Part shown: positions 1 through 64,000 of the stretch, one piece after another
How positions within the stretch are numbered: position 1 is the stretch's first letter
Layout: each line of letters opens with the position of its first letter
Assembly (NCBI RefSeq): GCF_000355805.1
Contig: NZ_CM001837.1
Coordinates: 1,451,127 to 1,515,126, forward strand
Source: Dokdonia sp. PRO95
GTDB lineage: Bacteria > Bacteroidota > Bacteroidia > Flavobacteriales > Flavobacteriaceae
Length of the DNA stretch: 64,000 nt
Direction: 5' to 3'
Notes under the pieces: generated by a model
Told to the model about the DNA's origin: nothing
What the model saw: the letters and a program-made list of their open reading frames with translations, nothing else
Database searches by the model: none
Translations under genes and position numbers: made by a program

Positions 1-2
1 GA

Positions 3-1442
3 ACAGTAACAGTTACAGATAACGATGGTGCACCAACAGTGACAATCGAAGATGTAGTTGTAGATGAAGATGCTGGAGAAGTAACAGTTCCTGTAACCTT
101 AAGTAACCCAAGTGATGAGGATACAGTTATTGAGATTGTAACAACAACTGGTACAGCTGGTGAGGATGATTACACAGAGACTATTGTAACGGTAACAATT
201 CCTGCTGGAGAGACTACTGGTGAAGTTGTGATTCCAATTACGGATGATATGCTTGATGAAGAAGATGAGATCTTCACAGTAGACGGAACAGTAACAAGTG
301 GTAACACTGATAACACAGATCCAAGCGGAGATGTAACGATTATTGATAACGATGATGCTCCGGTTACAACACCTAATTTAGATCTTGTTAAAGTGGGCGT
401 TTTAAATGACTCAAATGGTAATAACGTAGTTGATGCTGGTGATACTATCACTTACACTTTAACAGTTGTAAATAATGGAAACGAGGAGCTTACTAATGTA
501 ATCGTAGTAGATCCATTAATCGTTATCAATGAAGGTCCAGTCGCGGTATTAGCAATAAGTGAAAGTGCTACTTTTACTGGAACATATACAATCACTCAAG
601 ATGATATTGAAGCTGGAGGAGTTGTAAACGTTGCAACTGCAGAAGGAACTGATCAGGTAGGTAATACAATTACAGATCAATCTGATGATCCAACTGATAC
701 AACAAATGTAGACGTTGATGGTGATGGAGATTTTGAAGATCCTACGGTGACTATATTAGATCAGTCTCCAAATATCATGATTACTAAGGATGGAGTATTC
801 CAAGATTTTAATCAAGATGGATTTGCAAATGCAGGTGACCAGATTCTTTACACATTTGATGTTGTTAATACGGGTAACGTAATTTTAAATGACGTTATAG
901 TAACAGACGAGATGGTAGAAGTGATTGGTGATGCAGTTAGTTTACTACCTGGTGAATCAGTTACATTTACAGCAGTGTATATCATAACTCAGCAGGATGT
1001 TGACAATGGTGAAGTTGTAAATACTGCCTTAGCAATCGGATTAACTAATGATGGTCTAGAAATCACAGATATTTCTGATGACGTAACAGACACTACTAGT
1101 GATGATGATCCTACGGTTACTGTATTAAGTCAAAGTTCAGGACTTATCTTTAATAATGGTATCTCTATGAATGGAGATGGTCGTAATGATTCATTTAGAA
1201 TACAAGGAATAGAGAATTTCCCAGAAAATAAACTGAGAATATTTAATAGATGGGGTGTAGAAGTATATAATGCAGAAGGATATGGATCTGATGGTAAAAC
1301 TTTCATAGGATTATCAGAAGGTAGAACCACTATATCTCAAGATAAATTCTTACCTGTAGGAACGTATTACTGGATATTAGAATACGTGAATTCAGTTGGG
1401 GAGACTATCAATAACTCTGGATATTTATACCTTACTCGATAA
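3..1442 (+). CDS. Giant T9SS-exported adhesin, C-terminal part (5' end outside window)
   Basis: The reading frame is open from the window edge, so the GTG at 39 is an internal valine and the gene is cut by the window. The visible part holds a Calx-beta-like domain (acidic, ending in the DNDDAP linker), then two DUF11-type repeats, each with an NNGNEELTNV or NTGNVILNDV core, separated by acidic DDDPTVT linkers. The last ~95 residues (GISMNGDGRNDSFRI, LRIFNRWGVEVY, GTYYWILEY) form the gliding-motility/CHU_C type-B sorting domain, which in this phylum directs secretion by T9SS. A rho-independent terminator follows, then PorP/SprF and OmpA genes, the usual partners of type-B cargo. Role inferred: cell-surface or released adhesin. 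Confidence 0.9.
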   Translation, partial: TVTVTDNDGAPTVTIEDVVVDEDAGEVTVPVTLSNPSDEDTVIEIVTTTGTAGEDDYTETIVTVTIPAGETTGEVVIPITDDMLDEEDEIFTVDGTVTSGNTDNTDPSGDVTIIDNDDAPVTTPNLDLVKVGVLNDSNGNNVVDAGDTITYTLTVVNNGNEELTNVIVVDPLIVINEGPVAVLAISESATFTGTYTITQDDIEAGGVVNVATAEGTDQVGNTITDQSDDPTDTTNVDVDGDGDFEDPTVTILDQSPNIMITKDGVFQDFNQDGFANAGDQILYTFDVVNTGNVILNDVIVTDEMVEVIGDAVSLLPGESVTFTAVYIITQQDVDNGEVVNTALAIGLTNDGLEITDISDDVTDTTSDDDPTVTVLSQSSGLIFNNGISMNGDGRNDSFRIQGIENFPENKLRIFNRWGVEVYNAEGYGSDGKTFIGLSEGRTTISQDKFLPVGTYYWILEYVNSVGETINNSGYLYLTR

Positions 1443-1450
1443 ATAATTTT

Positions 1451-1488
1451 AAATCGTTGAGTGCATTAAGCACTCAACGATTTTATTT
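1451..1488 (+). terminator. Rho-independent terminator after the adhesin gene
   Basis: A 14-bp perfect stem (AAATCGTTGAGTGC with its complement) around a 5-base loop is followed by a T-rich run. It lies just 10 bases before the next start codon, so the PorP/SprF gene either has a promoter overlapping the hairpin or depends on readthrough. Confidence 0.85.
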
Positions 1489-1497
1489 GACCTACAT

Positions 1498-2445
1498 ATG
1501 AAAAATATAATATTAACAGTTGCTTTTTTTGGAATACTAGTACTAAATACATTTACGATAACTGCCCAGCAAGATCCGCAGTATACTCAGTATATGTATA
1601 ATACAGTAGCTATTAATCCAGCCTATGCCGGAAATAGAGGTGTGACGAGTATTGTGGGGCTTCATAGAAGTCAGTGGGTAGGCCTAGAAGGTGCACCTAG
1701 AACACAGAGTTTAAGTATCCACTCACCCATAGGAGAAGGTAAAGTAGGATTGGGGTTATCTATCGTAAATGATGCCCTAGGTCCAGCTCAAGAAACATAT
1801 ATTGGTGCAGACTTTAGCTATACCATAAATACTTCTAATAGTGGGAGATTAAGTTTTGGATTGAAGGCGGGAGGTCATGTTTTAGATGTAGACTTTTCTA
1901 AGTTGACATTGTTTGATGTTTCTGATCCTAGATTTTCACAAAATATAGATAATAAAATTTCTCCAGTAATTGGTGCTGGTTTATATTATCATACTGACAG
2001 ATTCTATGCTGGTCTGAGTGCTCCAAATTTAATTCAAACAGAGCATTTTGATGAAAGTAATAACAGTAACTCAGCTAGCTTTATTGCAGAGGAGCGTATC
2101 CATTATTATGGAATAATGGGATATACTTTTGATATAAGTGACCAACTCAAATTTAAGCCTAGTACGCTTGTCAAATTAGTTGGAGGTGCACCACTTCAAG
2201 TAGACCTAACAGCAAATTTTTTGGTAATGGAAAAATTACACCTAGGGGCAGCTTATAGATGGAGCGCAGCCTTAAGTGGTTTAGTAGGTTTTCAAGTGTC
2301 AGATAGTATGCTTATAGGCCTTGCTTATGATCGTGAGAGTACAGATCTTGGAGAAACTGTTTATAATGATGGGAGTTTCGAAGTGTTTCTTCGTTTTGAA
2401 CTCTTCAATGAGTATGATAGAATGCTTACCCCTAGATTCTTTTAA
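1498..2445 (+). CDS. PorP/SprF family type IX secretion membrane protein
   Basis: A 315-residue outer-membrane protein with a signal peptide (MKNIILTVAFFGILVLNTF, cleavage near TAQQ) followed by the family hallmark QDPQYTQYMYNTVAINPAYAGNRG, cut here as separate pieces: DPQYTQYMYN and NPAYAG. The rest alternates aromatic and glycine residues as expected for a beta barrel and ends in an aromatic (RFF). PorP/SprF paralogues sit next to genes for type-B sorted adhesins and are thought to anchor or pass the exported protein on the cell surface; SprF is needed for SprB secretion in Flavobacterium. The position between the adhesin and an OmpA-like gene fits this. Which paralogue group it belongs to cannot be settled here. 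Confidence 0.93.
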   Translation: MKNIILTVAFFGILVLNTFTITAQQDPQYTQYMYNTVAINPAYAGNRGVTSIVGLHRSQWVGLEGAPRTQSLSIHSPIGEGKVGLGLSIVNDALGPAQETYIGADFSYTINTSNSGRLSFGLKAGGHVLDVDFSKLTLFDVSDPRFSQNIDNKISPVIGAGLYYHTDRFYAGLSAPNLIQTEHFDESNNSNSASFIAEERIHYYGIMGYTFDISDQLKFKPSTLVKLVGGAPLQVDLTANFLVMEKLHLGAAYRWSAALSGLVGFQVSDSMLIGLAYDRESTDLGETVYNDGSFEVFLRFELFNEYDRMLTPRFF

Positions 2446-2480
2446 TACGTATACTTTAGCAGTATATCTAATTTGATTAC

Positions 2481-4430
2481 ATGATGAAAAATATAATTTG
2501 TTTTTGCCTGAGCATCCTATTCTTGGGAGTTCTTACCCTAAATGCTCAAGAAGGAAAAATTGATAAAGCAGATAAAAAGTTTGACCAGTATGCCTTTGTA
2601 GACGCTAGAAAGATTTATCTGGAAGTTGCGGATAAAGGATATAAGTCTGCAGATCTTTTTCAAAAAATAGCAGATAGTTATTATTTCAATGCAAAATATG
2701 TGGAGGCAGAAGTTTGGTATAATAAACTTGTAACGAACTATGCAGAGGAGATAAAGCCAGAATACTATTTTCGTTTCGCTCAAACACTACGTGCTTTAAA
2801 AAGCTATGACCGTGCAGATGAAATGATGGCTAAGTTCAACGATGTTAATAGCGATGATTTAAGAGCTGAACTTTTTACAGAAGAGCCAAATTACCTAAGC
2901 AAAATTGACTACAAAAAGAGTAAGTATACTATAGAAGATATACGCAGTATGAACTCGAGATATTCAGATTTTGCCCCTACAGAATATGAAGGTAAATTAA
3001 TTTTTGCATCCTCACGTGATACTGGTGGAGCAACAAAGAAAATTCACAAATGGAATAATGAGCCTTTCTTAGATTTATATGAATCAAAGGTAGGTGAGAA
3101 CTCAGGGTCTTATACTAAGCCAAAATCTTTTAGCAGAGAACTAAATTCTAAATTTCACGAGAGTACTACTGCATTTACAAAAGATGGTAACACAGTGTAC
3201 TTCACTAGAAATAATTTCAACAAAGGAAATTACCGTAAGTCAAAAAACGGAACTAATAAGCTTAAAATCTATAAGTCTAAAAAAATAAATGGAAAGTGGT
3301 CTACTCCCGTAGAAATGCCATTTAACAGCGATGAGTACTCTACAGCGCATCCTACGCTTAATGCAGATGACAGTAAATTATATTTTGCCTCAGACATGCC
3401 TGGGACGGTAGGACTTTCAGATATATGGGTTGCCACTATAGATGAAACAGATTCAGTAGGAACCCCTGTGAATCTAGGACGACCAATAAACACAGAAGGA
3501 AGAGAGACTTTTCCTTTTATGAGTTCGAAAGGAGTGTTGTACTTTGGATCTGATGGCCATCCTGGTTTTGGAGGTCTGGATGTCTTTGCAACAACGCCGA
3601 GAACAAATAGTAATGAAAAAGAAGTTATTAGCAATATAGGTGAGCCTATTAATAGTTCTTTTGATGACTTTACATTTATATTAAATGAAGATACGCAAGT
3701 AGGTTACTTTGCTTCAAATCGTAAACGTGGTCAAGGAAGTGATGATATTTATAAGTTTTTAAAGGAAGAAATACCATGTGATATCAAACTTGTAGGTGTA
3801 GTAACAGATAAAGATAGCGGTAATCCTATTCCAGAAGCAACAGTGCAGCTTATAGATAGTGAAGGGACGGTTTTAGAGGCTGTTCAAGCGACAGCAGCTG
3901 GTGCTTATGCATTCGAGGCATCATGTGTAACGCAATACGTTATACGAGCTTCAAAAGAAGAGTACAGCACAGCAGAGGCTATCACTACAACACCAGATGT
4001 TACAGGCACACTAACCAATGATTTGGAGTTAAGCCTTCTCAAAAAACCAATCAATGTAGGTGATGATCTCGCAAAGGTTTTAGAACTTAATCCTATTTAC
4101 TTTGATTTCGATCGATTCAATATTCGTCCAGATGCAGCACTTGAATTAGAAAAAGTAATCGCAGTAATGCGCGAGTATCCTAATATGGTATTAGATGCAC
4201 GATCTCATACGGACAGCAGGGGTAAGGATTCTTATAACCTAAGTCTTTCAGATAAAAGAGCAAAGTCTACTGTTGCATATATAATTAATCAAGGTATAAG
4301 CTCATCTAGAATTACTGGACAAGGTTACGGAGAAAAGCAGCCTGTAAATTCTTGTTCTAATGGAGTTCAATGTTCAGAAGAAGAACATCAACTTAACAGA
4401 CGTTCGGAGTTTATAGTAATAAGTAACTAG
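2481..4430 (+). CDS. OmpA family protein with TPR, PD40 repeats and carboxypeptidase-regulatory-like domain
   Basis: This 649-residue protein starts with a signal peptide (MMKNIICFCLSILFLGVLTLNAQ). Residues ~25-110 look like TPR helices, residues ~150-420 contain PD40/WD40-like blades (for example LNADDSKLYFASDMPG and SSKGVLYFGSDGHPG), residues ~430-520 hold a CarboxypepD_reg-like beta sandwich (GVVTDKDSGNPIPEATV), and residues ~540-649 an OmpA peptidoglycan-binding domain (YFDFDRFNIRPDA, DARSHTDSRG, NLSLSDKRA). This architecture recurs beside PorP/SprF genes and probably anchors the exported adhesin assembly to peptidoglycan. Two ATG codons stand in tandem at 2481 and 2484; either could start the protein. 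A terminator follows. Confidence 0.92.
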   Translation: MMKNIICFCLSILFLGVLTLNAQEGKIDKADKKFDQYAFVDARKIYLEVADKGYKSADLFQKIADSYYFNAKYVEAEVWYNKLVTNYAEEIKPEYYFRFAQTLRALKSYDRADEMMAKFNDVNSDDLRAELFTEEPNYLSKIDYKKSKYTIEDIRSMNSRYSDFAPTEYEGKLIFASSRDTGGATKKIHKWNNEPFLDLYESKVGENSGSYTKPKSFSRELNSKFHESTTAFTKDGNTVYFTRNNFNKGNYRKSKNGTNKLKIYKSKKINGKWSTPVEMPFNSDEYSTAHPTLNADDSKLYFASDMPGTVGLSDIWVATIDETDSVGTPVNLGRPINTEGRETFPFMSSKGVLYFGSDGHPGFGGLDVFATTPRTNSNEKEVISNIGEPINSSFDDFTFILNEDTQVGYFASNRKRGQGSDDIYKFLKEEIPCDIKLVGVVTDKDSGNPIPEATVQLIDSEGTVLEAVQATAAGAYAFEASCVTQYVIRASKEEYSTAEAITTTPDVTGTLTNDLELSLLKKPINVGDDLAKVLELNPIYFDFDRFNIRPDAALELEKVIAVMREYPNMVLDARSHTDSRGKDSYNLSLSDKRAKSTVAYIINQGISSSRITGQGYGEKQPVNSCSNGVQCSEEEHQLNRRSEFIVISN

Positions 4431-4454
4431 CACTTACCGTCTTTATAAAATATG

Positions 4455-4488
4455 AAGCCTCCTTTTCTATTGAAGAGGAGGCTTTTTT
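4455..4488 (+). terminator. Rho-independent terminator after the OmpA gene
   Basis: Stem AAGCCTCC-TTTT pairs with AAGAGGAGGCTT across a short loop and ends in six T residues. It closes the adhesin/PorP/OmpA set. Confidence 0.85.
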
Positions 4489-4495
4489 ATTTGTT

Positions 4496-4511
4496 CGCTT
4501 TCGCGAAAGCG
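4496..4511. repeat. Iterated palindrome copy, perfect, intergenic
   Basis: CGCTTTCGCGAAAGCG, exact, flanked by TT and TTA; sits directly after a terminator. Confidence 0.9.
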
Positions 4512-4549
4512 TTATTTTAATTTTTCATCTACCTCTCAGATTGTTTTAC

Positions 4550-4745
4550 TCAATGCAAGAGCATTGGTATTAATACGCCTAAATTAAATGTAAAGCCATT
4601 TAAGGGTGTTTTGTGACGACTCTCTACATATTGAGCAAATACCGTTGGCAAGTCCTTAAAAACCATCTAGATTGTCATAGAGAAAGAAGTACTTAGACCA
4701 CGGCCATAATTGCGCTTTCATATCTAATTTACTCCGAGTTGATGT
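4550..4745 (-). pseudogene. Remnant of a minus-strand gene, C-terminal ~65 codons with one frameshift
   Basis: On the minus strand one frame reads STRSKLDMKAQLWPWSKYFF then YDNLDGF and stops; the next frame continues from the same point as DLPTVFAQYVESRHK and GFTFNLGVLIPMLLH before a TGA at 4552-4550. The join falls in a GGTTTTTAAGG run, typical of a one-base slip. The tail pattern (GFTFNLGVLIP) resembles the last strands of a beta-barrel or membrane protein, but I do not recognise the family. No start codon or 5' part remains upstream, so this is read as a decayed gene end. It fills most of the 430-base gap between the OmpA gene and blaI; the rest holds the terminator, the palindrome copy and the blaI operator. 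Confidence 0.35.
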
Positions 4746-4767
4746 AAAAGTCTCTTTAAAATATTCA

Positions 4768-4801
4768 AACTAAAACATTAGTTTAAACTAATGTTTTAGT
4801 T
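4768..4801. promoter_or_regulatory. Perfect 34-bp palindromic operator upstream of blaI, two tandem dyads
   Basis: The half AACTAAAACATTAGTTT is followed by its exact complement. Each half itself contains a 14-bp dyad of the form ACTAA-N4-TTAGT (4769-4782 and 4787-4800), so the element reads as two BlaI-type operators. It abuts a consensus -7 box (4801-4808) and would block the promoter when occupied. Assignment to the adjacent BlaI repressor is inferred from position and symmetry. Confidence 0.75.
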
Positions 4802-4808
4802 ATATTTG
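4782..4808 (+). promoter_or_regulatory. Predicted promoter of the blaI-M56 operon
   Basis: TATATTTG at 4801-4808 matches the Bacteroidota -7 consensus TAnnTTTG. A TTTA at 4782 stands in the -33 position and falls inside the palindromic operator. The start codon is 60 bases downstream. Confidence 0.55.
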
Positions 4809-4867
4809 GGTAATTAATACGAATAAGGATTATAATTTTGTAATTCAGAGGAATATAAAGCTCGACT

Positions 4868-5227
4868 ATGAAACAACTTACAAAGGCAGAAGAAGAGGTG
4901 ATGCAGCTATTATGGGTAGCCAAAAAAGCAAATGTAGCAACACTCATTGAGCAAATGCCTGAGCCTAAGCCAGCATACAACACCATCTCAACAATCATAA
5001 GGATATTGGAGAACAAAGGTTTTGTAGGCCATGAGAAAGAAGGAAGAGGATACCTCTACTATCCCTTAGTTACAAAAGAGGTGTATAGCAATGATTCTAT
5101 GCACAAAATGATGGATAGCTATTTTAATGGAAGTTTTAAAAGCATGGTAAGCTTCTTTGTAAAAAAGAATGACGTAGGTGTGCAAGACCTAGAAGCCATA
5201 CTTAAGGAAATTAATAAAAACGACTAG
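4868..5227 (+). CDS. BlaI/MecI/CopY family transcriptional repressor
   Basis: A 119-residue winged-helix repressor of typical family size: LTKAEEEVMQLLW at the N-terminus, recognition region around KPAYNTISTIIRILENKGFV, wing GRGYLYYPLV, and a C-terminal dimerisation region (MMDSYFNGSFKSMVSFFVKK). BlaI repressors bind short dyads and are inactivated by an M56 membrane protease encoded next door; here that gene begins 2 bases downstream. In Bacteroidota such pairs usually do not control a beta-lactamase but envelope-stress style operons, here the M56, TPR and lipoprotein genes that follow. Autoregulation is suggested by the 34-bp palindrome over its promoter. Confidence 0.93.
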   Translation: MKQLTKAEEEVMQLLWVAKKANVATLIEQMPEPKPAYNTISTIIRILENKGFVGHEKEGRGYLYYPLVTKEVYSNDSMHKMMDSYFNGSFKSMVSFFVKKNDVGVQDLEAILKEINKND

Positions 5228-5229
5228 TC

Positions 5230-6618
5230 ATGATAGCATATGTAATTCAAGTCATCTGTTTTCAAGCAATATTCTTAGCAGTGTATTATCTCCTATTAAG
5301 AAAGGAAACCTTCTTTGTATATAATAGAATTTACCTTCTATTGACACCTGTCATAGCACTCTTATTGCCATTTGTAAAAATTGCAAGTTTACAAACCGTA
5401 GTTCCCGTAGAGGTGATGTCTGTCATGTTACCAGAAGTAGTAATAGGTGAAGCAACTACGAGCCAATCAGAACAAACAAGCTCCTTTATCATTCCGTGGT
5501 TGAGTATTTACTTCGTAGGTGTTGCAGTAAGTGCATTACTTCTTGTGATAAAAATCAGAAGTTTCATTAACTATTTATCGTTTAAACGACGTGGTGAACA
5601 CATCATTAACGTACCTAACAGTACAGAAGCTTTTACCTTTTTTAAGTACATATTTATTGGAGAGGATATAGATACGCTTTCGCGAAAGCAAATCCTTACC
5701 CACGAACAGATACACGCAAAACAGGGGCATACTTGGGATCTTATCTTTTTTGAGATTATGAAAATCATCTTTTGGTTCAACCCATTGATATATTTCAATC
5801 AAAAACTGATAAGTACAGTTCATGAATACTTAGCCGATCAAAAAGCAACAGCAGCCTCATCAAAAAAAGCATACTACGAAGAGTTATTAAATACTGCCTT
5901 TGGCACTAATAACCTTTCTTTTACAAATACATTTTTCAATCAATCATTAATCAAAAATCGAATTATTATGTTACAAAAATCAAAGTCAAAAAAGAGTGCG
6001 TTAATCAAGTATGCCTTTATTGTTCCATTAGTTTTAGGAATGTTAGTCTATGTTTCATGTAGTGAGGATAATGAGCTGGTAGAAAATCAATCACTAGAGG
6101 AAAAAATAAGTGAACTACAATTGCTAATAGAGCAAAAAGAGAACCTTTCAAAAACAGAATCTCAAATGATCAATGATCTAAGTATGACATCAGCCAAAAA
6201 AACAAAAGGAACATCTGTGCATACTTTTAATATGAGTAAAGATGACGACGAATTAATAGAGGTTGTAGAAGAAGAGGTTGTATATGATGTCGATGAGAAC
6301 GGAAATATCCCATTTACAGTCATAGATGAAGTTCCAGTATTTCCTGGATGTGAGTCACTCACTTCAAATGAGCAACGTAGAGATTGTATGTCACAGAAAG
6401 TAGGTGTCTTGGTGAATTCTAACTTTAATGTTGCATTAGGCAAGGAGCTAAATCTCAAGGGTACTAACAGAATTTTTGCAAGTTTTAGAATTGATAAAAA
6501 TGGATACGTCACAAATCTAAGAACTCGCTCACCACACCCAGATCTTGATGCAGAAGCACAGCGTGTAATTTCTATGTTGCCAAAAATGAAACCGGTAAAC
6601 ACAATGGTGAAGAAGTAG
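5230..6618 (+). CDS. M56 family (BlaR1-like) membrane protease with frameshifted TonB-C-like tail
   Basis: The protein begins with four predicted membrane segments and carries the zinc site HEQIH (H158, E159, H162) in the M56 domain, with FFEIMKIIFWFNPL and the downstream HEYLADQKA glutamate helix. A further membrane segment (ALIKYAFIVPLVLGMLVYV) leads to a periplasmic region and a TonB C-terminal-like domain (FPGCES, ASFRIDKNGYVTNLRTRSPH). Family knowledge: M56 sensors cleave or trigger loss of the cognate BlaI. The frame ends at 6618 with the atypical tail KPVNTMVKK, because one base seems missing near 6592; the expected tail is present in another frame. A copy of the iterated palindrome (5675) encodes LSRKQ just before the zinc motif. 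Confidence 0.88.
   Translation: MIAYVIQVICFQAIFLAVYYLLLRKETFFVYNRIYLLLTPVIALLLPFVKIASLQTVVPVEVMSVMLPEVVIGEATTSQSEQTSSFIIPWLSIYFVGVAVSALLLVIKIRSFINYLSFKRRGEHIINVPNSTEAFTFFKYIFIGEDIDTLSRKQILTHEQIHAKQGHTWDLIFFEIMKIIFWFNPLIYFNQKLISTVHEYLADQKATAASSKKAYYEELLNTAFGTNNLSFTNTFFNQSLIKNRIIMLQKSKSKKSALIKYAFIVPLVLGMLVYVSCSEDNELVENQSLEEKISELQLLIEQKENLSKTESQMINDLSMTSAKKTKGTSVHTFNMSKDDDELIEVVEEEVVYDVDENGNIPFTVIDEVPVFPGCESLTSNEQRRDCMSQKVGVLVNSNFNVALGKELNLKGTNRIFASFRIDKNGYVTNLRTRSPHPDLDAEAQRVISMLPKMKPVNTMVKK
5675..5690. repeat. Iterated palindrome copy, one mismatch, inside M56 gene
   Basis: CGCTTTCGCGAAAGCA; last base differs. Translated as LSRKQ. Confidence 0.8.
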
Positions 6619-6662
6619 GAGTCCTTTATAGCTTACCTATTACGTTTAAAATAGCAGAGTAA
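6592..6662 (+). other. Out-of-frame C-terminal tail of the M56 protein
   Basis: In the frame one base off from the annotated protein the sequence after KMKP reads GKHNGEEVGVLYSLPITFK, then IAE and a TAA at 6660-6662. That is the normal ending of this TonB-C-like domain (GxxNGxxVxVxYxLPIxF). The tail ends 3 bases before the next gene, the spacing expected of an intact operon. A single missing base around 6592-6594 (AAACCGGT) explains both observations. It may be a true mutation or a sequence error. Confidence 0.8.
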
Positions 6663-6665
6663 CCT

Positions 6666-7868
6666 ATGAGAAAACTAATTATACTTTTAAGTATCATAGC
6701 ATTTTCAAAAGCCGGTGCACAAGCTCCGGCTTTGGCTATTGCAGATAGTTTATATGCTGTGGGAGATTATACACAGGCAATTGCTCAGTATGAATCTATA
6801 AAAAATCCTTCGGCTAGAACATATTTGCAAATAGCAAGAGCCTATAACGGTAAAGGAGTGAAAACTGACGCGCTTTTGTATTATAAAAAGTCGTTAGAGC
6901 TTAATGACAGGCAACCCATAGCTCAAACAGAGTACGGTAGATTATTACTGTCAAAGTCAAAGCATCATCTTGCAGACTCAATTTTTTCTGATTTAGCAAA
7001 GAGATTCCCTACCAATCCTGAGTATTACTATCAATGGGGGCGAGCGCTTAAAAAGACTGCGGTCAAGGATACCTTAGTTTTAAATAGAAAAGTAGATAAT
7101 GAAAAGATAGACACTTCAGAAAAAGCTTTTGCCAAGGCAGTGCAGCTAGATTCTACTCACCAAAATGCCATGTATGAACTTGCAAGGCATCATCTAGGAT
7201 TAAAGGAATATGATATCGTAGAAAAGATATCAGAGAAAGCACTTGAGAGTTATCCAGAGAATATTAAGATAATTAATATTCTAGCTCAAAACTATTATTA
7301 TAGAGGATGGTGGGTTGAGGCTATAGATTGGTTTAATAAACTTTTAGATTTAGGGCTGGATACTGCTTTTGTAAGAAATAAACTAGGGCGTGCCTATTAC
7401 GAGAAAAGAATGTATCCAGAAGCTATAGAAGCTTATGAGGCAGTACTAGAATATGATGACGAAGACTGGGGTACCCTTATTACGCTCGCTAGGCTATATA
7501 ACTTTAACAGAGAATACGATAAGGCCGTTAATTATTCGATTAAAGCGCTTAGGTATAAAGATTTGCCGCTTGATGATGTGTACTTTACATTAGGTAGAGC
7601 TTACGAGTTTAAGAAAGAGTTCACTAAGGCAATGAAGCATTATCAACTAGCAGTTAAAGAAGATCCATATAACCTTGATGCCGTATATGCCATTGCCGTA
7701 GCAGCCGATAATTATTATGAAGATAAGGAAGAGGTTGTCCAATTGTATGAGAAGTTTGTGGCTCAATCTGAAAAATCAAAATCAAAGCCATATTTGATAA
7801 GAATAGCTAAGGAGAGAATTGTAATCCTCAAAAGAGAAATTTTTGAATCAAAAAAAGCGCAGGACTAA
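6666..7868 (+). CDS. Secreted tetratricopeptide-repeat protein
   Basis: 400 residues with a signal peptide (MRKLIILLSIIAFSKAGAQA) followed by roughly ten TPR units through to residue ~375; clear units include NKLGRAYYEKRMYPEAIEAY and FTLGRAYEFKKEFTKAMKHY. TPR proteins act as scaffolds in the periplasm or at the outer membrane; no enzymatic motif is visible. The gene starts 3 bases after the restored stop of the M56 gene, so it belongs to the BlaI-regulated operon. Function is probably structural or signal-related within that regulon, but its partner is unknown. BlaI-M56-TonB-TPR clusters are common in Flavobacteriia, which supports the assignment to this operon. Confidence 0.85.
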   Translation: MRKLIILLSIIAFSKAGAQAPALAIADSLYAVGDYTQAIAQYESIKNPSARTYLQIARAYNGKGVKTDALLYYKKSLELNDRQPIAQTEYGRLLLSKSKHHLADSIFSDLAKRFPTNPEYYYQWGRALKKTAVKDTLVLNRKVDNEKIDTSEKAFAKAVQLDSTHQNAMYELARHHLGLKEYDIVEKISEKALESYPENIKIINILAQNYYYRGWWVEAIDWFNKLLDLGLDTAFVRNKLGRAYYEKRMYPEAIEAYEAVLEYDDEDWGTLITLARLYNFNREYDKAVNYSIKALRYKDLPLDDVYFTLGRAYEFKKEFTKAMKHYQLAVKEDPYNLDAVYAIAVAADNYYEDKEEVVQLYEKFVAQSEKSKSKPYLIRIAKERIVILKREIFESKKAQD

Positions 7869-7921
7869 CCCATTTACAGCACTTTTAAACGAAATTTAAA
7901 AATCGTACTTTCGAAGTACGT

Positions 7922-8413
7922 ATGAGAGGCTTATTATATCGTGGTTTAGTAATGATTACAGCAATAGCTGTAATGACTTCTTGCGACCGTATAGAAACAA
8001 AAAAGATCTCATCTTCAGAGTATCTTTCAGAAAGTTGGAAGGCCATAGATCTCCATAAAGTGGACGGCTATCCTACTTTTGATACATGTAGCTCACAAGC
8101 AGAAGGGGAGGCGTTGAGAGTTTGTTTTGAAGAGACAGTAACGAGTACGTTTTATGGGTCTTTTGGTAAACACACGATTGTTGTAAATAGGGAGCTCAAC
8201 GATACGCTTGTAGTCAATTTTGTGGTAAATGAAAAAGGTAAATACTGTATTGATACACTCGCCATTACACCAGAAATACGCGCAGAAATCCCAAAACTAG
8301 AGCAGTGGATTCATGAAGCGGCCAAACAACTTCCTCAAGCTAAAGCAGCCACAAAACAAGGGGTTCCTGTAAAGACAAAATTTAAAATTCCCGTAGTACT
8401 TAAGGTGGAGTAA
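7922..8413 (+). CDS. Lipoprotein with TonB C-terminal-like fold
   Basis: 163 residues. The N-terminus MRGLLYRGLVMITAIAVMTSC is a lipoprotein signal with Cys21 as the lipidated residue. The mature part ends in a segment resembling the TonB-C domain: LNDTLVVNFVVNEKGKYCID, then LPQAKAATKQGVPVKTKFKI and PVVLKVE, the same order seen in the M56 tail. The gene lies 53 bases after the TPR gene; the gap contains a 17-base inverted repeat (CGTACTTTCGAAGTACG, 7904-7920) immediately before the ATG, which includes a weak -7-like TACTTTCG. It may have its own promoter or be the end of the BlaI regulon. No precise function can be given. Confidence 0.7.
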   Translation: MRGLLYRGLVMITAIAVMTSCDRIETKKISSSEYLSESWKAIDLHKVDGYPTFDTCSSQAEGEALRVCFEETVTSTFYGSFGKHTIVVNRELNDTLVVNFVVNEKGKYCIDTLAITPEIRAEIPKLEQWIHEAAKQLPQAKAATKQGVPVKTKFKIPVVLKVE

Positions 8414-8439
8414 ATAAGTTTAGATAGTGTTATAGGCTA

Positions 8440-9576
8440 TTATTTCGTGTAGTTCCTACCTTTCCATTGGTAACTACTAGTAAGCGATCTTACGGCTATA
8501 TAAGTACTTAAAAACGGGTAACAAATCATCACGATTGGATACCATTTTAAATAACTTTTTCGGTTATAAAAAAAAGCTTCGGTGGCAATGAGGATAACAT
8601 CAACTACAAGTTTTATGACTAAGCCCATTAATATGATGGATTGGGTTTCCGCTTTCGCGAAAGCGTAATAAAGAACTCCCACAACACTTAAAAGATTAAC
8701 ACCCAAAACAAGAATCCCCATTAGTTTTGAGAACCAAAAGGTATAAGCACTAGACTTTGCCGCCCAGCGTGTGCGCTGTGCTATAAATATATTCCACTGC
8801 TCTTGAGGCTGTGTGGTTACAATCGCATATGGAGAGCGTAAATAGCTTATCCTATTTTTAAACTTCTCTTGAAATTTCTCGAGTAAAAAATGATCATCTC
8901 CACTAGCGATGTGATTATTATTTGCAAAGCCTTGAACGGCTGTAAAGGCTTCTTTATCATAAGCGAGATTTGCTCCGTTACATAAAAAGGGTAAGCCCAT
9001 ATAAAAGCTTCCGGCAGTAGCGCCCATAAGACTTAAAAAATCCAATTGCTCATAGGCAGTTAAAAATGAAGGCTGAACCGTGGAAGCGATGGCAACGGGC
9101 ATAATCACCATAAGTGGTGATTGTTGCTGGATGATAGCGTCTAATGTGTTGAGCCAGTTTACGGGCACGGTACAGTCGGCATCTGTGGTCACAATCCACT
9201 GGTGTTTACTGGTATGGATGGCGGTCTGGAGTGCATCTTTTTTTGGTGAAGCAGAGGTGCGCACGTTGTCTATAACATCAATGTTTGTAAGCGCACAACG
9301 CGATATACACTTATTTATGACCTCGAGAGAGTTGTCTGTAGAGGCATCATTTACTAAGATGATTTGCCAGCTGTTTTGTGGATAGTCAACTTCGGCTAGA
9401 GATTGCAGCAAGTTAGTAAGATGCGCTTCTTCATTTCTAAAGGGTACAATAACGGTAAATGTGGTAGTTGTAGCGTCACAAGATTGTGAGAACGTACCAG
9501 CGCGATTGATCTCAAGCGCAAAGCCGAGGATGATAATTCCATAGAGTAAGAAAACAAAAAACAGCATCCAGATCAT
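8440..9576 (-). CDS. Membrane-bound family 2 glycosyltransferase
   Basis: 378 residues with an N-terminal membrane anchor (MIWMLFFVFLLYGIIILGF), a GT-A catalytic domain with the nucleotide-sugar motifs VPFRNEEAHL, VNDASTDNS and TTDADC (the DxD metal site), SGDDHFLL and the QRTRW (QxxRW) acceptor-site motif, then three to four C-terminal membrane helices. This is the layout of processive or lipid-glycosylating GT2 enzymes. The start codon overlaps the stop of the upstream flippase-like gene (TAATG), so both are translated from one mRNA. Together they suggest glycolipid or surface glycan synthesis. A palindrome copy at 8650 encodes AFAKA in a loop between C-terminal helices. Confidence 0.88.
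   Translation of the reverse strand: MIWMLFFVFLLYGIIILGFALEINRAGTFSQSCDATTTTFTVIVPFRNEEAHLTNLLQSLAEVDYPQNSWQIILVNDASTDNSLEVINKCISRCALTNIDVIDNVRTSASPKKDALQTAIHTSKHQWIVTTDADCTVPVNWLNTLDAIIQQQSPLMVIMPVAIASTVQPSFLTAYEQLDFLSLMGATAGSFYMGLPFLCNGANLAYDKEAFTAVQGFANNNHIASGDDHFLLEKFQEKFKNRISYLRSPYAIVTTQPQEQWNIFIAQRTRWAAKSSAYTFWFSKLMGILVLGVNLLSVVGVLYYAFAKAETQSIILMGLVIKLVVDVILIATEAFFYNRKSYLKWYPIVMICYPFLSTYIAVRSLTSSYQWKGRNYTK
8650..8665. repeat. Iterated palindrome copy, perfect, inside glycosyltransferase gene
   Basis: CGCTTTCGCGAAAGCG, exact; translated as AFAKA on the minus strand. Confidence 0.9.
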
Positions 9577-10538
9577 TATACTGTCTTTATGGTGCTAGTA
9601 GGCTTTTGCACGAGCAAAAAGTAGGCGCCAGGTAATAGCGGTACTACTACATTGAGCAGCCACATTAAAAGTACAGTACTTAATACAATCTCTTCGGGTA
9701 CATTAAACCAGCCAAAAATGAGAACAGCCACACCACCGCGCACCACTACATCTAGTAACTGCATTACAGGTATAAGCGAGCTTACAAGGTAGGTAGCACA
9801 AATGCAAGCCATTACAAAAGGATAACTTGTGGTAGCTCCTAGCAGGTAGAGAATGAGGTAAAACTGATGTGCAAAAATGATATATCGTATAAAGGAAAAC
9901 AGTCGCACCTTCTTTTTGATGGGTACAGCAATAGATTTCCAGTACTTCTTGATTTTATACCAAGGATTTCCCTTGAGTGTCCAGTGTACACTTCGTAGTA
10001 TTTTAGGAAGTATCTGGTACAGCACGAGTGCCATAAATATGCTCAAACTCCAAAAGAATATCGCTGTCCCACTAGTGAAAAAGGCAATAACTCCTAAGCC
10101 AATGCTCCCAAAAATAAGCGTTGCCAGCAGCTGATACATATTGCCTATAAAGTTTAAGAAGAGTATCTGCTTGCGTTGCTCTTTTGGGTAATAGAGCGCC
10201 TTTGCACCATAGTCTCCAGCTTTTGCAGGAGTTACAAACCCTACGAGGTGAGCGGTGAGGGTTTGTATTGCGCTTTCGCTAAAGCGTACTAATCTGTATA
10301 TACTCACTAGAGTTTGCCATTTCTTGATTTCAAAAAACCAGTTGGCAGTAGTAAATAATAGTATAATTATAATATAGAGATATAACGATGATGTACTAAT
10401 TTCGGAAAGCTGAAATTGTAGCGACCGTAAATCACCGCGATCTAGTTTGTCATAAATAAAATAGCCAGCCAGTAGTACAATGAGAATCTTAAGAGTCGCC
10501 CAGAGTAATTGCGTAGCTTTGTGAGATAATCTAGGCAT
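9576..10538 (-). CDS. Lysylphosphatidylglycerol synthase TM-region / flippase-like (UPF0104) protein
   Basis: 320 residues, almost entirely hydrophobic, with seven to eight predicted membrane segments. It shows the family features: an N-terminal WATLKILIVLLAGYFIYDKL helix, an HLVGFVTPAKAGDYGAKALYY stretch (the conserved PxxxGD region, given here in part as TPAKAGDYG) and a C-terminal GPAYFL-like end (LLPGAYFLLVQK). This family resembles the membrane part of MprF without the aminoacyl-transferase domain and is often paired with glycosyltransferases, as here. A role in moving or modifying a lipid-linked glycan is inferred. The ATG at 10538 gives an N-terminus of normal length. A palindrome variant at 10271 encodes RFSES. 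Confidence 0.82.
   Translation of the reverse strand: MPRLSHKATQLLWATLKILIVLLAGYFIYDKLDRGDLRSLQFQLSEISTSSLYLYIIIILLFTTANWFFEIKKWQTLVSIYRLVRFSESAIQTLTAHLVGFVTPAKAGDYGAKALYYPKEQRKQILFLNFIGNMYQLLATLIFGSIGLGVIAFFTSGTAIFFWSLSIFMALVLYQILPKILRSVHWTLKGNPWYKIKKYWKSIAVPIKKKVRLFSFIRYIIFAHQFYLILYLLGATTSYPFVMACICATYLVSSLIPVMQLLDVVVRGGVAVLIFGWFNVPEEIVLSTVLLMWLLNVVVPLLPGAYFLLVQKPTSTIKTV
10271..10286. repeat. Iterated palindrome copy, one mismatch, inside flippase-like gene
   Basis: CGCTTTCGCTAAAGCG; central G changed to T, breaking the dyad centre. Encodes RFSES on the minus strand. Confidence 0.75.
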
Positions 10539-10581
10539 TCATTTCTTTGTTAAGGATGAGCACAAAGTAACAATAAAAGCA

Positions 10582-11136
10582 TTGGCAGACGAAAAAATCA
10601 TATTAGGTATTGATCCTGGAACCACAATTATGGGTTTTGGACTTATCAAGGTTGTGGGTAAAAAGATGGAGTTTATGCAACTCAATGAGTTATTGTTACA
10701 AAAGTATAATGACCCTTATGTGAAGCTCAAGCTCATTTTTGAGCGCACCATACATCTTATAGATACGTATCACCCAGATGAGATTGCGATAGAGGCACCG
10801 TTTTTTGGTAAGAATGTACAAAGTATGCTCAAGCTAGGTAGAGCACAAGGAGTGGCGATGGCAGCAGGTTTATCTCGAGAAATCCCTATCACAGAGTACC
10901 TCCCTAAAAAGATTAAAATGGCAGTTACTGGAAACGGTAATGCAAGTAAGGAGCAGGTGGCAAGAATGCTACAGTCTTTACTAAAACTTAAAACCTTGCC
11001 TAAAAACTTAGACTCCACAGATGGTCTTGCCGCAGCAGTGTGTCACTTTTATAATTCTGGAAAAGTAGAAATAGGTAAAAGCTACTCAGGCTGGGAGAGC
11101 TTTGTAAAGCAAAATGAAAAACGAGTTAAGAAGTGA
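10582..11136 (+). CDS. ruvC: Crossover junction endodeoxyribonuclease RuvC
   Basis: 184 residues, normal RuvC length. The RNase H-like active site is visible: Asp11 in ILGIDPGTT, Glu71 in IAIEAPFF, and Asp144/Asp147 in NLDSTDGLAAAVCH. RuvC resolves Holliday junctions by paired nicking, working with RuvAB. The only sensible start is TTG at 10582 (reading MADEKIILGIDPG); there is no in-frame ATG nearby upstream. The gene diverges from the flippase-like gene across a 43-base gap and its 3' end is close to hemW. No ruvA or ruvB is in the window, which is usual for this phylum. Confidence 0.95.
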   Translation: MADEKIILGIDPGTTIMGFGLIKVVGKKMEFMQLNELLLQKYNDPYVKLKLIFERTIHLIDTYHPDEIAIEAPFFGKNVQSMLKLGRAQGVAMAAGLSREIPITEYLPKKIKMAVTGNGNASKEQVARMLQSLLKLKTLPKNLDSTDGLAAAVCHFYNSGKVEIGKSYSGWESFVKQNEKRVKK

Positions 11137-11152
11137 TATTTCTTTAGAACAT

Positions 11153-12286
11153 ATGGCATCCATCTACATCCACATACCATTTTGCAAGCAGGCGTGTCAC
11201 TATTGTGATTTTCACTTTTCGACTACAATGGGTAAAAAGGAGGAAATGATAACGGCTATCATAAGCGAACTTGAGATGCGTAAAGCCGAGTTTGAAAATG
11301 AAGAGGTGTCTAATCTTTATTTTGGCGGTGGGACACCTTCTGTCTTAAACACTGCCGAGATTGAACAAATTATAGATGTTTGCTACGCGCATTACAAGAT
11401 TCAAGAAGATCCGGAGATTACCCTAGAAGCAAATCCAGACGATCTTACTGAGCAAAAAATAAGAGAGCTCGCAGCATCGCCCATTAATAGATTGAGTATA
11501 GGCGTGCAATCATTTTATGAAGAAGATCTCAAATTAATGAACCGTGCTCATAATGCTCAAGAGGCAATAGATTGCCTGAGATTAATAAGAGCAACCTTTC
11601 CTAACAGTTCGCTAGATCTTATTTATGGAATCCCTGGGATGAGTAATGAGCGCTGGGAGCAGAATATAGATAAAGCGCTAGCGCTAGACCTCCCTCATAT
11701 ATCTGCCTACGCGCTTACGGTAGAGCCTAAGACGGCCCTAAAAAATTTAATTAAAAAAGGAATTGTACCTCCGGTAGAAGATGAGGTGGCACAAGAGCAT
11801 CACGAGCTATTAATACGTAAGATGGAAGCTGCTGGTTATGAGAATTACGAGTTTTCAAACTTTGCAAAACCTGGTTATCATTCTAGAAATAATACGGCAT
11901 ACTGGCAAGGGAAAAAGTACATAGGGATAGGTCCCTCTGCACATAGCTATGACGGTAAGCGCCGCGCGTGGAATATAAATAACAACCCAAAGTACATAAA
12001 AGCAATCACGGCTGGAGAGCTACCTCAAGAGGTAGAAGAGCTCTCGCTCACAGACCAGTACAATGAGTATGTAATGACGAGATTGCGCACGCAGTATGGA
12101 GTTTCTTTACTCGAGATAAAAACACAATATGGCGAGCTTTTTTATAACTACTTTTTAGAACACGCTCAAAAACACATAGAGGAACATTTGCTTTTTATAG
12201 AAGAAGATAGAGTCTATGTAAGTAAAAAAGGAAAGTTTTTAAGCGATGGTATCGCAAGTGACTTATTTATACTCAACTTAAAGTAG
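11153..12286 (+). CDS. hemW: Radical SAM heme chaperone HemW
   Basis: 377 residues from the ATG at 11153 (MASIYIHIPFCKQACHYCDF). A longer frame opens at 11114 but would add 13 residues without family similarity and overlap ruvC, so the shorter start is preferred. The radical SAM cluster ligands are Cys-x3-Cys-x2-Cys (CKQACHYC), followed by the GGGTPS SAM-binding motif and the HemN-type C-terminal domain (RNNTAYWQGKKYIGIGPSAHS). HemW proteins bind heme and deliver it to respiratory enzymes; they resemble HemN but lack coproporphyrinogen dehydrogenase activity. The start lies 16 bases after the ruvC stop. Confidence 0.93.
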   Translation: MASIYIHIPFCKQACHYCDFHFSTTMGKKEEMITAIISELEMRKAEFENEEVSNLYFGGGTPSVLNTAEIEQIIDVCYAHYKIQEDPEITLEANPDDLTEQKIRELAASPINRLSIGVQSFYEEDLKLMNRAHNAQEAIDCLRLIRATFPNSSLDLIYGIPGMSNERWEQNIDKALALDLPHISAYALTVEPKTALKNLIKKGIVPPVEDEVAQEHHELLIRKMEAAGYENYEFSNFAKPGYHSRNNTAYWQGKKYIGIGPSAHSYDGKRRAWNINNNPKYIKAITAGELPQEVEELSLTDQYNEYVMTRLRTQYGVSLLEIKTQYGELFYNYFLEHAQKHIEEHLLFIEEDRVYVSKKGKFLSDGIASDLFILNLK

Positions 12287-12289
12287 CCT

Positions 12290-12340
12290 AACTCGTTGCA
12301 ATGAGTTTAAGTACTCTAGGTAAATCAATAGAGTATTTTT
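12290..12340 (+). terminator. Probable terminator after hemW
   Basis: An imperfect dyad (AACTC...GAGTT, 12290-12307) is followed by a 6-bp stem TACTCT/AGAGTA (12312-12335) ending in five T residues. Weak but well placed. Confidence 0.5.
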
Positions 12341-12367
12341 ATCTTTAGTTTTCTTTTGAATTACGCT

Positions 12368-13126
12368 ATGCTTGCAACTATAACTCATAATAAAGAAACT
12401 TTTAAGGTCAATCTTTCAAAACCCATTGATCTCTCGATTCCCCTTACTTCTAAGAAGAATCCGCTGGCTTGGTATATTGACCCGCCTAAGTTTGAGACAG
12501 TCACAGATGGCGAGTGGGTAGGTAGTGTGCGCAAGGGAGGCGATGTAAATTTTACTACCATCACCTTTAACCCACATTCTCACGGCACGCATACAGAGAC
12601 CGCTGGTCATATCACAGAAAAGGTGCATAGCATTAATAAAAATCTCAAAACATTTTTCTTTATCGCAGAGGTGGTGACGGTCATACCAGAGCCGCTTGAT
12701 AATGAAGATGATGATTTTATACTAAGTGATAAGCAGTTTAAAAACCTACTTAAAGATAAATCACCAGAAGCTTTGGTGATACGTACATTGCCTAACGCAC
12801 GCGAAAAGAAAACAATGAACTGGTCTAACACAAACTGGCCATTTGTAGATGAGAGGGCGATGGTACGCTTTCGCGAAAGCGGTATAAAACACCTTCTCAT
12901 AGATTTACCTAGTGTAGATAAAGAAAAAGATGGTGGAGAGCTCAAGGGGCATCACGCGTTTTGGGATGTAAATGGTGAGATACGACTAGATGCAACTATT
13001 ACAGAGATGATCTATGTACCGCATAAAATTCCAGACGGGACGTATCTTCTTAATCTCCAGATTGCCTCTTTTGAAAATGATGCCACACCTAGTAAACCCA
13101 TTTTATATAAAATCGAAACAGAATAA
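12368..13126 (+). CDS. Cyclase / kynurenine formamidase-like metal hydrolase
   Basis: 252 residues from the ATG at 12368; a TTG twelve bases earlier opens the longest frame but adds nothing family-like. The metal-binding motif of the cyclase (Pfam PF04199) family is HSHGTHTETAGHI (residues 70-82), matching HxGTHxDxxxH with Glu in place of the usual Asp. LLIDLPSVDKEKDGG and KGHHAFWD are further family positions. Members hydrolyse formylkynurenine, cyclic amides or isatin; the substrate here is unknown. The last base of its stop overlaps the ATG of the next gene (TAATG), indicating coupled translation. A palindrome copy at 12866 encodes RFRES inside a family-conserved stretch. Confidence 0.85.
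   Translation: MLATITHNKETFKVNLSKPIDLSIPLTSKKNPLAWYIDPPKFETVTDGEWVGSVRKGGDVNFTTITFNPHSHGTHTETAGHITEKVHSINKNLKTFFFIAEVVTVIPEPLDNEDDDFILSDKQFKNLLKDKSPEALVIRTLPNAREKKTMNWSNTNWPFVDERAMVRFRESGIKHLLIDLPSVDKEKDGGELKGHHAFWDVNGEIRLDATITEMIYVPHKIPDGTYLLNLQIASFENDATPSKPILYKIETE
12866..12881. repeat. Iterated palindrome copy, perfect, inside cyclase gene
   Basis: CGCTTTCGCGAAAGCG, exact; translated as RFRES. Confidence 0.9.
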
Positions 13127-13440
13127 TGCAACCACCTTACTACGCTGTAATCTTTACGTCTACACAAACTAGTAGCACAAGAGGCTATAAACAAGCAGCA
13201 GATCTTATGGAGGAGCTGGCCGCAACAATGCCTGGTTTTCTGGGAGTAGAGGGAGCTAGAAATGATAGTGAGCACCTAGGGATTACGGTATCATACTGGC
13301 GCTCGCTAGAAGATATTGCAAGATGGAAAGCCCAGGCAGAGCATCAAGGCGCGCAACGTATGGGAAAGTCAGACTGGTACGATAACTATACTGTGAGAAT
13401 ATGCAAGGTGGAAAGAGAATATAGCTTTGATAAAAGTTAA
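13126..13440 (+). CDS. Antibiotic biosynthesis monooxygenase (ABM) domain protein
   Basis: A 104-residue single-domain protein of the dimeric alpha/beta-barrel type. Recognisable family features are YAVIFTSTQT at the first strand, the AATMPGFLGVEGAR turn, and ISVSYW-like core TVSYWRSLEDIARWKAQAEH. Many such proteins are heme-degrading or quinol monooxygenases, others have no tested activity; catalytic residues cannot be assigned with certainty. Translation is coupled to the preceding cyclase gene, so the two products may act in one pathway, for example degradation of an aromatic compound, but this is inference. Confidence 0.85.
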   Translation: MQPPYYAVIFTSTQTSSTRGYKQAADLMEELAATMPGFLGVEGARNDSEHLGITVSYWRSLEDIARWKAQAEHQGAQRMGKSDWYDNYTVRICKVEREYSFDKS

Positions 13441-13448
13441 ATATCTGC

Positions 13449-13488
13449 CAAATGTTAAATAGAAACATACGATGTTTTTTAACATTTG
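13449..13488. repeat. Long interrupted inverted repeat between ABM and A2M genes
   Basis: CAAATGTTAAA pairs with TTTAACATTTG, and an inner AAACAT/ATGTTT pair extends the stem around an ACG loop with a small bulge. No T-run follows. It may act as a weak terminator or mRNA end. The rest of the 216-base gap shows nothing I can name. Confidence 0.5.
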
Positions 13489-13656
13489 CGTTGCAATTAT
13501 AACCACACCTCCCAAGGTAATATTTCACGTTTATAAATCATCAATGTGTTTAAAATCAGCTATTTTTAGCTTGTCTGAGAACACCCTTATTTTAGATTTA
13601 TTTTTAATGTCATACGCACATTGATCTAAAGTAAGCACCTAACACCATCACTCAAA

Positions 13657-16600
13657 ATGCCTAACTATCATCTCTCATCCTCCTGTATCAAAAAAACGAT
13701 TATAACTAGGTATGCATACGTCCTGCTGGCTTTGCTTACCATAACTATTTCTTGTAAAGAGAAGAGCACACCTACAGACAATCTTTTTAAGTTTAAAGAT
13801 TACATTTCTTACACGACAGAGGGGCGACAGTCTGTTATGAGCCCTATACGTGTGGAGCTTGCACAGCCACTCACGCAGTTTGAGGTAGACCAAGTGCTAC
13901 CTAATGACATTATCAAAGTGCGTCCTAAAGTTTCTGGAGTGTTTAGTCTTCATAACAGTAGACTCTTAGAGTTTATACCAGAAGAGCCTCTCAAACCAGA
14001 CACGGCATACGAGGTCACTCTTATGCTTGATAAACTGTATGATGATCTTGACACAGGGAAGGAGCAATTTACTTTTGGCTTCAAGACCATTACTCCAGAT
14101 TTTAAAGTAGCGATGGGAGCTTTGCAATCATATAGTAAGGATTATAATTATCTAGAAGGACAAATAGAAGCGAGTGATGATATCGCTTTCGCGAAAGCGC
14201 AACAACTCATAAACGCCTCTCAAAATGGTAATGCACTAGCTGTAAAATGGTTTGATAAAGATGGGGTGTCTAGATTTCATTCATTTAGAATAGATAGCAT
14301 CTCCCGCACTAAGGCAGATTCACAAATTAGGGTTGCCTGGGATGGTAAAGCGATAGGGGCCAGAGACACAAATGGTAAGAACACCATACAAATACCGGGA
14401 AAAGATAATTTTAAAATCATAGGTATACATCAAGAGCGCGGCGCAAACGCCTCTGTGATTATAAATTTTTCTGACCCATTAAAGGATAACCAAAACTTTG
14501 CTGGACTCGTGACAATTGCGCGTGCAGGAAACCTTCGCTTTGAAGTAAATGGAAATGTACTACAGGTATATCCAGAAAATAAGATAGTAGGTAATGCACT
14601 GGTTGAGGTTTTTCAAGGAATAAAAAGTACTGATGACTATAAGTTGAAACAACCCTTTAAAGAGACCGTAAGTTTTGAGCAAATAAAACCTGCCATACGG
14701 GCTATCACAAATGGAGTTATTCTTCCAAAATCTACGAGTACTCCTTACTATTTTGAGGCAGTAAATCTTACACACGTAGACGTGAGAGTCATTAAGATTT
14801 ATGAAGATAATGTACTCGAGTTTTTACAAGAGGGATCGCTTAATAATACGAGTAGTTATAACCTTAAAAAAGTGGGTAGGCGCATAGCAAAAAAAACGAT
14901 TGAGATTGCAAAACAAGGTGATCTTAACACCGGCCAGTGGCAAGCTCACGGCGTAGATCTCTCAGCTATTTTTAAAGCAGACCCTGGAGCATTGTATAGA
15001 GTAGAGATAAGCTATAAACCTTCTTATGCTATTTATGAGTGTGATGATGCTGTTGCTGGTAGTGTAGAAGAAGATAGTTATGAGGACTATTATGAAGATG
15101 CATATACCGAGGCAGAAAGTCCAGATGAAGATGATAGAGAGGAGCAGTACTGGGATAACCGTATTTATAGATGGCGTAAGCAAGTGTACGACTGGAGACA
15201 AGAAGATAACCCTTGCCACCCTGCATACTATCAAGAGTCAAAATTTGTAAATAGTAATTTACTAGGGAGTAATCTAGGGGTGATTGTAAAAAAAGGAAAA
15301 GACAATTCTTACTTGTTTGCAACATCAGATATTGTGACTACTACGCCAGAGGCAAACACAAAAATCACATTATATAATTACCAAAAGCAACCCATTGCAA
15401 CAGTCACTACAGATGCCACTGGAATAGCTCAAGTAACACCAGATGGCTACCCAGTATATGCTGTTGCAGTAAAAGATGGAAACTATGCTTACTTAAAACT
15501 GCAAGATGGGCATAGTCTCTCTATGAGTAAATTTGATATTGCGGGTAATCAACTTGAGAAAGGGCTTAAAGGTTTTACCTACTTAGATAGAGGTGTGCAT
15601 CGCCCTGGTGACACCATCCATCTCACTTTTACACTTAATGATAAGGCAAACCCACTGCCAAAAGATCACCCAGTAAAGCTGGAAGTGACAGATGCACGAG
15701 GTAAACTTATGTATAGAAAGGTAGCGTCTGGATCAAAAGGAGGATCTCAAAATGGGAACCAAGCGCTTAATAACTTTTATTATTTCCCGGTTCCTACAGA
15801 GCAGGACGCTCCTACGGGTAACTATAATGCTACCATCTCTGTGGGAGGTGCCACATTTAACAAAACGCTCAAAGTAGAAACCATAAAACCTAATCGCCTC
15901 AAAGTAGATCTCACTTTTAAAGATGAGATACTACAAGCAAGCGGAAATCTATCGGGAGGTGCCACTGTAAAATGGTTACACGGAGCGCCTGCCAGAAATT
16001 TGAAAATTAAAACAGACGTGACTATACGCAAGTCAAGTAGCGGGTTTAGCAAGTTTCCTGGATATAATTTTTATGACCCAATTAGGGAGTTTGATGAGGT
16101 TAGTATGGATGTGCTAGACGGCACTCTGGATAATGAAGGCAACATAAAGATTAATAAAAAAATAGATTTGAGTAAGCGAGCACCGGGTATGCTCAAGGCA
16201 ACGTTTGTTACAAAAGCCTATGAGGGAGGAGGTGACTTCTCTCTAGATGTGGTAAGTAAGGATGTCGCACCGTTTGATCACTTTGTAGGTCTGCGAGCTC
16301 CAAAAAGTCGTGCCTACGGTAGTTATTACACAGATCAAAATATCGAGTTTGACCTAGCTACTACAAATGCTCAAGGCACACCAGCTGCGGGCCGTAAGCT
16401 TCAAGTAAAAGTATTTAAAATGTCTTGGCGCTGGTGGTGGAACAGGAGTAGAGATAATTACTCTAGTTATGAAACAAGTACCGTACATACACCGGTACAA
16501 AACTTTACAGTCACTTCTGGTTCTAACGGAAAAACAAGTTTTAATATCAATATTCCGGAGAAGGAAAGCGGGCGTTATCTTATACGTGTTATAGACCCAG

Positions 16601-19272
16601 AAAGCGGTCACGCTACAGGCCGTATCGCATATTTTTATAGAAACTGGGGTGGTTTTCAAAGAGACTCAGAAAGTGCAAAGATGCTCGTGTTTTCGGCAGA
16701 TAAAGATGAGTATAGTGTGGGAGATAATGCCACCATTACGTTCCCATCTTCGGCGGGAGGTAGAGCGCTAGTGAGTATTGAAAATGGTACAAAAGTACTC
16801 GAGAGTTATTGGGTAGAAACCCAGCAAGGTAAAACCAATTTTTCTTTACCTGTTACCTCCGCAATGGCGCCTAATGTGTATGTGAATATTTCGCTATTAC
16901 AACCTCATAAACAATCTGTAAACGACCTTCCTATTAGGCTTTATGGTGTAATTCCTTTGATGGTAAAAGATAGGCAAACAGTGTTAGAGCCGGTAATCAC
17001 TATGCCAGATGTATTAAAGCCAGAAGAGCCATATACTATCAAAATCACAGAAAAAAATAATAAACAGATGACCTATACTATCGCTGTGGTAGATGATGGT
17101 TTGCTGGATCTTACAAGATTTCAAACACCAAAAATCCATAAGCATTTTTATAGCAGAGAAGCACTAGGTGTGAAGTCTTTTGATATGTATGATTATGTGA
17201 TAGGTGCATATTCTGGCAGTGTAGATAACATTTATGCAATAGGAGGTGGTGATGCTGCGAGCGCTGCCAAAAATAGAAAGGCAGAACGCTTTAAACCTGT
17301 AGTTACTTATTTGGGTCCTTTCGCTTTAAGCGAAAACGAAACAAAGTCACACACGGTAACAATGCCTAACTACGTAGGCTCTGTGAGAGCAATGGTAATT
17401 GCCGGAGATGCCACAAAAAGCGCCTATGGATCTGTAGAAAAGACAGTACCTGTGCGTAAACCGCTTATGGTTTTAGGTTCGCTTCCGCGAAAATTATCTC
17501 CGGGAGAACACGTGACTTTACCAGTAACAGTGTTTGCAATGGAAAAGAACATCAAGCAGGCTAAGATTACCGTCAAAACATCTGAAGCTTTTAAAGCATC
17601 TGAAGGGAATGTAAAAACGGTAAATTTCACGCAAGTGGGAGAAAAAATAGTTCCTTTTGAGTTTGATGTGCAAGCTGCTACAGGAGTGCAAACCGTACAA
17701 ATTATTGTAGAAGGTCACGGGGAGCGTGCAACCTATGATGTTGAGATAGACGTAGAAAACCCAAATCCTATTACTCAAAAAGTAACCGATTACGAACTAG
17801 ACCCTAGCAGTAACCTTACTATTGATTATGAGACGTTTGGTGTGGCAGGGACTAATGAAAGCGCTTTGGAGTTTTCGACACTGCCACCTATGGATTTTAC
17901 TAAGCGTATGCAGTATTTAATACGTTACCCACACGGTTGTGTAGAGCAAACTACCTCTGGAGTTTTTCCGCAACTGTTTTTAGATGATGTTTTTGATCTT
18001 ACCTATGAGCAAAAACGGGATGCACAACAGTATATTAAAGACGGTATTGCGAGGCTAGGCCGTTTCCAAAACACAGACGGAGGTCTAGGTTACTGGCAGG
18101 GAGAGATAGAAGCAGACCTATGGGGTACCACCTATGCTGGACACTTTATGATAGAAGCCCAGAAAAAGGGATATGCATTACCGCTCACTTTTATGAATAA
18201 CTGGTTACGTTTTCAGAAAAAGGAGGCTCGTGAGTGGAGATCTGGACAACAAAGTTATAATGCAACGCTAGTACAAGCATATCGCTTATACACGCTCGCA
18301 CTTGCGGGACAACCCGACCTTGCAGCGATGAACCGTCTTCGTGAGAATACAAATTTAAGTAATGAAGCAACCTGGAGGCTTGCGGGAGCTTATGCACTAG
18401 CAGGTCAAGACAAAGTAGCTGGCCAACTTACCGCTACGGCAAATATTGATTTTACTCCTAAAAAGTATGACTACCATACCTATGGCTCGGTATATCGCAA
18501 CAGGGCAATGGCGCTAGAAACGATGGTGCTTCTTAATGATAGCAAGCAAAAAGAACTTGCTGTAAGTATAGCCAAAACGCTAGCTTCAGACAGGTGGTTA
18601 AGTACTCAAGAAACCAGTTATGCACTGCTGGCTATGGCAAAAATGGTTGTAAAGAACGGAGGTAAAGCAATGCAGTTCTCTTATACAAAAGATGGAAAAG
18701 AGTACAGTGTAGATACACAACAAGCTATCGCTCTACGTGACATAAAAACGCAAGACGGAGCAAATGAGATTATTATAAAAAATGCTAAAAATAGTACCGT
18801 GTTCATACGTCTTGTGCAAAGTGGTAAGTTACCATTAGGCAAAGAGCTTGTAGATCAAAAAAACCTACAGGTTAAAACAACCTTTTATAACCTCGCTGGT
18901 GAAGTGATGTCTATCAATAATCTCCAGCAGGGAGAAGAGTTTACCGCAAAAATTACGGTGAGTAATACGAGCAGAGATTATGTAGATAATGTCGCGCTTA
19001 CACAAATCTTCCCAAGCGGTTGGGAGATTGTGAATACACGTTTTACAGATGCTCAGGGAGGTACAGCAGGAAGCGCCCGATATACAGATATAAGAGACGA
19101 TCGTGTGCAGTTTTATTTTGATATGAGTAAGACCAGTACAAGAACATTTACGGTTCGTCTTAATGCAAGTTACTTAGGTGATTACTATTTGCCAGGTACT
19201 CAGGTAGAGGCTATGTATGATGCGACTTATTATGCCAGGTCAAAAGGAGCTTGGATAAAAGTTAAGAACTAA
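13657..19272 (+). CDS. Bacterial alpha-2-macroglobulin family lipoprotein
   Basis: 1871 residues. The N-terminus is a lipoprotein signal ending in LTITISCKE, so the protein is anchored to a membrane from the periplasmic or surface side. Successive macroglobulin-like sandwich domains fill residues ~40-1200; the thioester motif is CVEQ (Cys1428, Glu1430, Gln1431, in RYPHGCVEQTTSG), followed by the alpha-helical thioester domain (LGRFQNTDGGLGYWQG) and receptor-like C-terminal sandwich. Bacterial A2M traps proteases that attack the cell envelope; it is regularly encoded next to the peptidoglycan synthase pbpC, as here 5 bases downstream, where they are thought to protect and repair the wall together. 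An acidic Tyr/Asp/Glu-rich insert (residues ~465-500) is unusual. A palindrome copy at 14184 encodes AFAKA. Confidence 0.95.
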   Translation: MPNYHLSSSCIKKTIITRYAYVLLALLTITISCKEKSTPTDNLFKFKDYISYTTEGRQSVMSPIRVELAQPLTQFEVDQVLPNDIIKVRPKVSGVFSLHNSRLLEFIPEEPLKPDTAYEVTLMLDKLYDDLDTGKEQFTFGFKTITPDFKVAMGALQSYSKDYNYLEGQIEASDDIAFAKAQQLINASQNGNALAVKWFDKDGVSRFHSFRIDSISRTKADSQIRVAWDGKAIGARDTNGKNTIQIPGKDNFKIIGIHQERGANASVIINFSDPLKDNQNFAGLVTIARAGNLRFEVNGNVLQVYPENKIVGNALVEVFQGIKSTDDYKLKQPFKETVSFEQIKPAIRAITNGVILPKSTSTPYYFEAVNLTHVDVRVIKIYEDNVLEFLQEGSLNNTSSYNLKKVGRRIAKKTIEIAKQGDLNTGQWQAHGVDLSAIFKADPGALYRVEISYKPSYAIYECDDAVAGSVEEDSYEDYYEDAYTEAESPDEDDREEQYWDNRIYRWRKQVYDWRQEDNPCHPAYYQESKFVNSNLLGSNLGVIVKKGKDNSYLFATSDIVTTTPEANTKITLYNYQKQPIATVTTDATGIAQVTPDGYPVYAVAVKDGNYAYLKLQDGHSLSMSKFDIAGNQLEKGLKGFTYLDRGVHRPGDTIHLTFTLNDKANPLPKDHPVKLEVTDARGKLMYRKVASGSKGGSQNGNQALNNFYYFPVPTEQDAPTGNYNATISVGGATFNKTLKVETIKPNRLKVDLTFKDEILQASGNLSGGATVKWLHGAPARNLKIKTDVTIRKSSSGFSKFPGYNFYDPIREFDEVSMDVLDGTLDNEGNIKINKKIDLSKRAPGMLKATFVTKAYEGGGDFSLDVVSKDVAPFDHFVGLRAPKSRAYGSYYTDQNIEFDLATTNAQGTPAAGRKLQVKVFKMSWRWWWNRSRDNYSSYETSTVHTPVQNFTVTSGSNGKTSFNINIPEKESGRYLIRVIDPESGHATGRIAYFYRNWGGFQRDSESAKMLVFSADKDEYSVGDNATITFPSSAGGRALVSIENGTKVLESYWVETQQGKTNFSLPVTSAMAPNVYVNISLLQPHKQSVNDLPIRLYGVIPLMVKDRQTVLEPVITMPDVLKPEEPYTIKITEKNNKQMTYTIAVVDDGLLDLTRFQTPKIHKHFYSREALGVKSFDMYDYVIGAYSGSVDNIYAIGGGDAASAAKNRKAERFKPVVTYLGPFALSENETKSHTVTMPNYVGSVRAMVIAGDATKSAYGSVEKTVPVRKPLMVLGSLPRKLSPGEHVTLPVTVFAMEKNIKQAKITVKTSEAFKASEGNVKTVNFTQVGEKIVPFEFDVQAATGVQTVQIIVEGHGERATYDVEIDVENPNPITQKVTDYELDPSSNLTIDYETFGVAGTNESALEFSTLPPMDFTKRMQYLIRYPHGCVEQTTSGVFPQLFLDDVFDLTYEQKRDAQQYIKDGIARLGRFQNTDGGLGYWQGEIEADLWGTTYAGHFMIEAQKKGYALPLTFMNNWLRFQKKEAREWRSGQQSYNATLVQAYRLYTLALAGQPDLAAMNRLRENTNLSNEATWRLAGAYALAGQDKVAGQLTATANIDFTPKKYDYHTYGSVYRNRAMALETMVLLNDSKQKELAVSIAKTLASDRWLSTQETSYALLAMAKMVVKNGGKAMQFSYTKDGKEYSVDTQQAIALRDIKTQDGANEIIIKNAKNSTVFIRLVQSGKLPLGKELVDQKNLQVKTTFYNLAGEVMSINNLQQGEEFTAKITVSNTSRDYVDNVALTQIFPSGWEIVNTRFTDAQGGTAGSARYTDIRDDRVQFYFDMSKTSTRTFTVRLNASYLGDYYLPGTQVEAMYDATYYARSKGAWIKVKN
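14184..14199. repeat. Iterated palindrome copy, perfect, inside A2M gene
   Basis: CGCTTTCGCGAAAGCG, exact; translated as AFAKA. Confidence 0.9.
17318..17332. repeat. Related palindrome variant CTTTCGCTTTAAGCG, inside A2M gene
   Basis: Same 15-mer occurs at 30151-30165. It keeps both arms of the main palindrome but has TTT in place of GA at the centre. Confidence 0.5.
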
Positions 19273-19277
19273 CAGCG

Positions 19278-21647
19278 ATGTACAGCCGCCTCCTACATAT
19301 CATAAAGCGCCATAAATTCAAGTTTATACTTGTGGTGTTATTTATGTTGTACTGGGCTTTTTCTATACCGCAGCAGGTTTTTAAAGATCCTCACGCTACC
19401 GTGGTTGAGAGTGCGAGTGGTGAGTTGCTGGGCGCCCGCATTGCTAGTGACGGGCAATGGCGTTTTCCGGTACTAGATAGTGTTCCTCATAAGTTTGAAA
19501 AGTGTATTCTGTTATTTGAAGATGAGTATTTTTATACCCACCCAGGATTTAATCCCGTGGCGATGGGGAAGGCAATATGGGGTAATATCACTACAGATAA
19601 GCGTCGTGGTGGGAGCACCATTACACAACAAGTAATTAGACTTTCTAGAAAAGGAAAACAACGCTCCTATACAGAAAAAGTAGTCGAACTTATAAAAGCT
19701 ACACGTCTCGAGGCAGGCTATTCAAAAGATGAAATTCTTGGTATGTATGCTACCTATGCGCCCTTTGGCGGTAACGTAGTAGGGTTAGAAACTGCCGCTT
19801 GGAGATATTTTGGACTCCCGGCGTCACAGTTAAGTTGGGGGCAAATGGCGGCACTGGCAGTATTACCTAACAATCCTAGTATGGTGCGACCGGGTAAAAA
19901 TGAGATTACGCTTTCGCGAAAGCGTAATAACCTCCTTAAAAAACTTTGGGAAACAGGAGAGATAGACAAAACTACCTACGAGCTATCGCTGCTAGAAAAA
20001 CTACCCGGAAAACCCTATCCATTACCACAAATTGCTCCTCATCTAGTTGATAGAATTACTAAAGAATCTCGTGGAAAAAGAGTTCAAACCACGGTACAAC
20101 TTCCTATACAGCGAGACCTTAATAGACTTGCCAAAGAGCATTATGGCCTGTTAAAGCAAAATGAAATTTACAACCTAGCGATAGTGGTTATGGATGTAAA
20201 TACAAAAGAGGTTTTAGGCTATGTAGGAAACGCACCAACAGATGCAGCACACCAAAAAGACGTAGATGTTATCACAAAATACCGCAGCACAGGAAGCACG
20301 TTAAAGCCATTGCTTTATGCGGGAATGCTAGATGAGGGACTCATACTGCCACAAACATTAGTCCCAGATATACCTACAAGTATCAATACGTATAGACCAC
20401 AAAATTTTGACAACGAGTATCAAGGCGTAGTTCCGGCAGATGTGGCTCTTGCAAAATCGCTCAATGTACCTGCAGTGCGATTACTACGTGAGTACGGGCT
20501 AGATAAGTTTTATAAAAATGTGCAAGAGATGCATATGGGAGGTATAAATAAACCCGCCTCTCACTACGGACTTGCAATGATATTAGGAGGTGCAGAGAGC
20601 AGTCTTTTTGAGTTGACAAAAACCTATGCAGGGATGGCAAACACCCTTAACACATTTAATAGGTCTAGTAGTGAGTACACTTTGGAGTCTTTTAGCGATT
20701 ATCACTATGTCAAAAGAGATAATCTGGCTTCTGTAAAAAAGAGTGTCACGTTGCAAAGCGAGTCCGAGATATTTTCGGCGGGAGCGATTTATAAAACGCT
20801 TGAGACACTGCAAACTGTAAATAGACCAAGCGGCGAAGAAAACTGGCAGTTTTATGAAGATGCCCAGCCTGTGGCTTGGAAAACAGGGACAAGTTTTGGT
20901 TTTAAAGATGCGTGGGCAGTAGGGGTTACGCCTCAATATGCAATAGGAGTGTGGGTAGGTAATGCAGATGGAGAAGGAAGACCAGGGATTACAGGAATAC
21001 AAGCAGCAGCGCCATTGTTTTTTGATGTCTTGCGTAGCTTGCCAGTAAATGGCTCTTGGTTTGACACTCCATACGATGCACTCGTGGAGACCACGGTTTG
21101 CACAAAAAGCGGAATGAAAGCGAGTCCATATTGTGTAGAAACACGTAAAGAGCAAATACCTCACGCGGGAGAGCACACAGCTTCTTGCTCATATCACAAG
21201 CAAATGTACCTCTCTGCAAATAAGGAATATCTAGTAAACTCAGATTGTTATGAGCTTGATGAGATGACGGCTGTCACCTATTTTACGCTACCTGCTACAA
21301 TGGAGTATTACTATGCAAGCAAGCATCCAGATTATAAAGAATTGCCACCATACCATCCAGATTGTAGCTTTTCTGGAGAAATGCCTATGGCATTTATGTA
21401 TCCTAAAAATAATGAAGGTGTTATTCTTCCCAAGGATTTTGATGCAGCAGTAAACGATGTTGTGTTTAAAGTCTCTCACCGTAACCCTGAGACTAAGATT
21501 TTCTGGTATCTAGATAATGAGTTTATAGGAGCTACAGAAGATTTTCACGAGCTAGCTGTTACGCCAGAGGTGGGAAATTATACACTCACTGTAGTAGATG
21601 CAGCGGGTAATGAAATCAAGAAAAAAATTGAGGTTTCTAGGGGTTAA
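19278..21647 (+). CDS. pbpC: Penicillin-binding protein 1C
   Basis: 789 residues: one N-terminal membrane anchor (FILVVLFMLYWAFSI), a GT51 glycosyltransferase domain (catalytic Glu81 in FEDEYFYTHPG; RRGGSTITQQ; KAIWGN), a transpeptidase domain with the active serine Ser340 in STLK and the K535TG motif in WKTGTSFGFKDAWAVG, and a C-terminal BiPBP_C domain (residues ~700-789). It polymerises and crosslinks peptidoglycan in the periplasm. The 5-base spacing to the A2M gene marks a conserved two-gene operon. A palindrome copy at 19909 encodes LSRKR within the GT51 domain. Confidence 0.95.
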   Translation: MYSRLLHIIKRHKFKFILVVLFMLYWAFSIPQQVFKDPHATVVESASGELLGARIASDGQWRFPVLDSVPHKFEKCILLFEDEYFYTHPGFNPVAMGKAIWGNITTDKRRGGSTITQQVIRLSRKGKQRSYTEKVVELIKATRLEAGYSKDEILGMYATYAPFGGNVVGLETAAWRYFGLPASQLSWGQMAALAVLPNNPSMVRPGKNEITLSRKRNNLLKKLWETGEIDKTTYELSLLEKLPGKPYPLPQIAPHLVDRITKESRGKRVQTTVQLPIQRDLNRLAKEHYGLLKQNEIYNLAIVVMDVNTKEVLGYVGNAPTDAAHQKDVDVITKYRSTGSTLKPLLYAGMLDEGLILPQTLVPDIPTSINTYRPQNFDNEYQGVVPADVALAKSLNVPAVRLLREYGLDKFYKNVQEMHMGGINKPASHYGLAMILGGAESSLFELTKTYAGMANTLNTFNRSSSEYTLESFSDYHYVKRDNLASVKKSVTLQSESEIFSAGAIYKTLETLQTVNRPSGEENWQFYEDAQPVAWKTGTSFGFKDAWAVGVTPQYAIGVWVGNADGEGRPGITGIQAAAPLFFDVLRSLPVNGSWFDTPYDALVETTVCTKSGMKASPYCVETRKEQIPHAGEHTASCSYHKQMYLSANKEYLVNSDCYELDEMTAVTYFTLPATMEYYYASKHPDYKELPPYHPDCSFSGEMPMAFMYPKNNEGVILPKDFDAAVNDVVFKVSHRNPETKIFWYLDNEFIGATEDFHELAVTPEVGNYTLTVVDAAGNEIKKKIEVSRG
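19909..19924. repeat. Iterated palindrome copy, perfect, inside pbpC
   Basis: CGCTTTCGCGAAAGCG, exact; the flanks TTA and TAA extend the dyad to 22 bp. Translated as LSRKR. Confidence 0.9.
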
Positions 21648-21659
21648 GAAAAACAACTT

Positions 21660-22127
21660 TTACCAATTTTTAAAAGGATTCTCAGATAGCTGCGAGTTGT
21701 AATATTTGTTATCTCCAGTCACTTCGCTGCCTATCCATTCTGGTGTTGTAAAATCTTCTTCTTCAGCGTTGAGTTCTATTTCGGCGATGGTTAGTCCTTC
21801 GTTTTCTCCATAAAATTCATCTATTTCCCAAGTGTGATTACCTGCGGTATACTCGTAACGCGTTTTATCTATGACTCCGGGAAGGCATAGTGATAGAAGC
21901 GTTTGCGCCTTATCTACTGCGATTTCTTCTTCTACTTCTACGCGCGTAGTACCGCTATCGTTTGATTTTCCTTTAATGGTAAGAAAGCCTTTCTCGCCTT
22001 TAATTCGCACTCTTACAGTTCGCTCAGGATCTGTGCTTAGATAGCCTTGGGTAATACGAGTTGCCTTTTGAGCAACTTCTTTAAAAGCCGCTGAGGTTAC
22101 TAGGAATTTTCGTTCTATTTCTAACAT
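21660..22127 (-). CDS. CYTH domain protein
   Basis: 155 residues with the family signature EIERKFL at residues 3-9 (the ExExK motif) and alternating charged strands RTVRVRIKGEKGFLTIKGK and WEIDEFYGENEGLTIAEIEL (given as parts of the tunnel-fold barrel). CYTH proteins bind triphosphate groups with metal ions; bacterial single-domain forms are often inorganic triphosphatases, while substrate here is unknown. It converges on pbpC with a 12-base gap and is followed upstream by a VOC protein 23 bases away, so it may share a transcript with the next two genes. Confidence 0.92.
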   Translation of the reverse strand: MLEIERKFLVTSAAFKEVAQKATRITQGYLSTDPERTVRVRIKGEKGFLTIKGKSNDSGTTRVEVEEEIAVDKAQTLLSLCLPGVIDKTRYEYTAGNHTWEIDEFYGENEGLTIAEIELNAEEEDFTTPEWIGSEVTGDNKYYNSQLSENPFKNW

Positions 22128-22150
22128 AATGTTGCTGTTATATCTAGCCT

Positions 22151-22528
22151 TTAGTTAATGCGCCACGGCGGATTTTTGCGATTATCACCAGCATAGTAAA
22201 GAATTATTTGATTTCCATCTGGATCCTTAAGTCTTGCCTCTCGCCACAACCACGACTGGTCTGTGGGCAATAGGTCAAAAGTAACATTCTCCCCTTGTAA
22301 TCGTGCCACTTCTTGCTCTAAACGCTCTGTTTCAAAATATACCGTAACTCCAGCTCCTGCAGGTAACTCATCTACAAGATGTATAGAAAACGTAGCATCT
22401 CCCTCTGGGCACTCAAAGCGTGCATAATGTGGCAAGGCTTTTACAATAAGACGCAATCCCAGTTGCTCATAAAAAGCAATGGAAGTTACAAGGTCTAGTG
22501 AAGGTACGGTGATTTGGTTGAGGTTCAT
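22151..22528 (-). CDS. VOC family (glyoxalase-like) protein, first of a pair
   Basis: 125 residues, one vicinal-oxygen-chelate domain: MNLNQITVPSLDLVTSIAFY at the first beta-alpha unit, GVTVYFETERLEQEVARLQG in the middle, and the C-terminal DPDGNQIILYYAG strand. VOC proteins bind a divalent metal and include lyases, dioxygenases and resistance proteins; many remain without known substrate. The neighbour 22534-22902 is a paralogue in tandem, sharing NxITVPSxDL, VTVYFET and DPDGNxxxLY. Confidence 0.85.
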   Translation of the reverse strand: MNLNQITVPSLDLVTSIAFYEQLGLRLIVKALPHYARFECPEGDATFSIHLVDELPAGAGVTVYFETERLEQEVARLQGENVTFDLLPTDQSWLWREARLKDPDGNQIILYYAGDNRKNPPWRIN

Positions 22529-22533
22529 AGCGT

Positions 22534-22902
22534 TTATTTTTGCCAGGGAGTTATGGTCGTAGGTGTGTTCTTTTGGTAAAGCACCACATTATTCCCATCG
22601 GGATCTTGTAGTGTTAAGTCCTTGCCACCCCAGTCTCTGTATATGGTGGGGATGAGTACGCTTTCGCGAAAGCGTAATTCAAACACCTCAATACCGTCTG
22701 TTTCAAAGTAAACGGTTACGGGTTGTTCTGGAAGTTTGAGATTATAATAAGCTGTAAAAATGACTTCGTGCTCTTTATTTTCAAAATGTGCGTGATGCTG
22801 AGGCTCGTGCTCAATAAGTTCCATACCAATGCCTGTATAAAACGCAATCGCCGCTTTAAGGTCTTGGGAGGGAACGGTGATGTGGTTAAACGTGGTAGGC
22901 AC
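22534..22902 (-). CDS. VOC family (glyoxalase-like) protein, second of a pair
   Basis: 122 residues with TFNHITVPSQDLKAAIAFYT, PVTVYFETDGIEVFELRFRE and LQDPDGNNVVLYQ. The start is GTG at 22902, inside the 3' end of the upstream oxidoreductase gene (17-base overlap), which points to coupled translation. It is a tandem paralogue of 22151-22528. A palindrome copy at 22659 encodes RFRES at a position where the paralogue has a different, shorter sequence, so the repeat may have been inserted after duplication. Substrate unknown. Confidence 0.83.
   Translation of the reverse strand: MPTTFNHITVPSQDLKAAIAFYTGIGMELIEHEPQHHAHFENKEHEVIFTAYYNLKLPEQPVTVYFETDGIEVFELRFRESVLIPTIYRDWGGKDLTLQDPDGNNVVLYQKNTPTTITPWQK
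22659..22674. repeat. Iterated palindrome copy, perfect, inside VOC gene
   Basis: CGCTTTCGCGAAAGCG, exact; flanks TA/TA extend the dyad. Translated as RFRES on the minus strand. Confidence 0.9.
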
Positions 22903-23554
22903 TGCTTAGTTCTTTAATCTCAATATTTGTGATGTCTGTGTGGGTTACTGTTTGTTTTGCAAGCTGTGCCATTGCTCCAGCAATATCTTTTGCTTGTGTA
23001 GACTTCCATTTTTTGAGCGGTCCCACCATAAAGAAGTCCATAACGGCCATCATCATTTTGAGAGCTTTCTCGCCTTTGCGAGCGTCATCTGGGCGACCAT
23101 TTATAAAAGCAGGTTTAAGAATGTAGGTGTTCTCAATTCCCACCTTACTCAAGTCGCGCTCCATCTCACCTTTTGTACGCACATAGAAAAACGGACTCTT
23201 AGCCGAAGTTCCCGCAGAAGAAATGACCATATAACTTGCTATCCCTTGTTGCTTTGCTAGTTGTGCCGTTTCAACAGGAATGCCGTAGTCTATAGCGCGA
23301 TACTTATCTCTATCTGGTGTTTGGGCCTTCGTTGTGCCTATGCAGCAAAAAATAACATCACCTGTAAATTGCTCCTTAAAGGTGCTTGTGTCTAGTAAAT
23401 CACAAATAATCTCTTCCACTTTCTCGTGTGTAAAAGAGGTAGGCCGCCTTGTAAAAATTTTCACTTTAGAAAATGCTGGGTCTTTTATGAGTAACTCTGT
23501 TAAAAGTCCGCCAGTAAGACCTGTGGCGCCGAGTATGATTGCTGTTTTAGACAT
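22886..23554 (-). CDS. NAD(P)-binding Rossmann-fold oxidoreductase (Htatip2-like)
   Basis: 222 residues from the ATG at 23554 (MSKTAIILGATGLTGGLLTE); a TTG six bases further upstream is a less likely start. The glycine-rich GATGLTGG motif binds NAD(P), VIFCCIGTTKAQ and SSAGTSAKSPFFYVRTKGEME correspond to the atypical short-chain dehydrogenase core, with Tyr and Lys of a YxxxK-like site (YVRTK). Relatives are annotated as nucleoside-diphosphate-sugar epimerase-like or Htatip2-like proteins, and the substrate is unknown. It heads a minus-strand group with two VOC genes and the CYTH gene. Confidence 0.8.
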   Translation of the reverse strand: MSKTAIILGATGLTGGLLTELLIKDPAFSKVKIFTRRPTSFTHEKVEEIICDLLDTSTFKEQFTGDVIFCCIGTTKAQTPDRDKYRAIDYGIPVETAQLAKQQGIASYMVISSAGTSAKSPFFYVRTKGEMERDLSKVGIENTYILKPAFINGRPDDARKGEKALKMMMAVMDFFMVGPLKKWKSTQAKDIAGAMAQLAKQTVTHTDITNIEIKELSSAYHV

Positions 23555-23611
23555 ACTCAAAGTTACGATTTATAGTACAAAACCTTCTGAGTACTTTGTA
23601 ACTTGCATACA

Positions 23612-24724
23612 ATGTCTGAGCTGCCTATAAAAAAGATAATTCACGTAGATATGGATGCATTTTATGCATCTGTAGAGCAGCTGGACAACCCAGATTTACG
23701 AGGTAAAGCTATTGCTGTAGGTGGCGGAGGTGAGCGTGGTGTGGTAAGTGCAGCGAGTTATGAGGCTCGTAAGTATGGCGTGCGGTCTGCTATGGCGGGT
23801 GCGCTTGCGCGAAAACTGTGTCCCGACCTCATATTTGTAAAGACTAACTTTGAGCGATACCGAGAGGTCTCTGCTCAGATACGCTCCGTTTTTCACGAGT
23901 TCACAGATCTTGTAGAACCCTTATCACTAGATGAAGCCTACCTAGATGTCACCGAAAACAAAGTAGGAATGCCTAGTGCAACCGTTATTGCCTCTTGGAT
24001 ACGACAACGCATAAAAGAAAAAACAGGACTCAATGCCAGTGCAGGAATAAGCATCAATAAGTTTATTGCAAAAGTTGCCAGTGACATTAATAAACCCAAC
24101 GGTCAGAAAACCATACCGCCAGAGGAGGTAATCACCTTTCTTGAGGAGCTAGACATCAGAAAGTTTTACGGCATAGGAAAAAAGACTGCCGAAAAAATGT
24201 ATCTACACGGCATTTTTACAGGGATGGATCTCAAATTAAAATCAAAAGAATATCTGAGTGACAACTTTGGAAAGAGTGGAGCCTACTATTATGATATTGT
24301 GAGAGGCATACAACATAGCGAAGTGAAGCCTAACCGCATACGCAAGTCACTTGCAGCGGAGCGCACTTTTAGAGAAAACATCACTTCGGAGATTTTTATG
24401 CTTGAAAAGCTAGAACACATAGCCGAAGAAGTGGAGAGAAGATTAGAAAAAAGCAAAGTAGCAGGTAAGACTATTACTCTCAAAATAAAATACTCAGACT
24501 TTACACTCCAGACCCGCTCAAAAACGCTAGACTTATACGTGAGGTCTAAAGACATCATACTAGAAACCGCAAAGGATTTACTGTATCAAGAAAAAATGAA
24601 AAATAGCGTGCGTCTTTTAGGCATCTCACTATCTAACCTCAATACCGAAGACCGTAAAAAGAAGGATGCAGCAAAAGCTGTAAAAGAAGAAGAGATCGAT
24701 GTACAGATGCGCTTTACCTTCTAG
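23612..24724 (+). CDS. dinB: DNA polymerase IV (Y family)
   Basis: 370 residues from the ATG at 23612; an upstream TTG at 23603 would add only three residues. Catalytic carboxylates are in HVDMDAFYASVE (Asp13, Asp15) and SLDEAYLDVT (Asp107, Glu108); the Y-family steric gate Phe17-Tyr18, the helix-hairpin-helix (RKFYGIGKKTAEKMYLHGI) and the little-finger domain (residues ~240-350) are all present. No C-terminal beta-clamp motif stands out beyond the ending VQMRFTF, a QxxLF-like clamp-binding peptide. It copies damaged templates and causes SOS mutagenesis in other bacteria. Its 3' end overlaps the convergent lipoprotein gene by 4 bases. Confidence 0.95.
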   Translation: MSELPIKKIIHVDMDAFYASVEQLDNPDLRGKAIAVGGGGERGVVSAASYEARKYGVRSAMAGALARKLCPDLIFVKTNFERYREVSAQIRSVFHEFTDLVEPLSLDEAYLDVTENKVGMPSATVIASWIRQRIKEKTGLNASAGISINKFIAKVASDINKPNGQKTIPPEEVITFLEELDIRKFYGIGKKTAEKMYLHGIFTGMDLKLKSKEYLSDNFGKSGAYYYDIVRGIQHSEVKPNRIRKSLAAERTFRENITSEIFMLEKLEHIAEEVERRLEKSKVAGKTITLKIKYSDFTLQTRSKTLDLYVRSKDIILETAKDLLYQEKMKNSVRLLGISLSNLNTEDRKKKDAAKAVKEEEIDVQMRFTF

Positions 24725-25155
24725 CAAGACATATCTGCTACAATTTTCCAGGCGCCGTTTATACGCTTAAAGATGATGATAAAAACACCGTCTGCATTTC
24801 CTACTTTACGTTTGAGATGATATTCTCCCATCACGTAATAAGCGTTTTCTTCTATGAGTGTCATATCATTTATTACGAATTGCAACTCACCTGTGTGATC
24901 TAGCGTAGGGTATCCTTTTTTATAATTTGCTAGTGTGTTTTCCCACCCATAGGTAAGGCCTTTACTTCCATAAAACTTTAAGGAATCACTCTTCCAGTAG
25001 CCTTGCATAAAAACTTCTAGATCTCCCTGTGACCAGGCTTGTTGTTGTGCTTTTAAGACAGCGGTAATGGCTGCCTTATCGTGAGCAACTGTAGGTTGTT
25101 GCTCACAGTTTATTAATAAGAAACTAGCAAGCAGGAGCGTGATAACGATTTTCAT
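24721..25155 (-). CDS. SnoaL/NTF2-like (DUF4440) lipoprotein
   Basis: 144 residues with a lipoprotein signal (MKIVITLLLASFLLINCEQQ, Cys17) and a DUF4440 cone-shaped fold: AITAVLKAQQQAWSQGDLEV, YGWENTLANYKKGYP and the terminal HLKRKVGNADGVFIIIFKRI then WKIVADMSC. Such proteins are widespread small binding or isomerase-like domains; no activity can be assigned. The final residue is a second cysteine. It stands alone between convergent dinB and the DUF4407 gene. Confidence 0.85.
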   Translation of the reverse strand: MKIVITLLLASFLLINCEQQPTVAHDKAAITAVLKAQQQAWSQGDLEVFMQGYWKSDSLKFYGSKGLTYGWENTLANYKKGYPTLDHTGELQFVINDMTLIEENAYYVMGEYHLKRKVGNADGVFIIIFKRINGAWKIVADMSC

Positions 25156-25207
25156 AATAGGCCTATTTCCTATAAAGATACATTATAGCACATAGGACTA
25201 AATGTGA

Positions 25208-26311
25208 CTATCCTAAAATTTTAGTCTGCCGCCTGTAGAAGGCATCTTGCTGTCGTTTTAAAATCTCTTTTGCCATCTTCTTCTTGTAGTTGTATAGCTC
25301 TTCATCTTGAGCGATATCTGTATACACCCGATCATTTACTATATGATCTGTCTCGGTAAGTATCTTGCGTTGTAAGGCTTTTTGTGCACTCCATTCTTTT
25401 ATGGTGAGCTCGTGGTCTGCAAGTTTTATATCATACTCACCCATAGGCGAGATGAGCTTAGAAAATATAGGTGCCGTCTCTATGGCAAGAAAGAGTAAGA
25501 AAATAAACAGCGAGGGTAGCCACGGGAGTTCTTTCATCGCATCTATGCGCGCCATTAATCCGTCAAAGTTATTTATAATGGGCTGACTCGTACTTACAGC
25601 AGTGTTGAACTCATCGCGCAGTTGTATTTTTTGCGCTTCGGCTTGAGCTATTTTTTCTGCGTTTGTGGCTTTGAGAGTAGTGAGTTCTGCAAGAGCGGCA
25701 TCGTGTTTATCTCGCTTTTCTTGATAGACTGGGCCTTTGCCTAGTAGCTCAGTGCCAGCAGTACCTTCTGCCTCATCTATGTAGATTTCATATAAGTTAT
25801 TTACTTCTGTCTCTTTGGTAACGACTTCTTGTTTTGCGGCAGCTATTTGGGCATCCAGTTTATTGATTTCTGGGGTGTATTGTGCGAGTATCTCGCCTTG
25901 ATTTTGCACGGTAAACTCATTTTTTTGACTGAGCATCACGCGGTCTATCTCTTTCTCAAATATTTTAAGCTCTAAGGGTTTTGAAATCACCACAGCAATA
26001 ATTACCGCAAGAATAAGGCGGGGAATTGCCATTCCAAATTCTTTCCACCAGTTGTTTCGCTTTTTGAGCGTAGAAACAATAAAACGGTCTAGATTAAAAA
26101 TAACTAGTCCCCACAATAAACCAAAAAGTATGGCTCTATACACATTATCAAAAACGGTAAAAAGCGCATAGGTTGCTGCGATGGTGGCTAATACGGCTGT
26201 AAAAAATACGGTAGCTCCTATGCCAGCATATTTATTCTTTTCTCCGCGAGAGCAGGTGTCTAAAACGTCACGATCTGCACCAGAGCAGAGAATAAAAAAG
26301 GATTGAATCAT
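25208..26311 (-). CDS. DUF4407 membrane protein
   Basis: 367 residues. Two N-terminal membrane hairpins (GIGATVFFTAVLATIAATYA; AILFGLLWGLVIFNLDRFIV) are followed by another near residues 90-110 (PRLILAVIIAVVISKPLELK), a long charged coiled coil (residues ~115-255, rich in EAQK repeats) and a fourth membrane segment (LPSLFIFLLFLAIETAPIFS). The GLxFNLDRF and SKPLELKIFE positions are typical of DUF4407 proteins, which are common in Bacteroidota and have no settled function. It could be a mechanosensory or scaffold protein of the inner membrane. It is followed, in gene order, by 50 bases without features. Confidence 0.85.
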   Translation of the reverse strand: MIQSFFILCSGADRDVLDTCSRGEKNKYAGIGATVFFTAVLATIAATYALFTVFDNVYRAILFGLLWGLVIFNLDRFIVSTLKKRNNWWKEFGMAIPRLILAVIIAVVISKPLELKIFEKEIDRVMLSQKNEFTVQNQGEILAQYTPEINKLDAQIAAAKQEVVTKETEVNNLYEIYIDEAEGTAGTELLGKGPVYQEKRDKHDAALAELTTLKATNAEKIAQAEAQKIQLRDEFNTAVSTSQPIINNFDGLMARIDAMKELPWLPSLFIFLLFLAIETAPIFSKLISPMGEYDIKLADHELTIKEWSAQKALQRKILTETDHIVNDRVYTDIAQDEELYNYKKKMAKEILKRQQDAFYRRQTKILG

Positions 26312-26443
26312 AATACGGTTCGTTTAGTTAGTTTTTTGAGTGGGTGGTTGTTATGCAACCGTCTGATTGATGAGGGTGTGGAGTACTACAACGACGGTTT
26401 TCTGCTTTTTCGTATGTATTACACAACAAGGTACAGGCGTAGG

Positions 26444-26468
26444 TGAGTCTCTTGCTTTAAGAGACTCA
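26444..26468. repeat. 10-bp perfect hairpin between DUF4407 and mscS genes
   Basis: TGAGTCTCTT, 5-base loop, AAGAGACTCA. No strong T-run on either side. It lies downstream of the mscS stop and upstream of the DUF4407 start, so it may be an mRNA 3' end or a leader structure. Confidence 0.45.
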
Positions 26469-26501
26469 TAAAATATGAGATTGTTGCAGTTGTGTGTGTT
26501 A

Positions 26502-26517
26502 CGCTTTCGCGAAAGCG
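26502..26517. repeat. Iterated palindrome copy, perfect, 8 bases after the mscS stop
   Basis: CGCTTTCGCGAAAGCG, exact; flanks TTA/TAA extend the dyad to 22 bp. Intergenic. Confidence 0.9.
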
Positions 26518-26525
26518 TAAAAAAC

Positions 26526-27797
26526 CTATTGAGAAACGTCTATAAAATTATCACGATTAGGGCTACTAGGGTACTCAAAGAGTTCAAGGTCAAAGTAAGG
26601 TACGGCGGCCAAAAAATGGTCAAAAAGATCTGCCATTATGTACTCGTAGTTTTCCCATTTTTTGTCTTTACTAAAGCAATACACCTCTAGTGGGATACCT
26701 TGCGCAGTAGGAGCCAGCTGGCGACACATAAGAAGCATTTCTTTGTGTATGGCGCTGTGGTTTTGAATATAGGTCTCCATATATTTTCTAAAAAGACCTA
26801 CGTTAGTCAGGTTGCTACCATTAATCTGGATAGACTTATCAGAATCATCTCGCTCGTTAATGCGAGCCAGTTTTTCCTCCATATTTGTGAGGTAATCTGT
26901 GATGAGTCCTATCTTCTTAAAGCGTTGTATATCCTCGTCTGTAAGAAACTTTATGCTGTCTTGTTTTATGTATAAGGAACGTTTTATACGACGACCAGGA
27001 CTGTCTGTCATACCACGCCAGTTCTTAAAAGAATCTGAGATAAGGGCGTAGGTAGGTATGGTGGTGATGGTCATATCAAAGTTTTGAACCTTTACCGTTG
27101 CGAGGTTAATCTCTACCACATCACCATCTGCTCCATACTTTTCAAAAGTGATCCAGTCGCCTATGCGCACCATATCATTAATAGCAACTTGAATGCTTGC
27201 TACAAACCCAAGAATAGTGTCTTTAAAAATGAGTAATATAATGGCTGAAGCGGCACCAAAAGTTCCCAAGGCTTGCCCTAGAGATACTGGTGTGAGAAGA
27301 CTAATGGCATAGAATATAGTAAACACCCACGCAAAAATCATAAAGACCTGTATGTAGCTATCTATAGGTTTATCACGTAAACCTGGTACTGTTTTAAAGT
27401 AATCTCTAAGGGTGTGTAAAAGTGCTCTTATAATACGTAGCGCAAGAATGACTCCTATAAGATTGAGTATGACACTAAAGACGTGCTCAATTTCAAGAAA
27501 ATCGTCTAGTACAAATGGAAGCGCTCCTATAAGTAAGTATAACGGGAGTATGTGTGCTAGTCTTCTAGGTACTCGGTTTTTGATGAGGAGATCATCAAAA
27601 TTTGTTTTTGAACTTTTTGAAATATATGCAGCGAGGTTGCGCAGTACTTTACGCACGAGCATATCTGCCAGAAAAACCAACACTAGCACAATAATACCTA
27701 GTATAAAGGCATTGAGATACTTAGAGAAGGTTTCTGATAGTCCCCAATCAATAAAATGATCAAAGAAAAAACAGCTTATTTCCTTTTTATAATCCAT
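26526..27797 (-). CDS. MscS family mechanosensitive ion channel
   Basis: 423 residues. Four to five membrane segments precede the pore-lining helix and MscS beta domain: LGTFGAASAIILLIFKDTIL (glycine/alanine-packed TM3), ASIQVAINDMVRIGDWITFE and VVEINLATVKVQNFDMTITTIPTY (given here in pieces of the core motif GDxVEIN-like). The C-terminal third is longer than in E. coli MscS and contains a charged domain (residues ~270-423), as in the YbdG-like subgroup. It opens under membrane tension to relieve osmotic stress. Monocistronic by appearance. Confidence 0.9.
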   Translation of the reverse strand: MDYKKEISCFFFDHFIDWGLSETFSKYLNAFILGIIVLVLVFLADMLVRKVLRNLAAYISKSSKTNFDDLLIKNRVPRRLAHILPLYLLIGALPFVLDDFLEIEHVFSVILNLIGVILALRIIRALLHTLRDYFKTVPGLRDKPIDSYIQVFMIFAWVFTIFYAISLLTPVSLGQALGTFGAASAIILLIFKDTILGFVASIQVAINDMVRIGDWITFEKYGADGDVVEINLATVKVQNFDMTITTIPTYALISDSFKNWRGMTDSPGRRIKRSLYIKQDSIKFLTDEDIQRFKKIGLITDYLTNMEEKLARINERDDSDKSIQINGSNLTNVGLFRKYMETYIQNHSAIHKEMLLMCRQLAPTAQGIPLEVYCFSKDKKWENYEYIMADLFDHFLAAVPYFDLELFEYPSSPNRDNFIDVSQ

Positions 27798-27882
27798 TGC
27801 CGCAAAGCTACATATATCTGTATTAATGGCTTTGCTATTGGCTTTGTTTTAAGAAATAAGCTGTGTGAAGTGTAGCTTGTAA

Positions 27883-30501
27883 TTATTCTTTGATTTTTAC
27901 AAATTTGAAAGATGGTTTCTCTTTGTTAGAACCTTTTGAAATGAGCTGCATAGTATACAAAGGGTTTTCAAATAATTCAATCATCTCGTCGTCTGAGAGT
28001 AACTTGTCATTATAGTAATAAAGTACTTTTTGTTGAAGTAGATCCTTATGGATAATCATTTTATTATGTAAGGTAGAAGTCTGCGTGCTAATATTAGGTT
28101 CCTTAGATTTAAGTATCGCTTCTTCTTTTGAGATTTCTTTTCCTTCAAATTCAAAAGTACCGCCTTTTAGGGCGTGCTGTTCAACGTCTTTTGATAAAGA
28201 ACCATCTTCATCATAACTTGCTTTAACTTCAAAATGTTTGCTTTTTGGGTTTATTGGATTAGGCTGATTTTTATCCTTCTGTTCATCATTCATATCATCA
28301 TAAATAATTTGAATTGTTTTTAAATCAGCAGCAGGAATTTGTTCAATAGTTTTGTTTTTATATTTTGATGTGAGGCGATTGTAAATTTCTAATTGGCGTC
28401 CATCAACTCCTGCATTTTCAGGAAGCTTATCTATAATAACTCCATTCTTGTTATTATTCATCACAGCTAGTGCCTTTTGACCAGTTTCAGTTACAGTGAT
28501 TGTTAGAGTATCACCTTTTTTAATTGCTGGTTTTTGTGGCACATTATTATCCTTGCTTCCTATGAAAGTTTTGGGCGGGTTGCTGTAAGGATACGGTGTT
28601 TTAATTTCTGTTACACCACCTTTTGCAAGACGCACAGCTTCTTCATAGGTTACTTCCTTTCCATTATGGATAAAGAGGCTACCCAGTTTGTGCATTTTAA
28701 GTAAATGTTCTTCTGGAGATGGCGGTGGTGGCGGTGGAGGAAGCTCTCCGCTAGGTGCTGGTGGAGCAGGAGGCGCTGGCGGAATAAGGCGTAAACTGTT
28801 ATTTGCCTTATACAATTGCGTTTGTCTAAAAACAGCTTCGGCTTTATTTATAAACTCTTTTGAGTTGCCCTTAAAAATCATAGACCTCACAGGCGCTGCA
28901 AACTCCTCTTTTGTCCACTGTGCGGTGATGTTATCTACGCTTTCGCGAAAGCTGTCAAGCGGACTGTATTGTCCATTTATATAGATACTATCATTTCGCA
29001 CCTCTATAACTAGTGCGTTTTTACCATTACGTGTTGCTCCTTCTATAAACTGTGTGGCGTAGGTTGAGGTTTGAGGTGCCTTGGTAGTTAGGTGTTTTTG
29101 ACTTTGCCAGTACGGACTAGTCCATACATCTACTCTGTATCTACCATTTGTGCGATCGCCAATAGCGTAGTAAGGGAGATCATCTGGATGATAATCTAAA
29201 ATTGTTTTATTTGAAATTTCCTCGTTGTCTAAAAATATGGCAAACAACGAAGTGTTTTGCCACTTAACAAGGTCTTCATAGTTTGGTTTTTTTGATTTTA
29301 CAAAATTTGCTTTTACAAGTGCATTTGCCTCAGGATCAAAAATTGCATTTTGGTCATCAACTAAATTTGAGGTGCAAAAAGTAACTCTACTAAAGTTCCA
29401 TAGCTCTGCTACGAGTAGTTGCTTTTCTCTCCCTAACTTGCTAGATATTCCTGGTCTACCTTGAATAGTTAAGTAGTCGTAAACCGTTTCCTTAATAAGG
29501 TTCTCGATGCCTTTTAAAGAGATAGGTTTTAGTTTGTAATAGAAATTACCTTCGGTGTCTAGTTCTAGCTCTAGAGTGTTTGTTGCACTATTCTCGTATG
29601 ACATAATACCAGATACAGCATTTGGTCCCGATTGAGCAACAATAGCTTGATTAAAAAAGAGAACACACAAACCTATGATAGGAATGAGTAGTAATGCGCG
29701 CAGCACTACTTTTTTACGACTAAATGATTGTGATAACATAACGATTCGTTTTTTGGTTAATGAATAATTAAAAGGACTCTCGAGCGCAGTGTGATGAGTA
29801 CTACTTGCATAACTTAAGAGTATGTTTTGATATATAGCAATATTACTTTTATCTGCTATAGCACCTTGATCTGCTAGAAATTCGTGGTTTAATTTTATAG
29901 AACTTTTAAAGAGCCACACCAGCGGATTAAACCAGAAAATGACCTGTATAAACTCTATCGCAATAATATCTAGGGAGTGCTTTTGGCGTACGTGAGTTGC
30001 CTCGTGAGCAAGTACTTCTGGAGCTATTTCCTGTTGTGTGTATGATTGTCTGTTTACAAAAATCCACTTAAGAAAAGAGTGTGGAACCATCACTTGCTCT
30101 AATAGGGCAAGCGTAAAGTGTGATGATGGGTGAAGCTCTGCCTGATGTATCTTTCGCTTTAAGCGCACAAGATTTACAATAAAACGTGTTCCAAAAATGA
30201 AAACTCCTAGAAGGTATATTCCCCAGTTAGCGGTGTTTGTGTAATCTACTTCGGTAACCTGAGGCACTTGGTTTGGCGCAGAAACTGTCTCTACATATTC
30301 TTGAAATATGGGAGTAATCTGTGGTGCTTCTGCTGCTTGGTATGTAAAGGTGATAAGCGGTATGGTAAATGAAAACACAAGACTTGCCAAGAGGTAAAAC
30401 CTTTTAAAGTGGTGCATCGCTTTTCCTTCTAGCGCTAGCTTATAAAAGCCAAATAGGATGCCTAAACATAAAGCGCTTTTTAAGAGATAGATGAGTATCA
30501 T
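27883..30501 (-). CDS. M56 family (BlaR1-like) membrane protease, large form
   Basis: 872 residues, nearly twice the other M56 protein in the window. The N-terminal ~300 residues are the membrane protease with HEATH (H166, E167, H170), FWFNPLVWLFKSSIKLNHEF and a fifth membrane segment (LRALLLIPIIGLCVLFFNQA). The long periplasmic part has an M56-associated region, a proline-rich linker (residues ~570-605, PPAPPAPPAP then PPPPPPPSPEE) and repeated short motifs (KEVTYEEAVRLAKGG, KEISKEEAILKSKEP) that suggest duplicated small domains. Its start codon overlaps the blaI stop (ATGA). The ligand sensed is unknown. A palindrome variant at 28938 encodes SFRES. Confidence 0.87.
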   Translation of the reverse strand: MILIYLLKSALCLGILFGFYKLALEGKAMHHFKRFYLLASLVFSFTIPLITFTYQAAEAPQITPIFQEYVETVSAPNQVPQVTEVDYTNTANWGIYLLGVFIFGTRFIVNLVRLKRKIHQAELHPSSHFTLALLEQVMVPHSFLKWIFVNRQSYTQQEIAPEVLAHEATHVRQKHSLDIIAIEFIQVIFWFNPLVWLFKSSIKLNHEFLADQGAIADKSNIAIYQNILLSYASSTHHTALESPFNYSLTKKRIVMLSQSFSRKKVVLRALLLIPIIGLCVLFFNQAIVAQSGPNAVSGIMSYENSATNTLELELDTEGNFYYKLKPISLKGIENLIKETVYDYLTIQGRPGISSKLGREKQLLVAELWNFSRVTFCTSNLVDDQNAIFDPEANALVKANFVKSKKPNYEDLVKWQNTSLFAIFLDNEEISNKTILDYHPDDLPYYAIGDRTNGRYRVDVWTSPYWQSQKHLTTKAPQTSTYATQFIEGATRNGKNALVIEVRNDSIYINGQYSPLDSFRESVDNITAQWTKEEFAAPVRSMIFKGNSKEFINKAEAVFRQTQLYKANNSLRLIPPAPPAPPAPSGELPPPPPPPSPEEHLLKMHKLGSLFIHNGKEVTYEEAVRLAKGGVTEIKTPYPYSNPPKTFIGSKDNNVPQKPAIKKGDTLTITVTETGQKALAVMNNNKNGVIIDKLPENAGVDGRQLEIYNRLTSKYKNKTIEQIPAADLKTIQIIYDDMNDEQKDKNQPNPINPKSKHFEVKASYDEDGSLSKDVEQHALKGGTFEFEGKEISKEEAILKSKEPNISTQTSTLHNKMIIHKDLLQQKVLYYYNDKLLSDDEMIELFENPLYTMQLISKGSNKEKPSFKFVKIKE
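28938..28953. repeat. Iterated palindrome copy, one mismatch, inside large M56 gene
   Basis: CGCTTTCGCGAAAGCT; last base differs. Translated as FRES on the minus strand. Confidence 0.8.
30151..30165. repeat. Related palindrome variant CTTTCGCTTTAAGCG, inside large M56 gene
   Basis: Identical to the 15-mer at 17318-17332 in the A2M gene. Confidence 0.5.
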
Positions 30502-30869
30502 TTCTTTTTGGCTTTAAGTTGGTTATCTATGATTTGTTTTAACTCCTCTAGTTCTTGCTGTGAGAGATCTGTCTCACGGGTAAAGAATGAAGCAAACTGC
30601 CCAGCGCTATCATTAAAGAAATTTTTAATTAGCCCATTTACGTGTTTTGAGAAGTAGTCTGTCTTTTTTACTAGAGGGAAGTATTCCCTAGAACGGCCGT
30701 ACTGTTTATAATCTACAAACTTCTTGTCTTGCATACGCTTAAGTAGTGTTGCGATTGTCGTGGTCGCTGGCTTTGGGTCTGGATATGCTTCTATGAGATC
30801 TTTCATAAAAGCCTTTTCCTGTTTCCAGAGCATTTGCATAAGCTGTTCTTCAGAAGTGGATAGTGCCAT
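30498..30869 (-). CDS. BlaI/MecI/CopY family transcriptional repressor, second copy
   Basis: 123 residues: LSTSEEQLMQMLWKQEKAFM, KPATTTIATLLKRMQDKKFV (winged-helix recognition region), YGRSREYFPLV wing, then a dimerisation region ending in a lysine-rich tail. It is a paralogue of the repressor at 4868. The stop overlaps the M56 start by four bases, so sensor and repressor are translated together. Dyads of the classic TCTACA-N2-TGTAGA form cover its own promoter (30895-30935), so autoregulation is very likely. The different operator sequences of the two systems in this window suggest they are not cross-talking. Confidence 0.93.
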   Translation of the reverse strand: MALSTSEEQLMQMLWKQEKAFMKDLIEAYPDPKPATTTIATLLKRMQDKKFVDYKQYGRSREYFPLVKKTDYFSKHVNGLIKNFFNDSAGQFASFFTRETDLSQQELEELKQIIDNQLKAKKK

Positions 30870-30873
30870 AATG

Positions 30874-30889
30874 TTCTACAGTGTTAGAA
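30874..30889. promoter_or_regulatory. Imperfect third BlaI-type operator
   Basis: TTCTACAGTGTTAGAA, a degenerate version of the two better dyads further upstream, placed 5 bases before the repressor start codon. Confidence 0.45.
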
Positions 30890-30894
30890 TGTAC

Positions 30895-30908
30895 TCTACA
30901 AATGTAGA
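30895..30908. promoter_or_regulatory. BlaI-type operator overlapping the -7 box
   Basis: TCTACAAATGTAGA, a perfect 14-bp dyad matching the known BlaI/MecI TACA-N2-TGTA core. On the minus strand it contains TACATTTG, a consensus -7 element. Confidence 0.8.
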
Positions 30909-30928
30909 ATAATATTTTAATTCTACAA
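30899..30928 (-). promoter_or_regulatory. Predicted promoter of the second blaI-M56 operon
   Basis: On the minus strand TTG (30928-30926), a 19-base spacer and TACATTTG (30906-30899) fit the Bacteroidota consensus. Each core element lies inside one of two operators. Confidence 0.75.
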
Positions 30929-30935
30929 GTGTAGA
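30922..30935. promoter_or_regulatory. BlaI-type operator overlapping the -33 box
   Basis: TCTACAAGTGTAGA, nearly perfect dyad, 13 bases from the first operator (27 bases centre to centre). Confidence 0.8.
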
Positions 30936-30978
30936 GTTAAAATATTTTAAGATAAGTGTCTGTAAGTGTGTCTTGTTA

Positions 30979-30994
30979 CGCTTTCGCGAAAGCG
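30979..30994. repeat. Iterated palindrome copy, perfect, intergenic
   Basis: CGCTTTCGCGAAAGCG, exact; flanks TTA/TAA extend the dyad to 22 bp. It sits upstream of the blaI promoter. Confidence 0.9.
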
Positions 30995-31072
30995 TAATTA
31001 CCCTACTTCGTATCAATAGGAGATAGGCTTCTGTATATTGTCTGGCTTCGTTTTTTGAAAAATATTGGATTC

Positions 31073-31112
31073 AAAAAAGGGTAGTGCTTAAAGTTATTAA
31101 ACACTACCCTTT
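31073..31112 (-). terminator. Terminator of the 31133-31813 gene
   Basis: Stem AAAGGGTAGTG / CACTACCCTTT with a TTTTTT run on the minus strand after the hairpin. The plus-strand side is also T-rich, so it may work in both directions. Confidence 0.8.
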
Positions 31113-31132
31113 ATTTTTCTTCGTTATTAGAA

Positions 31133-31813
31133 TTACAGACTATTTGAGAAATCTATAATTGCTTTGATTTCACTCGCGTTGCGAACCTTATTTTTATTTT
31201 CTTTTAAAAATACTTTAAGCTTTTGACTATGTGATTTAGGAAACAAATCAAAAATTGATTTTTTATTGACTTTAATTAATTTTATGGAGTTTTCATCTTT
31301 TAGCATATAATACTCCTTTATACTTATTTTTCCTTTTCTATTTTTTTCTAAAGTAGTTTTTGCCTTTTGTGGAAGCCTTAAGTCGGCTTCGTATCTCGCA
31401 TATAAAGTACCCTCTAAAATCGATCCTAAAGATTCTATATATCCTAGTTTTCTAGAGCTGTCTTCGGCTAGATAGGAAGCGTAGGTAAACTCAGAATTAT
31501 TAATCTTTACCGAAGTAGCAGAGGCCTTATTTAAAAATGTTGTAGCAGATTGTGATAATGATTCTTTTATTTCGAATACATCGTTTAGGACATCATATCT
31601 TACGTAAGCCTGGAATGTTTTTTTGCTGAGGTTGTCACTAATTACTCCTAGTTGAAAATCATTGTCGAGATATTTTGACCCATTAAAATCTTCAAGCTTA
31701 ATATTGAGCTCTTTTTTTTTGTAAAATTCTGTATTGGTAGGTAGTGTCTGAGCGAGGGTTACTTGCTGCACTGCGAAGACCATAAAAAGTATAGAGAGTG
31801 TCACTTTATACAT
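31133..31813 (-). CDS. Secreted protein of unknown function
   Basis: 226 residues with a signal peptide (MYKVTLSILFMVFAVQQVTLAQ). The mature protein is rich in Lys, Ser and Asn and looks like mixed alpha/beta; the middle (YVRYDVLNDVFEIKES, FTYASYLAEDSSRKLGYIES, GTLYARYEADLRLPQKAKTT) suggests a beta sheet, and the C-terminus (SQKLKVFLKENKNKVRN) a helix. I do not recognise a domain. It has its own terminator and stands between the blaI operon and the M20 peptidase gene, with no sign of an operon. Confidence 0.7.
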   Translation of the reverse strand: MYKVTLSILFMVFAVQQVTLAQTLPTNTEFYKKKELNIKLEDFNGSKYLDNDFQLGVISDNLSKKTFQAYVRYDVLNDVFEIKESLSQSATTFLNKASATSVKINNSEFTYASYLAEDSSRKLGYIESLGSILEGTLYARYEADLRLPQKAKTTLEKNRKGKISIKEYYMLKDENSIKLIKVNKKSIFDLFPKSHSQKLKVFLKENKNKVRNASEIKAIIDFSNSL

Positions 31814-31854
31814 AGAAAATGTTTTGGAATTAAAATCAAATATTGTGCCAGTAA

Positions 31855-31893
31855 ATATAAAACGCCCTGGTATTTAGAATTTTACAGGGCGTT
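31855..31893 (-). terminator. Terminator of the M20 peptidase gene
   Basis: AACGCCCTG pairs with CAGGGCGTT around a 15-base loop, followed on the minus strand by TTATATTT. Confidence 0.75.
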
Positions 31894-31916
31894 GTGTGCA
31901 ATGCGTAATTACGAGT

Positions 31917-33305
31917 CTACCTATGCATCTCTGTAAAATACTGGTAGAAATAAGGGATGGTTTCTATTCCTTTTAAGTAATTCCATACGCCAAAATGTTC
32001 GTTTGGTGAGTGTATTGCATCACTGTCGAGACCAAAGCCCATAAGGATTGTTTTACTTTTAAGCTCTTTCTCAAAAAGCGCCACAATAGGAATACTACCT
32101 CCACTACGTTGCGGGATAGGTGTTTTTCCAAAAGTTTGCTCATACGCCTTTTCGGCAGCTTGATAAGCCACATTATCTATAGGAGTAACATAACCTTGAC
32201 CTCCGTGATGTGGTGTTACCTTAACTTTTACGCCTGCTGGAGCAATACCCTCAAAATGCGTTTTAAATAGTTCTGTGATTTCTTCCCACTCTTGGTGTGG
32301 GACTAGTCGCATTGAGATTTTTGCATATGCCTTGCTTGCAATCACTGTTTTGGCTCCCTCTCCAGTATATCCTCCCCAGATACCGTTTACGTCTAGGGTA
32401 GGGCGTATAGAGTTGCGCTCGTTTGTAGTGTAACCTTTTTCTCCGTAAACAGCGTCTATGTCTAGCGCTTTTTTATACTCATCTAGTGAGAAGGGTGCTT
32501 CACCCATTTTATCGCGCTCTGCCTGTGTGAGTTCTTCTACCTTGTCATAAAACCCTTTTACAGTGATGTGATTATTATCATCGTGTAGTGAAGCGATCAT
32601 TTTTGATAAGACATTAATAGGGTTTGCAACGGCACCACCATAAAGACCAGAGTGAAGGTCGCGGTTAGGTCCTGTAACTTCAACTTCTACATAGCTCAAG
32701 CCACGTAGACCTGTTGTAATAGAAGGAATATCATTTGCAATCATCCCCGTGTCTGAAATAAGGATGACGTCATTTTCTAACTTTTCTTGGTTACGCTCTA
32801 CATACCAAGCAAGGTTTGCGCTTCCTACTTCTTCTTCACCCTCTATCATAAACTTTACGTTGCAAGGTAGCTTGTCATTTGCAACCATATACTCAAGCGC
32901 TTTTACGTGCATATACATTTGCCCCTTGTCGTCACAAGCACCACGAGCAAAGATGGCACCCTCTGGATGCTTGTCTGTTTTTTTTATTACAGGTTCAAAC
33001 GGTGGTGAGTCCCATAGATCAATAGGATCTGGTGGTTGTACGTCATAGTGACCATACACAAGTACTGTAGGTAAGTTTTTATCTATAATCTTATCTGCAT
33101 ACACAATTGGGTAGCCTGGTGTATCACAAATTTCTACGGTATCGCAACCAGCATCTCGCAGACTTTGTGCTACAGTTTCTGCTGTTTTTACAGTAGATGT
33201 TGCATAAGCTGGGTCTGCGCTTACACTTGGTAATTTTAATAATTCAATTAGTTCGTTTAAGAATCGATCTTTATGTTGGGCTATATATTCCTTAGAATTT
33301 TTCAT
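31917..33305 (-). CDS. M20 family metallo-dipeptidase
   Basis: 462 residues from the ATG at 33305; a TTG one codon earlier is the ORF edge. The co-catalytic metal-site motifs are VYGHYDVQPPDP, RGACDDKGQ and EGEEEVGSANL, with the dimerisation lid domain between residues ~190 and 330 (DLHSGLYGGAVANPINVLSK) and the terminal histidine in SDAIHSPNEHFGV. It is closest in layout to the M20 dipeptidases that cleave dipeptides in the cytoplasm (CNDP/PepV-like, exact substrate uncertain). No signal peptide. A terminator follows the stop. Confidence 0.93.
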   Translation of the reverse strand: MKNSKEYIAQHKDRFLNELIELLKLPSVSADPAYATSTVKTAETVAQSLRDAGCDTVEICDTPGYPIVYADKIIDKNLPTVLVYGHYDVQPPDPIDLWDSPPFEPVIKKTDKHPEGAIFARGACDDKGQMYMHVKALEYMVANDKLPCNVKFMIEGEEEVGSANLAWYVERNQEKLENDVILISDTGMIANDIPSITTGLRGLSYVEVEVTGPNRDLHSGLYGGAVANPINVLSKMIASLHDDNNHITVKGFYDKVEELTQAERDKMGEAPFSLDEYKKALDIDAVYGEKGYTTNERNSIRPTLDVNGIWGGYTGEGAKTVIASKAYAKISMRLVPHQEWEEITELFKTHFEGIAPAGVKVKVTPHHGGQGYVTPIDNVAYQAAEKAYEQTFGKTPIPQRSGGSIPIVALFEKELKSKTILMGFGLDSDAIHSPNEHFGVWNYLKGIETIPYFYQYFTEMHR

Positions 33306-33541
33306 CAAATAGTAATTTATTCAAAAGTACAAATTAGGGTAGTTCTTTGATAGCGTGGAATATTTTAGATCATAACATTTTTAGATATATCATCTATTTT
33401 GTTTAAAATATTACTAGTAACAAATCAATAAAAAAATGCATTTATAATTGAAATATTAAAATATTATGTATTTCATCGATTAAATAGTTAATTTGAACGG
33501 TATTTGTATTGTTAAATTTTAATTTTGAAAAAAAATTTATC

Positions 33542-34981
33542 ATGAGATATATAATTACTTTTCTGTCTTTTGTGACTTGTTTTTTAACATTGAATATGAC
33601 AGCGCAAGTTGGGATTAATACCACTAGTCCGGATCCATCATCTGTACTTGACATACAATCTGAAGTAGGAGGTTTGTTAACCCCGAGAATGACGACAACC
33701 CAAAGATTAGCCATTTCAAGTCCTGCGCAGGGGTTACTAGTTTACGATACTGCACTAGATGCCTTTTATTACTTTGGAGCAGGATGGGAGGAAGTTAGCA
33801 TTAATAATACTAGAGATAATTATAAACTAGTTAAGGATATTTCTGATCTAGCAGAAGAGCTTGCTGCTGGTGGTGGATCTACTTATTTATTGAGTTCAAA
33901 TTTTCTATATGAAATCAACGGATCTATCGTTTTTAATGCTCCTATAAATATGAATGGTGCCTATATTGAAGGCGTAAATTCTTCTCAAGATATATTAGTT
34001 AATGCTTCTGGAGTAGCGCTCTTTCAAGGATCGCCAGGTAGAATGAGAAATCTCACAATATCCGGTGGGTCGGCTCCTGTTTTTGATATTACAGGAACAG
34101 GGTCAGATTTATTAGTTGTTAATAGTACTATATTTACTGGAGCTAGTACTATGGGAACATTACATTCCCTAGGAACGGCTTTTTTCAGTATTACACAATA
34201 CGTGAGTGTGAATGATGGTTTTAAGTTTTCTGATATTGGCTCCTTTTTTATGAATAATGTTTTTTGGACTACTTCGAATTCAGGAACGTTTGCAACAGTG
34301 TCTGGAACGTTCAATAATTTTCAAATTGCTAGTGGTAGGATAGAGGCAGATGCTGGTGAAGTAGGTATAGATGTAAGTGCAGATCCTATAATTGTGAATG
34401 AAGCTAGTTTAAATGGACTAAGCTTTGTAGGTGCTGGGACATTAGTATCTGGATATACCACTGGAAGTTATACAGATTTTAGCTTTACTACAGATTGGAA
34501 CGTTAACTGTTCAGGTATTCCAACAGAAACTGATGATCAATCTACAGCCAATTTTTATAGTACCTCGACAATAACTACTGGCTTTACTCAAAGTATAACA
34601 AGCGCTGCAGCGGTTCCAATTGTAGGAAATGGAGCATTTGATAATACGGAATTATTTCGTTTTAGTTCAAATGCAGCAAATAATAGATTGATATATGAGG
34701 GCAAGAAAGTCAGGAATTTTCAAGTTAGTGCATCATTATCCGTTCGCGTTTCTGGCGCTGCAAGTAACTTTTATAGTTTTATAATTGCAAAAAATGGTAC
34801 TGTAGTAGATGATTCAGATGCATTGGTTCTCATTGAAAGTGACACTCAAATACAATCTGTATCTATTAATACTGTTGTTACTATGGAGAGTGGTGACTAT
34901 ATAGAAATTTATGCTCAACGATTAACGGGAAGTGGTACAGATACACTTGTCGTCTTTTCGGAAAATTTGACTATTAGGTAA
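33542..34981 (+). CDS. Secreted surface protein with flavobacterial tail-fibre-like N-terminus
   Basis: 479 residues from the ATG at 33542 (MRYIITFLSFVTCFLTLNMT, a signal peptide); the longer frame from 33509 would put eleven charged residues before it. Residues ~20-85 carry the motif VGINTTSPDPSSVLDIQS and LLTPRMTTTQRLAISSPAQG, GLLVYDTALDAFYYFGAGWE, common at the start of exported trimeric fibre-like proteins in this family. Then comes a beta-helix-like or sandwich region and a C-terminal sandwich (SSNAANNRLIYEGKKVRNFQ, IIAKNGTVVDDSD). No T9SS C-terminal sorting domain is recognisable, so the export route is unclear. The 236-base upstream gap is very AT-rich and shows nothing else I can name. 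Confidence 0.65.
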   Translation: MRYIITFLSFVTCFLTLNMTAQVGINTTSPDPSSVLDIQSEVGGLLTPRMTTTQRLAISSPAQGLLVYDTALDAFYYFGAGWEEVSINNTRDNYKLVKDISDLAEELAAGGGSTYLLSSNFLYEINGSIVFNAPINMNGAYIEGVNSSQDILVNASGVALFQGSPGRMRNLTISGGSAPVFDITGTGSDLLVVNSTIFTGASTMGTLHSLGTAFFSITQYVSVNDGFKFSDIGSFFMNNVFWTTSNSGTFATVSGTFNNFQIASGRIEADAGEVGIDVSADPIIVNEASLNGLSFVGAGTLVSGYTTGSYTDFSFTTDWNVNCSGIPTETDDQSTANFYSTSTITTGFTQSITSAAAVPIVGNGAFDNTELFRFSSNAANNRLIYEGKKVRNFQVSASLSVRVSGAASNFYSFIIAKNGTVVDDSDALVLIESDTQIQSVSINTVVTMESGDYIEIYAQRLTGSGTDTLVVFSENLTIR

Positions 34982-35090
34982 TTTTTTTAGCAAAGGCTTC
35001 ATTGGTTTTATAATCAATAAGATAGCTTTTTGTGTTGTTAGTTTACTTCATAAAAAGCGAATTTTTTTTTAATTTCTTTAAAATATTATT

Positions 35091-35118
35091 TTGAGATTGA
35101 AAAAAAGTATTATATTTG
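35091..35118 (+). promoter_or_regulatory. Predicted promoter of tRNA-Leu
   Basis: TTG at 35091-35093, a 17-base spacer and TATATTTG at 35111-35118 fit the Bacteroidota consensus closely; the tRNA begins 41 bases downstream of the -7 box. Confidence 0.8.
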
Positions 35119-35158
35119 CACCCCGTTACGAAGTTATTACGTGACGATGTATTGAAAT

Positions 35159-35240
35159 GCGGGCGTGGTGGAATTGGTAGACACGCCAGACTTAGGATCT
35201 GGTGCCTCACGGTGTGGAAGTTCGAGTCTTCTCGCCCGTA
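35159..35240 (+). tRNA. tRNA-Leu (anticodon UAG)
   Basis: 82-base class II tRNA. The acceptor stem GCGGGCG pairs with CGCCCGT (first pair G-U), discriminator A; D-arm GTGGAATTGGTAGACAC; anticodon stem CCAGA/TCTGG with loop CTTAGGA, so the anticodon is TAG (35193-35195); a long variable arm (TGCCTCACGGTG) typical of leucine tRNAs; T-arm with GTTCGAGTC. CCA is not encoded. It would read CUN leucine codons. Confidence 0.97.
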
Positions 35241-35245
35241 CAAAG

Positions 35246-35275
35246 ACCTCTCAAGAAATTGAGAGGTTTTCTTTT
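35246..35275 (+). terminator. Terminator of tRNA-Leu
   Basis: ACCTCTCAA, GAAA loop, TTGAGAGGT, then TTTTCTTTT. Confidence 0.9.
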
Positions 35276-35299
35276 GCAATAAACTCTCGCTTGTAGAAG

Positions 35300-35332
35300 C
35301 AACAAAGCCAACTTAAAAAGTTGGCTTTGTTG
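35300..35332. repeat. Perfect 15-bp inverted repeat downstream of tRNA-Leu
   Basis: CAACAAAGCCAACTT, a three-base loop, then its exact complement. It is between the tRNA terminator and the 3' end of the sugar-kinase gene on the minus strand. The T-run is weak on both strands. It is likely a transcript end for the kinase operon. Confidence 0.6.
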
Positions 35333-35363
35333 TTATGTATGCGTACTAAGTATGTTGAATTCA

Positions 35364-35379
35364 AATTTTCGCGAAAGCG
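35364..35379. repeat. Iterated palindrome copy, half-decayed, intergenic
   Basis: AATTTTCGCGAAAGCG; three mismatches in the left arm, right arm intact. Confidence 0.6.
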
Positions 35380-35385
35380 TAATTA

Positions 35386-36330
35386 CTATATATCATCAAG
35401 TAAGTCATTTACCTCATTATTATGCACCACTGGGTTTGCACCAGCTTTACCAGCCACTAAGCTGCCCATAGCGCAAGCCACTTCAAGTGCATCATCTGCC
35501 GTTTCTCCAGATAGTAGTCCAAAGACTAGCGTTGCTAGAAAACTATCTCCAGCACCTACGGTGTCTGCCACTTTAGTTTTGAAACCTACTTGAGTGTGTA
35601 TGCCACCTTTATGTAATAACATCGCTCCCTCTGCTCCTAGCGTGACACAAACGGTAGGAGTCTCAGTCATTGCACTAAGCATTTTAAGTTCATCCTCGAG
35701 TGTCTCTGCCTCTATACCCATAGCTAGGACAACTAGCTCTAGCTCTTCATCATTGAGCTTGATCATATCTGCAGCTTCCATGAGTCCTACTACCACTTCA
35801 AGGTCGTAATGTGGGGCACGAAGATTCAAGTCAAAAACCGTAAATTTAGATCGTTCTATCAGTACTTCTATTGCTTCTAGATTTACTGGAGGCGTAATTT
35901 CTTCTTCTAAGTCCAGTTGCATAGCGTCAAAATTTACGCTTTCGCGAAAAACTAGACTTCCTATAATCAGAGCGTCTGCATCAGTCACAGCTGCGACATT
36001 AGCTTCAGTCCATGCAATATTGTCCCAAGCAGCATTGTCTCCTATTTCATAAGAGGCGACACCTTTTTTATCAAGTGTAACGTTTACTTGCCCTGTGGGT
36101 TTGTCATTGCGTTGAATAAATTTAGTGTCTAATCCTAGTTCTTTTATCTTAGCAAGTGCCTCTTTACCTAAAGCGTCATTTCCTAAAGATGAGATCATAG
36201 ATATATCTACCCCAAAGGAGTGTAAACGTAGCGCAACATTAAGTGGCGCGCCGCCTAGTCGTTTCTCATCTGGGAAAACATCCCATAATATCTCGCCGTA
36301 ACTGGCTATTTTAAGTGGTGTATTAGGCAT
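35386..36330 (-). CDS. PfkB family sugar kinase (probable fructokinase)
   Basis: 314 residues from the ATG at 36330; the ORF edge at 36339 is a TTG inside the MFS gene. PfkB signatures: the glycine-rich RLGGAPLNVALRLHSFG near the start, the DTVGAGDSFLATLVFGLLSG catalytic motif with the base Asp, and VCVTLGAEGAMLL. Enzymes of this family phosphorylate fructose or another hexose with ATP. It overlaps the sugar-porter gene by 8 bases, so both are co-translated; together they would import and phosphorylate a hexose released by the maltose route. A decayed palindrome at 35937 encodes FRES within the protein. Confidence 0.88.
   Translation of the reverse strand: MPNTPLKIASYGEILWDVFPDEKRLGGAPLNVALRLHSFGVDISMISSLGNDALGKEALAKIKELGLDTKFIQRNDKPTGQVNVTLDKKGVASYEIGDNAAWDNIAWTEANVAAVTDADALIIGSLVFRESVNFDAMQLDLEEEITPPVNLEAIEVLIERSKFTVFDLNLRAPHYDLEVVVGLMEAADMIKLNDEELELVVLAMGIEAETLEDELKMLSAMTETPTVCVTLGAEGAMLLHKGGIHTQVGFKTKVADTVGAGDSFLATLVFGLLSGETADDALEVACAMGSLVAGKAGANPVVHNNEVNDLLDDI
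35937..35952. repeat. Iterated palindrome copy, half-decayed, inside sugar-kinase gene
   Basis: CGCTTTCGCGAAAAAC; left arm intact, three mismatches at the right end. Encodes FRES. Confidence 0.6.
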
Positions 36331-37669
36331 CTGTAACAAGGTCTTTTTCTAGTTCTTCTAGGGTACGTCCTTTGGTCTTTGGCATAGCGATAATTGCCCA
36401 TAATAGTTGGAGTACCATCATTCCTGCAAAGAAATAATAAATATTCCAAAGATGGTCTCTCATTATGCCTTCTTTATCATCTATAAAAAATGGAGTTACA
36501 AGCGTTATGACGGCTGCAAAAACCCAGTGTGTACTCGTACCCCAAGATTGCCCATAAGCGCGCACGCGATTTGGAAAAATTTCTGAGATAAAAACCCATA
36601 TAACAGCACCTTGTCCTATAGCGTGTGACGCAACAAAGGTACATATGAAAGTAAGTAAGAGTGCCGGGTTTAATTGCATCTGGAAACAAATACCTACCAT
36701 AATAAGGCTCACAATATAGCCTACAGACCCTATTATTATAAGTTGTTTTCTTCCTAGCTTGTCTAGTAATCGCACGCCTATAAATGTAAAGATGAGGTTG
36801 ACAATACCTATCGCAATAGCGTTAAAGAGCGACTCAGACCCGCCAAGACCTGCTTGTTCTAATATTTGTGGAGCATAATAGAGCACAAAGTTGATACCAG
36901 ATAACTGATTGAAAAAAGCAATAAGGAAACCTAGCCATAGTACTTTTGAATATTTCTTTTGGAAAAGATTTTCTGAGGATTTAGTTTGCTGTAAGTCTAG
37001 TTTTATTTCTTCTAGTCTTGACTGTGCGGCCTCAACTCCTTCATATATTTTTTGTAAAACAAGCATTGCGCCGGCATCATCTTTTTTCTGTAGTACTAGC
37101 CACCTAGGGCTGTTAGGCACTCTCATCACCATAAGAGTATATATAAGCGCAGGTATAGCTTCTACACCTAGCATCCATCGCCAGTCGTTTGTGCCATCTA
37201 CACCTTTAAGCAGCCAGTTTGACACAAATGCAATGAGGATACCAAAGACGAGCCAGAACTGATAGAGACCTCCCAGTTTACCACGGTTAGACTCAGAGCT
37301 TATCTCAGATATATAAATAGGTGCCGCCACAGATGAGACTCCCACACCAATGCCTCCTATAAATCTAAAGGCAGAAAATGAATACGGATCTTGTGCTAGC
37401 GCACAGCCCACGGCAGAAATAAAAAAGAGGATTCCTATCCAGAAGAGTGTCTTTTTACGTCCTAATTTTTTAGTAGGAAAACCACCAAGTAGAGATCCAG
37501 CCACGGTCCCCCATAATGCCATACTCATTATAAAAGTACCGTGCATAAAAGGCGATAAATTCCACAATTCCTTTATGGGTGAGTTTGCACCACTTATAAC
37601 TACAGTATCAAAACCAAATAAAAATCCAGCGAGGGCTACGGTAATACTCCATTTTGTAATTTCTTTCAT
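36323..37669 (-). CDS. MFS sugar porter (sugar:H+ symporter family)
   Basis: 448 residues with twelve predicted membrane helices. Sugar-porter signatures: GFLFGFDTVVISGA in helix 1, GGFPTKKLGRKKTLF after helix 2, RFIGGIGVGVSSVAAPIYIS in helix 4, QLSGINFVLYYAPQIL in helix 7, and the C-terminal PKTKGRTLEELE (usually PETKGRTLEE). It carries a monosaccharide or maltose across the inner membrane. It is divergent from lacI across 190 bases that hold a LacI-type operator. The sugar-kinase gene overlaps its 3' end. Substrate by context: maltose or a hexose. Confidence 0.92.
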   Translation of the reverse strand: MKEITKWSITVALAGFLFGFDTVVISGANSPIKELWNLSPFMHGTFIMSMALWGTVAGSLLGGFPTKKLGRKKTLFWIGILFFISAVGCALAQDPYSFSAFRFIGGIGVGVSSVAAPIYISEISSESNRGKLGGLYQFWLVFGILIAFVSNWLLKGVDGTNDWRWMLGVEAIPALIYTLMVMRVPNSPRWLVLQKKDDAGAMLVLQKIYEGVEAAQSRLEEIKLDLQQTKSSENLFQKKYSKVLWLGFLIAFFNQLSGINFVLYYAPQILEQAGLGGSESLFNAIAIGIVNLIFTFIGVRLLDKLGRKQLIIIGSVGYIVSLIMVGICFQMQLNPALLLTFICTFVASHAIGQGAVIWVFISEIFPNRVRAYGQSWGTSTHWVFAAVITLVTPFFIDDKEGIMRDHLWNIYYFFAGMMVLQLLWAIIAMPKTKGRTLEELEKDLVTDA

Positions 37670-37780
37670 AAGTGATTTGCAATTGTTTATTTATTTGATT
37701 TTCGCAAGATTGCTCTCTATAAGGACGTCAAAACTTGGTTATGGACAGAATTTTAACTTTAAATATAATAACTTATTAAG

Positions 37781-37796
37781 AATACATCGTTTTCGT
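37781..37796. promoter_or_regulatory. Candidate LacI-family operator in the MFS/lacI divergent region
   Basis: AATACATCGTTTTCGT. The right half ATCGTTTTCGT is identical over 11 bases to the complement of the site at 60456-60471 between SusC and GH13; the left half is degenerate. It is 64 bases upstream of the regulator start and 112 from the porter start. Confidence 0.55.
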
Positions 37797-37859
37797 ACCC
37801 AAAAGGATTTGTTTAAATTGTACTATAGCTTTTAGTAAGCCTATTTTTACGATACCATT

Positions 37860-38900
37860 ATGAAAAGAAAACTCACCTTAAAATTAATTGCCAAAGAACT
37901 TGATGTTTCTATCTCTACTGTCTCAAAAGCACTGCGTGATAGTGCAGAGATAAGTGAAGACACACGTCAGAAGATTAAAGCCTTTGCAAAGCTGTATAAT
38001 TATAAGCCTAATAATATCGCGTTAAGTCTTAAAAACAGGAAGACACGCACCATCGGGATTATTATACCGCAAATAGTGCATCACTTTTTTACCACGGTAA
38101 TACGTGGAGTTGAGCAAATGGCGAGAGAGCATAATTATAATGTGATTATCACTCTTTCTAATAATGACTTTGACAAGGAGGTCCTTAATATGGAGCTACT
38201 TGCAAATGGTAGTACAGATGGATTTATCCTTTCTTTATCAAAAGAAACAATGCAAAAGGACGACTTTAGACACCTCACAGAGGCTATTGATCAAGGAATG
38301 CCTGTTGTAATGTTTGACCGTATAGTAGATGAGATTCCTTGTGATAAAGTGCTTATAGATGATCGCGAGGGTGCAAAATTAGGTGTGAATCACTTAATTA
38401 AAACTGGCTGTAAGAAAATAGCCATCATCACTACCGAGGATTATATAACCATAGGTAAACTAAGAACAAAGGGCTACATAGAGGCATTAGAATCTGCAGG
38501 TATAAAAATAGATCCAAATCTTATTTTAAAATTAGATGCTATAGATGAGCTCAATGATAAAGCAAAAGCGCGTATCAAACATTTCTTAAAAGGGAAGGAC
38601 ATAGACGGCGTGTTTACGATAAATGAGATTTTTGCTGTGACCGCTGCCAAATATGTTATGGAGGCAGACAAGAGTATTCCTGAGGATGTAAGTATCGTGA
38701 GCTTCTCAGATGGTGAGTTATCTCAACACTTTGTGCCTAGCCTCACTACAGTAAGCCAGCACGGAGAAGAGATGGGTCGTAAGGCGGCAGAGTTGCTTAT
38801 CAATAAACTAGAGCGACCAGAAGAAGAGGTTGAAGAGTACACAACGGCTTACATAGAAACGAGTCTTGTAGAACGCGAAAGTACCAAGCGAATTAAATAG
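37860..38900 (+). CDS. LacI family transcriptional regulator of the maltose module
   Basis: 346 residues. The N-terminal helix-turn-helix (LTLKLIAKELDVSISTVSKA, hinge region YNYKPNNIALSLKNRKTRTI) is followed by a periplasmic-binding-protein-like sensor domain (TRTIGIIIPQIVHHFFTTVI, DRIVDEIPCDKVLIDDREGA, DVSIVSFSDGELSQHFVPSL). It sits between the divergent porter gene and the co-directional beta-phosphoglucomutase and maltose phosphorylase genes, so it is their probable regulator. The likely effector is maltose or a phosphorylated hexose. It is known that LacI-type regulators control maltose loci in Flavobacteriia; here the operator search is mine. Confidence 0.92.
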   Translation: MKRKLTLKLIAKELDVSISTVSKALRDSAEISEDTRQKIKAFAKLYNYKPNNIALSLKNRKTRTIGIIIPQIVHHFFTTVIRGVEQMAREHNYNVIITLSNNDFDKEVLNMELLANGSTDGFILSLSKETMQKDDFRHLTEAIDQGMPVVMFDRIVDEIPCDKVLIDDREGAKLGVNHLIKTGCKKIAIITTEDYITIGKLRTKGYIEALESAGIKIDPNLILKLDAIDELNDKAKARIKHFLKGKDIDGVFTINEIFAVTAAKYVMEADKSIPEDVSIVSFSDGELSQHFVPSLTTVSQHGEEMGRKAAELLINKLERPEEEVEEYTTAYIETSLVERESTKRIK

Positions 38901-38903
38901 TAT

Positions 38904-38919
38904 CGCTTTCGCGAAAAAT
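38904..38919. repeat. Iterated palindrome copy, half-decayed, intergenic
   Basis: CGCTTTCGCGAAAAAT; left arm intact, last three bases differ. Just after the lacI stop. Confidence 0.6.
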
Positions 38920-38957
38920 TGAATACAAACACATCGCGTTATAACTAAATAACTCTT

Positions 38958-39635
38958 ATGACCGAAAACATATTAAAATTGAAAAAGAAAGCATTCCTTT
39001 TTGACCTAGACGGAGTTATAGTAGACACTGCAAAATTTCACTATCTCGCCTGGCGTAACCTTGCCAAAGAGATGAATTTTGACTTCACAGAAGAGCAAAA
39101 CGAACTTTTTAAAGGGGTAAGTCGTGTGCGATCGCTAGAGATACTACTAGACCTAGCTTCATATGATGCAACTCAAGAACAAAAGGACAGGTGGCTCATC
39201 CAGAAAAATGAAGAGTATCTTAAGTACATCAAAGGGATGGATGACAGCGAGATTTTACCAGAGGTAGTCAGAGTTCTCGATTTTCTAGAAGAAAAAAATC
39301 AAGGTATTGCACTAGGTAGCGCAAGTAAAAATGCACGACCTATCTTAACTAAGCTTGATTTATTAGATAAATTTCAGGCGATTGTAGATGGTAATGATGT
39401 GACAGCAGCAAAGCCAGATCCAGAAGTATTCTTAAAAGGAGGAGAAGCTTTAAAAATTGAACGTACAGATTGTATCGTTTTTGAAGACTCTATTGCGGGT
39501 ATACAAGCTGCAAACAGCGCAGGTATGATAAGCATAGGTATAGGAGAGCAAGACGTGCTACACGAGGCAAACTACGTTTTTAAAGACTTTACAGAGATGA
39601 GTAATGCTTTCCTTCTAGAACTTATAGAAGCATAA
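38958..39635 (+). CDS. pgmB: Beta-phosphoglucomutase
   Basis: 225 residues, HAD superfamily. The nucleophile/acid pair is DLDGVIVDTAKFHYLAWR (first Asp is phosphorylated), the cap-core motifs ALGSASKNARPILTKLDL and AAKPDPEVFLKGGEAL, and the metal-binding VFEDSIAGIQAANSAG are all present, as is the AWRNLA region typical of beta-phosphoglucomutases. It converts beta-glucose-1-phosphate, the product of the next gene, into glucose-6-phosphate. It lies 57 bases after lacI and 62 before the phosphorylase, in one likely operon. Confidence 0.95.
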   Translation: MTENILKLKKKAFLFDLDGVIVDTAKFHYLAWRNLAKEMNFDFTEEQNELFKGVSRVRSLEILLDLASYDATQEQKDRWLIQKNEEYLKYIKGMDDSEILPEVVRVLDFLEEKNQGIALGSASKNARPILTKLDLLDKFQAIVDGNDVTAAKPDPEVFLKGGEALKIERTDCIVFEDSIAGIQAANSAGMISIGIGEQDVLHEANYVFKDFTEMSNAFLLELIEA

Positions 39636-39697
39636 ATTTAATCTAACTACAACTATCATCAAGTATGAGGTAAGCTCATACGTAAGACTACCATAAT

Positions 39698-41992
39698 ATG
39701 CATATAGATTATATCACTCCAAATGATTGGTCCATTATAGAAGATGGATGGAACCCAAATAACGTAAAATCATCAGAGAGTCTTATGGCGCTAGGTAATG
39801 GTGCAATGGGGCAACGCGCAAATTTTGAAGAAGATTATAGTGGCGCGACCTTTCAAGGAAGTTATATAGGAGGTGTGTATTACCCAGATAAAACCCGCGT
39901 AGGCTGGTGGAAAAATGGGTATCCAGAGTACTTTGCAAAAGTGCTCAATGCACCTAGCTGGATAGGCATAAAAGTCACAGTAAACGGAGAGAGTCTAGAT
40001 TTACATACCTGTAAAGAGGTAAAAGATTTTCGTCGTGAGCTTGATATGAAAGCTGGTGTATTGTGCAGAAGTTTTAAAGCCACCCTACAAAATGACGTTG
40101 AGATTGCAGTAAAAGCAACACGTTTTTTAAGTATGGAGATGGATGAGGTAGGTGCCATTAAATACGAAGTCACACCTATCAATGTAGACGCAACAATAAG
40201 TTACGAACCGTATTTAGATAGCGGTATAACTAATGAAGATTCAAACTGGGACGACAAGTTTTGGAACACGCTAGAAGTTTCAGAAAATGATGATATGGCT
40301 TTCATCACCGCACATACTATGAAGACGGAGTTTCACGTATGTACGATGATGCAAAACAAGCTTTTTATAGATGGTGATGAGATTACGCTTTCGCGAAAGC
40401 GTTCTCAAAAAACTGCAACCTATGTAGGTCACGAGTATGAGACAGATGTTGCCAAAGGAGAAACCTTTGCCATACAAAAAATAGGAGGTTATGTAAGTAG
40501 CCTTAATCACGATAAAGATGGTCTCGTAGCAGTAGCAACAGATGTACTAAATAAAGCAACAGGCTTAGGATATGATGCTTTGCTAGCTTCTCAAAAAGAA
40601 GCCTGGGCAAAAACCTGGGAGATGTCTGACATCACAATTGAGGGTGACACAAAAGCACAGCAGGGTATACGTTTTAATATCTTTCATCTTAATCAAACCT
40701 ACACGGGGCAAGATAGCCGTCTCAATATAGGTCCAAAAGGGTTTACTGGTGAAAAATACGGAGGCTCTACCTACTGGGATACCGAGGCTTACTGTATTCC
40801 ATTTTATATGGCTACCAAAGATCAAAGTGTTGCACGACAGTTACTCACTTATAGGTATAACCAGCTTGATAAGGCTATAGAAAATGCTCAAAAACTAGGT
40901 TTTACAAATGGAGCGGCACTATACCCTATGGTTACTATGAACGGTGAGGAATGTCACAATGAGTGGGAAATCACCTTTGAAGAGATACACCGTAACGGCT
41001 CTATGGTTTATGCTATATATAACTACGAGCGTTATACAGGAGATACGAGCTACATTCCAGAAATGGGGCTAGAAGTTATTATAGGTGTAGCGAGATTCTG
41101 GAGACAGAGGGCGACATTTTCTAAGGCTAAGAATGCTTATGTGATTCTAGGGGTTACAGGTCCTAATGAGTACGAGAATAATGTAAATAATAACTGGTTT
41201 ACAAACTACATCGCAAAGTGGTGTCTAGACTATGCTTTTGAACAAGCAGAGTTGCTAAGAGATACTGCCAAAGAAGATTGGTCACGTATTTCTGGAAAAA
41301 CGCATCTCTCTTATGACGAGATGCTTTCTTGGAGATCTACTGCAGAGCAGATGTACTTTCCATACTCAGAAGAAAATGGAGTGTACCTACAGCAAGATGG
41401 TTTCTTAGATAAGGAATTAATCACCGTAGCAGATTTACCAAAATCAAACCGACCTATTAATCAAAAATGGTCTTGGGACCGCATACTGCGCTCACCATAC
41501 ATAAAGCAAGCAGATACGTTACAAGGGTTCTACTTTTTTGAAGACCACTTTACTAAGGAGCAACTAGAAAAGCATTTTGACTTTTATGAGCCATTTACGG
41601 TACATGAAAGTTCGCTGTCACCATGTGTACATGCTATACAAGCAGCTAAGCTAGGGAGAATGGATCAGGCATATGAGTTCTATCTACGTACATCAAGGCT
41701 TGATCTAGATGATTATAATAAAGAAGTAGAAGAAGGTTTACATATCACGAGTATGGCGGGTACCTGGCAGAGTGTGGTAGAAGGCTTTGGAGGGATGCGT
41801 GTAAAGAATGACACCTTATCTTTTGATACTAAAATACCTAATGCTTGGAAGGGTTACAGTTTTAAAGTAAACTTTAGAGGCCAGATTTTAAAAGTAGAAG
41901 TGGCTAATAATGCAACCAACTTTACACTGGTGAGTGGAGAAGGTCTAAGTATTCTTGTAAACGGAGAAAAGAGAGAGGTATTACCAGCTTAA
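39698..41992 (+). CDS. Glycoside hydrolase family 65 maltose phosphorylase
   Basis: 764 residues, the usual GH65 length. The central (alpha/alpha)6 barrel has TGQDSRLNIGPKGFTGEKYG, STYWDTEAYCIPFYM and the catalytic general acid Glu491 in VTGPNEYENNVNNNWFTNY; the phosphate-binding region follows (HESSLSPCVHAIQAAKLG). Such enzymes split maltose with inorganic phosphate into beta-glucose-1-phosphate and glucose. The next enzyme, beta-phosphoglucomutase, is encoded just upstream. Trehalose or kojibiose phosphorylase is the main alternative, but the maltose context favours maltose. A palindrome copy at 40386 encodes LSRKR. Confidence 0.92.
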   Translation: MHIDYITPNDWSIIEDGWNPNNVKSSESLMALGNGAMGQRANFEEDYSGATFQGSYIGGVYYPDKTRVGWWKNGYPEYFAKVLNAPSWIGIKVTVNGESLDLHTCKEVKDFRRELDMKAGVLCRSFKATLQNDVEIAVKATRFLSMEMDEVGAIKYEVTPINVDATISYEPYLDSGITNEDSNWDDKFWNTLEVSENDDMAFITAHTMKTEFHVCTMMQNKLFIDGDEITLSRKRSQKTATYVGHEYETDVAKGETFAIQKIGGYVSSLNHDKDGLVAVATDVLNKATGLGYDALLASQKEAWAKTWEMSDITIEGDTKAQQGIRFNIFHLNQTYTGQDSRLNIGPKGFTGEKYGGSTYWDTEAYCIPFYMATKDQSVARQLLTYRYNQLDKAIENAQKLGFTNGAALYPMVTMNGEECHNEWEITFEEIHRNGSMVYAIYNYERYTGDTSYIPEMGLEVIIGVARFWRQRATFSKAKNAYVILGVTGPNEYENNVNNNWFTNYIAKWCLDYAFEQAELLRDTAKEDWSRISGKTHLSYDEMLSWRSTAEQMYFPYSEENGVYLQQDGFLDKELITVADLPKSNRPINQKWSWDRILRSPYIKQADTLQGFYFFEDHFTKEQLEKHFDFYEPFTVHESSLSPCVHAIQAAKLGRMDQAYEFYLRTSRLDLDDYNKEVEEGLHITSMAGTWQSVVEGFGGMRVKNDTLSFDTKIPNAWKGYSFKVNFRGQILKVEVANNATNFTLVSGEGLSILVNGEKREVLPA
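40386..40401. repeat. Iterated palindrome copy, perfect, inside maltose-phosphorylase gene
   Basis: CGCTTTCGCGAAAGCG, exact; translated as LSRKR. Confidence 0.9.
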
Positions 41993-42003
41993 AGAGCTGG
42001 TAA
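41981..42003. terminator. Hairpin over the stop codon of the maltose-phosphorylase gene
   Basis: TTACCAGCT, a 5-base loop, AGCTGGTAA. It overlaps the stop (TAA at 41990-41992) and lies between two convergent genes, so it may stop both. Confidence 0.55.
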
Positions 42004-42005
42004 GC

Positions 42006-42611
42006 CTATAATTTTATAGGTGTACTATCTGTAACTGCATTCCCATTATATTCAAGTGTCCACCCTAGTGAGTTAGTAAGAAAGTAAATTTTAGAAAGTT
42101 CTGAGATAAGTCTGTTTTGTGCATTTGAGTAAAGAGTGGAGTTTTTAACTTCCTTTTCAAGCCCTTTTTGCACGCGTGATTTTATGATATTATAATCTTG
42201 AGCATTAAACTGGTTGAGGTAGTCTTGTTGCACATCATAATATTCTATATTAGGATTAATCTTCAACTCAGGTTCTGGGATATAGGTAATGCGCACTGTC
42301 TTTGTGAGTTCATCAATTTCTGTAGCAACCTTAGAAAGATCGTAAGCGATAGTTGCTTCGGCATTTACGACTACTAGTGCCTTTTTTGTAGCAGAAAGTA
42401 CATCTACATAAAATTTTTTTGAATCTTCATAGGTAAAAACTTGGGCATAGTTACCTTCTGTAACGATGAGTTTTCCCACGTTTTTTATTTGTTTCTCAAT
42501 GAGCGCGCTGTTTGCTCTAAGTTGCTCACTTTCATCTTTTGTGTGTTCACAATAACGTACACCAAAAACAATCACAAGTGCAAGAGCTGCCCCAAAAAGT
42601 ATTTTACGCAT
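42006..42611 (-). CDS. DUF4230 protein
   Basis: 201 residues from the ATG at 42611 (MRKILFGAALALVIVFGVRY, a membrane anchor or signal). The longest ORF begins at 42656, but that ATG lies inside a terminator hairpin and would add 15 residues before the hydrophobic segment. The rest fits DUF4230: KQIKNVGKLIVTEGNYAQVF, DVLSATKKALVVVNAEATIA and ITYIPEPELKINPN. Family members are inner-membrane proteins found across Bacteroidota, with no known activity. The gene is alone on the minus strand and converges with the phosphorylase gene across a 13-base gap. Confidence 0.85.
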   Translation of the reverse strand: MRKILFGAALALVIVFGVRYCEHTKDESEQLRANSALIEKQIKNVGKLIVTEGNYAQVFTYEDSKKFYVDVLSATKKALVVVNAEATIAYDLSKVATEIDELTKTVRITYIPEPELKINPNIEYYDVQQDYLNQFNAQDYNIIKSRVQKGLEKEVKNSTLYSNAQNRLISELSKIYFLTNSLGWTLEYNGNAVTDSTPIKL

Positions 42612-42639
42612 AATAGATATTTCTTTGACTAAAGTACGT

Positions 42640-42668
42640 AAAATAAAAGGCCACACTTGCGTGTGGCC
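42640..42668 (-). terminator. Terminator at the end of the FG-GAP/haloperoxidase cluster
   Basis: GGCCACAC, TTGC loop, GTGTGGCC; on the minus strand a TTTTATTTTA run follows. It separates the pentapeptide gene from the DUF4230 gene. Confidence 0.85.
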
Positions 42669-42781
42669 TGAATGAGTTTATAAATCCCCCAATTTAATCC
42701 CTCATTGATTATTGGTGTAAATATAGTTTGAGGGATAGCTTTTTAGTAGGGGCATTTACCCTATTTTCTGTATTACAAATC

Positions 42782-43351
42782 TCACTTAAGATTGAGTTGT
42801 AAGTGTATTACGAGTCCTTCTAAGTGGTCTTTAGAAAATATGGCCCCTTTCATATTGTTATTCGTAGTGTCAATAGTAAAATCGATTGCTCCCATAAAAT
42901 CTGCCTTAGTAAGATTTGTATTATCAAAGATGGTTTTACTCAATGTTGATCCAGTAAATGTGGCCTGTGATAAATCTGCACTAGTAAAATCTACCTCTGT
43001 AACTTGGCAAGAATTAAAAGATGTTCCTTTTAAAGGTAATTGAGTGAAATTTGCTAGCTGTAGTATGCTTTCGCGAAAGCGTATATCTAACATAAATGGC
43101 TCGCAAACGCTGAAGTCTGCGCCTAGTAATTTACACGATTCAAAAGTGACTTGGTTAAGCGTTGCACCACCAAATTTTACATTAGTAAGATTGCAATCTA
43201 TGAATGTACATTCAAGAAAGCTTGTATTTGAGACATGAAGATTTTCAAAATTACAGTCTGTAAATGTGCAATTATCATACTCACCTTTTTTAAAGTATTG
43301 TAAGGTGAAGTCTATGGAAACAAATTCTTCATCATCATAAAAATCAGACAT
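42782..43351 (-). CDS. Pentapeptide-repeat protein
   Basis: 189 residues. Tandem A(D/N)LxX-type repeats run from residue ~25 to 165, for example CTFTDCNFENLHVSNTSFLE, LTNVKFGGATLNQVTFES and ADLSQATFTGSTLSKTIF, forming a right-handed quadrilateral beta-helix as in Qnr and McbG proteins. There is no signal peptide, so it is cytoplasmic. Family members include gyrase-binding resistance proteins, but most have no tested role. It is the last gene of the cluster, 7 bases after the GyrI-like gene; the pairing of a pentapeptide protein with a GyrI-like domain is noted as a finding. A palindrome variant at 43066 encodes RFRES inside the repeat helix. Confidence 0.88.
   Translation of the reverse strand: MSDFYDDEEFVSIDFTLQYFKKGEYDNCTFTDCNFENLHVSNTSFLECTFIDCNLTNVKFGGATLNQVTFESCKLLGADFSVCEPFMLDIRFRESILQLANFTQLPLKGTSFNSCQVTEVDFTSADLSQATFTGSTLSKTIFDNTNLTKADFMGAIDFTIDTTNNNMKGAIFSKDHLEGLVIHLQLNLK
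43066..43081. repeat. Iterated palindrome copy, one mismatch, inside pentapeptide gene
   Basis: TGCTTTCGCGAAAGCG; first base differs. Translated as RFRES. Confidence 0.8.
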
Positions 43352-43358
43352 ATTGGTA

Positions 43359-44252
43359 CTAATTTATTATCGGCATGAAGATTTCTGCTTTCCAATTACT
43401 TGCGTCTCCACCCATATTAGGATTATTATAGAAAACTTCTGTGGGCCTAGGATCTATTTTTATATTGTTAGTTTTTGCGTAATTAAGTAAGGCGTACCAA
43501 GCGCGATCTGATGTAAGATAGTTTCCATTGTAGGTAGCTTTAAGAACTTTTTGATCCTTAGTATTTCCATATTGTATATCTGCTACTTGAGGAAGTGAGT
43601 CAGTGGGTATTATTGGAAAACCAAACTGATATTTAATGCTATCGGTTTCACGATTCCAATAGGTTATTTTGACAAATGGAGGTCCATCTAATGTTGTATT
43701 TGATACGGCCATTGTGTTTTGTAGATAGGTGATGTCTTTCATCATACCTGTCACTTTGTAAGCTTGTAGTCCCTCATATTGGGTATATGCATAGTGCTTT
43801 GCAGGTAATGTGGTAATACCATCTATAGTAATAGTAATGTCCTTAAGGTGCTGTTGTAATGTTTCGTTATAATTTAGGATGGTCTGTCTAGCGCTTTTTT
43901 CAAAGCTAGTTTGTTGCCATAGTCCTTGAAGTCTATTCTGTAAGCTATAAGCACTGTCTGTTACATGTACTTTTATTTCAGAAACAGTATCATTTATTCT
44001 TTTTATATTCCAGTTGTAAAGGTGTACTGAATCTTGTATCATATATTTTTGATCAATCTGAGTACGATTATTCTTTTCTAAAACGGAAGCAGTTGTTACA
44101 ATATTGTCATTCCAATTCTTCGTAAACTGCTCGATAGTTCCTAGGTTCCCTTTGGCTTTAATTATTGCAGTAAAGTCTCCCGGTTTCAAAAAGAAATACC
44201 AGCCTGCAGCTGCAATCAAGACGATTAATAAAACAGCGATTACTTTTTTCAT
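43359..44252 (-). CDS. Membrane-anchored protein with GyrI-like (AraC effector-binding) C-terminal domain
   Basis: 297 residues. An N-terminal membrane anchor (MKKVIAVLLIVLIAAAGWYF) is followed by a soluble region; the first ~130 residues have no clear domain. The C-terminal ~150 residues resemble the GyrI-like/AraC effector-binding fold, including the typical ending RPTEVFYNNPNMGGDASNWK and AEIFMPI (compare family endings with a YxxxP...ADWxTEIxxPV pattern). Such domains bind small ligands. The protein is probably periplasm-facing. It lies between the haloperoxidase gene (11 bases) and the pentapeptide gene (7 bases) in one operon. Confidence 0.72.
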   Translation of the reverse strand: MKKVIAVLLIVLIAAAGWYFFLKPGDFTAIIKAKGNLGTIEQFTKNWNDNIVTTASVLEKNNRTQIDQKYMIQDSVHLYNWNIKRINDTVSEIKVHVTDSAYSLQNRLQGLWQQTSFEKSARQTILNYNETLQQHLKDITITIDGITTLPAKHYAYTQYEGLQAYKVTGMMKDITYLQNTMAVSNTTLDGPPFVKITYWNRETDSIKYQFGFPIIPTDSLPQVADIQYGNTKDQKVLKATYNGNYLTSDRAWYALLNYAKTNNIKIDPRPTEVFYNNPNMGGDASNWKAEIFMPIIN

Positions 44253-44263
44253 TATTTCAAAAC

Positions 44264-45619
44264 TTAGTTAGTTGCAACCATTGTTTCATTTTTCATTTCT
44301 AGTGTAGAAACAACAAACTTTCCTAGTTTTTGACCTTGTTCTAGTCCTACTGCTACTGCAGCACGATAGTGTATTCCTCCATACATACGACTTACAGCAG
44401 CTTCCTCAGCCGCGGCTTGAAAAGATGTGAAGCTACGCACCGGTAGTCCGTATGCTATTTCTGTATCATCATCAAAAGAAAAGTCATCACCAAAAATGCT
44501 AGTCAATGTCTCAGATGCTGCACCAGATACTACAGAGTGTCCACTCACATATTCTGGAAACGGAGGTGTTTGTAATATAGGTTTCCACGAGTCGTCTATG
44601 TGATTGTTGATGAGCGTTTCTGGGCGTATCAGGTTAGAGCGATATTTTTCATCCCAGCAAGAAATAAATGCATCGTTCATGGCGATAGATGTTTTTGCAT
44701 AAGCATGTAATGTATTCATTACATCAAAACCTGCTTTCTTTGAAGCAATCTTTGTAATACCTATCCAGTGACCTCCTGGAGTAATCTTTTTGGTTGCAAA
44801 CATTAAGTGACCGCGAGTAACAGATACGTATGGATTACAATCCCAAAACTGAGCAATCGCAATCTCTTCTGAGGTGTCACCATCTTTTGTGATTTGCTTG
44901 CTTATATCATAAACCTCTTTAAGCTCTTTATAAAAATCTGAATCTTCTTCTAGTGAGAATGCAGGAGGAGGTACAGGCTTAAACTGGTCTGCAGATGTAA
45001 GTGTAAATGGTCTTATTTTATTCCAATGTGGTTCTATGCCGTCCATGTATGCTGGAGGCGTAGGTTGCCAGCGAGAAGGCTCATCTGCATACACAGAAAA
45101 TTTAGGCATTGTACGCGTCTGTTTATAATTATCTCCATCCATCCATTGTGCTATATGGCTTGCAACCTTTAGCCCATAATCTCTGGACTGTACAAAAACA
45201 TCTTCATTGCGCTCTTTCCATGTCATGTAAAGGCTATCTCTATATGTCTCAATTTCTTGCTCAGAAAATATGAGGCGCTTGCTCATTTCCATGTGAGCAA
45301 CCAGTGCTGCAAGCTCAAAGTTTATAGTTGTGTCCTTTGATGGAGTTGGAATACCTTTAAGACCTGCAAGCTGTCCAGCAAGAGAGTTAAATTCAGTATC
45401 ATTTACAGCTAGTATTTCATAAGCTGCAATATTAGGATACGCATAGATACGACTCGCAACAGGCGGTGAGAAAATGTCGTGTATAATAACTTCAGTAACC
45501 TTGTCTATCGCATTATGGAAATGCTCGGGAGTTATAACAATAGGCTCATCTTTTGTAGCGCATGAAGTGATGCATGCAGTAATAAGGACTACTATAAGAA
45601 AGTGGTATGCTGTTTTCAT
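44264..45619 (-). CDS. Vanadium-dependent haloperoxidase-type PAP2 superfamily lipoprotein
   Basis: 451 residues with a lipoprotein signal (MKTAYHFLIVVLITACITSCATK). The helical PAP2/haloperoxidase active site is complete: Lys325 and Arg332 in KYRSNLIRPETLIN, Ser359-Gly-His361 in YVSGHSVVSG, and Arg411 with His417 in SRMYGGIHYRAA. These match the oxyanion-binding KxxxxxxRP, SGH and SRxxxxxH motifs that bind vanadate in haloperoxidases or phosphate in acid phosphatases. Length and spacing favour the secreted haloperoxidase-like group, whose members oxidise halides with peroxide; phosphatase activity cannot be excluded. Its start overlaps the stop of the upstream FG-GAP gene (TAATG), so it is co-translated with it. 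Confidence 0.88.
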   Translation of the reverse strand: MKTAYHFLIVVLITACITSCATKDEPIVITPEHFHNAIDKVTEVIIHDIFSPPVASRIYAYPNIAAYEILAVNDTEFNSLAGQLAGLKGIPTPSKDTTINFELAALVAHMEMSKRLIFSEQEIETYRDSLYMTWKERNEDVFVQSRDYGLKVASHIAQWMDGDNYKQTRTMPKFSVYADEPSRWQPTPPAYMDGIEPHWNKIRPFTLTSADQFKPVPPPAFSLEEDSDFYKELKEVYDISKQITKDGDTSEEIAIAQFWDCNPYVSVTRGHLMFATKKITPGGHWIGITKIASKKAGFDVMNTLHAYAKTSIAMNDAFISCWDEKYRSNLIRPETLINNHIDDSWKPILQTPPFPEYVSGHSVVSGAASETLTSIFGDDFSFDDDTEIAYGLPVRSFTSFQAAAEEAAVSRMYGGIHYRAAVAVGLEQGQKLGKFVVSTLEMKNETMVATN

Positions 45620-48600
45620 TAATCAGGGATTTGTATGTTATAAACTTGTGCTGCTTCATTATTAAAAGTAACGAGCAAGTATGAAATATTGTTTACGGTT
45701 ATAATATCTAAATGTCTTATCGATTTCTGTGCAAAGTCTAGCCCTAGTTCATATCCTAAAACCACCTCGTTTTCTGATGCTATTAGTGCCCCAGAAAACG
45801 AATCTAGCCTACCGTGATATGGTTTTGTGCCAAAATAATTTCCTCCAGCTATTGCTTCCTCATTGCCATCGCCATTAAAGTCGTAAACCACGAAATCCAT
45901 AATAGGAGCTACTTGCAATGCACCCGTGAAAGGTACAAAAGTAAAAATTCCTTTTTCATTTTTTAAATATCCGGAGGTCAGGGTGTTTACTTCAAATCGT
46001 TGAGCGGCTCGGAGTGCTTTTTCTCCAAAAATTTGGGATACAGTGTCTCCCGCAAAATCATTATTATTTGCGTATTTCTTTTTAAGAAATACGAGTTGAG
46101 CGCCTAGCTCTTGTAGATTTTGAATAGGGTAGTAGTTTCCGTCTTTTGCCGTAGTAACAATAGTTTCTGTTTGCCCGTTATTATCAAAATCTGAGTAATA
46201 CATTGTCATGGGAAACGCTGTAGATGCCGTAAACTTACTGTTTGTTCCCCAGTTCCCAAGCAGGTAATCCATATCACCATCATGATCTATATCAAAAGGT
46301 TGTATGCTTTGCCATAAACCATTAAGAGTGGCGTCTAGCCCTTCTTCTTTTTTAAGAATACCATCTTCATTTTTATAAAAAAGTGGCTGCATCCATTCTC
46401 CTATGACAATTAAATCAGTGGCGCCATCAGCATTAAAATCTGTCCATACGGCATCTGTAACCATTCCTATCTCGCCTAGAGGGTTGTCTTGATCCTCTAC
46501 AAACTTACCTCCGTCATTCTTTAAAAGAAATGATGCTGGAACTTTTCCAAAGTCGCCAGTTACGGCGTGATTACCCACAAAGAGATCCTTGTCTCCATCA
46601 TTATCATAATCACTTGTGATAATGATTGAGGTGTTAGCTCGTATGCCTGACATCTCCATGGTTAAGGTGTCTGATACTTTTAAATAATAGTTTTCTAAAG
46701 CCTCGTTCATTTCGGAAAAATCACCACCTGCTGTACCTACAATAATTTCATTGTTAAGGATAGTAGCTGTCACATCCTCTGTTTTTAAAAGTGATTGTAA
46801 TGGTTTTGAGTACGCTTTCGCGAAAGCGTTATTTCCTCCAGTATACACAGCCGAAGGTATAAACTTAGAACTGCCGAAATAGATGTCGTCATGACCATCA
46901 CCATTTATATCGCCAATTGCCGTTGCAGGACCACGGTCAGATATTTGATAAGGAATTAGTTGCTGCCTATTGAAATCTATATACGCATCTTCCTTGTGTA
47001 TATAGTCTATTCCTAAATTATTTGGTTCTTTAGAAAATAGCGGCTTGCTTTTTATTTGAAGTAAACTATAGTCAAAAGTAGTTGTGTTTTGCGGAGATAA
47101 GGACAATGTTTGATTTGTAGGGATATCGTATAACACTTGCTGCTTGTTATCTGGCCAAATAATGCGAAGTGAGTCTATTGAAGTATTCTTTTTAAAACCA
47201 AAATGAACAACCGGCTCAGAGGATGCTTGAAATCCTCGGGCAGTATACATTTCCTTGTATTGTAATGTTCCATTTTGATATGCAAAAACCTTAGTGCCTA
47301 TACCGAGCGAATTAGCTTTAGAATATTTAAACTTTAATTTTAAAAAGGTTGCTGTAGTGTCTGTTTGGTTCACATAAATAGTTGCCTCTTGATTTATGTT
47401 ATTTACAACAACATCAAGGTCCCCATCATTATCAAGATCTGCCAGCGCAGAAGCACCAGACACCGTAGGTTTTTTGTCAATCCACACTCCAGATTGATCT
47501 GTAAAGACGAGATCTTCATTTCCTTGATACACGTAGTTGTGTGAAGCACCATCAGGCATAAGATTAAGAGCTTCGTTATCTAGAAGTCTTGTCTCGTTGA
47601 GCCTGTTTTGAATCTTACCGCTAGAAATAAAATTAATAAAATCAAGATTATTAGGTCGTTTTGGGATACCATTTGAAATAAATAAGTCTTGATTGCCATC
47701 TTGATTAAAATCTGCAAAGAGGGCACTCCAGCTCCAGTCTGTTGCCGCAACTCCAGAGGAAAGGGCACGTTCTTGAAATTGATATCCCGGCTGATTTACA
47801 AATAGCATATTACGGGTAAACTGGTAGTGATACCCAAAACGTTCTGTACGCAGTTTTTGCGTTTGGATATTATCATCACCTTCGGAGGCTTTTAAAACAT
47901 TCTCGTCTTCTGGTAACATATCGAGTGACATGAGATCAGGGAAACCATCATGGTTAAGATCTGAAGCGTCATTACCCATTGAAAATCTTGAAGTGTGTGG
48001 GAATTGTTCTTTTAAGCTTTCGCGAAAGCGTAATCCTCCTTCATTGATATAGTAATAGTCATCCTCATGAAAGTCATTACCTACGTAAATATCTGGATAA
48101 CCATCCTGATTGAAATCTGCAATAGAAATACCTAGGCCATACCCATTGATACCGCCAAAAATGCCCATTTCTTCACTGACATCTGTAAAGGTATTTCCAT
48201 CGTTTCTAAGAAGCTTGTCTCCCGTTTTGTCGTTACGTTCTAAACGTAAATTTGCATGACCAAATGAGGATTCTGTATGTACAGCATGGTTGAGTAAATA
48301 CAGGTCGAGATCACCATCTTTATCATAATCAAGAACGGCGGCGGTGGTTCCATAATTTTGAAAATCAAGACCAAACTCTGCAGCACGCTCTGTAAAAGTC
48401 TCATCACCATTATTTATAAAAAGCTCGTCGTGTCCTTGGAAATTATTTATCCCTACTACGGAACGCACATAGATATCTAACAGTCCATCTGAGTTTGCGT
48501 CAAACATTATTGTTCCCGTATTCCAAGAGCTTTTTCCTGCTACACCAGCACTAGCCGAGATATCTTTAAACGTAAGATCACCATTATTGAGGTAGAGCTT

Positions 48601-48858
48601 ATTTTTCACTTGATTTCCAGAGAGGTAGATATCTGGTAACCCATCATTGTTAATATCTCCTACAGCGGTGCCACCACCATTGTAGAAGTACAAGTAGTCG
48701 AGTATGTTGAGACTATCTGTCTCTGTGAGATTGTTTGAAAAAGTGATTCCAGTACTCGTGCTGGTAGGGTTTGAAAATAGCCCAGGTGCTTCTTGTACTG
48801 GTTGATGGGTACAACCAATGAGCAGATAACACAGACTTAATAGAACTCCCCACTTCAT
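45619..48858 (-). CDS. FG-GAP/VCBS repeat and ASPIC/UnbV lipoprotein, third of three paralogues
   Basis: 1079 residues. Lipoprotein signal with Cys16 (SLCYLLIGCTHQ). Residues ~50-490 form a first beta-propeller of repeats each with a calcium-binding DxNxDGxxDxY loop, for example VGDINNDGLPDIYLSG; residues ~505-585 are an ASPIC/UnbV domain (LGIGTKVFAYQNG, RIIWPDNKQQVLY); residues ~630-1060 form a second propeller (AIGDINGDGHDDIYFGSS). This is a CRTAC1-like architecture. The protein is probably exposed at the cell surface and may bind glycans or act as a scaffold. Palindrome copies at 46813 (AFAKA) and 48015 (RFRES). It is 3 bases from the previous gene in the operon. Confidence 0.9.
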   Translation of the reverse strand: MKWGVLLSLCYLLIGCTHQPVQEAPGLFSNPTSTSTGITFSNNLTETDSLNILDYLYFYNGGGTAVGDINNDGLPDIYLSGNQVKNKLYLNNGDLTFKDISASAGVAGKSSWNTGTIMFDANSDGLLDIYVRSVVGINNFQGHDELFINNGDETFTERAAEFGLDFQNYGTTAAVLDYDKDGDLDLYLLNHAVHTESSFGHANLRLERNDKTGDKLLRNDGNTFTDVSEEMGIFGGINGYGLGISIADFNQDGYPDIYVGNDFHEDDYYYINEGGLRFRESLKEQFPHTSRFSMGNDASDLNHDGFPDLMSLDMLPEDENVLKASEGDDNIQTQKLRTERFGYHYQFTRNMLFVNQPGYQFQERALSSGVAATDWSWSALFADFNQDGNQDLFISNGIPKRPNNLDFINFISSGKIQNRLNETRLLDNEALNLMPDGASHNYVYQGNEDLVFTDQSGVWIDKKPTVSGASALADLDNDGDLDVVVNNINQEATIYVNQTDTTATFLKLKFKYSKANSLGIGTKVFAYQNGTLQYKEMYTARGFQASSEPVVHFGFKKNTSIDSLRIIWPDNKQQVLYDIPTNQTLSLSPQNTTTFDYSLLQIKSKPLFSKEPNNLGIDYIHKEDAYIDFNRQQLIPYQISDRGPATAIGDINGDGHDDIYFGSSKFIPSAVYTGGNNAFAKAYSKPLQSLLKTEDVTATILNNEIIVGTAGGDFSEMNEALENYYLKVSDTLTMEMSGIRANTSIIITSDYDNDGDKDLFVGNHAVTGDFGKVPASFLLKNDGGKFVEDQDNPLGEIGMVTDAVWTDFNADGATDLIVIGEWMQPLFYKNEDGILKKEEGLDATLNGLWQSIQPFDIDHDGDMDYLLGNWGTNSKFTASTAFPMTMYYSDFDNNGQTETIVTTAKDGNYYPIQNLQELGAQLVFLKKKYANNNDFAGDTVSQIFGEKALRAAQRFEVNTLTSGYLKNEKGIFTFVPFTGALQVAPIMDFVVYDFNGDGNEEAIAGGNYFGTKPYHGRLDSFSGALIASENEVVLGYELGLDFAQKSIRHLDIITVNNISYLLVTFNNEAAQVYNIQIPD
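46813..46828. repeat. Iterated palindrome copy, perfect, inside third FG-GAP gene
   Basis: CGCTTTCGCGAAAGCG, exact; translated as AFAKA on the minus strand. Confidence 0.9.
48015..48030. repeat. Iterated palindrome copy, one mismatch, inside third FG-GAP gene
   Basis: AGCTTTCGCGAAAGCG; first base differs. Translated as RFRES. Confidence 0.8.
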
Positions 48859-48861
48859 GAA

Positions 48862-51800
48862 TTACTTGTTTGCTGTGAAAATTCTAGGTTTTCCATCATT
48901 AATCGCTGATACGAGAAATATATTGCCTTGAGCATCTTTAAATGATTCTAGATGTTTCATTTCTTCGCGAACAAAGAAGCCAGTGTCTGTATAATCTTGC
49001 CATTCAAAATTTGCTTTACCATCACCCAGTAACACATGAGCATATCCCGCATCAAGTTGGGAGTATTGAGGTTTGAATTCAAAATTATTACCTCCCATTA
49101 AAATATCAAGATTGCCATCATTATTTACATCTGTACATGTAATACCACAAACACAAGATAGTTGTACTCGGGTAGGTAATGCTTTGATGGTAAAGTTGCC
49201 GTTTCCTTCATTTATAGCTATTACAGTCTCGGCTGTATTGACCTCTTTTATAATTGCGTTAGCTAAAATATCCTTAGGAAAAAGTTCATCAATGGATCGC
49301 TTTGCATAATCTGATGCTTTGAGATTTTTCTTTTTGAGAGAAACTATTTGTGATGTGATTTCGCTCTTTTGATGTATTGGGAAGTCTTTGCCACCCTCTG
49401 AGTAGGTTGTGATTTGTTCTATCGTACCATTTCCATCAAAGTCTGTGATAAACATTTTAAGCGGGCCATCACTTCCAGGTTTGTAATGCACATTTGTTCC
49501 ATCATTACCAAGTATAAGGTCTAAGTCGCCATCATTGTCAAAATCTGCGCTTTGTATAGCATTCCACCATCCTGCATAAGATGATAGTCCAGTATCTATA
49601 ACTTTAATGGACTCGCTTGTGATGTTAAATGCAGTAGGAGTTCCCCAGTCTGAAACCGTTATTAATTCTTTATTGTTGTCAGCATCAAGATCTATCCATA
49701 GCGCGTCTGTTACCATTCCAGCAGGATTAAGCTGCTTAGAGAGTAGATTGTCTTTAGTGAAATTCCCTTTTCCGTCATTAATTAAGATTGCGTGCGGCGG
49801 GTTAATACCGTAAACACCAGCAACGCTTCTACTACCAATGAATAAATCTATATCTCCATCGCCATCAATGTCGTTAGGTGCAATTACAGATGCACTTTGA
49901 TGTGCAGATGGTAAACTACGTGCATCTTTAAAAGTTCCATTGCCGTTATTTATGTAAAGTCTAGAAATGTAGTAAGCCTCCGCATCTACTTGACCACCTC
50001 CAGTGGATACAATAAGATCTAAAAAGCCGTCATTATTTACATCTACAAAAGTGGCTGCTGTGTCTTCAAATAATGCAGCCTTTTCAAAAGTAATTTTACT
50101 AGATGGAATAAGATTACCTTTTCCTTTATGAATATAGAGCATGCTAGTTTGCCCTTTTGCTCCACCTATGAAGATATCGTCATTACCATCATTGTCTATA
50201 TCTCCTATTGCAATTGCAGGTCCTTCTTGAGAAAGTTTCTTGGCAATGAGTCCCTCAAAATCAAAGTCACTATAATTATTCTCTTTGTGAGCAATAAGTG
50301 TAGGGTTTGTAATTTCTTTTAGTAATGTAGGCTTATTCTTTTTTACAGGAACATAGGTTTCAGATGCGTCTATGATTGATAAATTGAGCGTTTGGTTTGC
50401 TTTTACTTTTGTGAAAAGCTGTGTTTTATCATCAGGCCATATAACGCGAAGTGAGTCTATAGTTGTAGAGCTTCCTAGTCCGATAGTCATATCATGATCC
50501 ATAGATGACTGGAATCCGCGAGAAGGTATAAGTTCTTGTAATACTGAAAGATTATTGTGGTAGAGTCTTACTGTGGTGCCTACTGCAAACTTGTTTTTGT
50601 CACCTCCTTTAAATGTAAGTTTAATATAGTTATGATCCTTATCGACTTTCGTATTGTTTCGGTAAATAAAGGAAGGCATATTTACATTGTTAACCACGAT
50701 ATCGAGATCACCATCATTATCAAGATCTGCGTGAGCGGCACCATTACTCATACTCGGTGTAGCAAGTCCCCAGTCTTTAGATTTATTTTTAAACGTGATA
50801 TCTTTTTGATTATGATACGCATAATTAGCTAGTGGCTTCACTGGCATTTTATTGATTATAGAATCTACAGGATGTGTTTTTCCAGTAGCTTGACTACGCA
50901 TAAGTTTATCTGCAAAGAAGTCTACAAAGTCAAGATCTGTGAGGTCATGATTTATTCCATTAGTAACATAAATATCTCTGAATCCATCATTATCCATGTC
51001 AAATACGAGTCCAGACCAGCTCCAGTCTGTAGCGTTCACCCCGCTATGATATGCGGTTTCAGAAAACGAACCATTACCATTATTTATCTGTAATGTGTTC
51101 TGTATAAATTGTTGGTAGAAATCGTTACGTTGCTTTCGTTTATAAACGTTATATCCATCAAACTCCATAACAGACTTAACGCGTTGCTCATTTTCGGGCA
51201 ACATATCTGTGATAAAAATATCTTGTAAACCATCGTTATTTATATCAGAAATATCAATTCCCATCGCAGATAGGGATAAGTGAGAGGTCCATTCTTTTAT
51301 TTCTTCTGTAAATGTTCCATCTTGATTGTTGATGTATAAATAGTCACGCTCAAAGAAATCATTTGAGATATAAATGTCTGGCCATAAATCTTGGTTAATA
51401 TCAGTAACTACGACACCCAGCCCAAAACCTATTAAGGAACCATAAATGCCTGCCTCTTCACTTACGTCTGTAAATATTCCGCCGTCGTTGCGCATTAGCA
51501 AGTCTCCTACGCCTCTAAACTGGCTGCCTACACTTTCCCAGTTTTGGGCACGTTTGTCACGTTGTCCCTTATTTCCTAAGCTACTTACGGGAACGTTACT
51601 ATTGTTAAGAATATAGACATCAAGATCACCATCTTTATCATAATCAAAAAAGGAAGCTTGGGTTGAAAATCCTGAAGTCGCTAGGTTGTATTCTTTTGCT
51701 TTTTCAGTAAAGGTTAGGTCGCCGTTGTTTATATACAAGTCATTGTCATGACTATCTTCTTCGAGGTTTCCTGCATTACTCACATAAATATCAAGAAGGC

Positions 51801-52200
51801 CATCTGCATTTACATCTGCCATTGTTACTCCTGTAGACCAAGGCTTGTTTCCTTCAATTCCTGCAGATGCTGAAATATCTTCAAATTTAAAATCTCCTTT
51901 GTTTAAAAAGAGCTTGTTCTTACCCATATTTGCCGTTAGGTAAATATCTGCTAGGCCATCATTATTAATGTCACCTATAGCAACGCCACCACCATTATAG
52001 AAGTTTCGGTATTTAAAAATATTGAAGTCAGATTCATTTTTAATACTATTTATAAAATTAACGCCAGTACTGTCTGAGGGCATCTCCGTAAATAGCGTAT
52101 CGCTCTCTGACTTTTGGGTTGGGCTAGACTGCTCATCACAAGAAAGTAATAATAGGGGAAGGACTATTAATAAAAGCCCATATTTTTGTAGTGTTTCCAT
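48862..52200 (-). CDS. FG-GAP/VCBS repeat and ASPIC/UnbV lipoprotein, second of three paralogues
   Basis: 1112 residues. Lipoprotein signal with Cys21 (METLQKYGLLLIVLPLLLLS, then C). Same layout as its neighbours: first propeller (AIGDINNDGLADIYLTAN), ASPIC/UnbV domain (KFAVGTTVRLYHNN, RVIWPDDKTQLFT) and second propeller (IAIGDIDNDGNDDIFIGGA). It differs by a cysteine cluster near the C-terminus, CVCGITC, at a position where the other two paralogues have no cysteine. Calcium-type loops recur throughout. It is 5 bases from the first and 3 bases from the third paralogue, in a tight operon. Confidence 0.9.
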   Translation of the reverse strand: METLQKYGLLLIVLPLLLLSCDEQSSPTQKSESDTLFTEMPSDSTGVNFINSIKNESDFNIFKYRNFYNGGGVAIGDINNDGLADIYLTANMGKNKLFLNKGDFKFEDISASAGIEGNKPWSTGVTMADVNADGLLDIYVSNAGNLEEDSHDNDLYINNGDLTFTEKAKEYNLATSGFSTQASFFDYDKDGDLDVYILNNSNVPVSSLGNKGQRDKRAQNWESVGSQFRGVGDLLMRNDGGIFTDVSEEAGIYGSLIGFGLGVVVTDINQDLWPDIYISNDFFERDYLYINNQDGTFTEEIKEWTSHLSLSAMGIDISDINNDGLQDIFITDMLPENEQRVKSVMEFDGYNVYKRKQRNDFYQQFIQNTLQINNGNGSFSETAYHSGVNATDWSWSGLVFDMDNDGFRDIYVTNGINHDLTDLDFVDFFADKLMRSQATGKTHPVDSIINKMPVKPLANYAYHNQKDITFKNKSKDWGLATPSMSNGAAHADLDNDGDLDIVVNNVNMPSFIYRNNTKVDKDHNYIKLTFKGGDKNKFAVGTTVRLYHNNLSVLQELIPSRGFQSSMDHDMTIGLGSSTTIDSLRVIWPDDKTQLFTKVKANQTLNLSIIDASETYVPVKKNKPTLLKEITNPTLIAHKENNYSDFDFEGLIAKKLSQEGPAIAIGDIDNDGNDDIFIGGAKGQTSMLYIHKGKGNLIPSSKITFEKAALFEDTAATFVDVNNDGFLDLIVSTGGGQVDAEAYYISRLYINNGNGTFKDARSLPSAHQSASVIAPNDIDGDGDIDLFIGSRSVAGVYGINPPHAILINDGKGNFTKDNLLSKQLNPAGMVTDALWIDLDADNNKELITVSDWGTPTAFNITSESIKVIDTGLSSYAGWWNAIQSADFDNDGDLDLILGNDGTNVHYKPGSDGPLKMFITDFDGNGTIEQITTYSEGGKDFPIHQKSEITSQIVSLKKKNLKASDYAKRSIDELFPKDILANAIIKEVNTAETVIAINEGNGNFTIKALPTRVQLSCVCGITCTDVNNDGNLDILMGGNNFEFKPQYSQLDAGYAHVLLGDGKANFEWQDYTDTGFFVREEMKHLESFKDAQGNIFLVSAINDGKPRIFTANK

Positions 52201-52205
52201 AAAGT

Positions 52206-55200
52206 TTAGTCGTCTTTTCTTATGAATAATGGGGTGTCATTATTCCTTCCTATAAGGTAATAGGTTGTTCCAGAAATGGTAATTGTTTGTATGCTTCTGG
52301 AAGCTCCTAAAATATTAAATTTTGGTTGTTTTTCTATGCGGAAGAAGCCCTTTTTATCGTTGATAAGGAGAACGCCTTGTGATCCATCTAGTCTTCCTAG
52401 TTGAGTGCTTATTTCATAATCATTGCCTACTAACAATACATCTTTATAACCATCGTCATTTATATCATCTACTAGAATGTCATGAACAGATGAGATTTGA
52501 GAAAGTAGTGGTAGCTCATGTGCTGTAAATGTATTGTCTCCGTCGTTTTCAAAATACATGGAAGCAAGTTGTGTGACAGACTTTACTTGAGCATCCCTTA
52601 GTTTATCTTGAGGTAGTATTTCTTTAAATTTCGCTTTCGCGAAAGCGTTATAAGACAAGTATTTCTTATTGAGTTGAGGTAGCTGTTTTACGAGTTCATC
52701 TTTTGTTGCAATGGTAGTTTCTTCTCCTTGATAATAATACGTTACAATAGGGTCGTGAGTTCCATTGCTGTCAAAATCTTGAATATATAACTGTAATGGT
52801 TGGTCTGCAGAAGCAGTAAGTCTTGAATTAAGTCCCCAATTTCCAGCAATGATATCTAAATCCCCGTCATTGTCAAAGTCTGCTACTTTTAATGAATTGA
52901 ACCACCCTTTAAACGCTTCTAATCCGTCATTATCCTGCTTTGAAAGCTTGGTTCCATCATTAAGAAAAACTGCAGGAGGCATCCAGTGCCCTATAACTAC
53001 AGCATCCTTATAGCCGTTGTTATCTATATCTATCCATTGAATATCTCGGACGTTTCCTATACGTTGAAACAATGTGCTGTACTGAGTTGTGACATCCTTA
53101 AAAACACCTTTCCCATTGTTCTCAAGAATATATTGCAGTGGAGTAGTGCCAAATTGTTGAGGAATCACGTCACTAGTTATAGATATATCGAGATCCCCAT
53201 CGTTATCGATATCAATGGCTTTTACGGTGGATGCGTTTACTGCTATATCTGAGAATGCAGTCTCGTCGTAGGATAATGATGTTCCATGATTAATATATAA
53301 TCTTGGTTGAAGAGGCTTGCCAGATTTTATTTCATTCCCACCGCTTACTATAATTAAGTCGTTTAAGGAATCGCCATTTACATCTGCAATGACACCATCA
53401 ATGTCCTCATGTATTTGATGTTTATCATTTTCCGGGAGATGTACTTCGTTAAATGTACCTGAGGATGTCTGTATGTAAGTTGTAGATTCTTCTATTTTAG
53501 AACCAAGAGCAACCATGTCATCAAGTCCATCATTATTTAAATCTCCAGCAACAATTGCTTTACTAAGGTTAGTAGATGCATAAGGTACAAGGGGATTCCG
53601 GCTGAATTCTAGCGTGGCGTTATCTATATGTTTGAAAGGTATAATGCTGTCAGTTATTTGTGCTTTTAATGTTTCTTTTTGGCTAGAAGAAGCCGCAGAA
53701 GATGTATCATATGCTAGAGTAATAATTTGATCTGCTTTTATGTTTTTCAAGGTTTGCTTCTTACCGTCTGCCCACATAATACTGAGAGAATCGATACTCT
53801 TCTGTTTGCCTAAACCAATTGATAATTCAGGTGCTATAGAAGACAAGTATCCCCTAGTAGTATAGTTTTCAAAATATTGATAGTTTGTTGCGGTGTATAC
53901 ATGAACTTGTGCTCCAATACCCAAGGTATTTTGAGGAGATCCTTTAAAACGAATCTTCAGATAATGCATACTATCCTTTAATTGTTGGGTTTTGTTTTCT
54001 AGTAAATAAGCCTGTTCATTTACATTATTTACTATGATGTCTAGATCACCATCGTTATCTAAATCTGCATAACTACTTCCGTTACTAAAGGAGGTACTAC
54101 TCTCTATCCACGATTTTGAGGTGTTCTCAAAAGTTCCATTACCATTATTTGAGAAGAAATAGTTTTCTGTTTTCTTCTGTGGTATTTCGTCTAATAGCGG
54201 AAGTTCCTTGTCAGTCATGCGACTGCCTATCCTCTTTTGAATATTTTCATTGGATATAAAATTTATAAAATCCATATCATTTGTAGCTCCTACGATGCCG
54301 TTTGTGATGTATATGTCTTTATCACCATCGTTGTCAAAATCGGCAAGTAGGGGAGACCAGCTCCATTCCGTACTTGAAATGCCGCTTAGAAAAGCCGTCT
54401 CAGTAAATTGCTCTTTCCCTTGATTAATATGTAAGGTGTTTTGCATGAATTGAGGTTGATATCCTTGACGTAACTGATTCTGGAAAATAGGGAAATTAAA
54501 TTCCGTTCCAGATGATTTTAAGGTTTCTAAATTCTCTGGTAGCATGTCTACAGATAGGATATCGGTAAACCCATCATTATTGATGTCTGCAATATCATTA
54601 CCCATAGAAAAATGGCTAGTGTGACCTAACTTTCCTTCTGTAGTATTGACTTCTTTAAAGGTTCCATCAGTTTGATTTATATATAGATAGTCATCCTCAA
54701 AGAAATCATTACCTATATAAATGTCAGGATAACCATCGTTGTTTATATCACTTATGGCAAGTCCTAGTCCGTAACCTATTCTAGATGAAAATATATTCGC
54801 TTTCGCGGAAACGTCTATAAAAACACCATCTCGATTTTCTAATAGTTTGTCTCCACTGATGCTATCCACCTTTGTGCGCTGACTTCCTCGACCAAAATAT
54901 GCATTAGGATATAAAGAATGCCCCATGATATAGGCATCAAGATCGCCATCATTATCATAATCAAAAAAGGCAGATTGAGTAAACAATCCAGATAGATCTA
55001 ATTGGTATTTTTTTGATTCTTCTTTAAAGGCCATTTGGCCATTGTTGAGACCTTGATTTACGTAGAGAAGATTATGCCCTTTAAGTTTTAAATGCCCAGC
55101 TACTTTAGATATATAGATATCTAGTAGTCCGTCATTATTAATGTCTACAGTAGTTACACCTGTAGTCCACCCAGTATCATTAGAGATGCCTGCTTGTATT

Positions 55201-55490
55201 GTAATATCTTTAAAAGTAAGATTAGCTTGATTGCGGTAGAACCTATCTGGTCCTTGATTTGAAGTAAAATAAATGTCTATTAATCCATCATTATCAAAAT
55301 CTCCAGTTGCTATTCCTGCGCCATTATTATAGTACAGATAGTTTAAAATATTCAAATCTGAGTCAGGAGACAATTCATTTTTGAATGTTATACCTGAATC
55401 TGTTTTAAGTTTAAATCTTACATCTGTTTTCTGGTCCTTACATGAAATTATAAAGAACATAAAAGCGATAAATGTAAAAATCTGTTTCAA
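52206..55490 (-). CDS. FG-GAP/VCBS repeat and ASPIC/UnbV lipoprotein, first of three paralogues
   Basis: About 1094 residues if translation begins at the TTG at 55490, which gives a clean lipoprotein signal KQIFTFIAFMFFIISCKDQK. The longest frame starts at an ATG (55538) inside a terminator hairpin and would add 16 residues before the signal, so the TTG is preferred. Domains: first propeller (IATGDFDNDGLIDIYFTSN), ASPIC/UnbV (LGIGAQVHVYTATN, SIMWADGKKQTLK) and second propeller (AIVAGDLNNDGLDDMVALGS). It is the first gene after SusD. Palindrome copies at 52632 (AFAKA) and 54798 (decayed). Confidence 0.85.
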   Translation of the reverse strand: MKQIFTFIAFMFFIISCKDQKTDVRFKLKTDSGITFKNELSPDSDLNILNYLYYNNGAGIATGDFDNDGLIDIYFTSNQGPDRFYRNQANLTFKDITIQAGISNDTGWTTGVTTVDINNDGLLDIYISKVAGHLKLKGHNLLYVNQGLNNGQMAFKEESKKYQLDLSGLFTQSAFFDYDNDGDLDAYIMGHSLYPNAYFGRGSQRTKVDSISGDKLLENRDGVFIDVSAKANIFSSRIGYGLGLAISDINNDGYPDIYIGNDFFEDDYLYINQTDGTFKEVNTTEGKLGHTSHFSMGNDIADINNDGFTDILSVDMLPENLETLKSSGTEFNFPIFQNQLRQGYQPQFMQNTLHINQGKEQFTETAFLSGISSTEWSWSPLLADFDNDGDKDIYITNGIVGATNDMDFINFISNENIQKRIGSRMTDKELPLLDEIPQKKTENYFFSNNGNGTFENTSKSWIESSTSFSNGSSYADLDNDGDLDIIVNNVNEQAYLLENKTQQLKDSMHYLKIRFKGSPQNTLGIGAQVHVYTATNYQYFENYTTRGYLSSIAPELSIGLGKQKSIDSLSIMWADGKKQTLKNIKADQIITLAYDTSSAASSSQKETLKAQITDSIIPFKHIDNATLEFSRNPLVPYASTNLSKAIVAGDLNNDGLDDMVALGSKIEESTTYIQTSSGTFNEVHLPENDKHQIHEDIDGVIADVNGDSLNDLIIVSGGNEIKSGKPLQPRLYINHGTSLSYDETAFSDIAVNASTVKAIDIDNDGDLDISITSDVIPQQFGTTPLQYILENNGKGVFKDVTTQYSTLFQRIGNVRDIQWIDIDNNGYKDAVVIGHWMPPAVFLNDGTKLSKQDNDGLEAFKGWFNSLKVADFDNDGDLDIIAGNWGLNSRLTASADQPLQLYIQDFDSNGTHDPIVTYYYQGEETTIATKDELVKQLPQLNKKYLSYNAFAKAKFKEILPQDKLRDAQVKSVTQLASMYFENDGDNTFTAHELPLLSQISSVHDILVDDINDDGYKDVLLVGNDYEISTQLGRLDGSQGVLLINDKKGFFRIEKQPKFNILGASRSIQTITISGTTYYLIGRNNDTPLFIRKDD
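52632..52647. repeat. Iterated palindrome copy, perfect, inside first FG-GAP gene
   Basis: CGCTTTCGCGAAAGCG, exact; translated as AFAKA on the minus strand. Confidence 0.9.
54798..54813. repeat. Iterated palindrome copy, two mismatches, inside first FG-GAP gene
   Basis: CGCTTTCGCGGAAACG; read as VSAKA on the minus strand. Confidence 0.65.
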
Positions 55491-55514
55491 GGTAGTTTGC
55501 TTGTAAGTTGTATA

Positions 55515-55550
55515 TATAAAAAGAGGGCTAGATAACATCTAACCCTCTTT
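55515..55550 (-). terminator. Rho-independent terminator between SusD and the first FG-GAP gene
   Basis: On the minus strand AAAGAGGGTTAGA, a 5-base loop and TCTAGCCCTCTTT (one G-T pair) precede TTTTTATATATA. It would end or reduce transcription from SusCD into the FG-GAP genes. Confidence 0.85.
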
Positions 55551-55572
55551 TAAGCTAATTAAATTACCAAGT

Positions 55573-57201
55573 TTAGTAGCCTGGGTTTTGAGTAAGATTA
55601 GGGTTTAGTAGTAATTGTGATGCAGGTATTGGAAATAAATTACGACTAGTATCTCCTACAGCAGAAGGGCTTTTTAATGTCCAATCATTTGTGTATTGTC
55701 CAAATCTAATCAAATCATTCCTTCTCCAGAGTTCAGCATATAACTCGCGTCCTCTTTCATCAATTATATCTTGTGCTGTTACCGATCCAATTGGAGTAGC
55801 TTCACGTAATACTCTTAATTCATTTACAAGTGCTGTTGCAGATCCAGTATCACCAGCTCTAAAAAGGGCTTCTGCTTTCATCAAGTGAGCATCAGAATAT
55901 CTGAAGTAAATTTCGTGATTTGTAAAGCCTCCGTCAAACATTGGACTATATTTAGTAACTCTAATTCCAGTAGTTTCATCATTCCCGATAAGGCTTGTGT
56001 TTCCTTGAGCGTCTTGAAATTCCCTTTTAAAAGTCAGTGGGTTACCTACTCTATCACTAAGAGCGGTGCCATCATCTGCATATTGTTGTCCAATTAAAAA
56101 TCCTCTTCCTACTGATGATCCATCGATAAAACCGTCGCCATTATCGTCGCCATTGGCTCCAGCTACAGAACCTACTGGTAGACCTTGTAATGGAACCATA
56201 CCTCTACGCTCTTCTTGGCCACTTCCAGCAACATTGATGTTTGGATCTCCTTCAAAAAGATCGTAGTACTCGGCTAGTGTGGAGAATCCATTCCATCCTC
56301 CCCCAGAAGTAATTGTACTGTTGTAATGAAGACCATTATATATTCTATTTCCAACTCCAGTTTGTAAGAACCAAATAGTTTCATTGTCAAGTTCAGGTCT
56401 GAAAATATCGAAATAGCCTCCAACTAAGTCATAACCCTCGGCATTTATTGCGTCGACTAGTGTTACTACTTGAGCCATATCAGCTGGATCAGGTTGAGTT
56501 CCTAAATAAACATGTTTGTTAAGAAGGACTTTAGCTAGAAGATATCTCGCCCCAGCTTTTTCTGGTCTTGTATTTCCCGATCCTGGTCCTGCTAATGGTA
56601 ATCCATTTATCGCATCAGTTAAGTCGGATACGATTAAATCTACTGCCTCAGCGCCTCTTAATACAATTGGATCATCTATTGGTGATCCTGTAACGTCGCG
56701 TATTGGAACTTGACCATAGTTGTCTAAAATAACCCAAGTACCTAACGCTCTCAAAAATGAAGCATTCGCCTTCAACTCAGGTGACGCTTCTGTGAGGTCA
56801 GATAACACTTGTGAAGCTTGAAATTGTAAACCATTCCATTGGTTCCAAGTGCCTAAAATAAAGTTATGATCTGTAGGCCAAGTCTGTTCATGTAGTTGTC
56901 TCCATTGACCATTATCTCCCCAATCTGCTCCTCTTGTAGGAATAAGTGCGGCATCTGTAGTCACCTCACTTAATGCAAATAAATTGGTTTGATCACCTAT
57001 AAATCCATTTATACTGTTATAAACTCCATCTAAAAAGGAAGAAGGATCTTCAATTCCTTGGAATGTTGAATCATTAGCATCTAGAAAAATTGAGTCTGTT
57101 GCTTCAATCTCTAGGTCTGTACAAGAAGTTAAAAGGACTCCTGAGAGCACCCCTAGTGCTAGGAGTCTTTTAAAATTATTTACTGTCATTTTTTGTTTCA
57201 T
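55573..57201 (-). CDS. RagB/SusD family nutrient-uptake lipoprotein
   Basis: 542 residues with a lipoprotein signal (LLALGVLSGVLLTSCTDLEI, Cys27). SusD fold features: N-terminal TPR-like helices (VILDNYGQVPIRDV region), the AGARYLLAKVLLNKHVYLGT helix, DAHLMKAEALFRAGDTGSAT near the C-terminus, and the closing NLFPIPASQLLLNPNLTQNP motif. SusD proteins sit over the SusC barrel and capture the ligand. It is 18 bases downstream of the SusC stop. The ligand is unknown; context offers maltodextrin or a substrate for the FG-GAP/haloperoxidase genes. Confidence 0.95.
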   Translation of the reverse strand: MKQKMTVNNFKRLLALGVLSGVLLTSCTDLEIEATDSIFLDANDSTFQGIEDPSSFLDGVYNSINGFIGDQTNLFALSEVTTDAALIPTRGADWGDNGQWRQLHEQTWPTDHNFILGTWNQWNGLQFQASQVLSDLTEASPELKANASFLRALGTWVILDNYGQVPIRDVTGSPIDDPIVLRGAEAVDLIVSDLTDAINGLPLAGPGSGNTRPEKAGARYLLAKVLLNKHVYLGTQPDPADMAQVVTLVDAINAEGYDLVGGYFDIFRPELDNETIWFLQTGVGNRIYNGLHYNSTITSGGGWNGFSTLAEYYDLFEGDPNINVAGSGQEERRGMVPLQGLPVGSVAGANGDDNGDGFIDGSSVGRGFLIGQQYADDGTALSDRVGNPLTFKREFQDAQGNTSLIGNDETTGIRVTKYSPMFDGGFTNHEIYFRYSDAHLMKAEALFRAGDTGSATALVNELRVLREATPIGSVTAQDIIDERGRELYAELWRRNDLIRFGQYTNDWTLKSPSAVGDTSRNLFPIPASQLLLNPNLTQNPGY

Positions 57202-57219
57202 AATTTTCCTTTTTTTTTA

Positions 57220-60200
57220 TTAAAATCTTGCATTCACACCTAGTGTGAATGTCCTTGCTCTTGGAAATTGTAAGTAATCAATACCTCTTGAAGGTATGTT
57301 TACGTTCTGATCAAGATCACCAGTATTAGTAGAAACCTCTGGGTCTAGACCACTATATCCAGAAATAAGGAATAAGTTTTGTCCGGTAAGATTAAACCTA
57401 AGAGAATCAAAGAATCCTTCTCCACTCAATGGAAAATTATACCCTATTGATGCAGAAGTTAATCTCACAAAATCACCTTTTTCCAGAAAACGAGTTGAAG
57501 GATCTGCAGTTGCAGATGCAGCTTCGTCACTTTGGATTACTGCTTGCGTAACGTTTTTATTATTACTTAACTGTCCTTGATTGAATAGAGCATTTGCTGT
57601 AAGGTTGTATACAGAGAATCCAAATTGACCATTGAAATACGTTGATATATCAAAATTCTTATAACGTGCTGTAAGGTTTAAGCCAGCTGTTACATCTGGT
57701 AACGCATTTTCTCCTACGAATTTTTGATCAGTAAAAGCGTCTCCTACACCATCCCCATTTACATCTTCATAAATAGGCTGGCCATCGGTATCAAATCCTT
57801 CAAATACAGGTAGAAAGAATGAGAAAATTGGTTGACCGGCTTCTAAACGCTGTACAGCAGAACCGGTTAAACCTGCACCTCTCAGCGCTCCAGCCCTTAC
57901 AGGAACTCTTAAGCCTTCAACCATGTTGTCATTGTAGGCAACATTAAAACCTACATCAAATCCCCAATCCTCTGTATTGATGAAATCATAATTTAAACTA
58001 AATTCAACACCTTGATTTACGATGGTAGTGTCGTCAAGATTACGAATAAAAGTGCCGCCTGCACCAGGCGCTGCTGTTTCCACAGGAATCAGTAAGTCGT
58101 TTGTTTCTTTTCTGTATAAGTTTACAGATCCATTAAGGCGATCATTGTCAAACCCAAAATCAACACCTAAGTTTAGATCTATAGTATTTTCCCATTTAAG
58201 ATCAGGATTAGGGAAATTACCTACTGTTTCAGTTCCCGGTCTAGGTAGTACCTCTAGATTATTTGAAATTCCACCACCTTGAGCAACAGTTCTAAATAAG
58301 AAACCACCAAACCCTAAGCCTTCTTGATTTCCTACGCTACCAGCACCTACTCTAAGCTTTAATGTAGAGAAAGTATCTCCTATAAAATCTTCTTCGTGTA
58401 CTTGCCATGCAAAAGCTCCTGAAGGGAAATAGCCATATCTTTTATTATTACCAAATAGTGTTGAGCCATCTGCTCTCATTGTACCAGTAAATAAAAACTT
58501 ATCATTAAATGATACATTAGCTCTAACAAAATAAGACTGTAATTCATCAAAATTGTCAAATATTCCAGCCGTGTAAGCAGGTATTAATCTTTCAAACTCT
58601 CCAAGTTCCCCTGTTAAGTCGATTTCTGGAAATAATCTACTTACGTAGCTACCATCAGTTCCATAACCGAATACTTGAAATCTTCCATCTATCGAATTTC
58701 GTGCTAAGTCGTATTGATTTAAAAGTTGAGAGTGGATAACATCAAGGTCATCTCCTCCAAAACCAGCTCCTTGAGCGAAAACTCCACTTCTGTCAAATTT
58801 TTGATAAGAGAAACCACCTAAAACATCGACTTTAATATTACCAAATTCTTTCTTGTAATTTAAAGTCGCTTCTAAAAGTGTATTAGTTTGGTCTATAGTA
58901 TTCAGACTTCCACGACCAATACCTGACACTCCGTTTAGACCCTGTACAGTTCTATTGAAGGCTGTAATTGTCTGTGCATCGGTGTTATCATAACCTACAG
59001 TTACCTTGGCGCTAAAATCATCTGTAAAATCATATTTCGCTGAAATGTTTGCGAGAACACGAGTACTTTTAGATTCGGCAAGATAGTTATTCAGTAAACT
59101 AACCGGGTTTAGTGTGTTTTGTCCAAATGTTAAATTTTCTTCTAAAGGAAATAATGGGCTAGCACTTAAAGAAGCACCTATTAAGTCGCCTGTTGATCCA
59201 ACAGTTCCATCCAAAGGAGGAGATCCTCTGTCTACTTGAGAAATAGCCCCAGTTCCCGTAAGTGTTAATTTGTCTTCAAAAAAACGTTGAGAAAAGTTTA
59301 CACGTCCTGAGTATCTCTCTAAGTTGGAATCCTCTATAATTCCATTAGTGTTGCTATATGACCCTGATAATCTTACATTACCACCATTGTAGCTCTTAGA
59401 ATAGCTTAAATTAGTTTGTCTTGAAAAAGCCTCACGAGTGTAAAAGTCCTGCCAATCTGTGTTAGCATTTCCAGGTAATGCTGTAACATCTATGTTATCT
59501 AAGGCGTCGTTAAATTCTTGTGCATTTAATAAGTCATATCTATCTGCTGCTGCAGATGAACTTACCGTAGATCCTAATTCCCAAACACCCTTAGAAGCTC
59601 CTCTTCCTTGTTTTGTTTGTACAATAACAACACCGTTTGCTCCACGAGATCCGTAGATTGCAGTAGCTGAGGCGTCTTTAAGTATCGAAATACTTTCAAT
59701 GTCATTAGGATTTAAGAAACTTAAAGGATTACCTCCACTTGTAGCTCCTACACCACCTACACCATTAGCAGGTGCTCCTCCACCAGCTAAAGGTATTCCG
59801 TCCACTACAAATAATGGATTGTTGTTAGCTCTTACAGAATTACTACCACGTATGTTTACTGCAATACCTGCTCCAGGCTCTCCAGAAGATTCTGATATTG
59901 TAACACCGGCTGTTTTACCTTGTATAAGTTGCTCTGGTGATTGGATAACACCTTGGTTGAAGTCTTCTGAACCAACGTTATCAACAGATCCCGTGGCGTC
60001 CTTTATCGTTGTTGATCCGTAACCGATAAGTACCACTTCATCAAGTGCATTGTCTGGAGCAAGAGCAATATTAATCGTGCTTCTTCCACCTACAGCTACT
60101 TCTTGAGCGGCATAACCTACGTAACTAAAAACGAGTGTTGCATCGTTTGGTACGTTGTTAAGACTGTAGTTTCCATCAAAATCGGTAGTTGCACCGTTTG

Positions 60201-60342
60201 AAGTACCCTTTACAATAACATTTGCTCCCGGTAATGGGCCGTTTTCCTCAGTAACTGTTCCAGTCACCGTCTGGGCTTGGGCAATTCCTACAAAGAGGAT
60301 TGCAACAAACAAGAGCATACTTTTAAGTATTACTTTCTTCAT
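57220..60342 (-). CDS. SusC/RagA family TonB-dependent outer-membrane transporter
   Basis: 1040 residues from the ATG at 60342 (MKKVILKSMLLFVAILFVGI, signal peptide ending AQAQ). The longer frame to 60417 would place 25 residues ahead of the signal. A carboxypeptidase-regulatory-like domain (GTVTEENGPLPGANVIVKGT) follows, then the TonB box region and plug (EVVLIGYGSTTIKDATGSVD, QGKTAGVTISESSGEPGAGI, NPLFVVDGIPLAGGG), and a 22-strand barrel. The TonB-dependent barrel imports the ligand bound by SusD. It is divergent from the GH13 amylase gene; the 326-base gap holds a LacI-type operator and another dyad. Confidence 0.95.
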   Translation of the reverse strand: MKKVILKSMLLFVAILFVGIAQAQTVTGTVTEENGPLPGANVIVKGTSNGATTDFDGNYSLNNVPNDATLVFSYVGYAAQEVAVGGRSTINIALAPDNALDEVVLIGYGSTTIKDATGSVDNVGSEDFNQGVIQSPEQLIQGKTAGVTISESSGEPGAGIAVNIRGSNSVRANNNPLFVVDGIPLAGGGAPANGVGGVGATSGGNPLSFLNPNDIESISILKDASATAIYGSRGANGVVIVQTKQGRGASKGVWELGSTVSSSAAADRYDLLNAQEFNDALDNIDVTALPGNANTDWQDFYTREAFSRQTNLSYSKSYNGGNVRLSGSYSNTNGIIEDSNLERYSGRVNFSQRFFEDKLTLTGTGAISQVDRGSPPLDGTVGSTGDLIGASLSASPLFPLEENLTFGQNTLNPVSLLNNYLAESKSTRVLANISAKYDFTDDFSAKVTVGYDNTDAQTITAFNRTVQGLNGVSGIGRGSLNTIDQTNTLLEATLNYKKEFGNIKVDVLGGFSYQKFDRSGVFAQGAGFGGDDLDVIHSQLLNQYDLARNSIDGRFQVFGYGTDGSYVSRLFPEIDLTGELGEFERLIPAYTAGIFDNFDELQSYFVRANVSFNDKFLFTGTMRADGSTLFGNNKRYGYFPSGAFAWQVHEEDFIGDTFSTLKLRVGAGSVGNQEGLGFGGFLFRTVAQGGGISNNLEVLPRPGTETVGNFPNPDLKWENTIDLNLGVDFGFDNDRLNGSVNLYRKETNDLLIPVETAAPGAGGTFIRNLDDTTIVNQGVEFSLNYDFINTEDWGFDVGFNVAYNDNMVEGLRVPVRAGALRGAGLTGSAVQRLEAGQPIFSFFLPVFEGFDTDGQPIYEDVNGDGVGDAFTDQKFVGENALPDVTAGLNLTARYKNFDISTYFNGQFGFSVYNLTANALFNQGQLSNNKNVTQAVIQSDEAASATADPSTRFLEKGDFVRLTSASIGYNFPLSGEGFFDSLRFNLTGQNLFLISGYSGLDPEVSTNTGDLDQNVNIPSRGIDYLQFPRARTFTLGVNARF

Positions 60343-60455
60343 AAGAATCTTGTTTAAAATTAGTTTGCTTAGTTTATTTGAGTGTTTGTACACTTTATAA
60401 GGGTTAAAAATATGCAAATTTTATGTTAAGATAGTGTGACTACCCCCATAAAGTT

Positions 60456-60471
60456 ACGAAAACGATTTCGT
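60456..60471. promoter_or_regulatory. LacI-family operator between SusC and GH13
   Basis: ACGAAAACGATTTCGT, a 16-bp near-perfect palindrome with central CG, typical of LacI-family sites. Its complement shares ATCGTTTTCGT with 37786-37796 beside lacI. It is 114 bases upstream of the SusC start. Confidence 0.7.
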
Positions 60472-60591
60472 GTGAACAAGGGGAGATTTGTAAGAATACC
60501 ATAATATTTGATTGCTTTGATTGTCATATTATGATTTAAATAGCCCAAGTTTTTTTATATAATTACTTAAAATTGTTTTTAAGTCATATAT

Positions 60592-60605
60592 CACCGCCAT
60601 CGGTG
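60592..60605. promoter_or_regulatory. Inverted repeat upstream of the GH13 promoter
   Basis: CACCG-CCAT-CGGTG. It lies 11 bases before a -7 box (60617-60624), where a -33 element would be expected, so it may bind an activator. Nothing else is recognisable in the remaining SusC/GH13 gap. Confidence 0.5.
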
Positions 60606-60616
60606 TCGCATTTGGC

Positions 60617-60624
60617 TAACTTTG
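60617..60624 (+). promoter_or_regulatory. -7 box of the GH13 gene
   Basis: TAACTTTG matches TAnnTTTG; no TTG is present at the proper distance upstream. Confidence 0.5.
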
Positions 60625-60668
60625 ATCAGATTTTATTATTAGTCTAATTTCACACAAAAAGGAATCTT

Positions 60669-62111
60669 ATGAAAAAGTATTTTTTAAGCTTAGCTGTACT
60701 CGTTACAACACTATTTTCTTGTGAATTCAATACTTCAAATGAATCTCCCGCTTTCGCGAAAGCGTTATCAAACACCTCTTTCCAGTTTGATGAAACCATG
60801 GAAGAGTCTGGGGTTATATATGAAGTGAATATAAGGCAGTACTCCGCCGAAGGAAACTTTGCATCTTTTACAAAAGATATACCTGTAATAAAAGAGTTAG
60901 GGGTTAAGATACTCTGGGTGATGCCTATTTTTCCTATTTCCGAAACTAATAGAAAGGGGGAGTTGGGGAGCTATTATGCAGTGTCAGATTTTAGAGAGGT
61001 AAACCCTGAGTTTGGCACTTTGCAAGATGTGGATGATATGATTAAGGTTGCTCATGAGCATGGAATAGCTGTTGTGCTGGACTGGGTGCCTAATCATACG
61101 GGATGGAATCACACGTGGATTACAAAGCACCCCGAATGGTATACTCAAAATGATAAAGGAGAGATTGTTGATCCTATAGATCCAGCAACCGGTAAATCGT
61201 GGGGATGGACTGATGTGGCAGATCTTAATTACGATAATCAAGCCATGCGCGATGAGATGATTGCAGATTTGTTGTATTGGGTACAAGAACATGATATTGA
61301 TGGTTTTAGAATGGATGTTGCTCATAAAGTGCCAGTACCATTTTTCAAGAAAGCAATAGATTCTCTTGAGCAAATAAAGTCACCGCTATTTATGCTTGCA
61401 GAAGCAGAGCAAGAGGATCTTATGGCAAATGGTTTTGATATGCACTACGCCTGGCAGATGCATCATTTACTTAATGAAATAGCCAAAGAAGAAAAAAGTG
61501 TAGAGGACTTCTGGACACTACTCGCACAGTATGACCAAACACTAGCTCAAGATGATATGAATATGTACTTTGTTACAAATCATGACGAAAATAGCTGGGC
61601 AGGAACGCTAGGTGAGCGCATGCCAGACAATAAAGAGATCTTTACCACACTTACCTATATGTTGCCAGGCATGCCTCTTGTTTATAGTGGGCAGGAATAT
61701 GATCTGGATAAACGATTAGCCTTTTTTGAAAAAGATAGTATACCTAAGGAACGAGGAGATTACTTTGAATTATTAGCAACCCTCGGGGCTCTTAAAAATA
61801 ATAATACGGCACTGCATGGTGGTAAAGAAAAGGCTTCACTTATAAAGATAGATCTAAGTCACCCAGCTGTAATGAGTTTTGGAAGAGAAAAGGAAGCAGA
61901 GCAATTAGTATTCATTGGTAATTTCTCAAGCAAGACTGTAAAAACTACCTACCCATATAGCGGTACGTTTACAGATATGGTAAACGATAAGGAGGTGCTC
62001 ATAAGCTCAAATGATGGATTTGTACTAGAGCCTTGGGAGTTTTATATCTTAGAGCCTGTGAATACACTTATCTTTGACACTCGTATTGTACCAGATGTCG
62101 CACATGAATAA
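60669..62111 (+). CDS. Alpha-amylase family (GH13) lipoprotein
   Basis: 480 residues with a lipoprotein signal (MKKYFLSLAVLVTTLFSCEF, Cys18). The GH13 catalytic triad is visible: nucleophile Asp216 in GFRMDVA, acid Glu245 in MLAEAEQ, and Asp306 in TNHDEN; region I is VVLDWVPNHTG. It is a surface or periplasmic alpha-glucan hydrolase. The start of the mature protein contains a palindrome copy encoding AFAKA. It diverges from SusC with a shared regulatory region and ends 8 bases inside the next gene. With the LacI module it completes a maltodextrin pathway. Confidence 0.93.
   Translation: MKKYFLSLAVLVTTLFSCEFNTSNESPAFAKALSNTSFQFDETMEESGVIYEVNIRQYSAEGNFASFTKDIPVIKELGVKILWVMPIFPISETNRKGELGSYYAVSDFREVNPEFGTLQDVDDMIKVAHEHGIAVVLDWVPNHTGWNHTWITKHPEWYTQNDKGEIVDPIDPATGKSWGWTDVADLNYDNQAMRDEMIADLLYWVQEHDIDGFRMDVAHKVPVPFFKKAIDSLEQIKSPLFMLAEAEQEDLMANGFDMHYAWQMHHLLNEIAKEEKSVEDFWTLLAQYDQTLAQDDMNMYFVTNHDENSWAGTLGERMPDNKEIFTTLTYMLPGMPLVYSGQEYDLDKRLAFFEKDSIPKERGDYFELLATLGALKNNNTALHGGKEKASLIKIDLSHPAVMSFGREKEAEQLVFIGNFSSKTVKTTYPYSGTFTDMVNDKEVLISSNDGFVLEPWEFYILEPVNTLIFDTRIVPDVAHE
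60749..60764. repeat. Iterated palindrome copy, perfect, inside GH13 gene
   Basis: CGCTTTCGCGAAAGCG, exact; translated as AFAKA in the linker after the lipidated cysteine. Confidence 0.9.
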
Positions 62112-63345
62112 ATTTGATATACTTATAGTAGGTGGAGGAGCAGCCGGTTTTTTTACAGCTATTAATATAGCCGAGAAGAGACCATCGCTTAAAATTGCCA
62201 TTTTAGAACGAGGCAAGGATGTGCTTACCAAGGTGAAAATCTCTGGAGGTGGGCGTTGTAATGTGACTCACGCCGAGTTTATACCTAAAGAACTTTCAAA
62301 AAAATATCCTCGTGGTCAAAAAGAGTTGCTAGGGCCATTTCATACGTTTATGACTGGTGATACTATTGCTTGGTTTGAAGAGCGCGGTGTCGAACTGAAA
62401 ATTGAGGAAGATGGGAGGATGTTCCCCATTACAGACTCTTCATCTACCATTGTAGATTGTTTTTTAAGGGAGGCTCGTAAGCACAATATTGAAGTACTTA
62501 CTAATCATTCTGTGCAAGATGTTGGTTTTGATTCCGCTTTCGCGAAAGCGAGAATTTCAAATAAAGATCCCTTTTATGTAAAGACGAGTAAAGGTGATTT
62601 CACATGTGAGCACCTTGTAATGACTACTGGAAGTAATCCTAAAATGTGGTCATTATTGCAAAAATTAGGTCACTCTATTACAGATGCAGTGCCATCACTT
62701 TTTACTTTTAATATCAAGGATAAAAAGATAGAGGGTCTAATGGGGCTGGCAACTAATGTCACAGTAAAGGTGCTAGGAACCAAACAGAAATCTGAAGGTC
62801 CTTTGCTTATAACTCACTGGGGAATGAGTGGTCCAGCTATTTTAAAACTCTCTGCATGGGGAGCAAGAGAACTTGCCGACCTGAAATATCAATTTGAGAT
62901 TCAAGTAAACTGGCTGCAGTTTCTTACACAAGAAGATGCTTTAGATGAGCTTTTAGAGCTCAAGTTGAAACACGCAAAACAGTCTCCGTTTACCTATGCA
63001 CAACTTGAGTTGCCTAAGCGTTTATGGCATAATTTATTAACGGCCTCAGGGATTCAGCAGGCTACCAAGTGGGCAGAACTCACGAAGGCGCAATTACAGT
63101 CATTAAGCCGAGAGCTCACGCAATCCCGTTTTCGCGTAAGCGGGAAAAGTACTTTTAAAGAGGAGTTTGTAACTGCGGGAGGTGTTAACCTAAAGGAGGT
63201 GAACTTTAAAACCTTTGAAAGTAAAAAAGTACCAAGTCTTTATCTTGCAGGTGAGGTGCTCAATATAGATGCAATTACGGGTGGTTTTAATTTTCAAAAT
63301 GCATGGACGGGAGGCTATCTTGCTGCTCAGGCTATAGATTCTTAA
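62104..63345 (+). CDS. HI0933-type NAD(P)/FAD-dependent oxidoreductase
   Basis: 413 residues from the ATG at 62104 (MNKFDILIVGGGAAGFFTAI), with alternatives at 62095 and 62074 that would overlap the amylase gene further. The GGGAAGFF dinucleotide motif, SGGGRCNVTHAEFIPKELSK (family hallmark) and the C-terminal LYLAGEVLNIDAITGGFNFQ and AWTGGYLAAQ (FAD closure) are all present. BaiN/HI0933 proteins are flavoenzymes, some reducing bile-acid-like substrates; the substrate here is unknown. Palindrome copies at 62535 (AFAKA) and 63127 (variant, RFRVS). It overlaps the GH13 gene by 8 bases, probably co-transcribed. Confidence 0.9.
   Translation: MNKFDILIVGGGAAGFFTAINIAEKRPSLKIAILERGKDVLTKVKISGGGRCNVTHAEFIPKELSKKYPRGQKELLGPFHTFMTGDTIAWFEERGVELKIEEDGRMFPITDSSSTIVDCFLREARKHNIEVLTNHSVQDVGFDSAFAKARISNKDPFYVKTSKGDFTCEHLVMTTGSNPKMWSLLQKLGHSITDAVPSLFTFNIKDKKIEGLMGLATNVTVKVLGTKQKSEGPLLITHWGMSGPAILKLSAWGARELADLKYQFEIQVNWLQFLTQEDALDELLELKLKHAKQSPFTYAQLELPKRLWHNLLTASGIQQATKWAELTKAQLQSLSRELTQSRFRVSGKSTFKEEFVTAGGVNLKEVNFKTFESKKVPSLYLAGEVLNIDAITGGFNFQNAWTGGYLAAQAIDS
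62535..62550. repeat. Iterated palindrome copy, perfect, inside HI0933-type gene
   Basis: CGCTTTCGCGAAAGCG, exact; translated as AFAKA. Confidence 0.9.
63127..63142. repeat. Iterated palindrome copy, two mismatches, inside HI0933-type gene
   Basis: CGTTTTCGCGTAAGCG; translated as RFRVS, close to RFRES. Confidence 0.65.
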
Positions 63346-63355
63346 TAGAAGATGT

Positions 63356-63886
63356 ATGAATACGTATATATGTTTGCTGCGCGGAATTAATGTAGGAGGT
63401 CATAGAAAAATCAAAATGGCAGACCTCAAAGCTCTTTTTACTTCGCTAGGATATACAGAGGTAGTGACCTATATACAAAGTGGGAATATTGTATTTAAAT
63501 CTCACGAGAAAGATATAGACGAGGTAACAACTGTTTTAAAGAAAACTATTGTGGACACATACGGTTTTGAGTTGCCAGTGTTTGTTTTAACTCGTAAAAT
63601 GCTCACTCAGGTTTATGAGAACTATGCGCTCTCACTAGAATATATAGAGTCAAGTTATTTTACATTGTTGCATACCATACCTAGCACAGAACATAAAGCG
63701 CTTGTAAATAATTTAGAGCTACCTAACGAACATTTTGTAGCTACTCAAAACTGTGTTTACCTTTATCCGGAGAAAGGGTACGGGAAAGCAAAGGCGACAA
63801 ATACTTTTTTTGAAAAGAAATTAAGCGTGGTCGCTACAACCCGCAATTATAAAACCATCGTAAAATTGTTAGAACTTTCTAGTTAA
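63356..63886 (+). CDS. DUF1697 protein
   Basis: 176 residues, the usual length for DUF1697. N-terminal motif MNTYICLLRGINVGGHRKIK and MADLKALFTSLGYTEVVTYI, then QSGNIVFKS; C-terminal region ends RNYKTIVKLLELS. The family has a ferredoxin-like fold and no established function. It starts 10 bases after the flavoprotein stop and converges on the TspO gene, overlapping its 3' end by 8 bases. Confidence 0.9.
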   Translation: MNTYICLLRGINVGGHRKIKMADLKALFTSLGYTEVVTYIQSGNIVFKSHEKDIDEVTTVLKKTIVDTYGFELPVFVLTRKMLTQVYENYALSLEYIESSYFTLLHTIPSTEHKALVNNLELPNEHFVATQNCVYLYPEKGYGKAKATNTFFEKKLSVVATTRNYKTIVKLLELSS

Positions 63887-64000
63887 GACGCCAGATTTCA
63901 AAATTAAGAGCCGACGCAAATGCAAGCCATAATAAATAAGGAATAAGTAATGCTGCGCTCCATCTGTCTACAACTTTGAACCATTTTATGGTTAGTATGA
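63879..64000 (-). CDS. TspO/MBR family protein, C-terminal part (5' end outside window)
   Basis: The minus strand reads without a stop from the window edge to TAG at 63881-63879. The peptide IKWFKVVDRWSAALLIPYLL then WLAFASALNFEIWRLN matches the fifth helix and tail of TspO/MBR proteins (PYLxWxxFAxxLNxxIWxLN). TspO is an outer- or inner-membrane receptor for porphyrins and steroids. Only ~40 codons are visible, so the rest is unknown. Confidence 0.88.
   Translation of the reverse strand, partial: ILTIKWFKVVDRWSAALLIPYLLWLAFASALNFEIWRLN

Follow-up and report, generated by a model that had tools for sequence, protein, structure and literature searches.

Copies in the window

The window (the whole stretch of 64,000 nucleotides that was analysed, from Dokdonia sp. 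PRO95) carries 13 exact copies of a 16-bp palindrome, compared with 0 in 100 dinucleotide-preserving shuffles. Positions are given without strand throughout. When ORFs from 150 aa upwards are counted, nine of the 13 copies fall inside ORFs: those for a glycosyltransferase (8650..8665), a putative cyclase (12866..12881), an alpha-2-macroglobulin-like protein (14184..14199), penicillin-binding protein 1C (PBP1C; 19909..19924) and a GH65 protein (40386..40401), two further ORFs (46813..46828 and 52632..52647), an alpha-amylase-family ORF, near its 5' end (60749..60764), and an HI0933-like ORF (62535..62550). Four lie outside, at 4496..4511 (66 bp past the stop of an OmpA-family ORF), 22659..22674, 26502..26517 and 30979..30994, the last two as part of the full 22-mer TTA...TAA. 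The preliminary description had placed every one of the 13 starts correctly and its claim of an excess over chance holds, but its division into ten copies in genes and three between them does not.

Five copies with one mismatch were found, the number it had reported: at 5675..5690 (last base changed, core intact), 10271..10286 (core altered), 28938..28953 (core intact), 43066..43081 and 48015..48030 (first base changed in both). Two copies with two mismatches, at 54798..54813 and 63127..63142, have altered cores. Half-altered copies with 3-4 mismatches occur as well (e.g. at 17480, 23802, 35364, 35937 and 38904), in line with the roughly five half-decayed copies described earlier, except that three (35364..35379, 35937..35952 and 38904..38919) are one-armed sites that keep the core and one full arm.

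Genome G016 retains the core at 4496, 5675, 43066, 46813 and 48015 (local identity 75%, 72%, 69%, 66% and 76%, respectively) and at the one-armed sites 35937 and 38904, and has a perfect site at the place of the altered copy at 10271. The core at 14184 is retained in 5/5 Dokdonia genomes compared. Identity between the window and G016 runs from ~0.75 to 0.97 and back to ~0.72, a single between-species mosaic that resembles recombination.

Counting over the complete genome (3,305,093 bp), as had been proposed, gave 577 exact 16-mers and 794 copies of the 14-mer, with 0 occurrences of the same 16 letters in reversed order. Mean density ranges from one core per ~3.2 kb in this genome to one per ~5.2 kb in G027.

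Site architecture

The full site is longer than 16 bp and consists of a strict core TTTCGCGAAA, near-strict GC arms and weak, graded outer arms that are A/C-rich and G-poor, together forming a dyad of ~52 bp; strict core and graded flanks are present in both genera that carry the motif (see below). On both strands, the GT-rich strand lies 5' of the site. The 22-bp extension TTA...TAA noted earlier is the strongest portion of this flank, which is graded and longer rather than a fixed 22-bp element; full 22-mers number 3 in the window and 6 over 400 kb. Of 137 classified core sites, 34 are one-armed, keeping the 10-bp core but a single full arm; the first base of the other arm is A in 30 of them, and its sequence is AT[G/T]TGA in 10. 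The altered base of one-off sites is among the outer bases in 21/26. The arm GAAAGCG carries the CGAAAGCG extension in 219 of 262 occurrences, so it shows no enrichment of its own away from the palindrome. No hairpin-like covariation of the arms was found beyond the core, and 7-12 bp out the match between arms is lower than in shuffled pairs.

Distribution among genomes and phages

Hundreds of copies are present in 18/18 Dokdonia genomes and in 23/23 genomes of a second genus, the same 14-mer being common to both, and genomes examined outside the two genera have at most 6 copies each. Over-representation confined to particular lineages is also a trait of DNA-uptake sequences (USS/DUS). The one gene that decides the matter in a single-gene tree does not place the second genus as sister of Dokdonia. 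The rare copies in other genera were followed as a lead to a transcription factor and set aside, most lying in ordinary genes and several in the same gene across genomes. In phages of temperate type the density of sites matches that of the host; two groups of phages with several sites each appear to be temperate, and in one phage contig the sites are spaced 4-8 kb apart. A search of a plasmid collection with one 701-bp piece of the window gave no match.

Origin and turnover

Copies form via substitution, not insertion. The PBP1C site at 19909 occupies the same codon position in six Dokdonia orthologues and is absent, without a gap, from ten orthologues of other genera, and in a two-way count 16 of 19 changed rows were gap-free and hence without change in length. 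The comparison of L012 with G017 (8 kept, 0 changed) is excluded from this count, both being the same 346,120-bp contig. Positional conservation of sites is far above background, and yet they turn over: one-sided counts looked perfect (9/9 retention at ~70% identity, resting on three different sites), whereas the two-way count showed real turnover, with up to 7/11 sites differing between more distant Dokdonia species.

Placement and spacing

Two-armed sites are intergenic in 53 cases and coding in 50, where ~90% of the DNA is coding, an intergenic enrichment of about five-fold; intergenic copies are alike in convergent, divergent and tandem gaps. Locus L034 was left out of the pooled counts for the PRO95 genome because it lies inside the window. 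Sites avoid each other below 1-2 kb, and adjacent gaps of <1 kb numbered 14 in the PRO95 genome (42.0 expected), 5 in G486 (15.3 expected) and 1 in G027 (13.2 expected), values that no more than 0.05% of 2000 simulations reached. No such deficit was seen for three control palindromes. The number of cores per 20 kb has a variance/mean of 0.25, and 20 evenly placed stretches held 4-8 cores per 20 kb with no regional gap visible.

Site-free gaps of 10-20 kb are tolerated. The four largest complete ones in 340 kb of G486 contain a ribosomal-protein/rpoA/enolase operon, an integrase-relaxase element, very large ORFs and Wadjet genes. Spacing more even than random is known from USS/DUS, and so is scarcity in DNA that is coding, under constraint or newly acquired (the gap contents here coming from this one 340-kb stretch).

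Discussion

The palindrome may be a genome-wide self-signature of the uptake-signal kind, to which we assign a probability of roughly 45%; on our analysis the natural history of USS/DUS fits it better than that of HIP1, Chi, terminators or mobile palindromes. Uptake sequences did not appear among the roles listed in the preliminary description. A putative receptor or processing protein would recognise the ~52-bp dyad, site-bearing fragments would enter or be processed more efficiently, and, where constraint on the sequence permits, point mutation together with biased replacement (molecular drive) would let sites accumulate. As proposed here, the build-up would follow from more frequent entry and recombination of alleles that have a site, and the spacing from a neighbour on the same fragment diluting the drive on a site. 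Biased uptake as the force, the existence of the receptor and the transformability of these bacteria are what we infer from this pattern.

The likeness to USS/DUS of Pasteurellaceae and Neisseriaceae extends to copy number (hundreds to thousands), weaker flanks around a strict core, evenness of spacing, scarcity in DNA that is constrained or newly acquired, lineage-specific flank variants and copies in a temperate phage (17 USS in the Haemophilus phage HP1, 0.17 expected). PMC7811141 likewise describes USS as evolving by point mutation rather than being inserted, with a strict core, weak flanks and a relatively even distribution. The same paper gives ~1 uptake sequence per 1 kb in H. influenzae, and the lower density found here counts against uptake, as does the difference of up to 7/11 sites between more distant Dokdonia species. 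The present site further differs in occurring in Bacteroidota and in its dyad symmetry. To our knowledge, the known USS/DUS are not palindromic.

Since the same 14-mer occurs in two genera split by the one gene tree, the uptake reading requires a shared or transferred reader, a demand that counts against it. The more specific proposal, that the palindrome is a dyad-symmetric self-recognition signal, present in both genera because its reader was transferred or arose convergently, and is spaced evenly by molecular drive on chromosomes and temperate phages, is put forward tentatively and as less probable than the general one. A comparison of 435 ORFs of the PRO95 genome with 689 of the second genus (part of each genome) for shared genes of outlying identity gave 86 pairs and no convincing candidate reader. 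Close site pairs, examined for signs of an autoregulated reader gene, had no gene in common. ComEC was found in 41/41 motif genomes and also in 16/16 controls, and therefore does not discriminate. Our searches found no literature linking Dokdonia to natural competence or an uptake sequence to Bacteroidota. In favour of uptake, PMC7965970 reports that Riemerella columbina, described as a flavobacterium, takes up its own DNA preferentially, and offers only A-rich k-mers as candidate signals. The recombination-like mosaic between the window and G016 also speaks for this reading.

The main rival, which we consider unlikely but ahead of the other alternatives, is a chromosome-organising site, at which a dimeric nucleoid, condensin-loading or topoisomerase-related protein would bind the dyad every ~3-5 kb while selection keeps regions supplied. 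The dyad symmetry and extended graded footprint, the strong regularity of spacing, the steady supply across the 20 stretches and the supply of a phage contig too are all in its favour, and selection for any spaced chromosomal site would likewise space copies evenly and keep them out of constrained genes; PMC1939737 cites Karlin for a view of this sort. Against it, the very large redundancy of sites implies weak selection on each, yet conservation is far above background, and the tolerated 10-20 kb gaps fit poorly with regions kept supplied. Noc and MatP sites have an ori/ter bias, and no such bias was seen in the 20 stretches compared. Noc/parS/SlmA-type sites are palindromes 12-16 bp long that are scattered along the chromosome; the present one is likewise a scattered palindrome but numbers 577 16-mers (794 14-mers), with no regional bias seen. 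The ParB_N profile had one match in 10/12 Dokdonia genomes and in G027, whereas G010 and G015 had a second one resembling matches in motif-poor relatives; no ParB-family paralogue was special to motif genomes.

A Chi-like site that limits AddAB end-degradation or stimulates recombination, working from both sides through its palindromy, is improbable. As with Chi, sites lie every few kb (near the density of Chi in E. coli), have a GT-rich neighbourhood and are carried by phages; the nuclease family was found in 21/21 genomes of the PF12705 search, and RecC is absent from 45 of 46 genomes. In the AddB tree a clade of Dokdonia plus the second genus is not rejected (p-AU 0.33), but one that sets Dokdonia beside G029, G044 and G056 is equally acceptable (p-AU 0.50), so the tree speaks neither for nor against AddB transfer. 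The lack of enrichment of the arm outside the palindrome also argues against a Chi-like role, and the site is longer than Chi and without orientation. Known Chi sites are 5-8 nt long, and none is known to be palindromic.

Still less probable is an iterated palindrome made or maintained via methylation-dependent repair, as in HIP1 of cyanobacteria. The earlier comparison with HIP1 'in spirit' is borne out: both are highly iterated palindromes spread by substitution in genic and intergenic DNA, and the bias of one-off sites to outer bases is also described for HIP1 by Elhai 2015 (PMC4390886). HIP1 differs in sequence, is shorter and, by the same paper, is far denser at ~1 per 1000 nt; the ~52-bp graded footprint is not expected for a methyltransferase. 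As to the suggestion of a methylation target, no methyltransferase tracked the motif in the three families searched: PF00145 had no match in 7/12 Dokdonia genomes, PF01555 none above cut-off in 12/12, and PF02384, present in 12/12 Dokdonia and 6/7 second-genus genomes tested, was also present in 11/11 controls (29/30 genomes regardless of motif), the sole genome without it, G495, having 563 copies.

A mobile palindrome, or a hairpin or terminator element, to which palindromy and intergenic enrichment might point, is already contradicted: the gap-free rows and the PBP1C site speak against the mobility suggested earlier and against REP/RPE/MITE-like insertion, the arms lack the covariation of a hairpin, and copies indifferent to gene orientation show neither the pairing constraint nor the 3'-end location of an intrinsic terminator.

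The broader proposal of the preliminary description, an orientation-free genome-wide target of some DNA-binding machinery, is supported as a reading of the sequence. Should the uptake-signal interpretation be true, the site would be a third, unrelated and palindromic case beside the Pasteurellaceae and Neisseriaceae families named in the summary of PMC7811141; it would point to a putative new reader in Bacteroidota and make the molecular-drive model independently testable, for which 41 motif-bearing genomes and their phages provide material. Should the site instead organise the chromosome, it would be a new sort of dense, evenly spaced bacterial chromosome site. The 16-mer itself turned up in none of the papers searched, and the earlier reader likewise knew of no description. 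The letters of the 10-mer core do occur in 10 publications, on topics that seem unrelated judging by their titles.

Copy number and distribution among genomes

The window holds 13 exact copies of the 16-mer (20 copies at ≤2 mismatches) versus none in 100 shuffles, which bears out the preliminary description of a palindrome repeated beyond chance. The whole-genome count that it proposed gave 577 exact 16-mers in 3,305,093 bp, together with 794 copies of the inner 14-mer; the reversed-letter control of the 16-mer had no copy in the same genome. Of 98 relatives examined in addition, the 17 congeners all carried 138-711 exact 16-mers and G027, from another genus, carried 495, with 1-4 in four of the remaining genomes and none in 76. 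The genus of G027 (the second genus) had 288-857 copies in 23/23 genomes, and the 14-mer never exceeded 6 copies across 394 further genomes drawn from the phylum. The only four 14-mers of genome G226 lie inside 16 kb (stretch L124, 2001-17692), adjoining genes identified by eye as efflux-type, and were perhaps transferred from a motif-bearing genus. A second repeated palindrome, CCTCTTCGAAGAGG, was seen in 4 copies across the 400 kb of PRO95 stretches L025-L044. No description of the 16-mer was found in the literature searched; its 10-mer core does turn up in published papers, apparently unrelated ones judged by title.

Site architecture

Sites were dissected in 444 kb of PRO95 DNA, made up of the window and 19 of 20 stretches (the remaining stretch lies inside the window and was dropped). 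This DNA contains 138 copies of TTTCGCGAAA and 140 of TTCGCGAA. All 138 TTTCGCGAAA sites have a GC arm on at least one side. Among the 137 with long enough flanks, 103 have two arms and 34 have one; the other arm of the one-armed sites starts with A in 30/34 and reads AT[G/T]TGA in 10/34. Flanks were profiled from 175 sites in five Dokdonia genomes and 148 sites in two genomes of the second genus. Both show a strong G immediately beyond the 14-mer. The next bases are mostly TAA at Dokdonia sites and (A/G)AA at those of the second genus, and A/C-rich, G-poor sequence continues from there to ~19 bp. Judged from these profiles, the full site is a dyad of ~52 bp. A+C scores of opposite arms were weakly negatively correlated (-0.20, p 0.009; -0.18, p 0.03), as expected if total binding strength is maintained; C counts alone gave a slight positive correlation (0.13 and 0.09). 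Hairpin pairing of the arms was no better than in shuffled pairs, and worse at 7-12 bp out.

Placement and spacing

With coding sequence at ~90% (ORFs of at least 80 aa), 53/103 two-armed and 23/34 one-armed sites were intergenic. Coding sites favoured the AFAKA frame in PRO95 (29/50), not in G027 (15/41). Cores are spaced too evenly: counts per 20 kb over 20 stretches had a variance/mean of 0.25 (P 0.0005), and neighbour gaps <1 kb numbered 14 versus 42.0 expected in PRO95 (159 sites), 5 versus 15.3 in the motif-bearing genome G486 (79 sites) and 1 versus 13.2 in G027 (77 sites), with normal counts for three control palindromes. No regional bias of cores was seen in the 20 evenly placed stretches, and two PRO95 stretches picked for absence of the 16-mer contained other cores. 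Within 340 kb of G486, the four longest complete gaps held the ribosomal-protein/rpoA/enolase operon, an integrase and relaxase element, two ORFs 1813 aa and 1566 aa long, and Wadjet JetABCD genes; the end gap of that stretch, completed by L276, spans 20.4 kb with ORFs of 1462-1793 aa. The JetABCD genes lie at 1244-7296 of L175, where the 314-aa JetA ORF begins at profile position 176; its start may have been missed or the gene may be broken. The window's only Rfam match at the gathering threshold, a tRNA gene at 35159-35240, just precedes a one-armed site at 35364.

Conservation and turnover of sites

The gene for penicillin-binding protein 1C (PBP1C) has the exact 16-mer at identical codons in the window and six Dokdonia orthologues (99-70% identity). 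Ten orthologues from other genera or flavobacterial bins (61-46% identity) align there without gaps and lack it, and so does that of G027. Compared with the Dokdonia genome G016, the core was kept at 16/16 alignable window sites, five of them at local identities of 66-76%, versus 46% of random 10-mers overall. Comparisons with four other genomes, at 69-73% identity, found it kept in 9/9 cases, drawn from three different sites, versus 4-6% of random 10-mers. Two-way counting showed that sites turn over. Kept/changed counts, from pairs that have Dokdonia genomes in common and are not independent, were 17/1 (PRO95-G016), 3/4 (G011-PRO95), 3/4 (G011-G016), 2/0 (G017-PRO95), 4/3 (G011-G017) and 4/7 (G013-G010). 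Changed rows were gap-free in 16/19; some changed sites stand opposite a near-site such as GCTTTTGCAAAAGC, and others differ at many positions. Against G016 (L267-L269), identity rises from ~0.75 to ~0.97 for some 23 kb within window positions 9000-33000 and falls to ~0.70 after 43 kb, a ~20-kb-scale mosaic resembling a large tract of recombination between species.

Relationship of the two motif-bearing genera

The PBP1C tree (30 rows), a single-gene result with G027 on a long branch, separated the two genera: two changes were needed, a one-change history appeared in 0/200 bootstrap trees, and a constraint joining both genera was rejected (p-AU 0.008). Nearer to Dokdonia than the second genus were G044, G056, G058 and G029, in which the motif is absent or present in ≤4 copies. 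The AddB tree (20 rows) rejected neither Dokdonia plus the second genus as a clade (p-AU 0.33) nor Dokdonia plus G029, G044 and G056 (p-AU 0.50). Second-genus AddB (L242, L232, L233, L239, L241) is unusually diverged, on a branch of 1.29 changes per site. RecC was found in 1/46 genomes (L156 of G058); its relatives are without it.

Candidate role of the motif

At slightly under even odds (about 0.45), our preferred reading is that the motif is an uptake-signal-like sequence which molecular drive has spread. This reading is favoured by a natural history like that of DNA-uptake sequences (USS/DUS), the nearest documented one, and by the recombination-like mosaic against G016. PMC7811141 describes a point-mutation origin for USS/DUS, a strict core with weak flanks, and avoidance of constrained and new DNA. 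Even USS/DUS spacing is attributed to Karlin in a quotation within PMC1939737; the verdict of that paper itself is that uptake sequences are less even than compaction would need. A chromosome-organising site stays close to the uptake-signal-like reading because of the dyad symmetry, because no protein recognising the motif was found in the parts of the genomes compared, and because the literature searched yielded no report of competence. HIP1 resembles the motif, but its methyltransferase link was not supported here in the three families examined.

Sites in phages

The 16-mer was present in 41 viral stretches. Single copies in some GC-rich viral contigs look like chance; genuine phages with several sites form two groups. 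The major head protein relates the first group to Cellulophaga phage phi39:1, and the one 30.6-kb contig examined from this group has an integrase and 5 cores spaced 4.0-8.0 kb. The second has a Mu-type portal, a baseplate hub resembling that of Winogradskyella phage Peternella_1 (a transposase carrier) and 6 exact 16-mers in 37 kb; two of its phages, 64% alike at the hub gene, have a site equally distant from that gene. Phage relatives at ≤58% identity had no sites in 30/30 and 8/8 loci examined, nor did phi39:1 and Peternella_1. Haemophilus phage HP1, with 17 USS in 32 kb versus 0.17 expected, shows that temperate phages whose hosts have uptake sequences can carry such sites.
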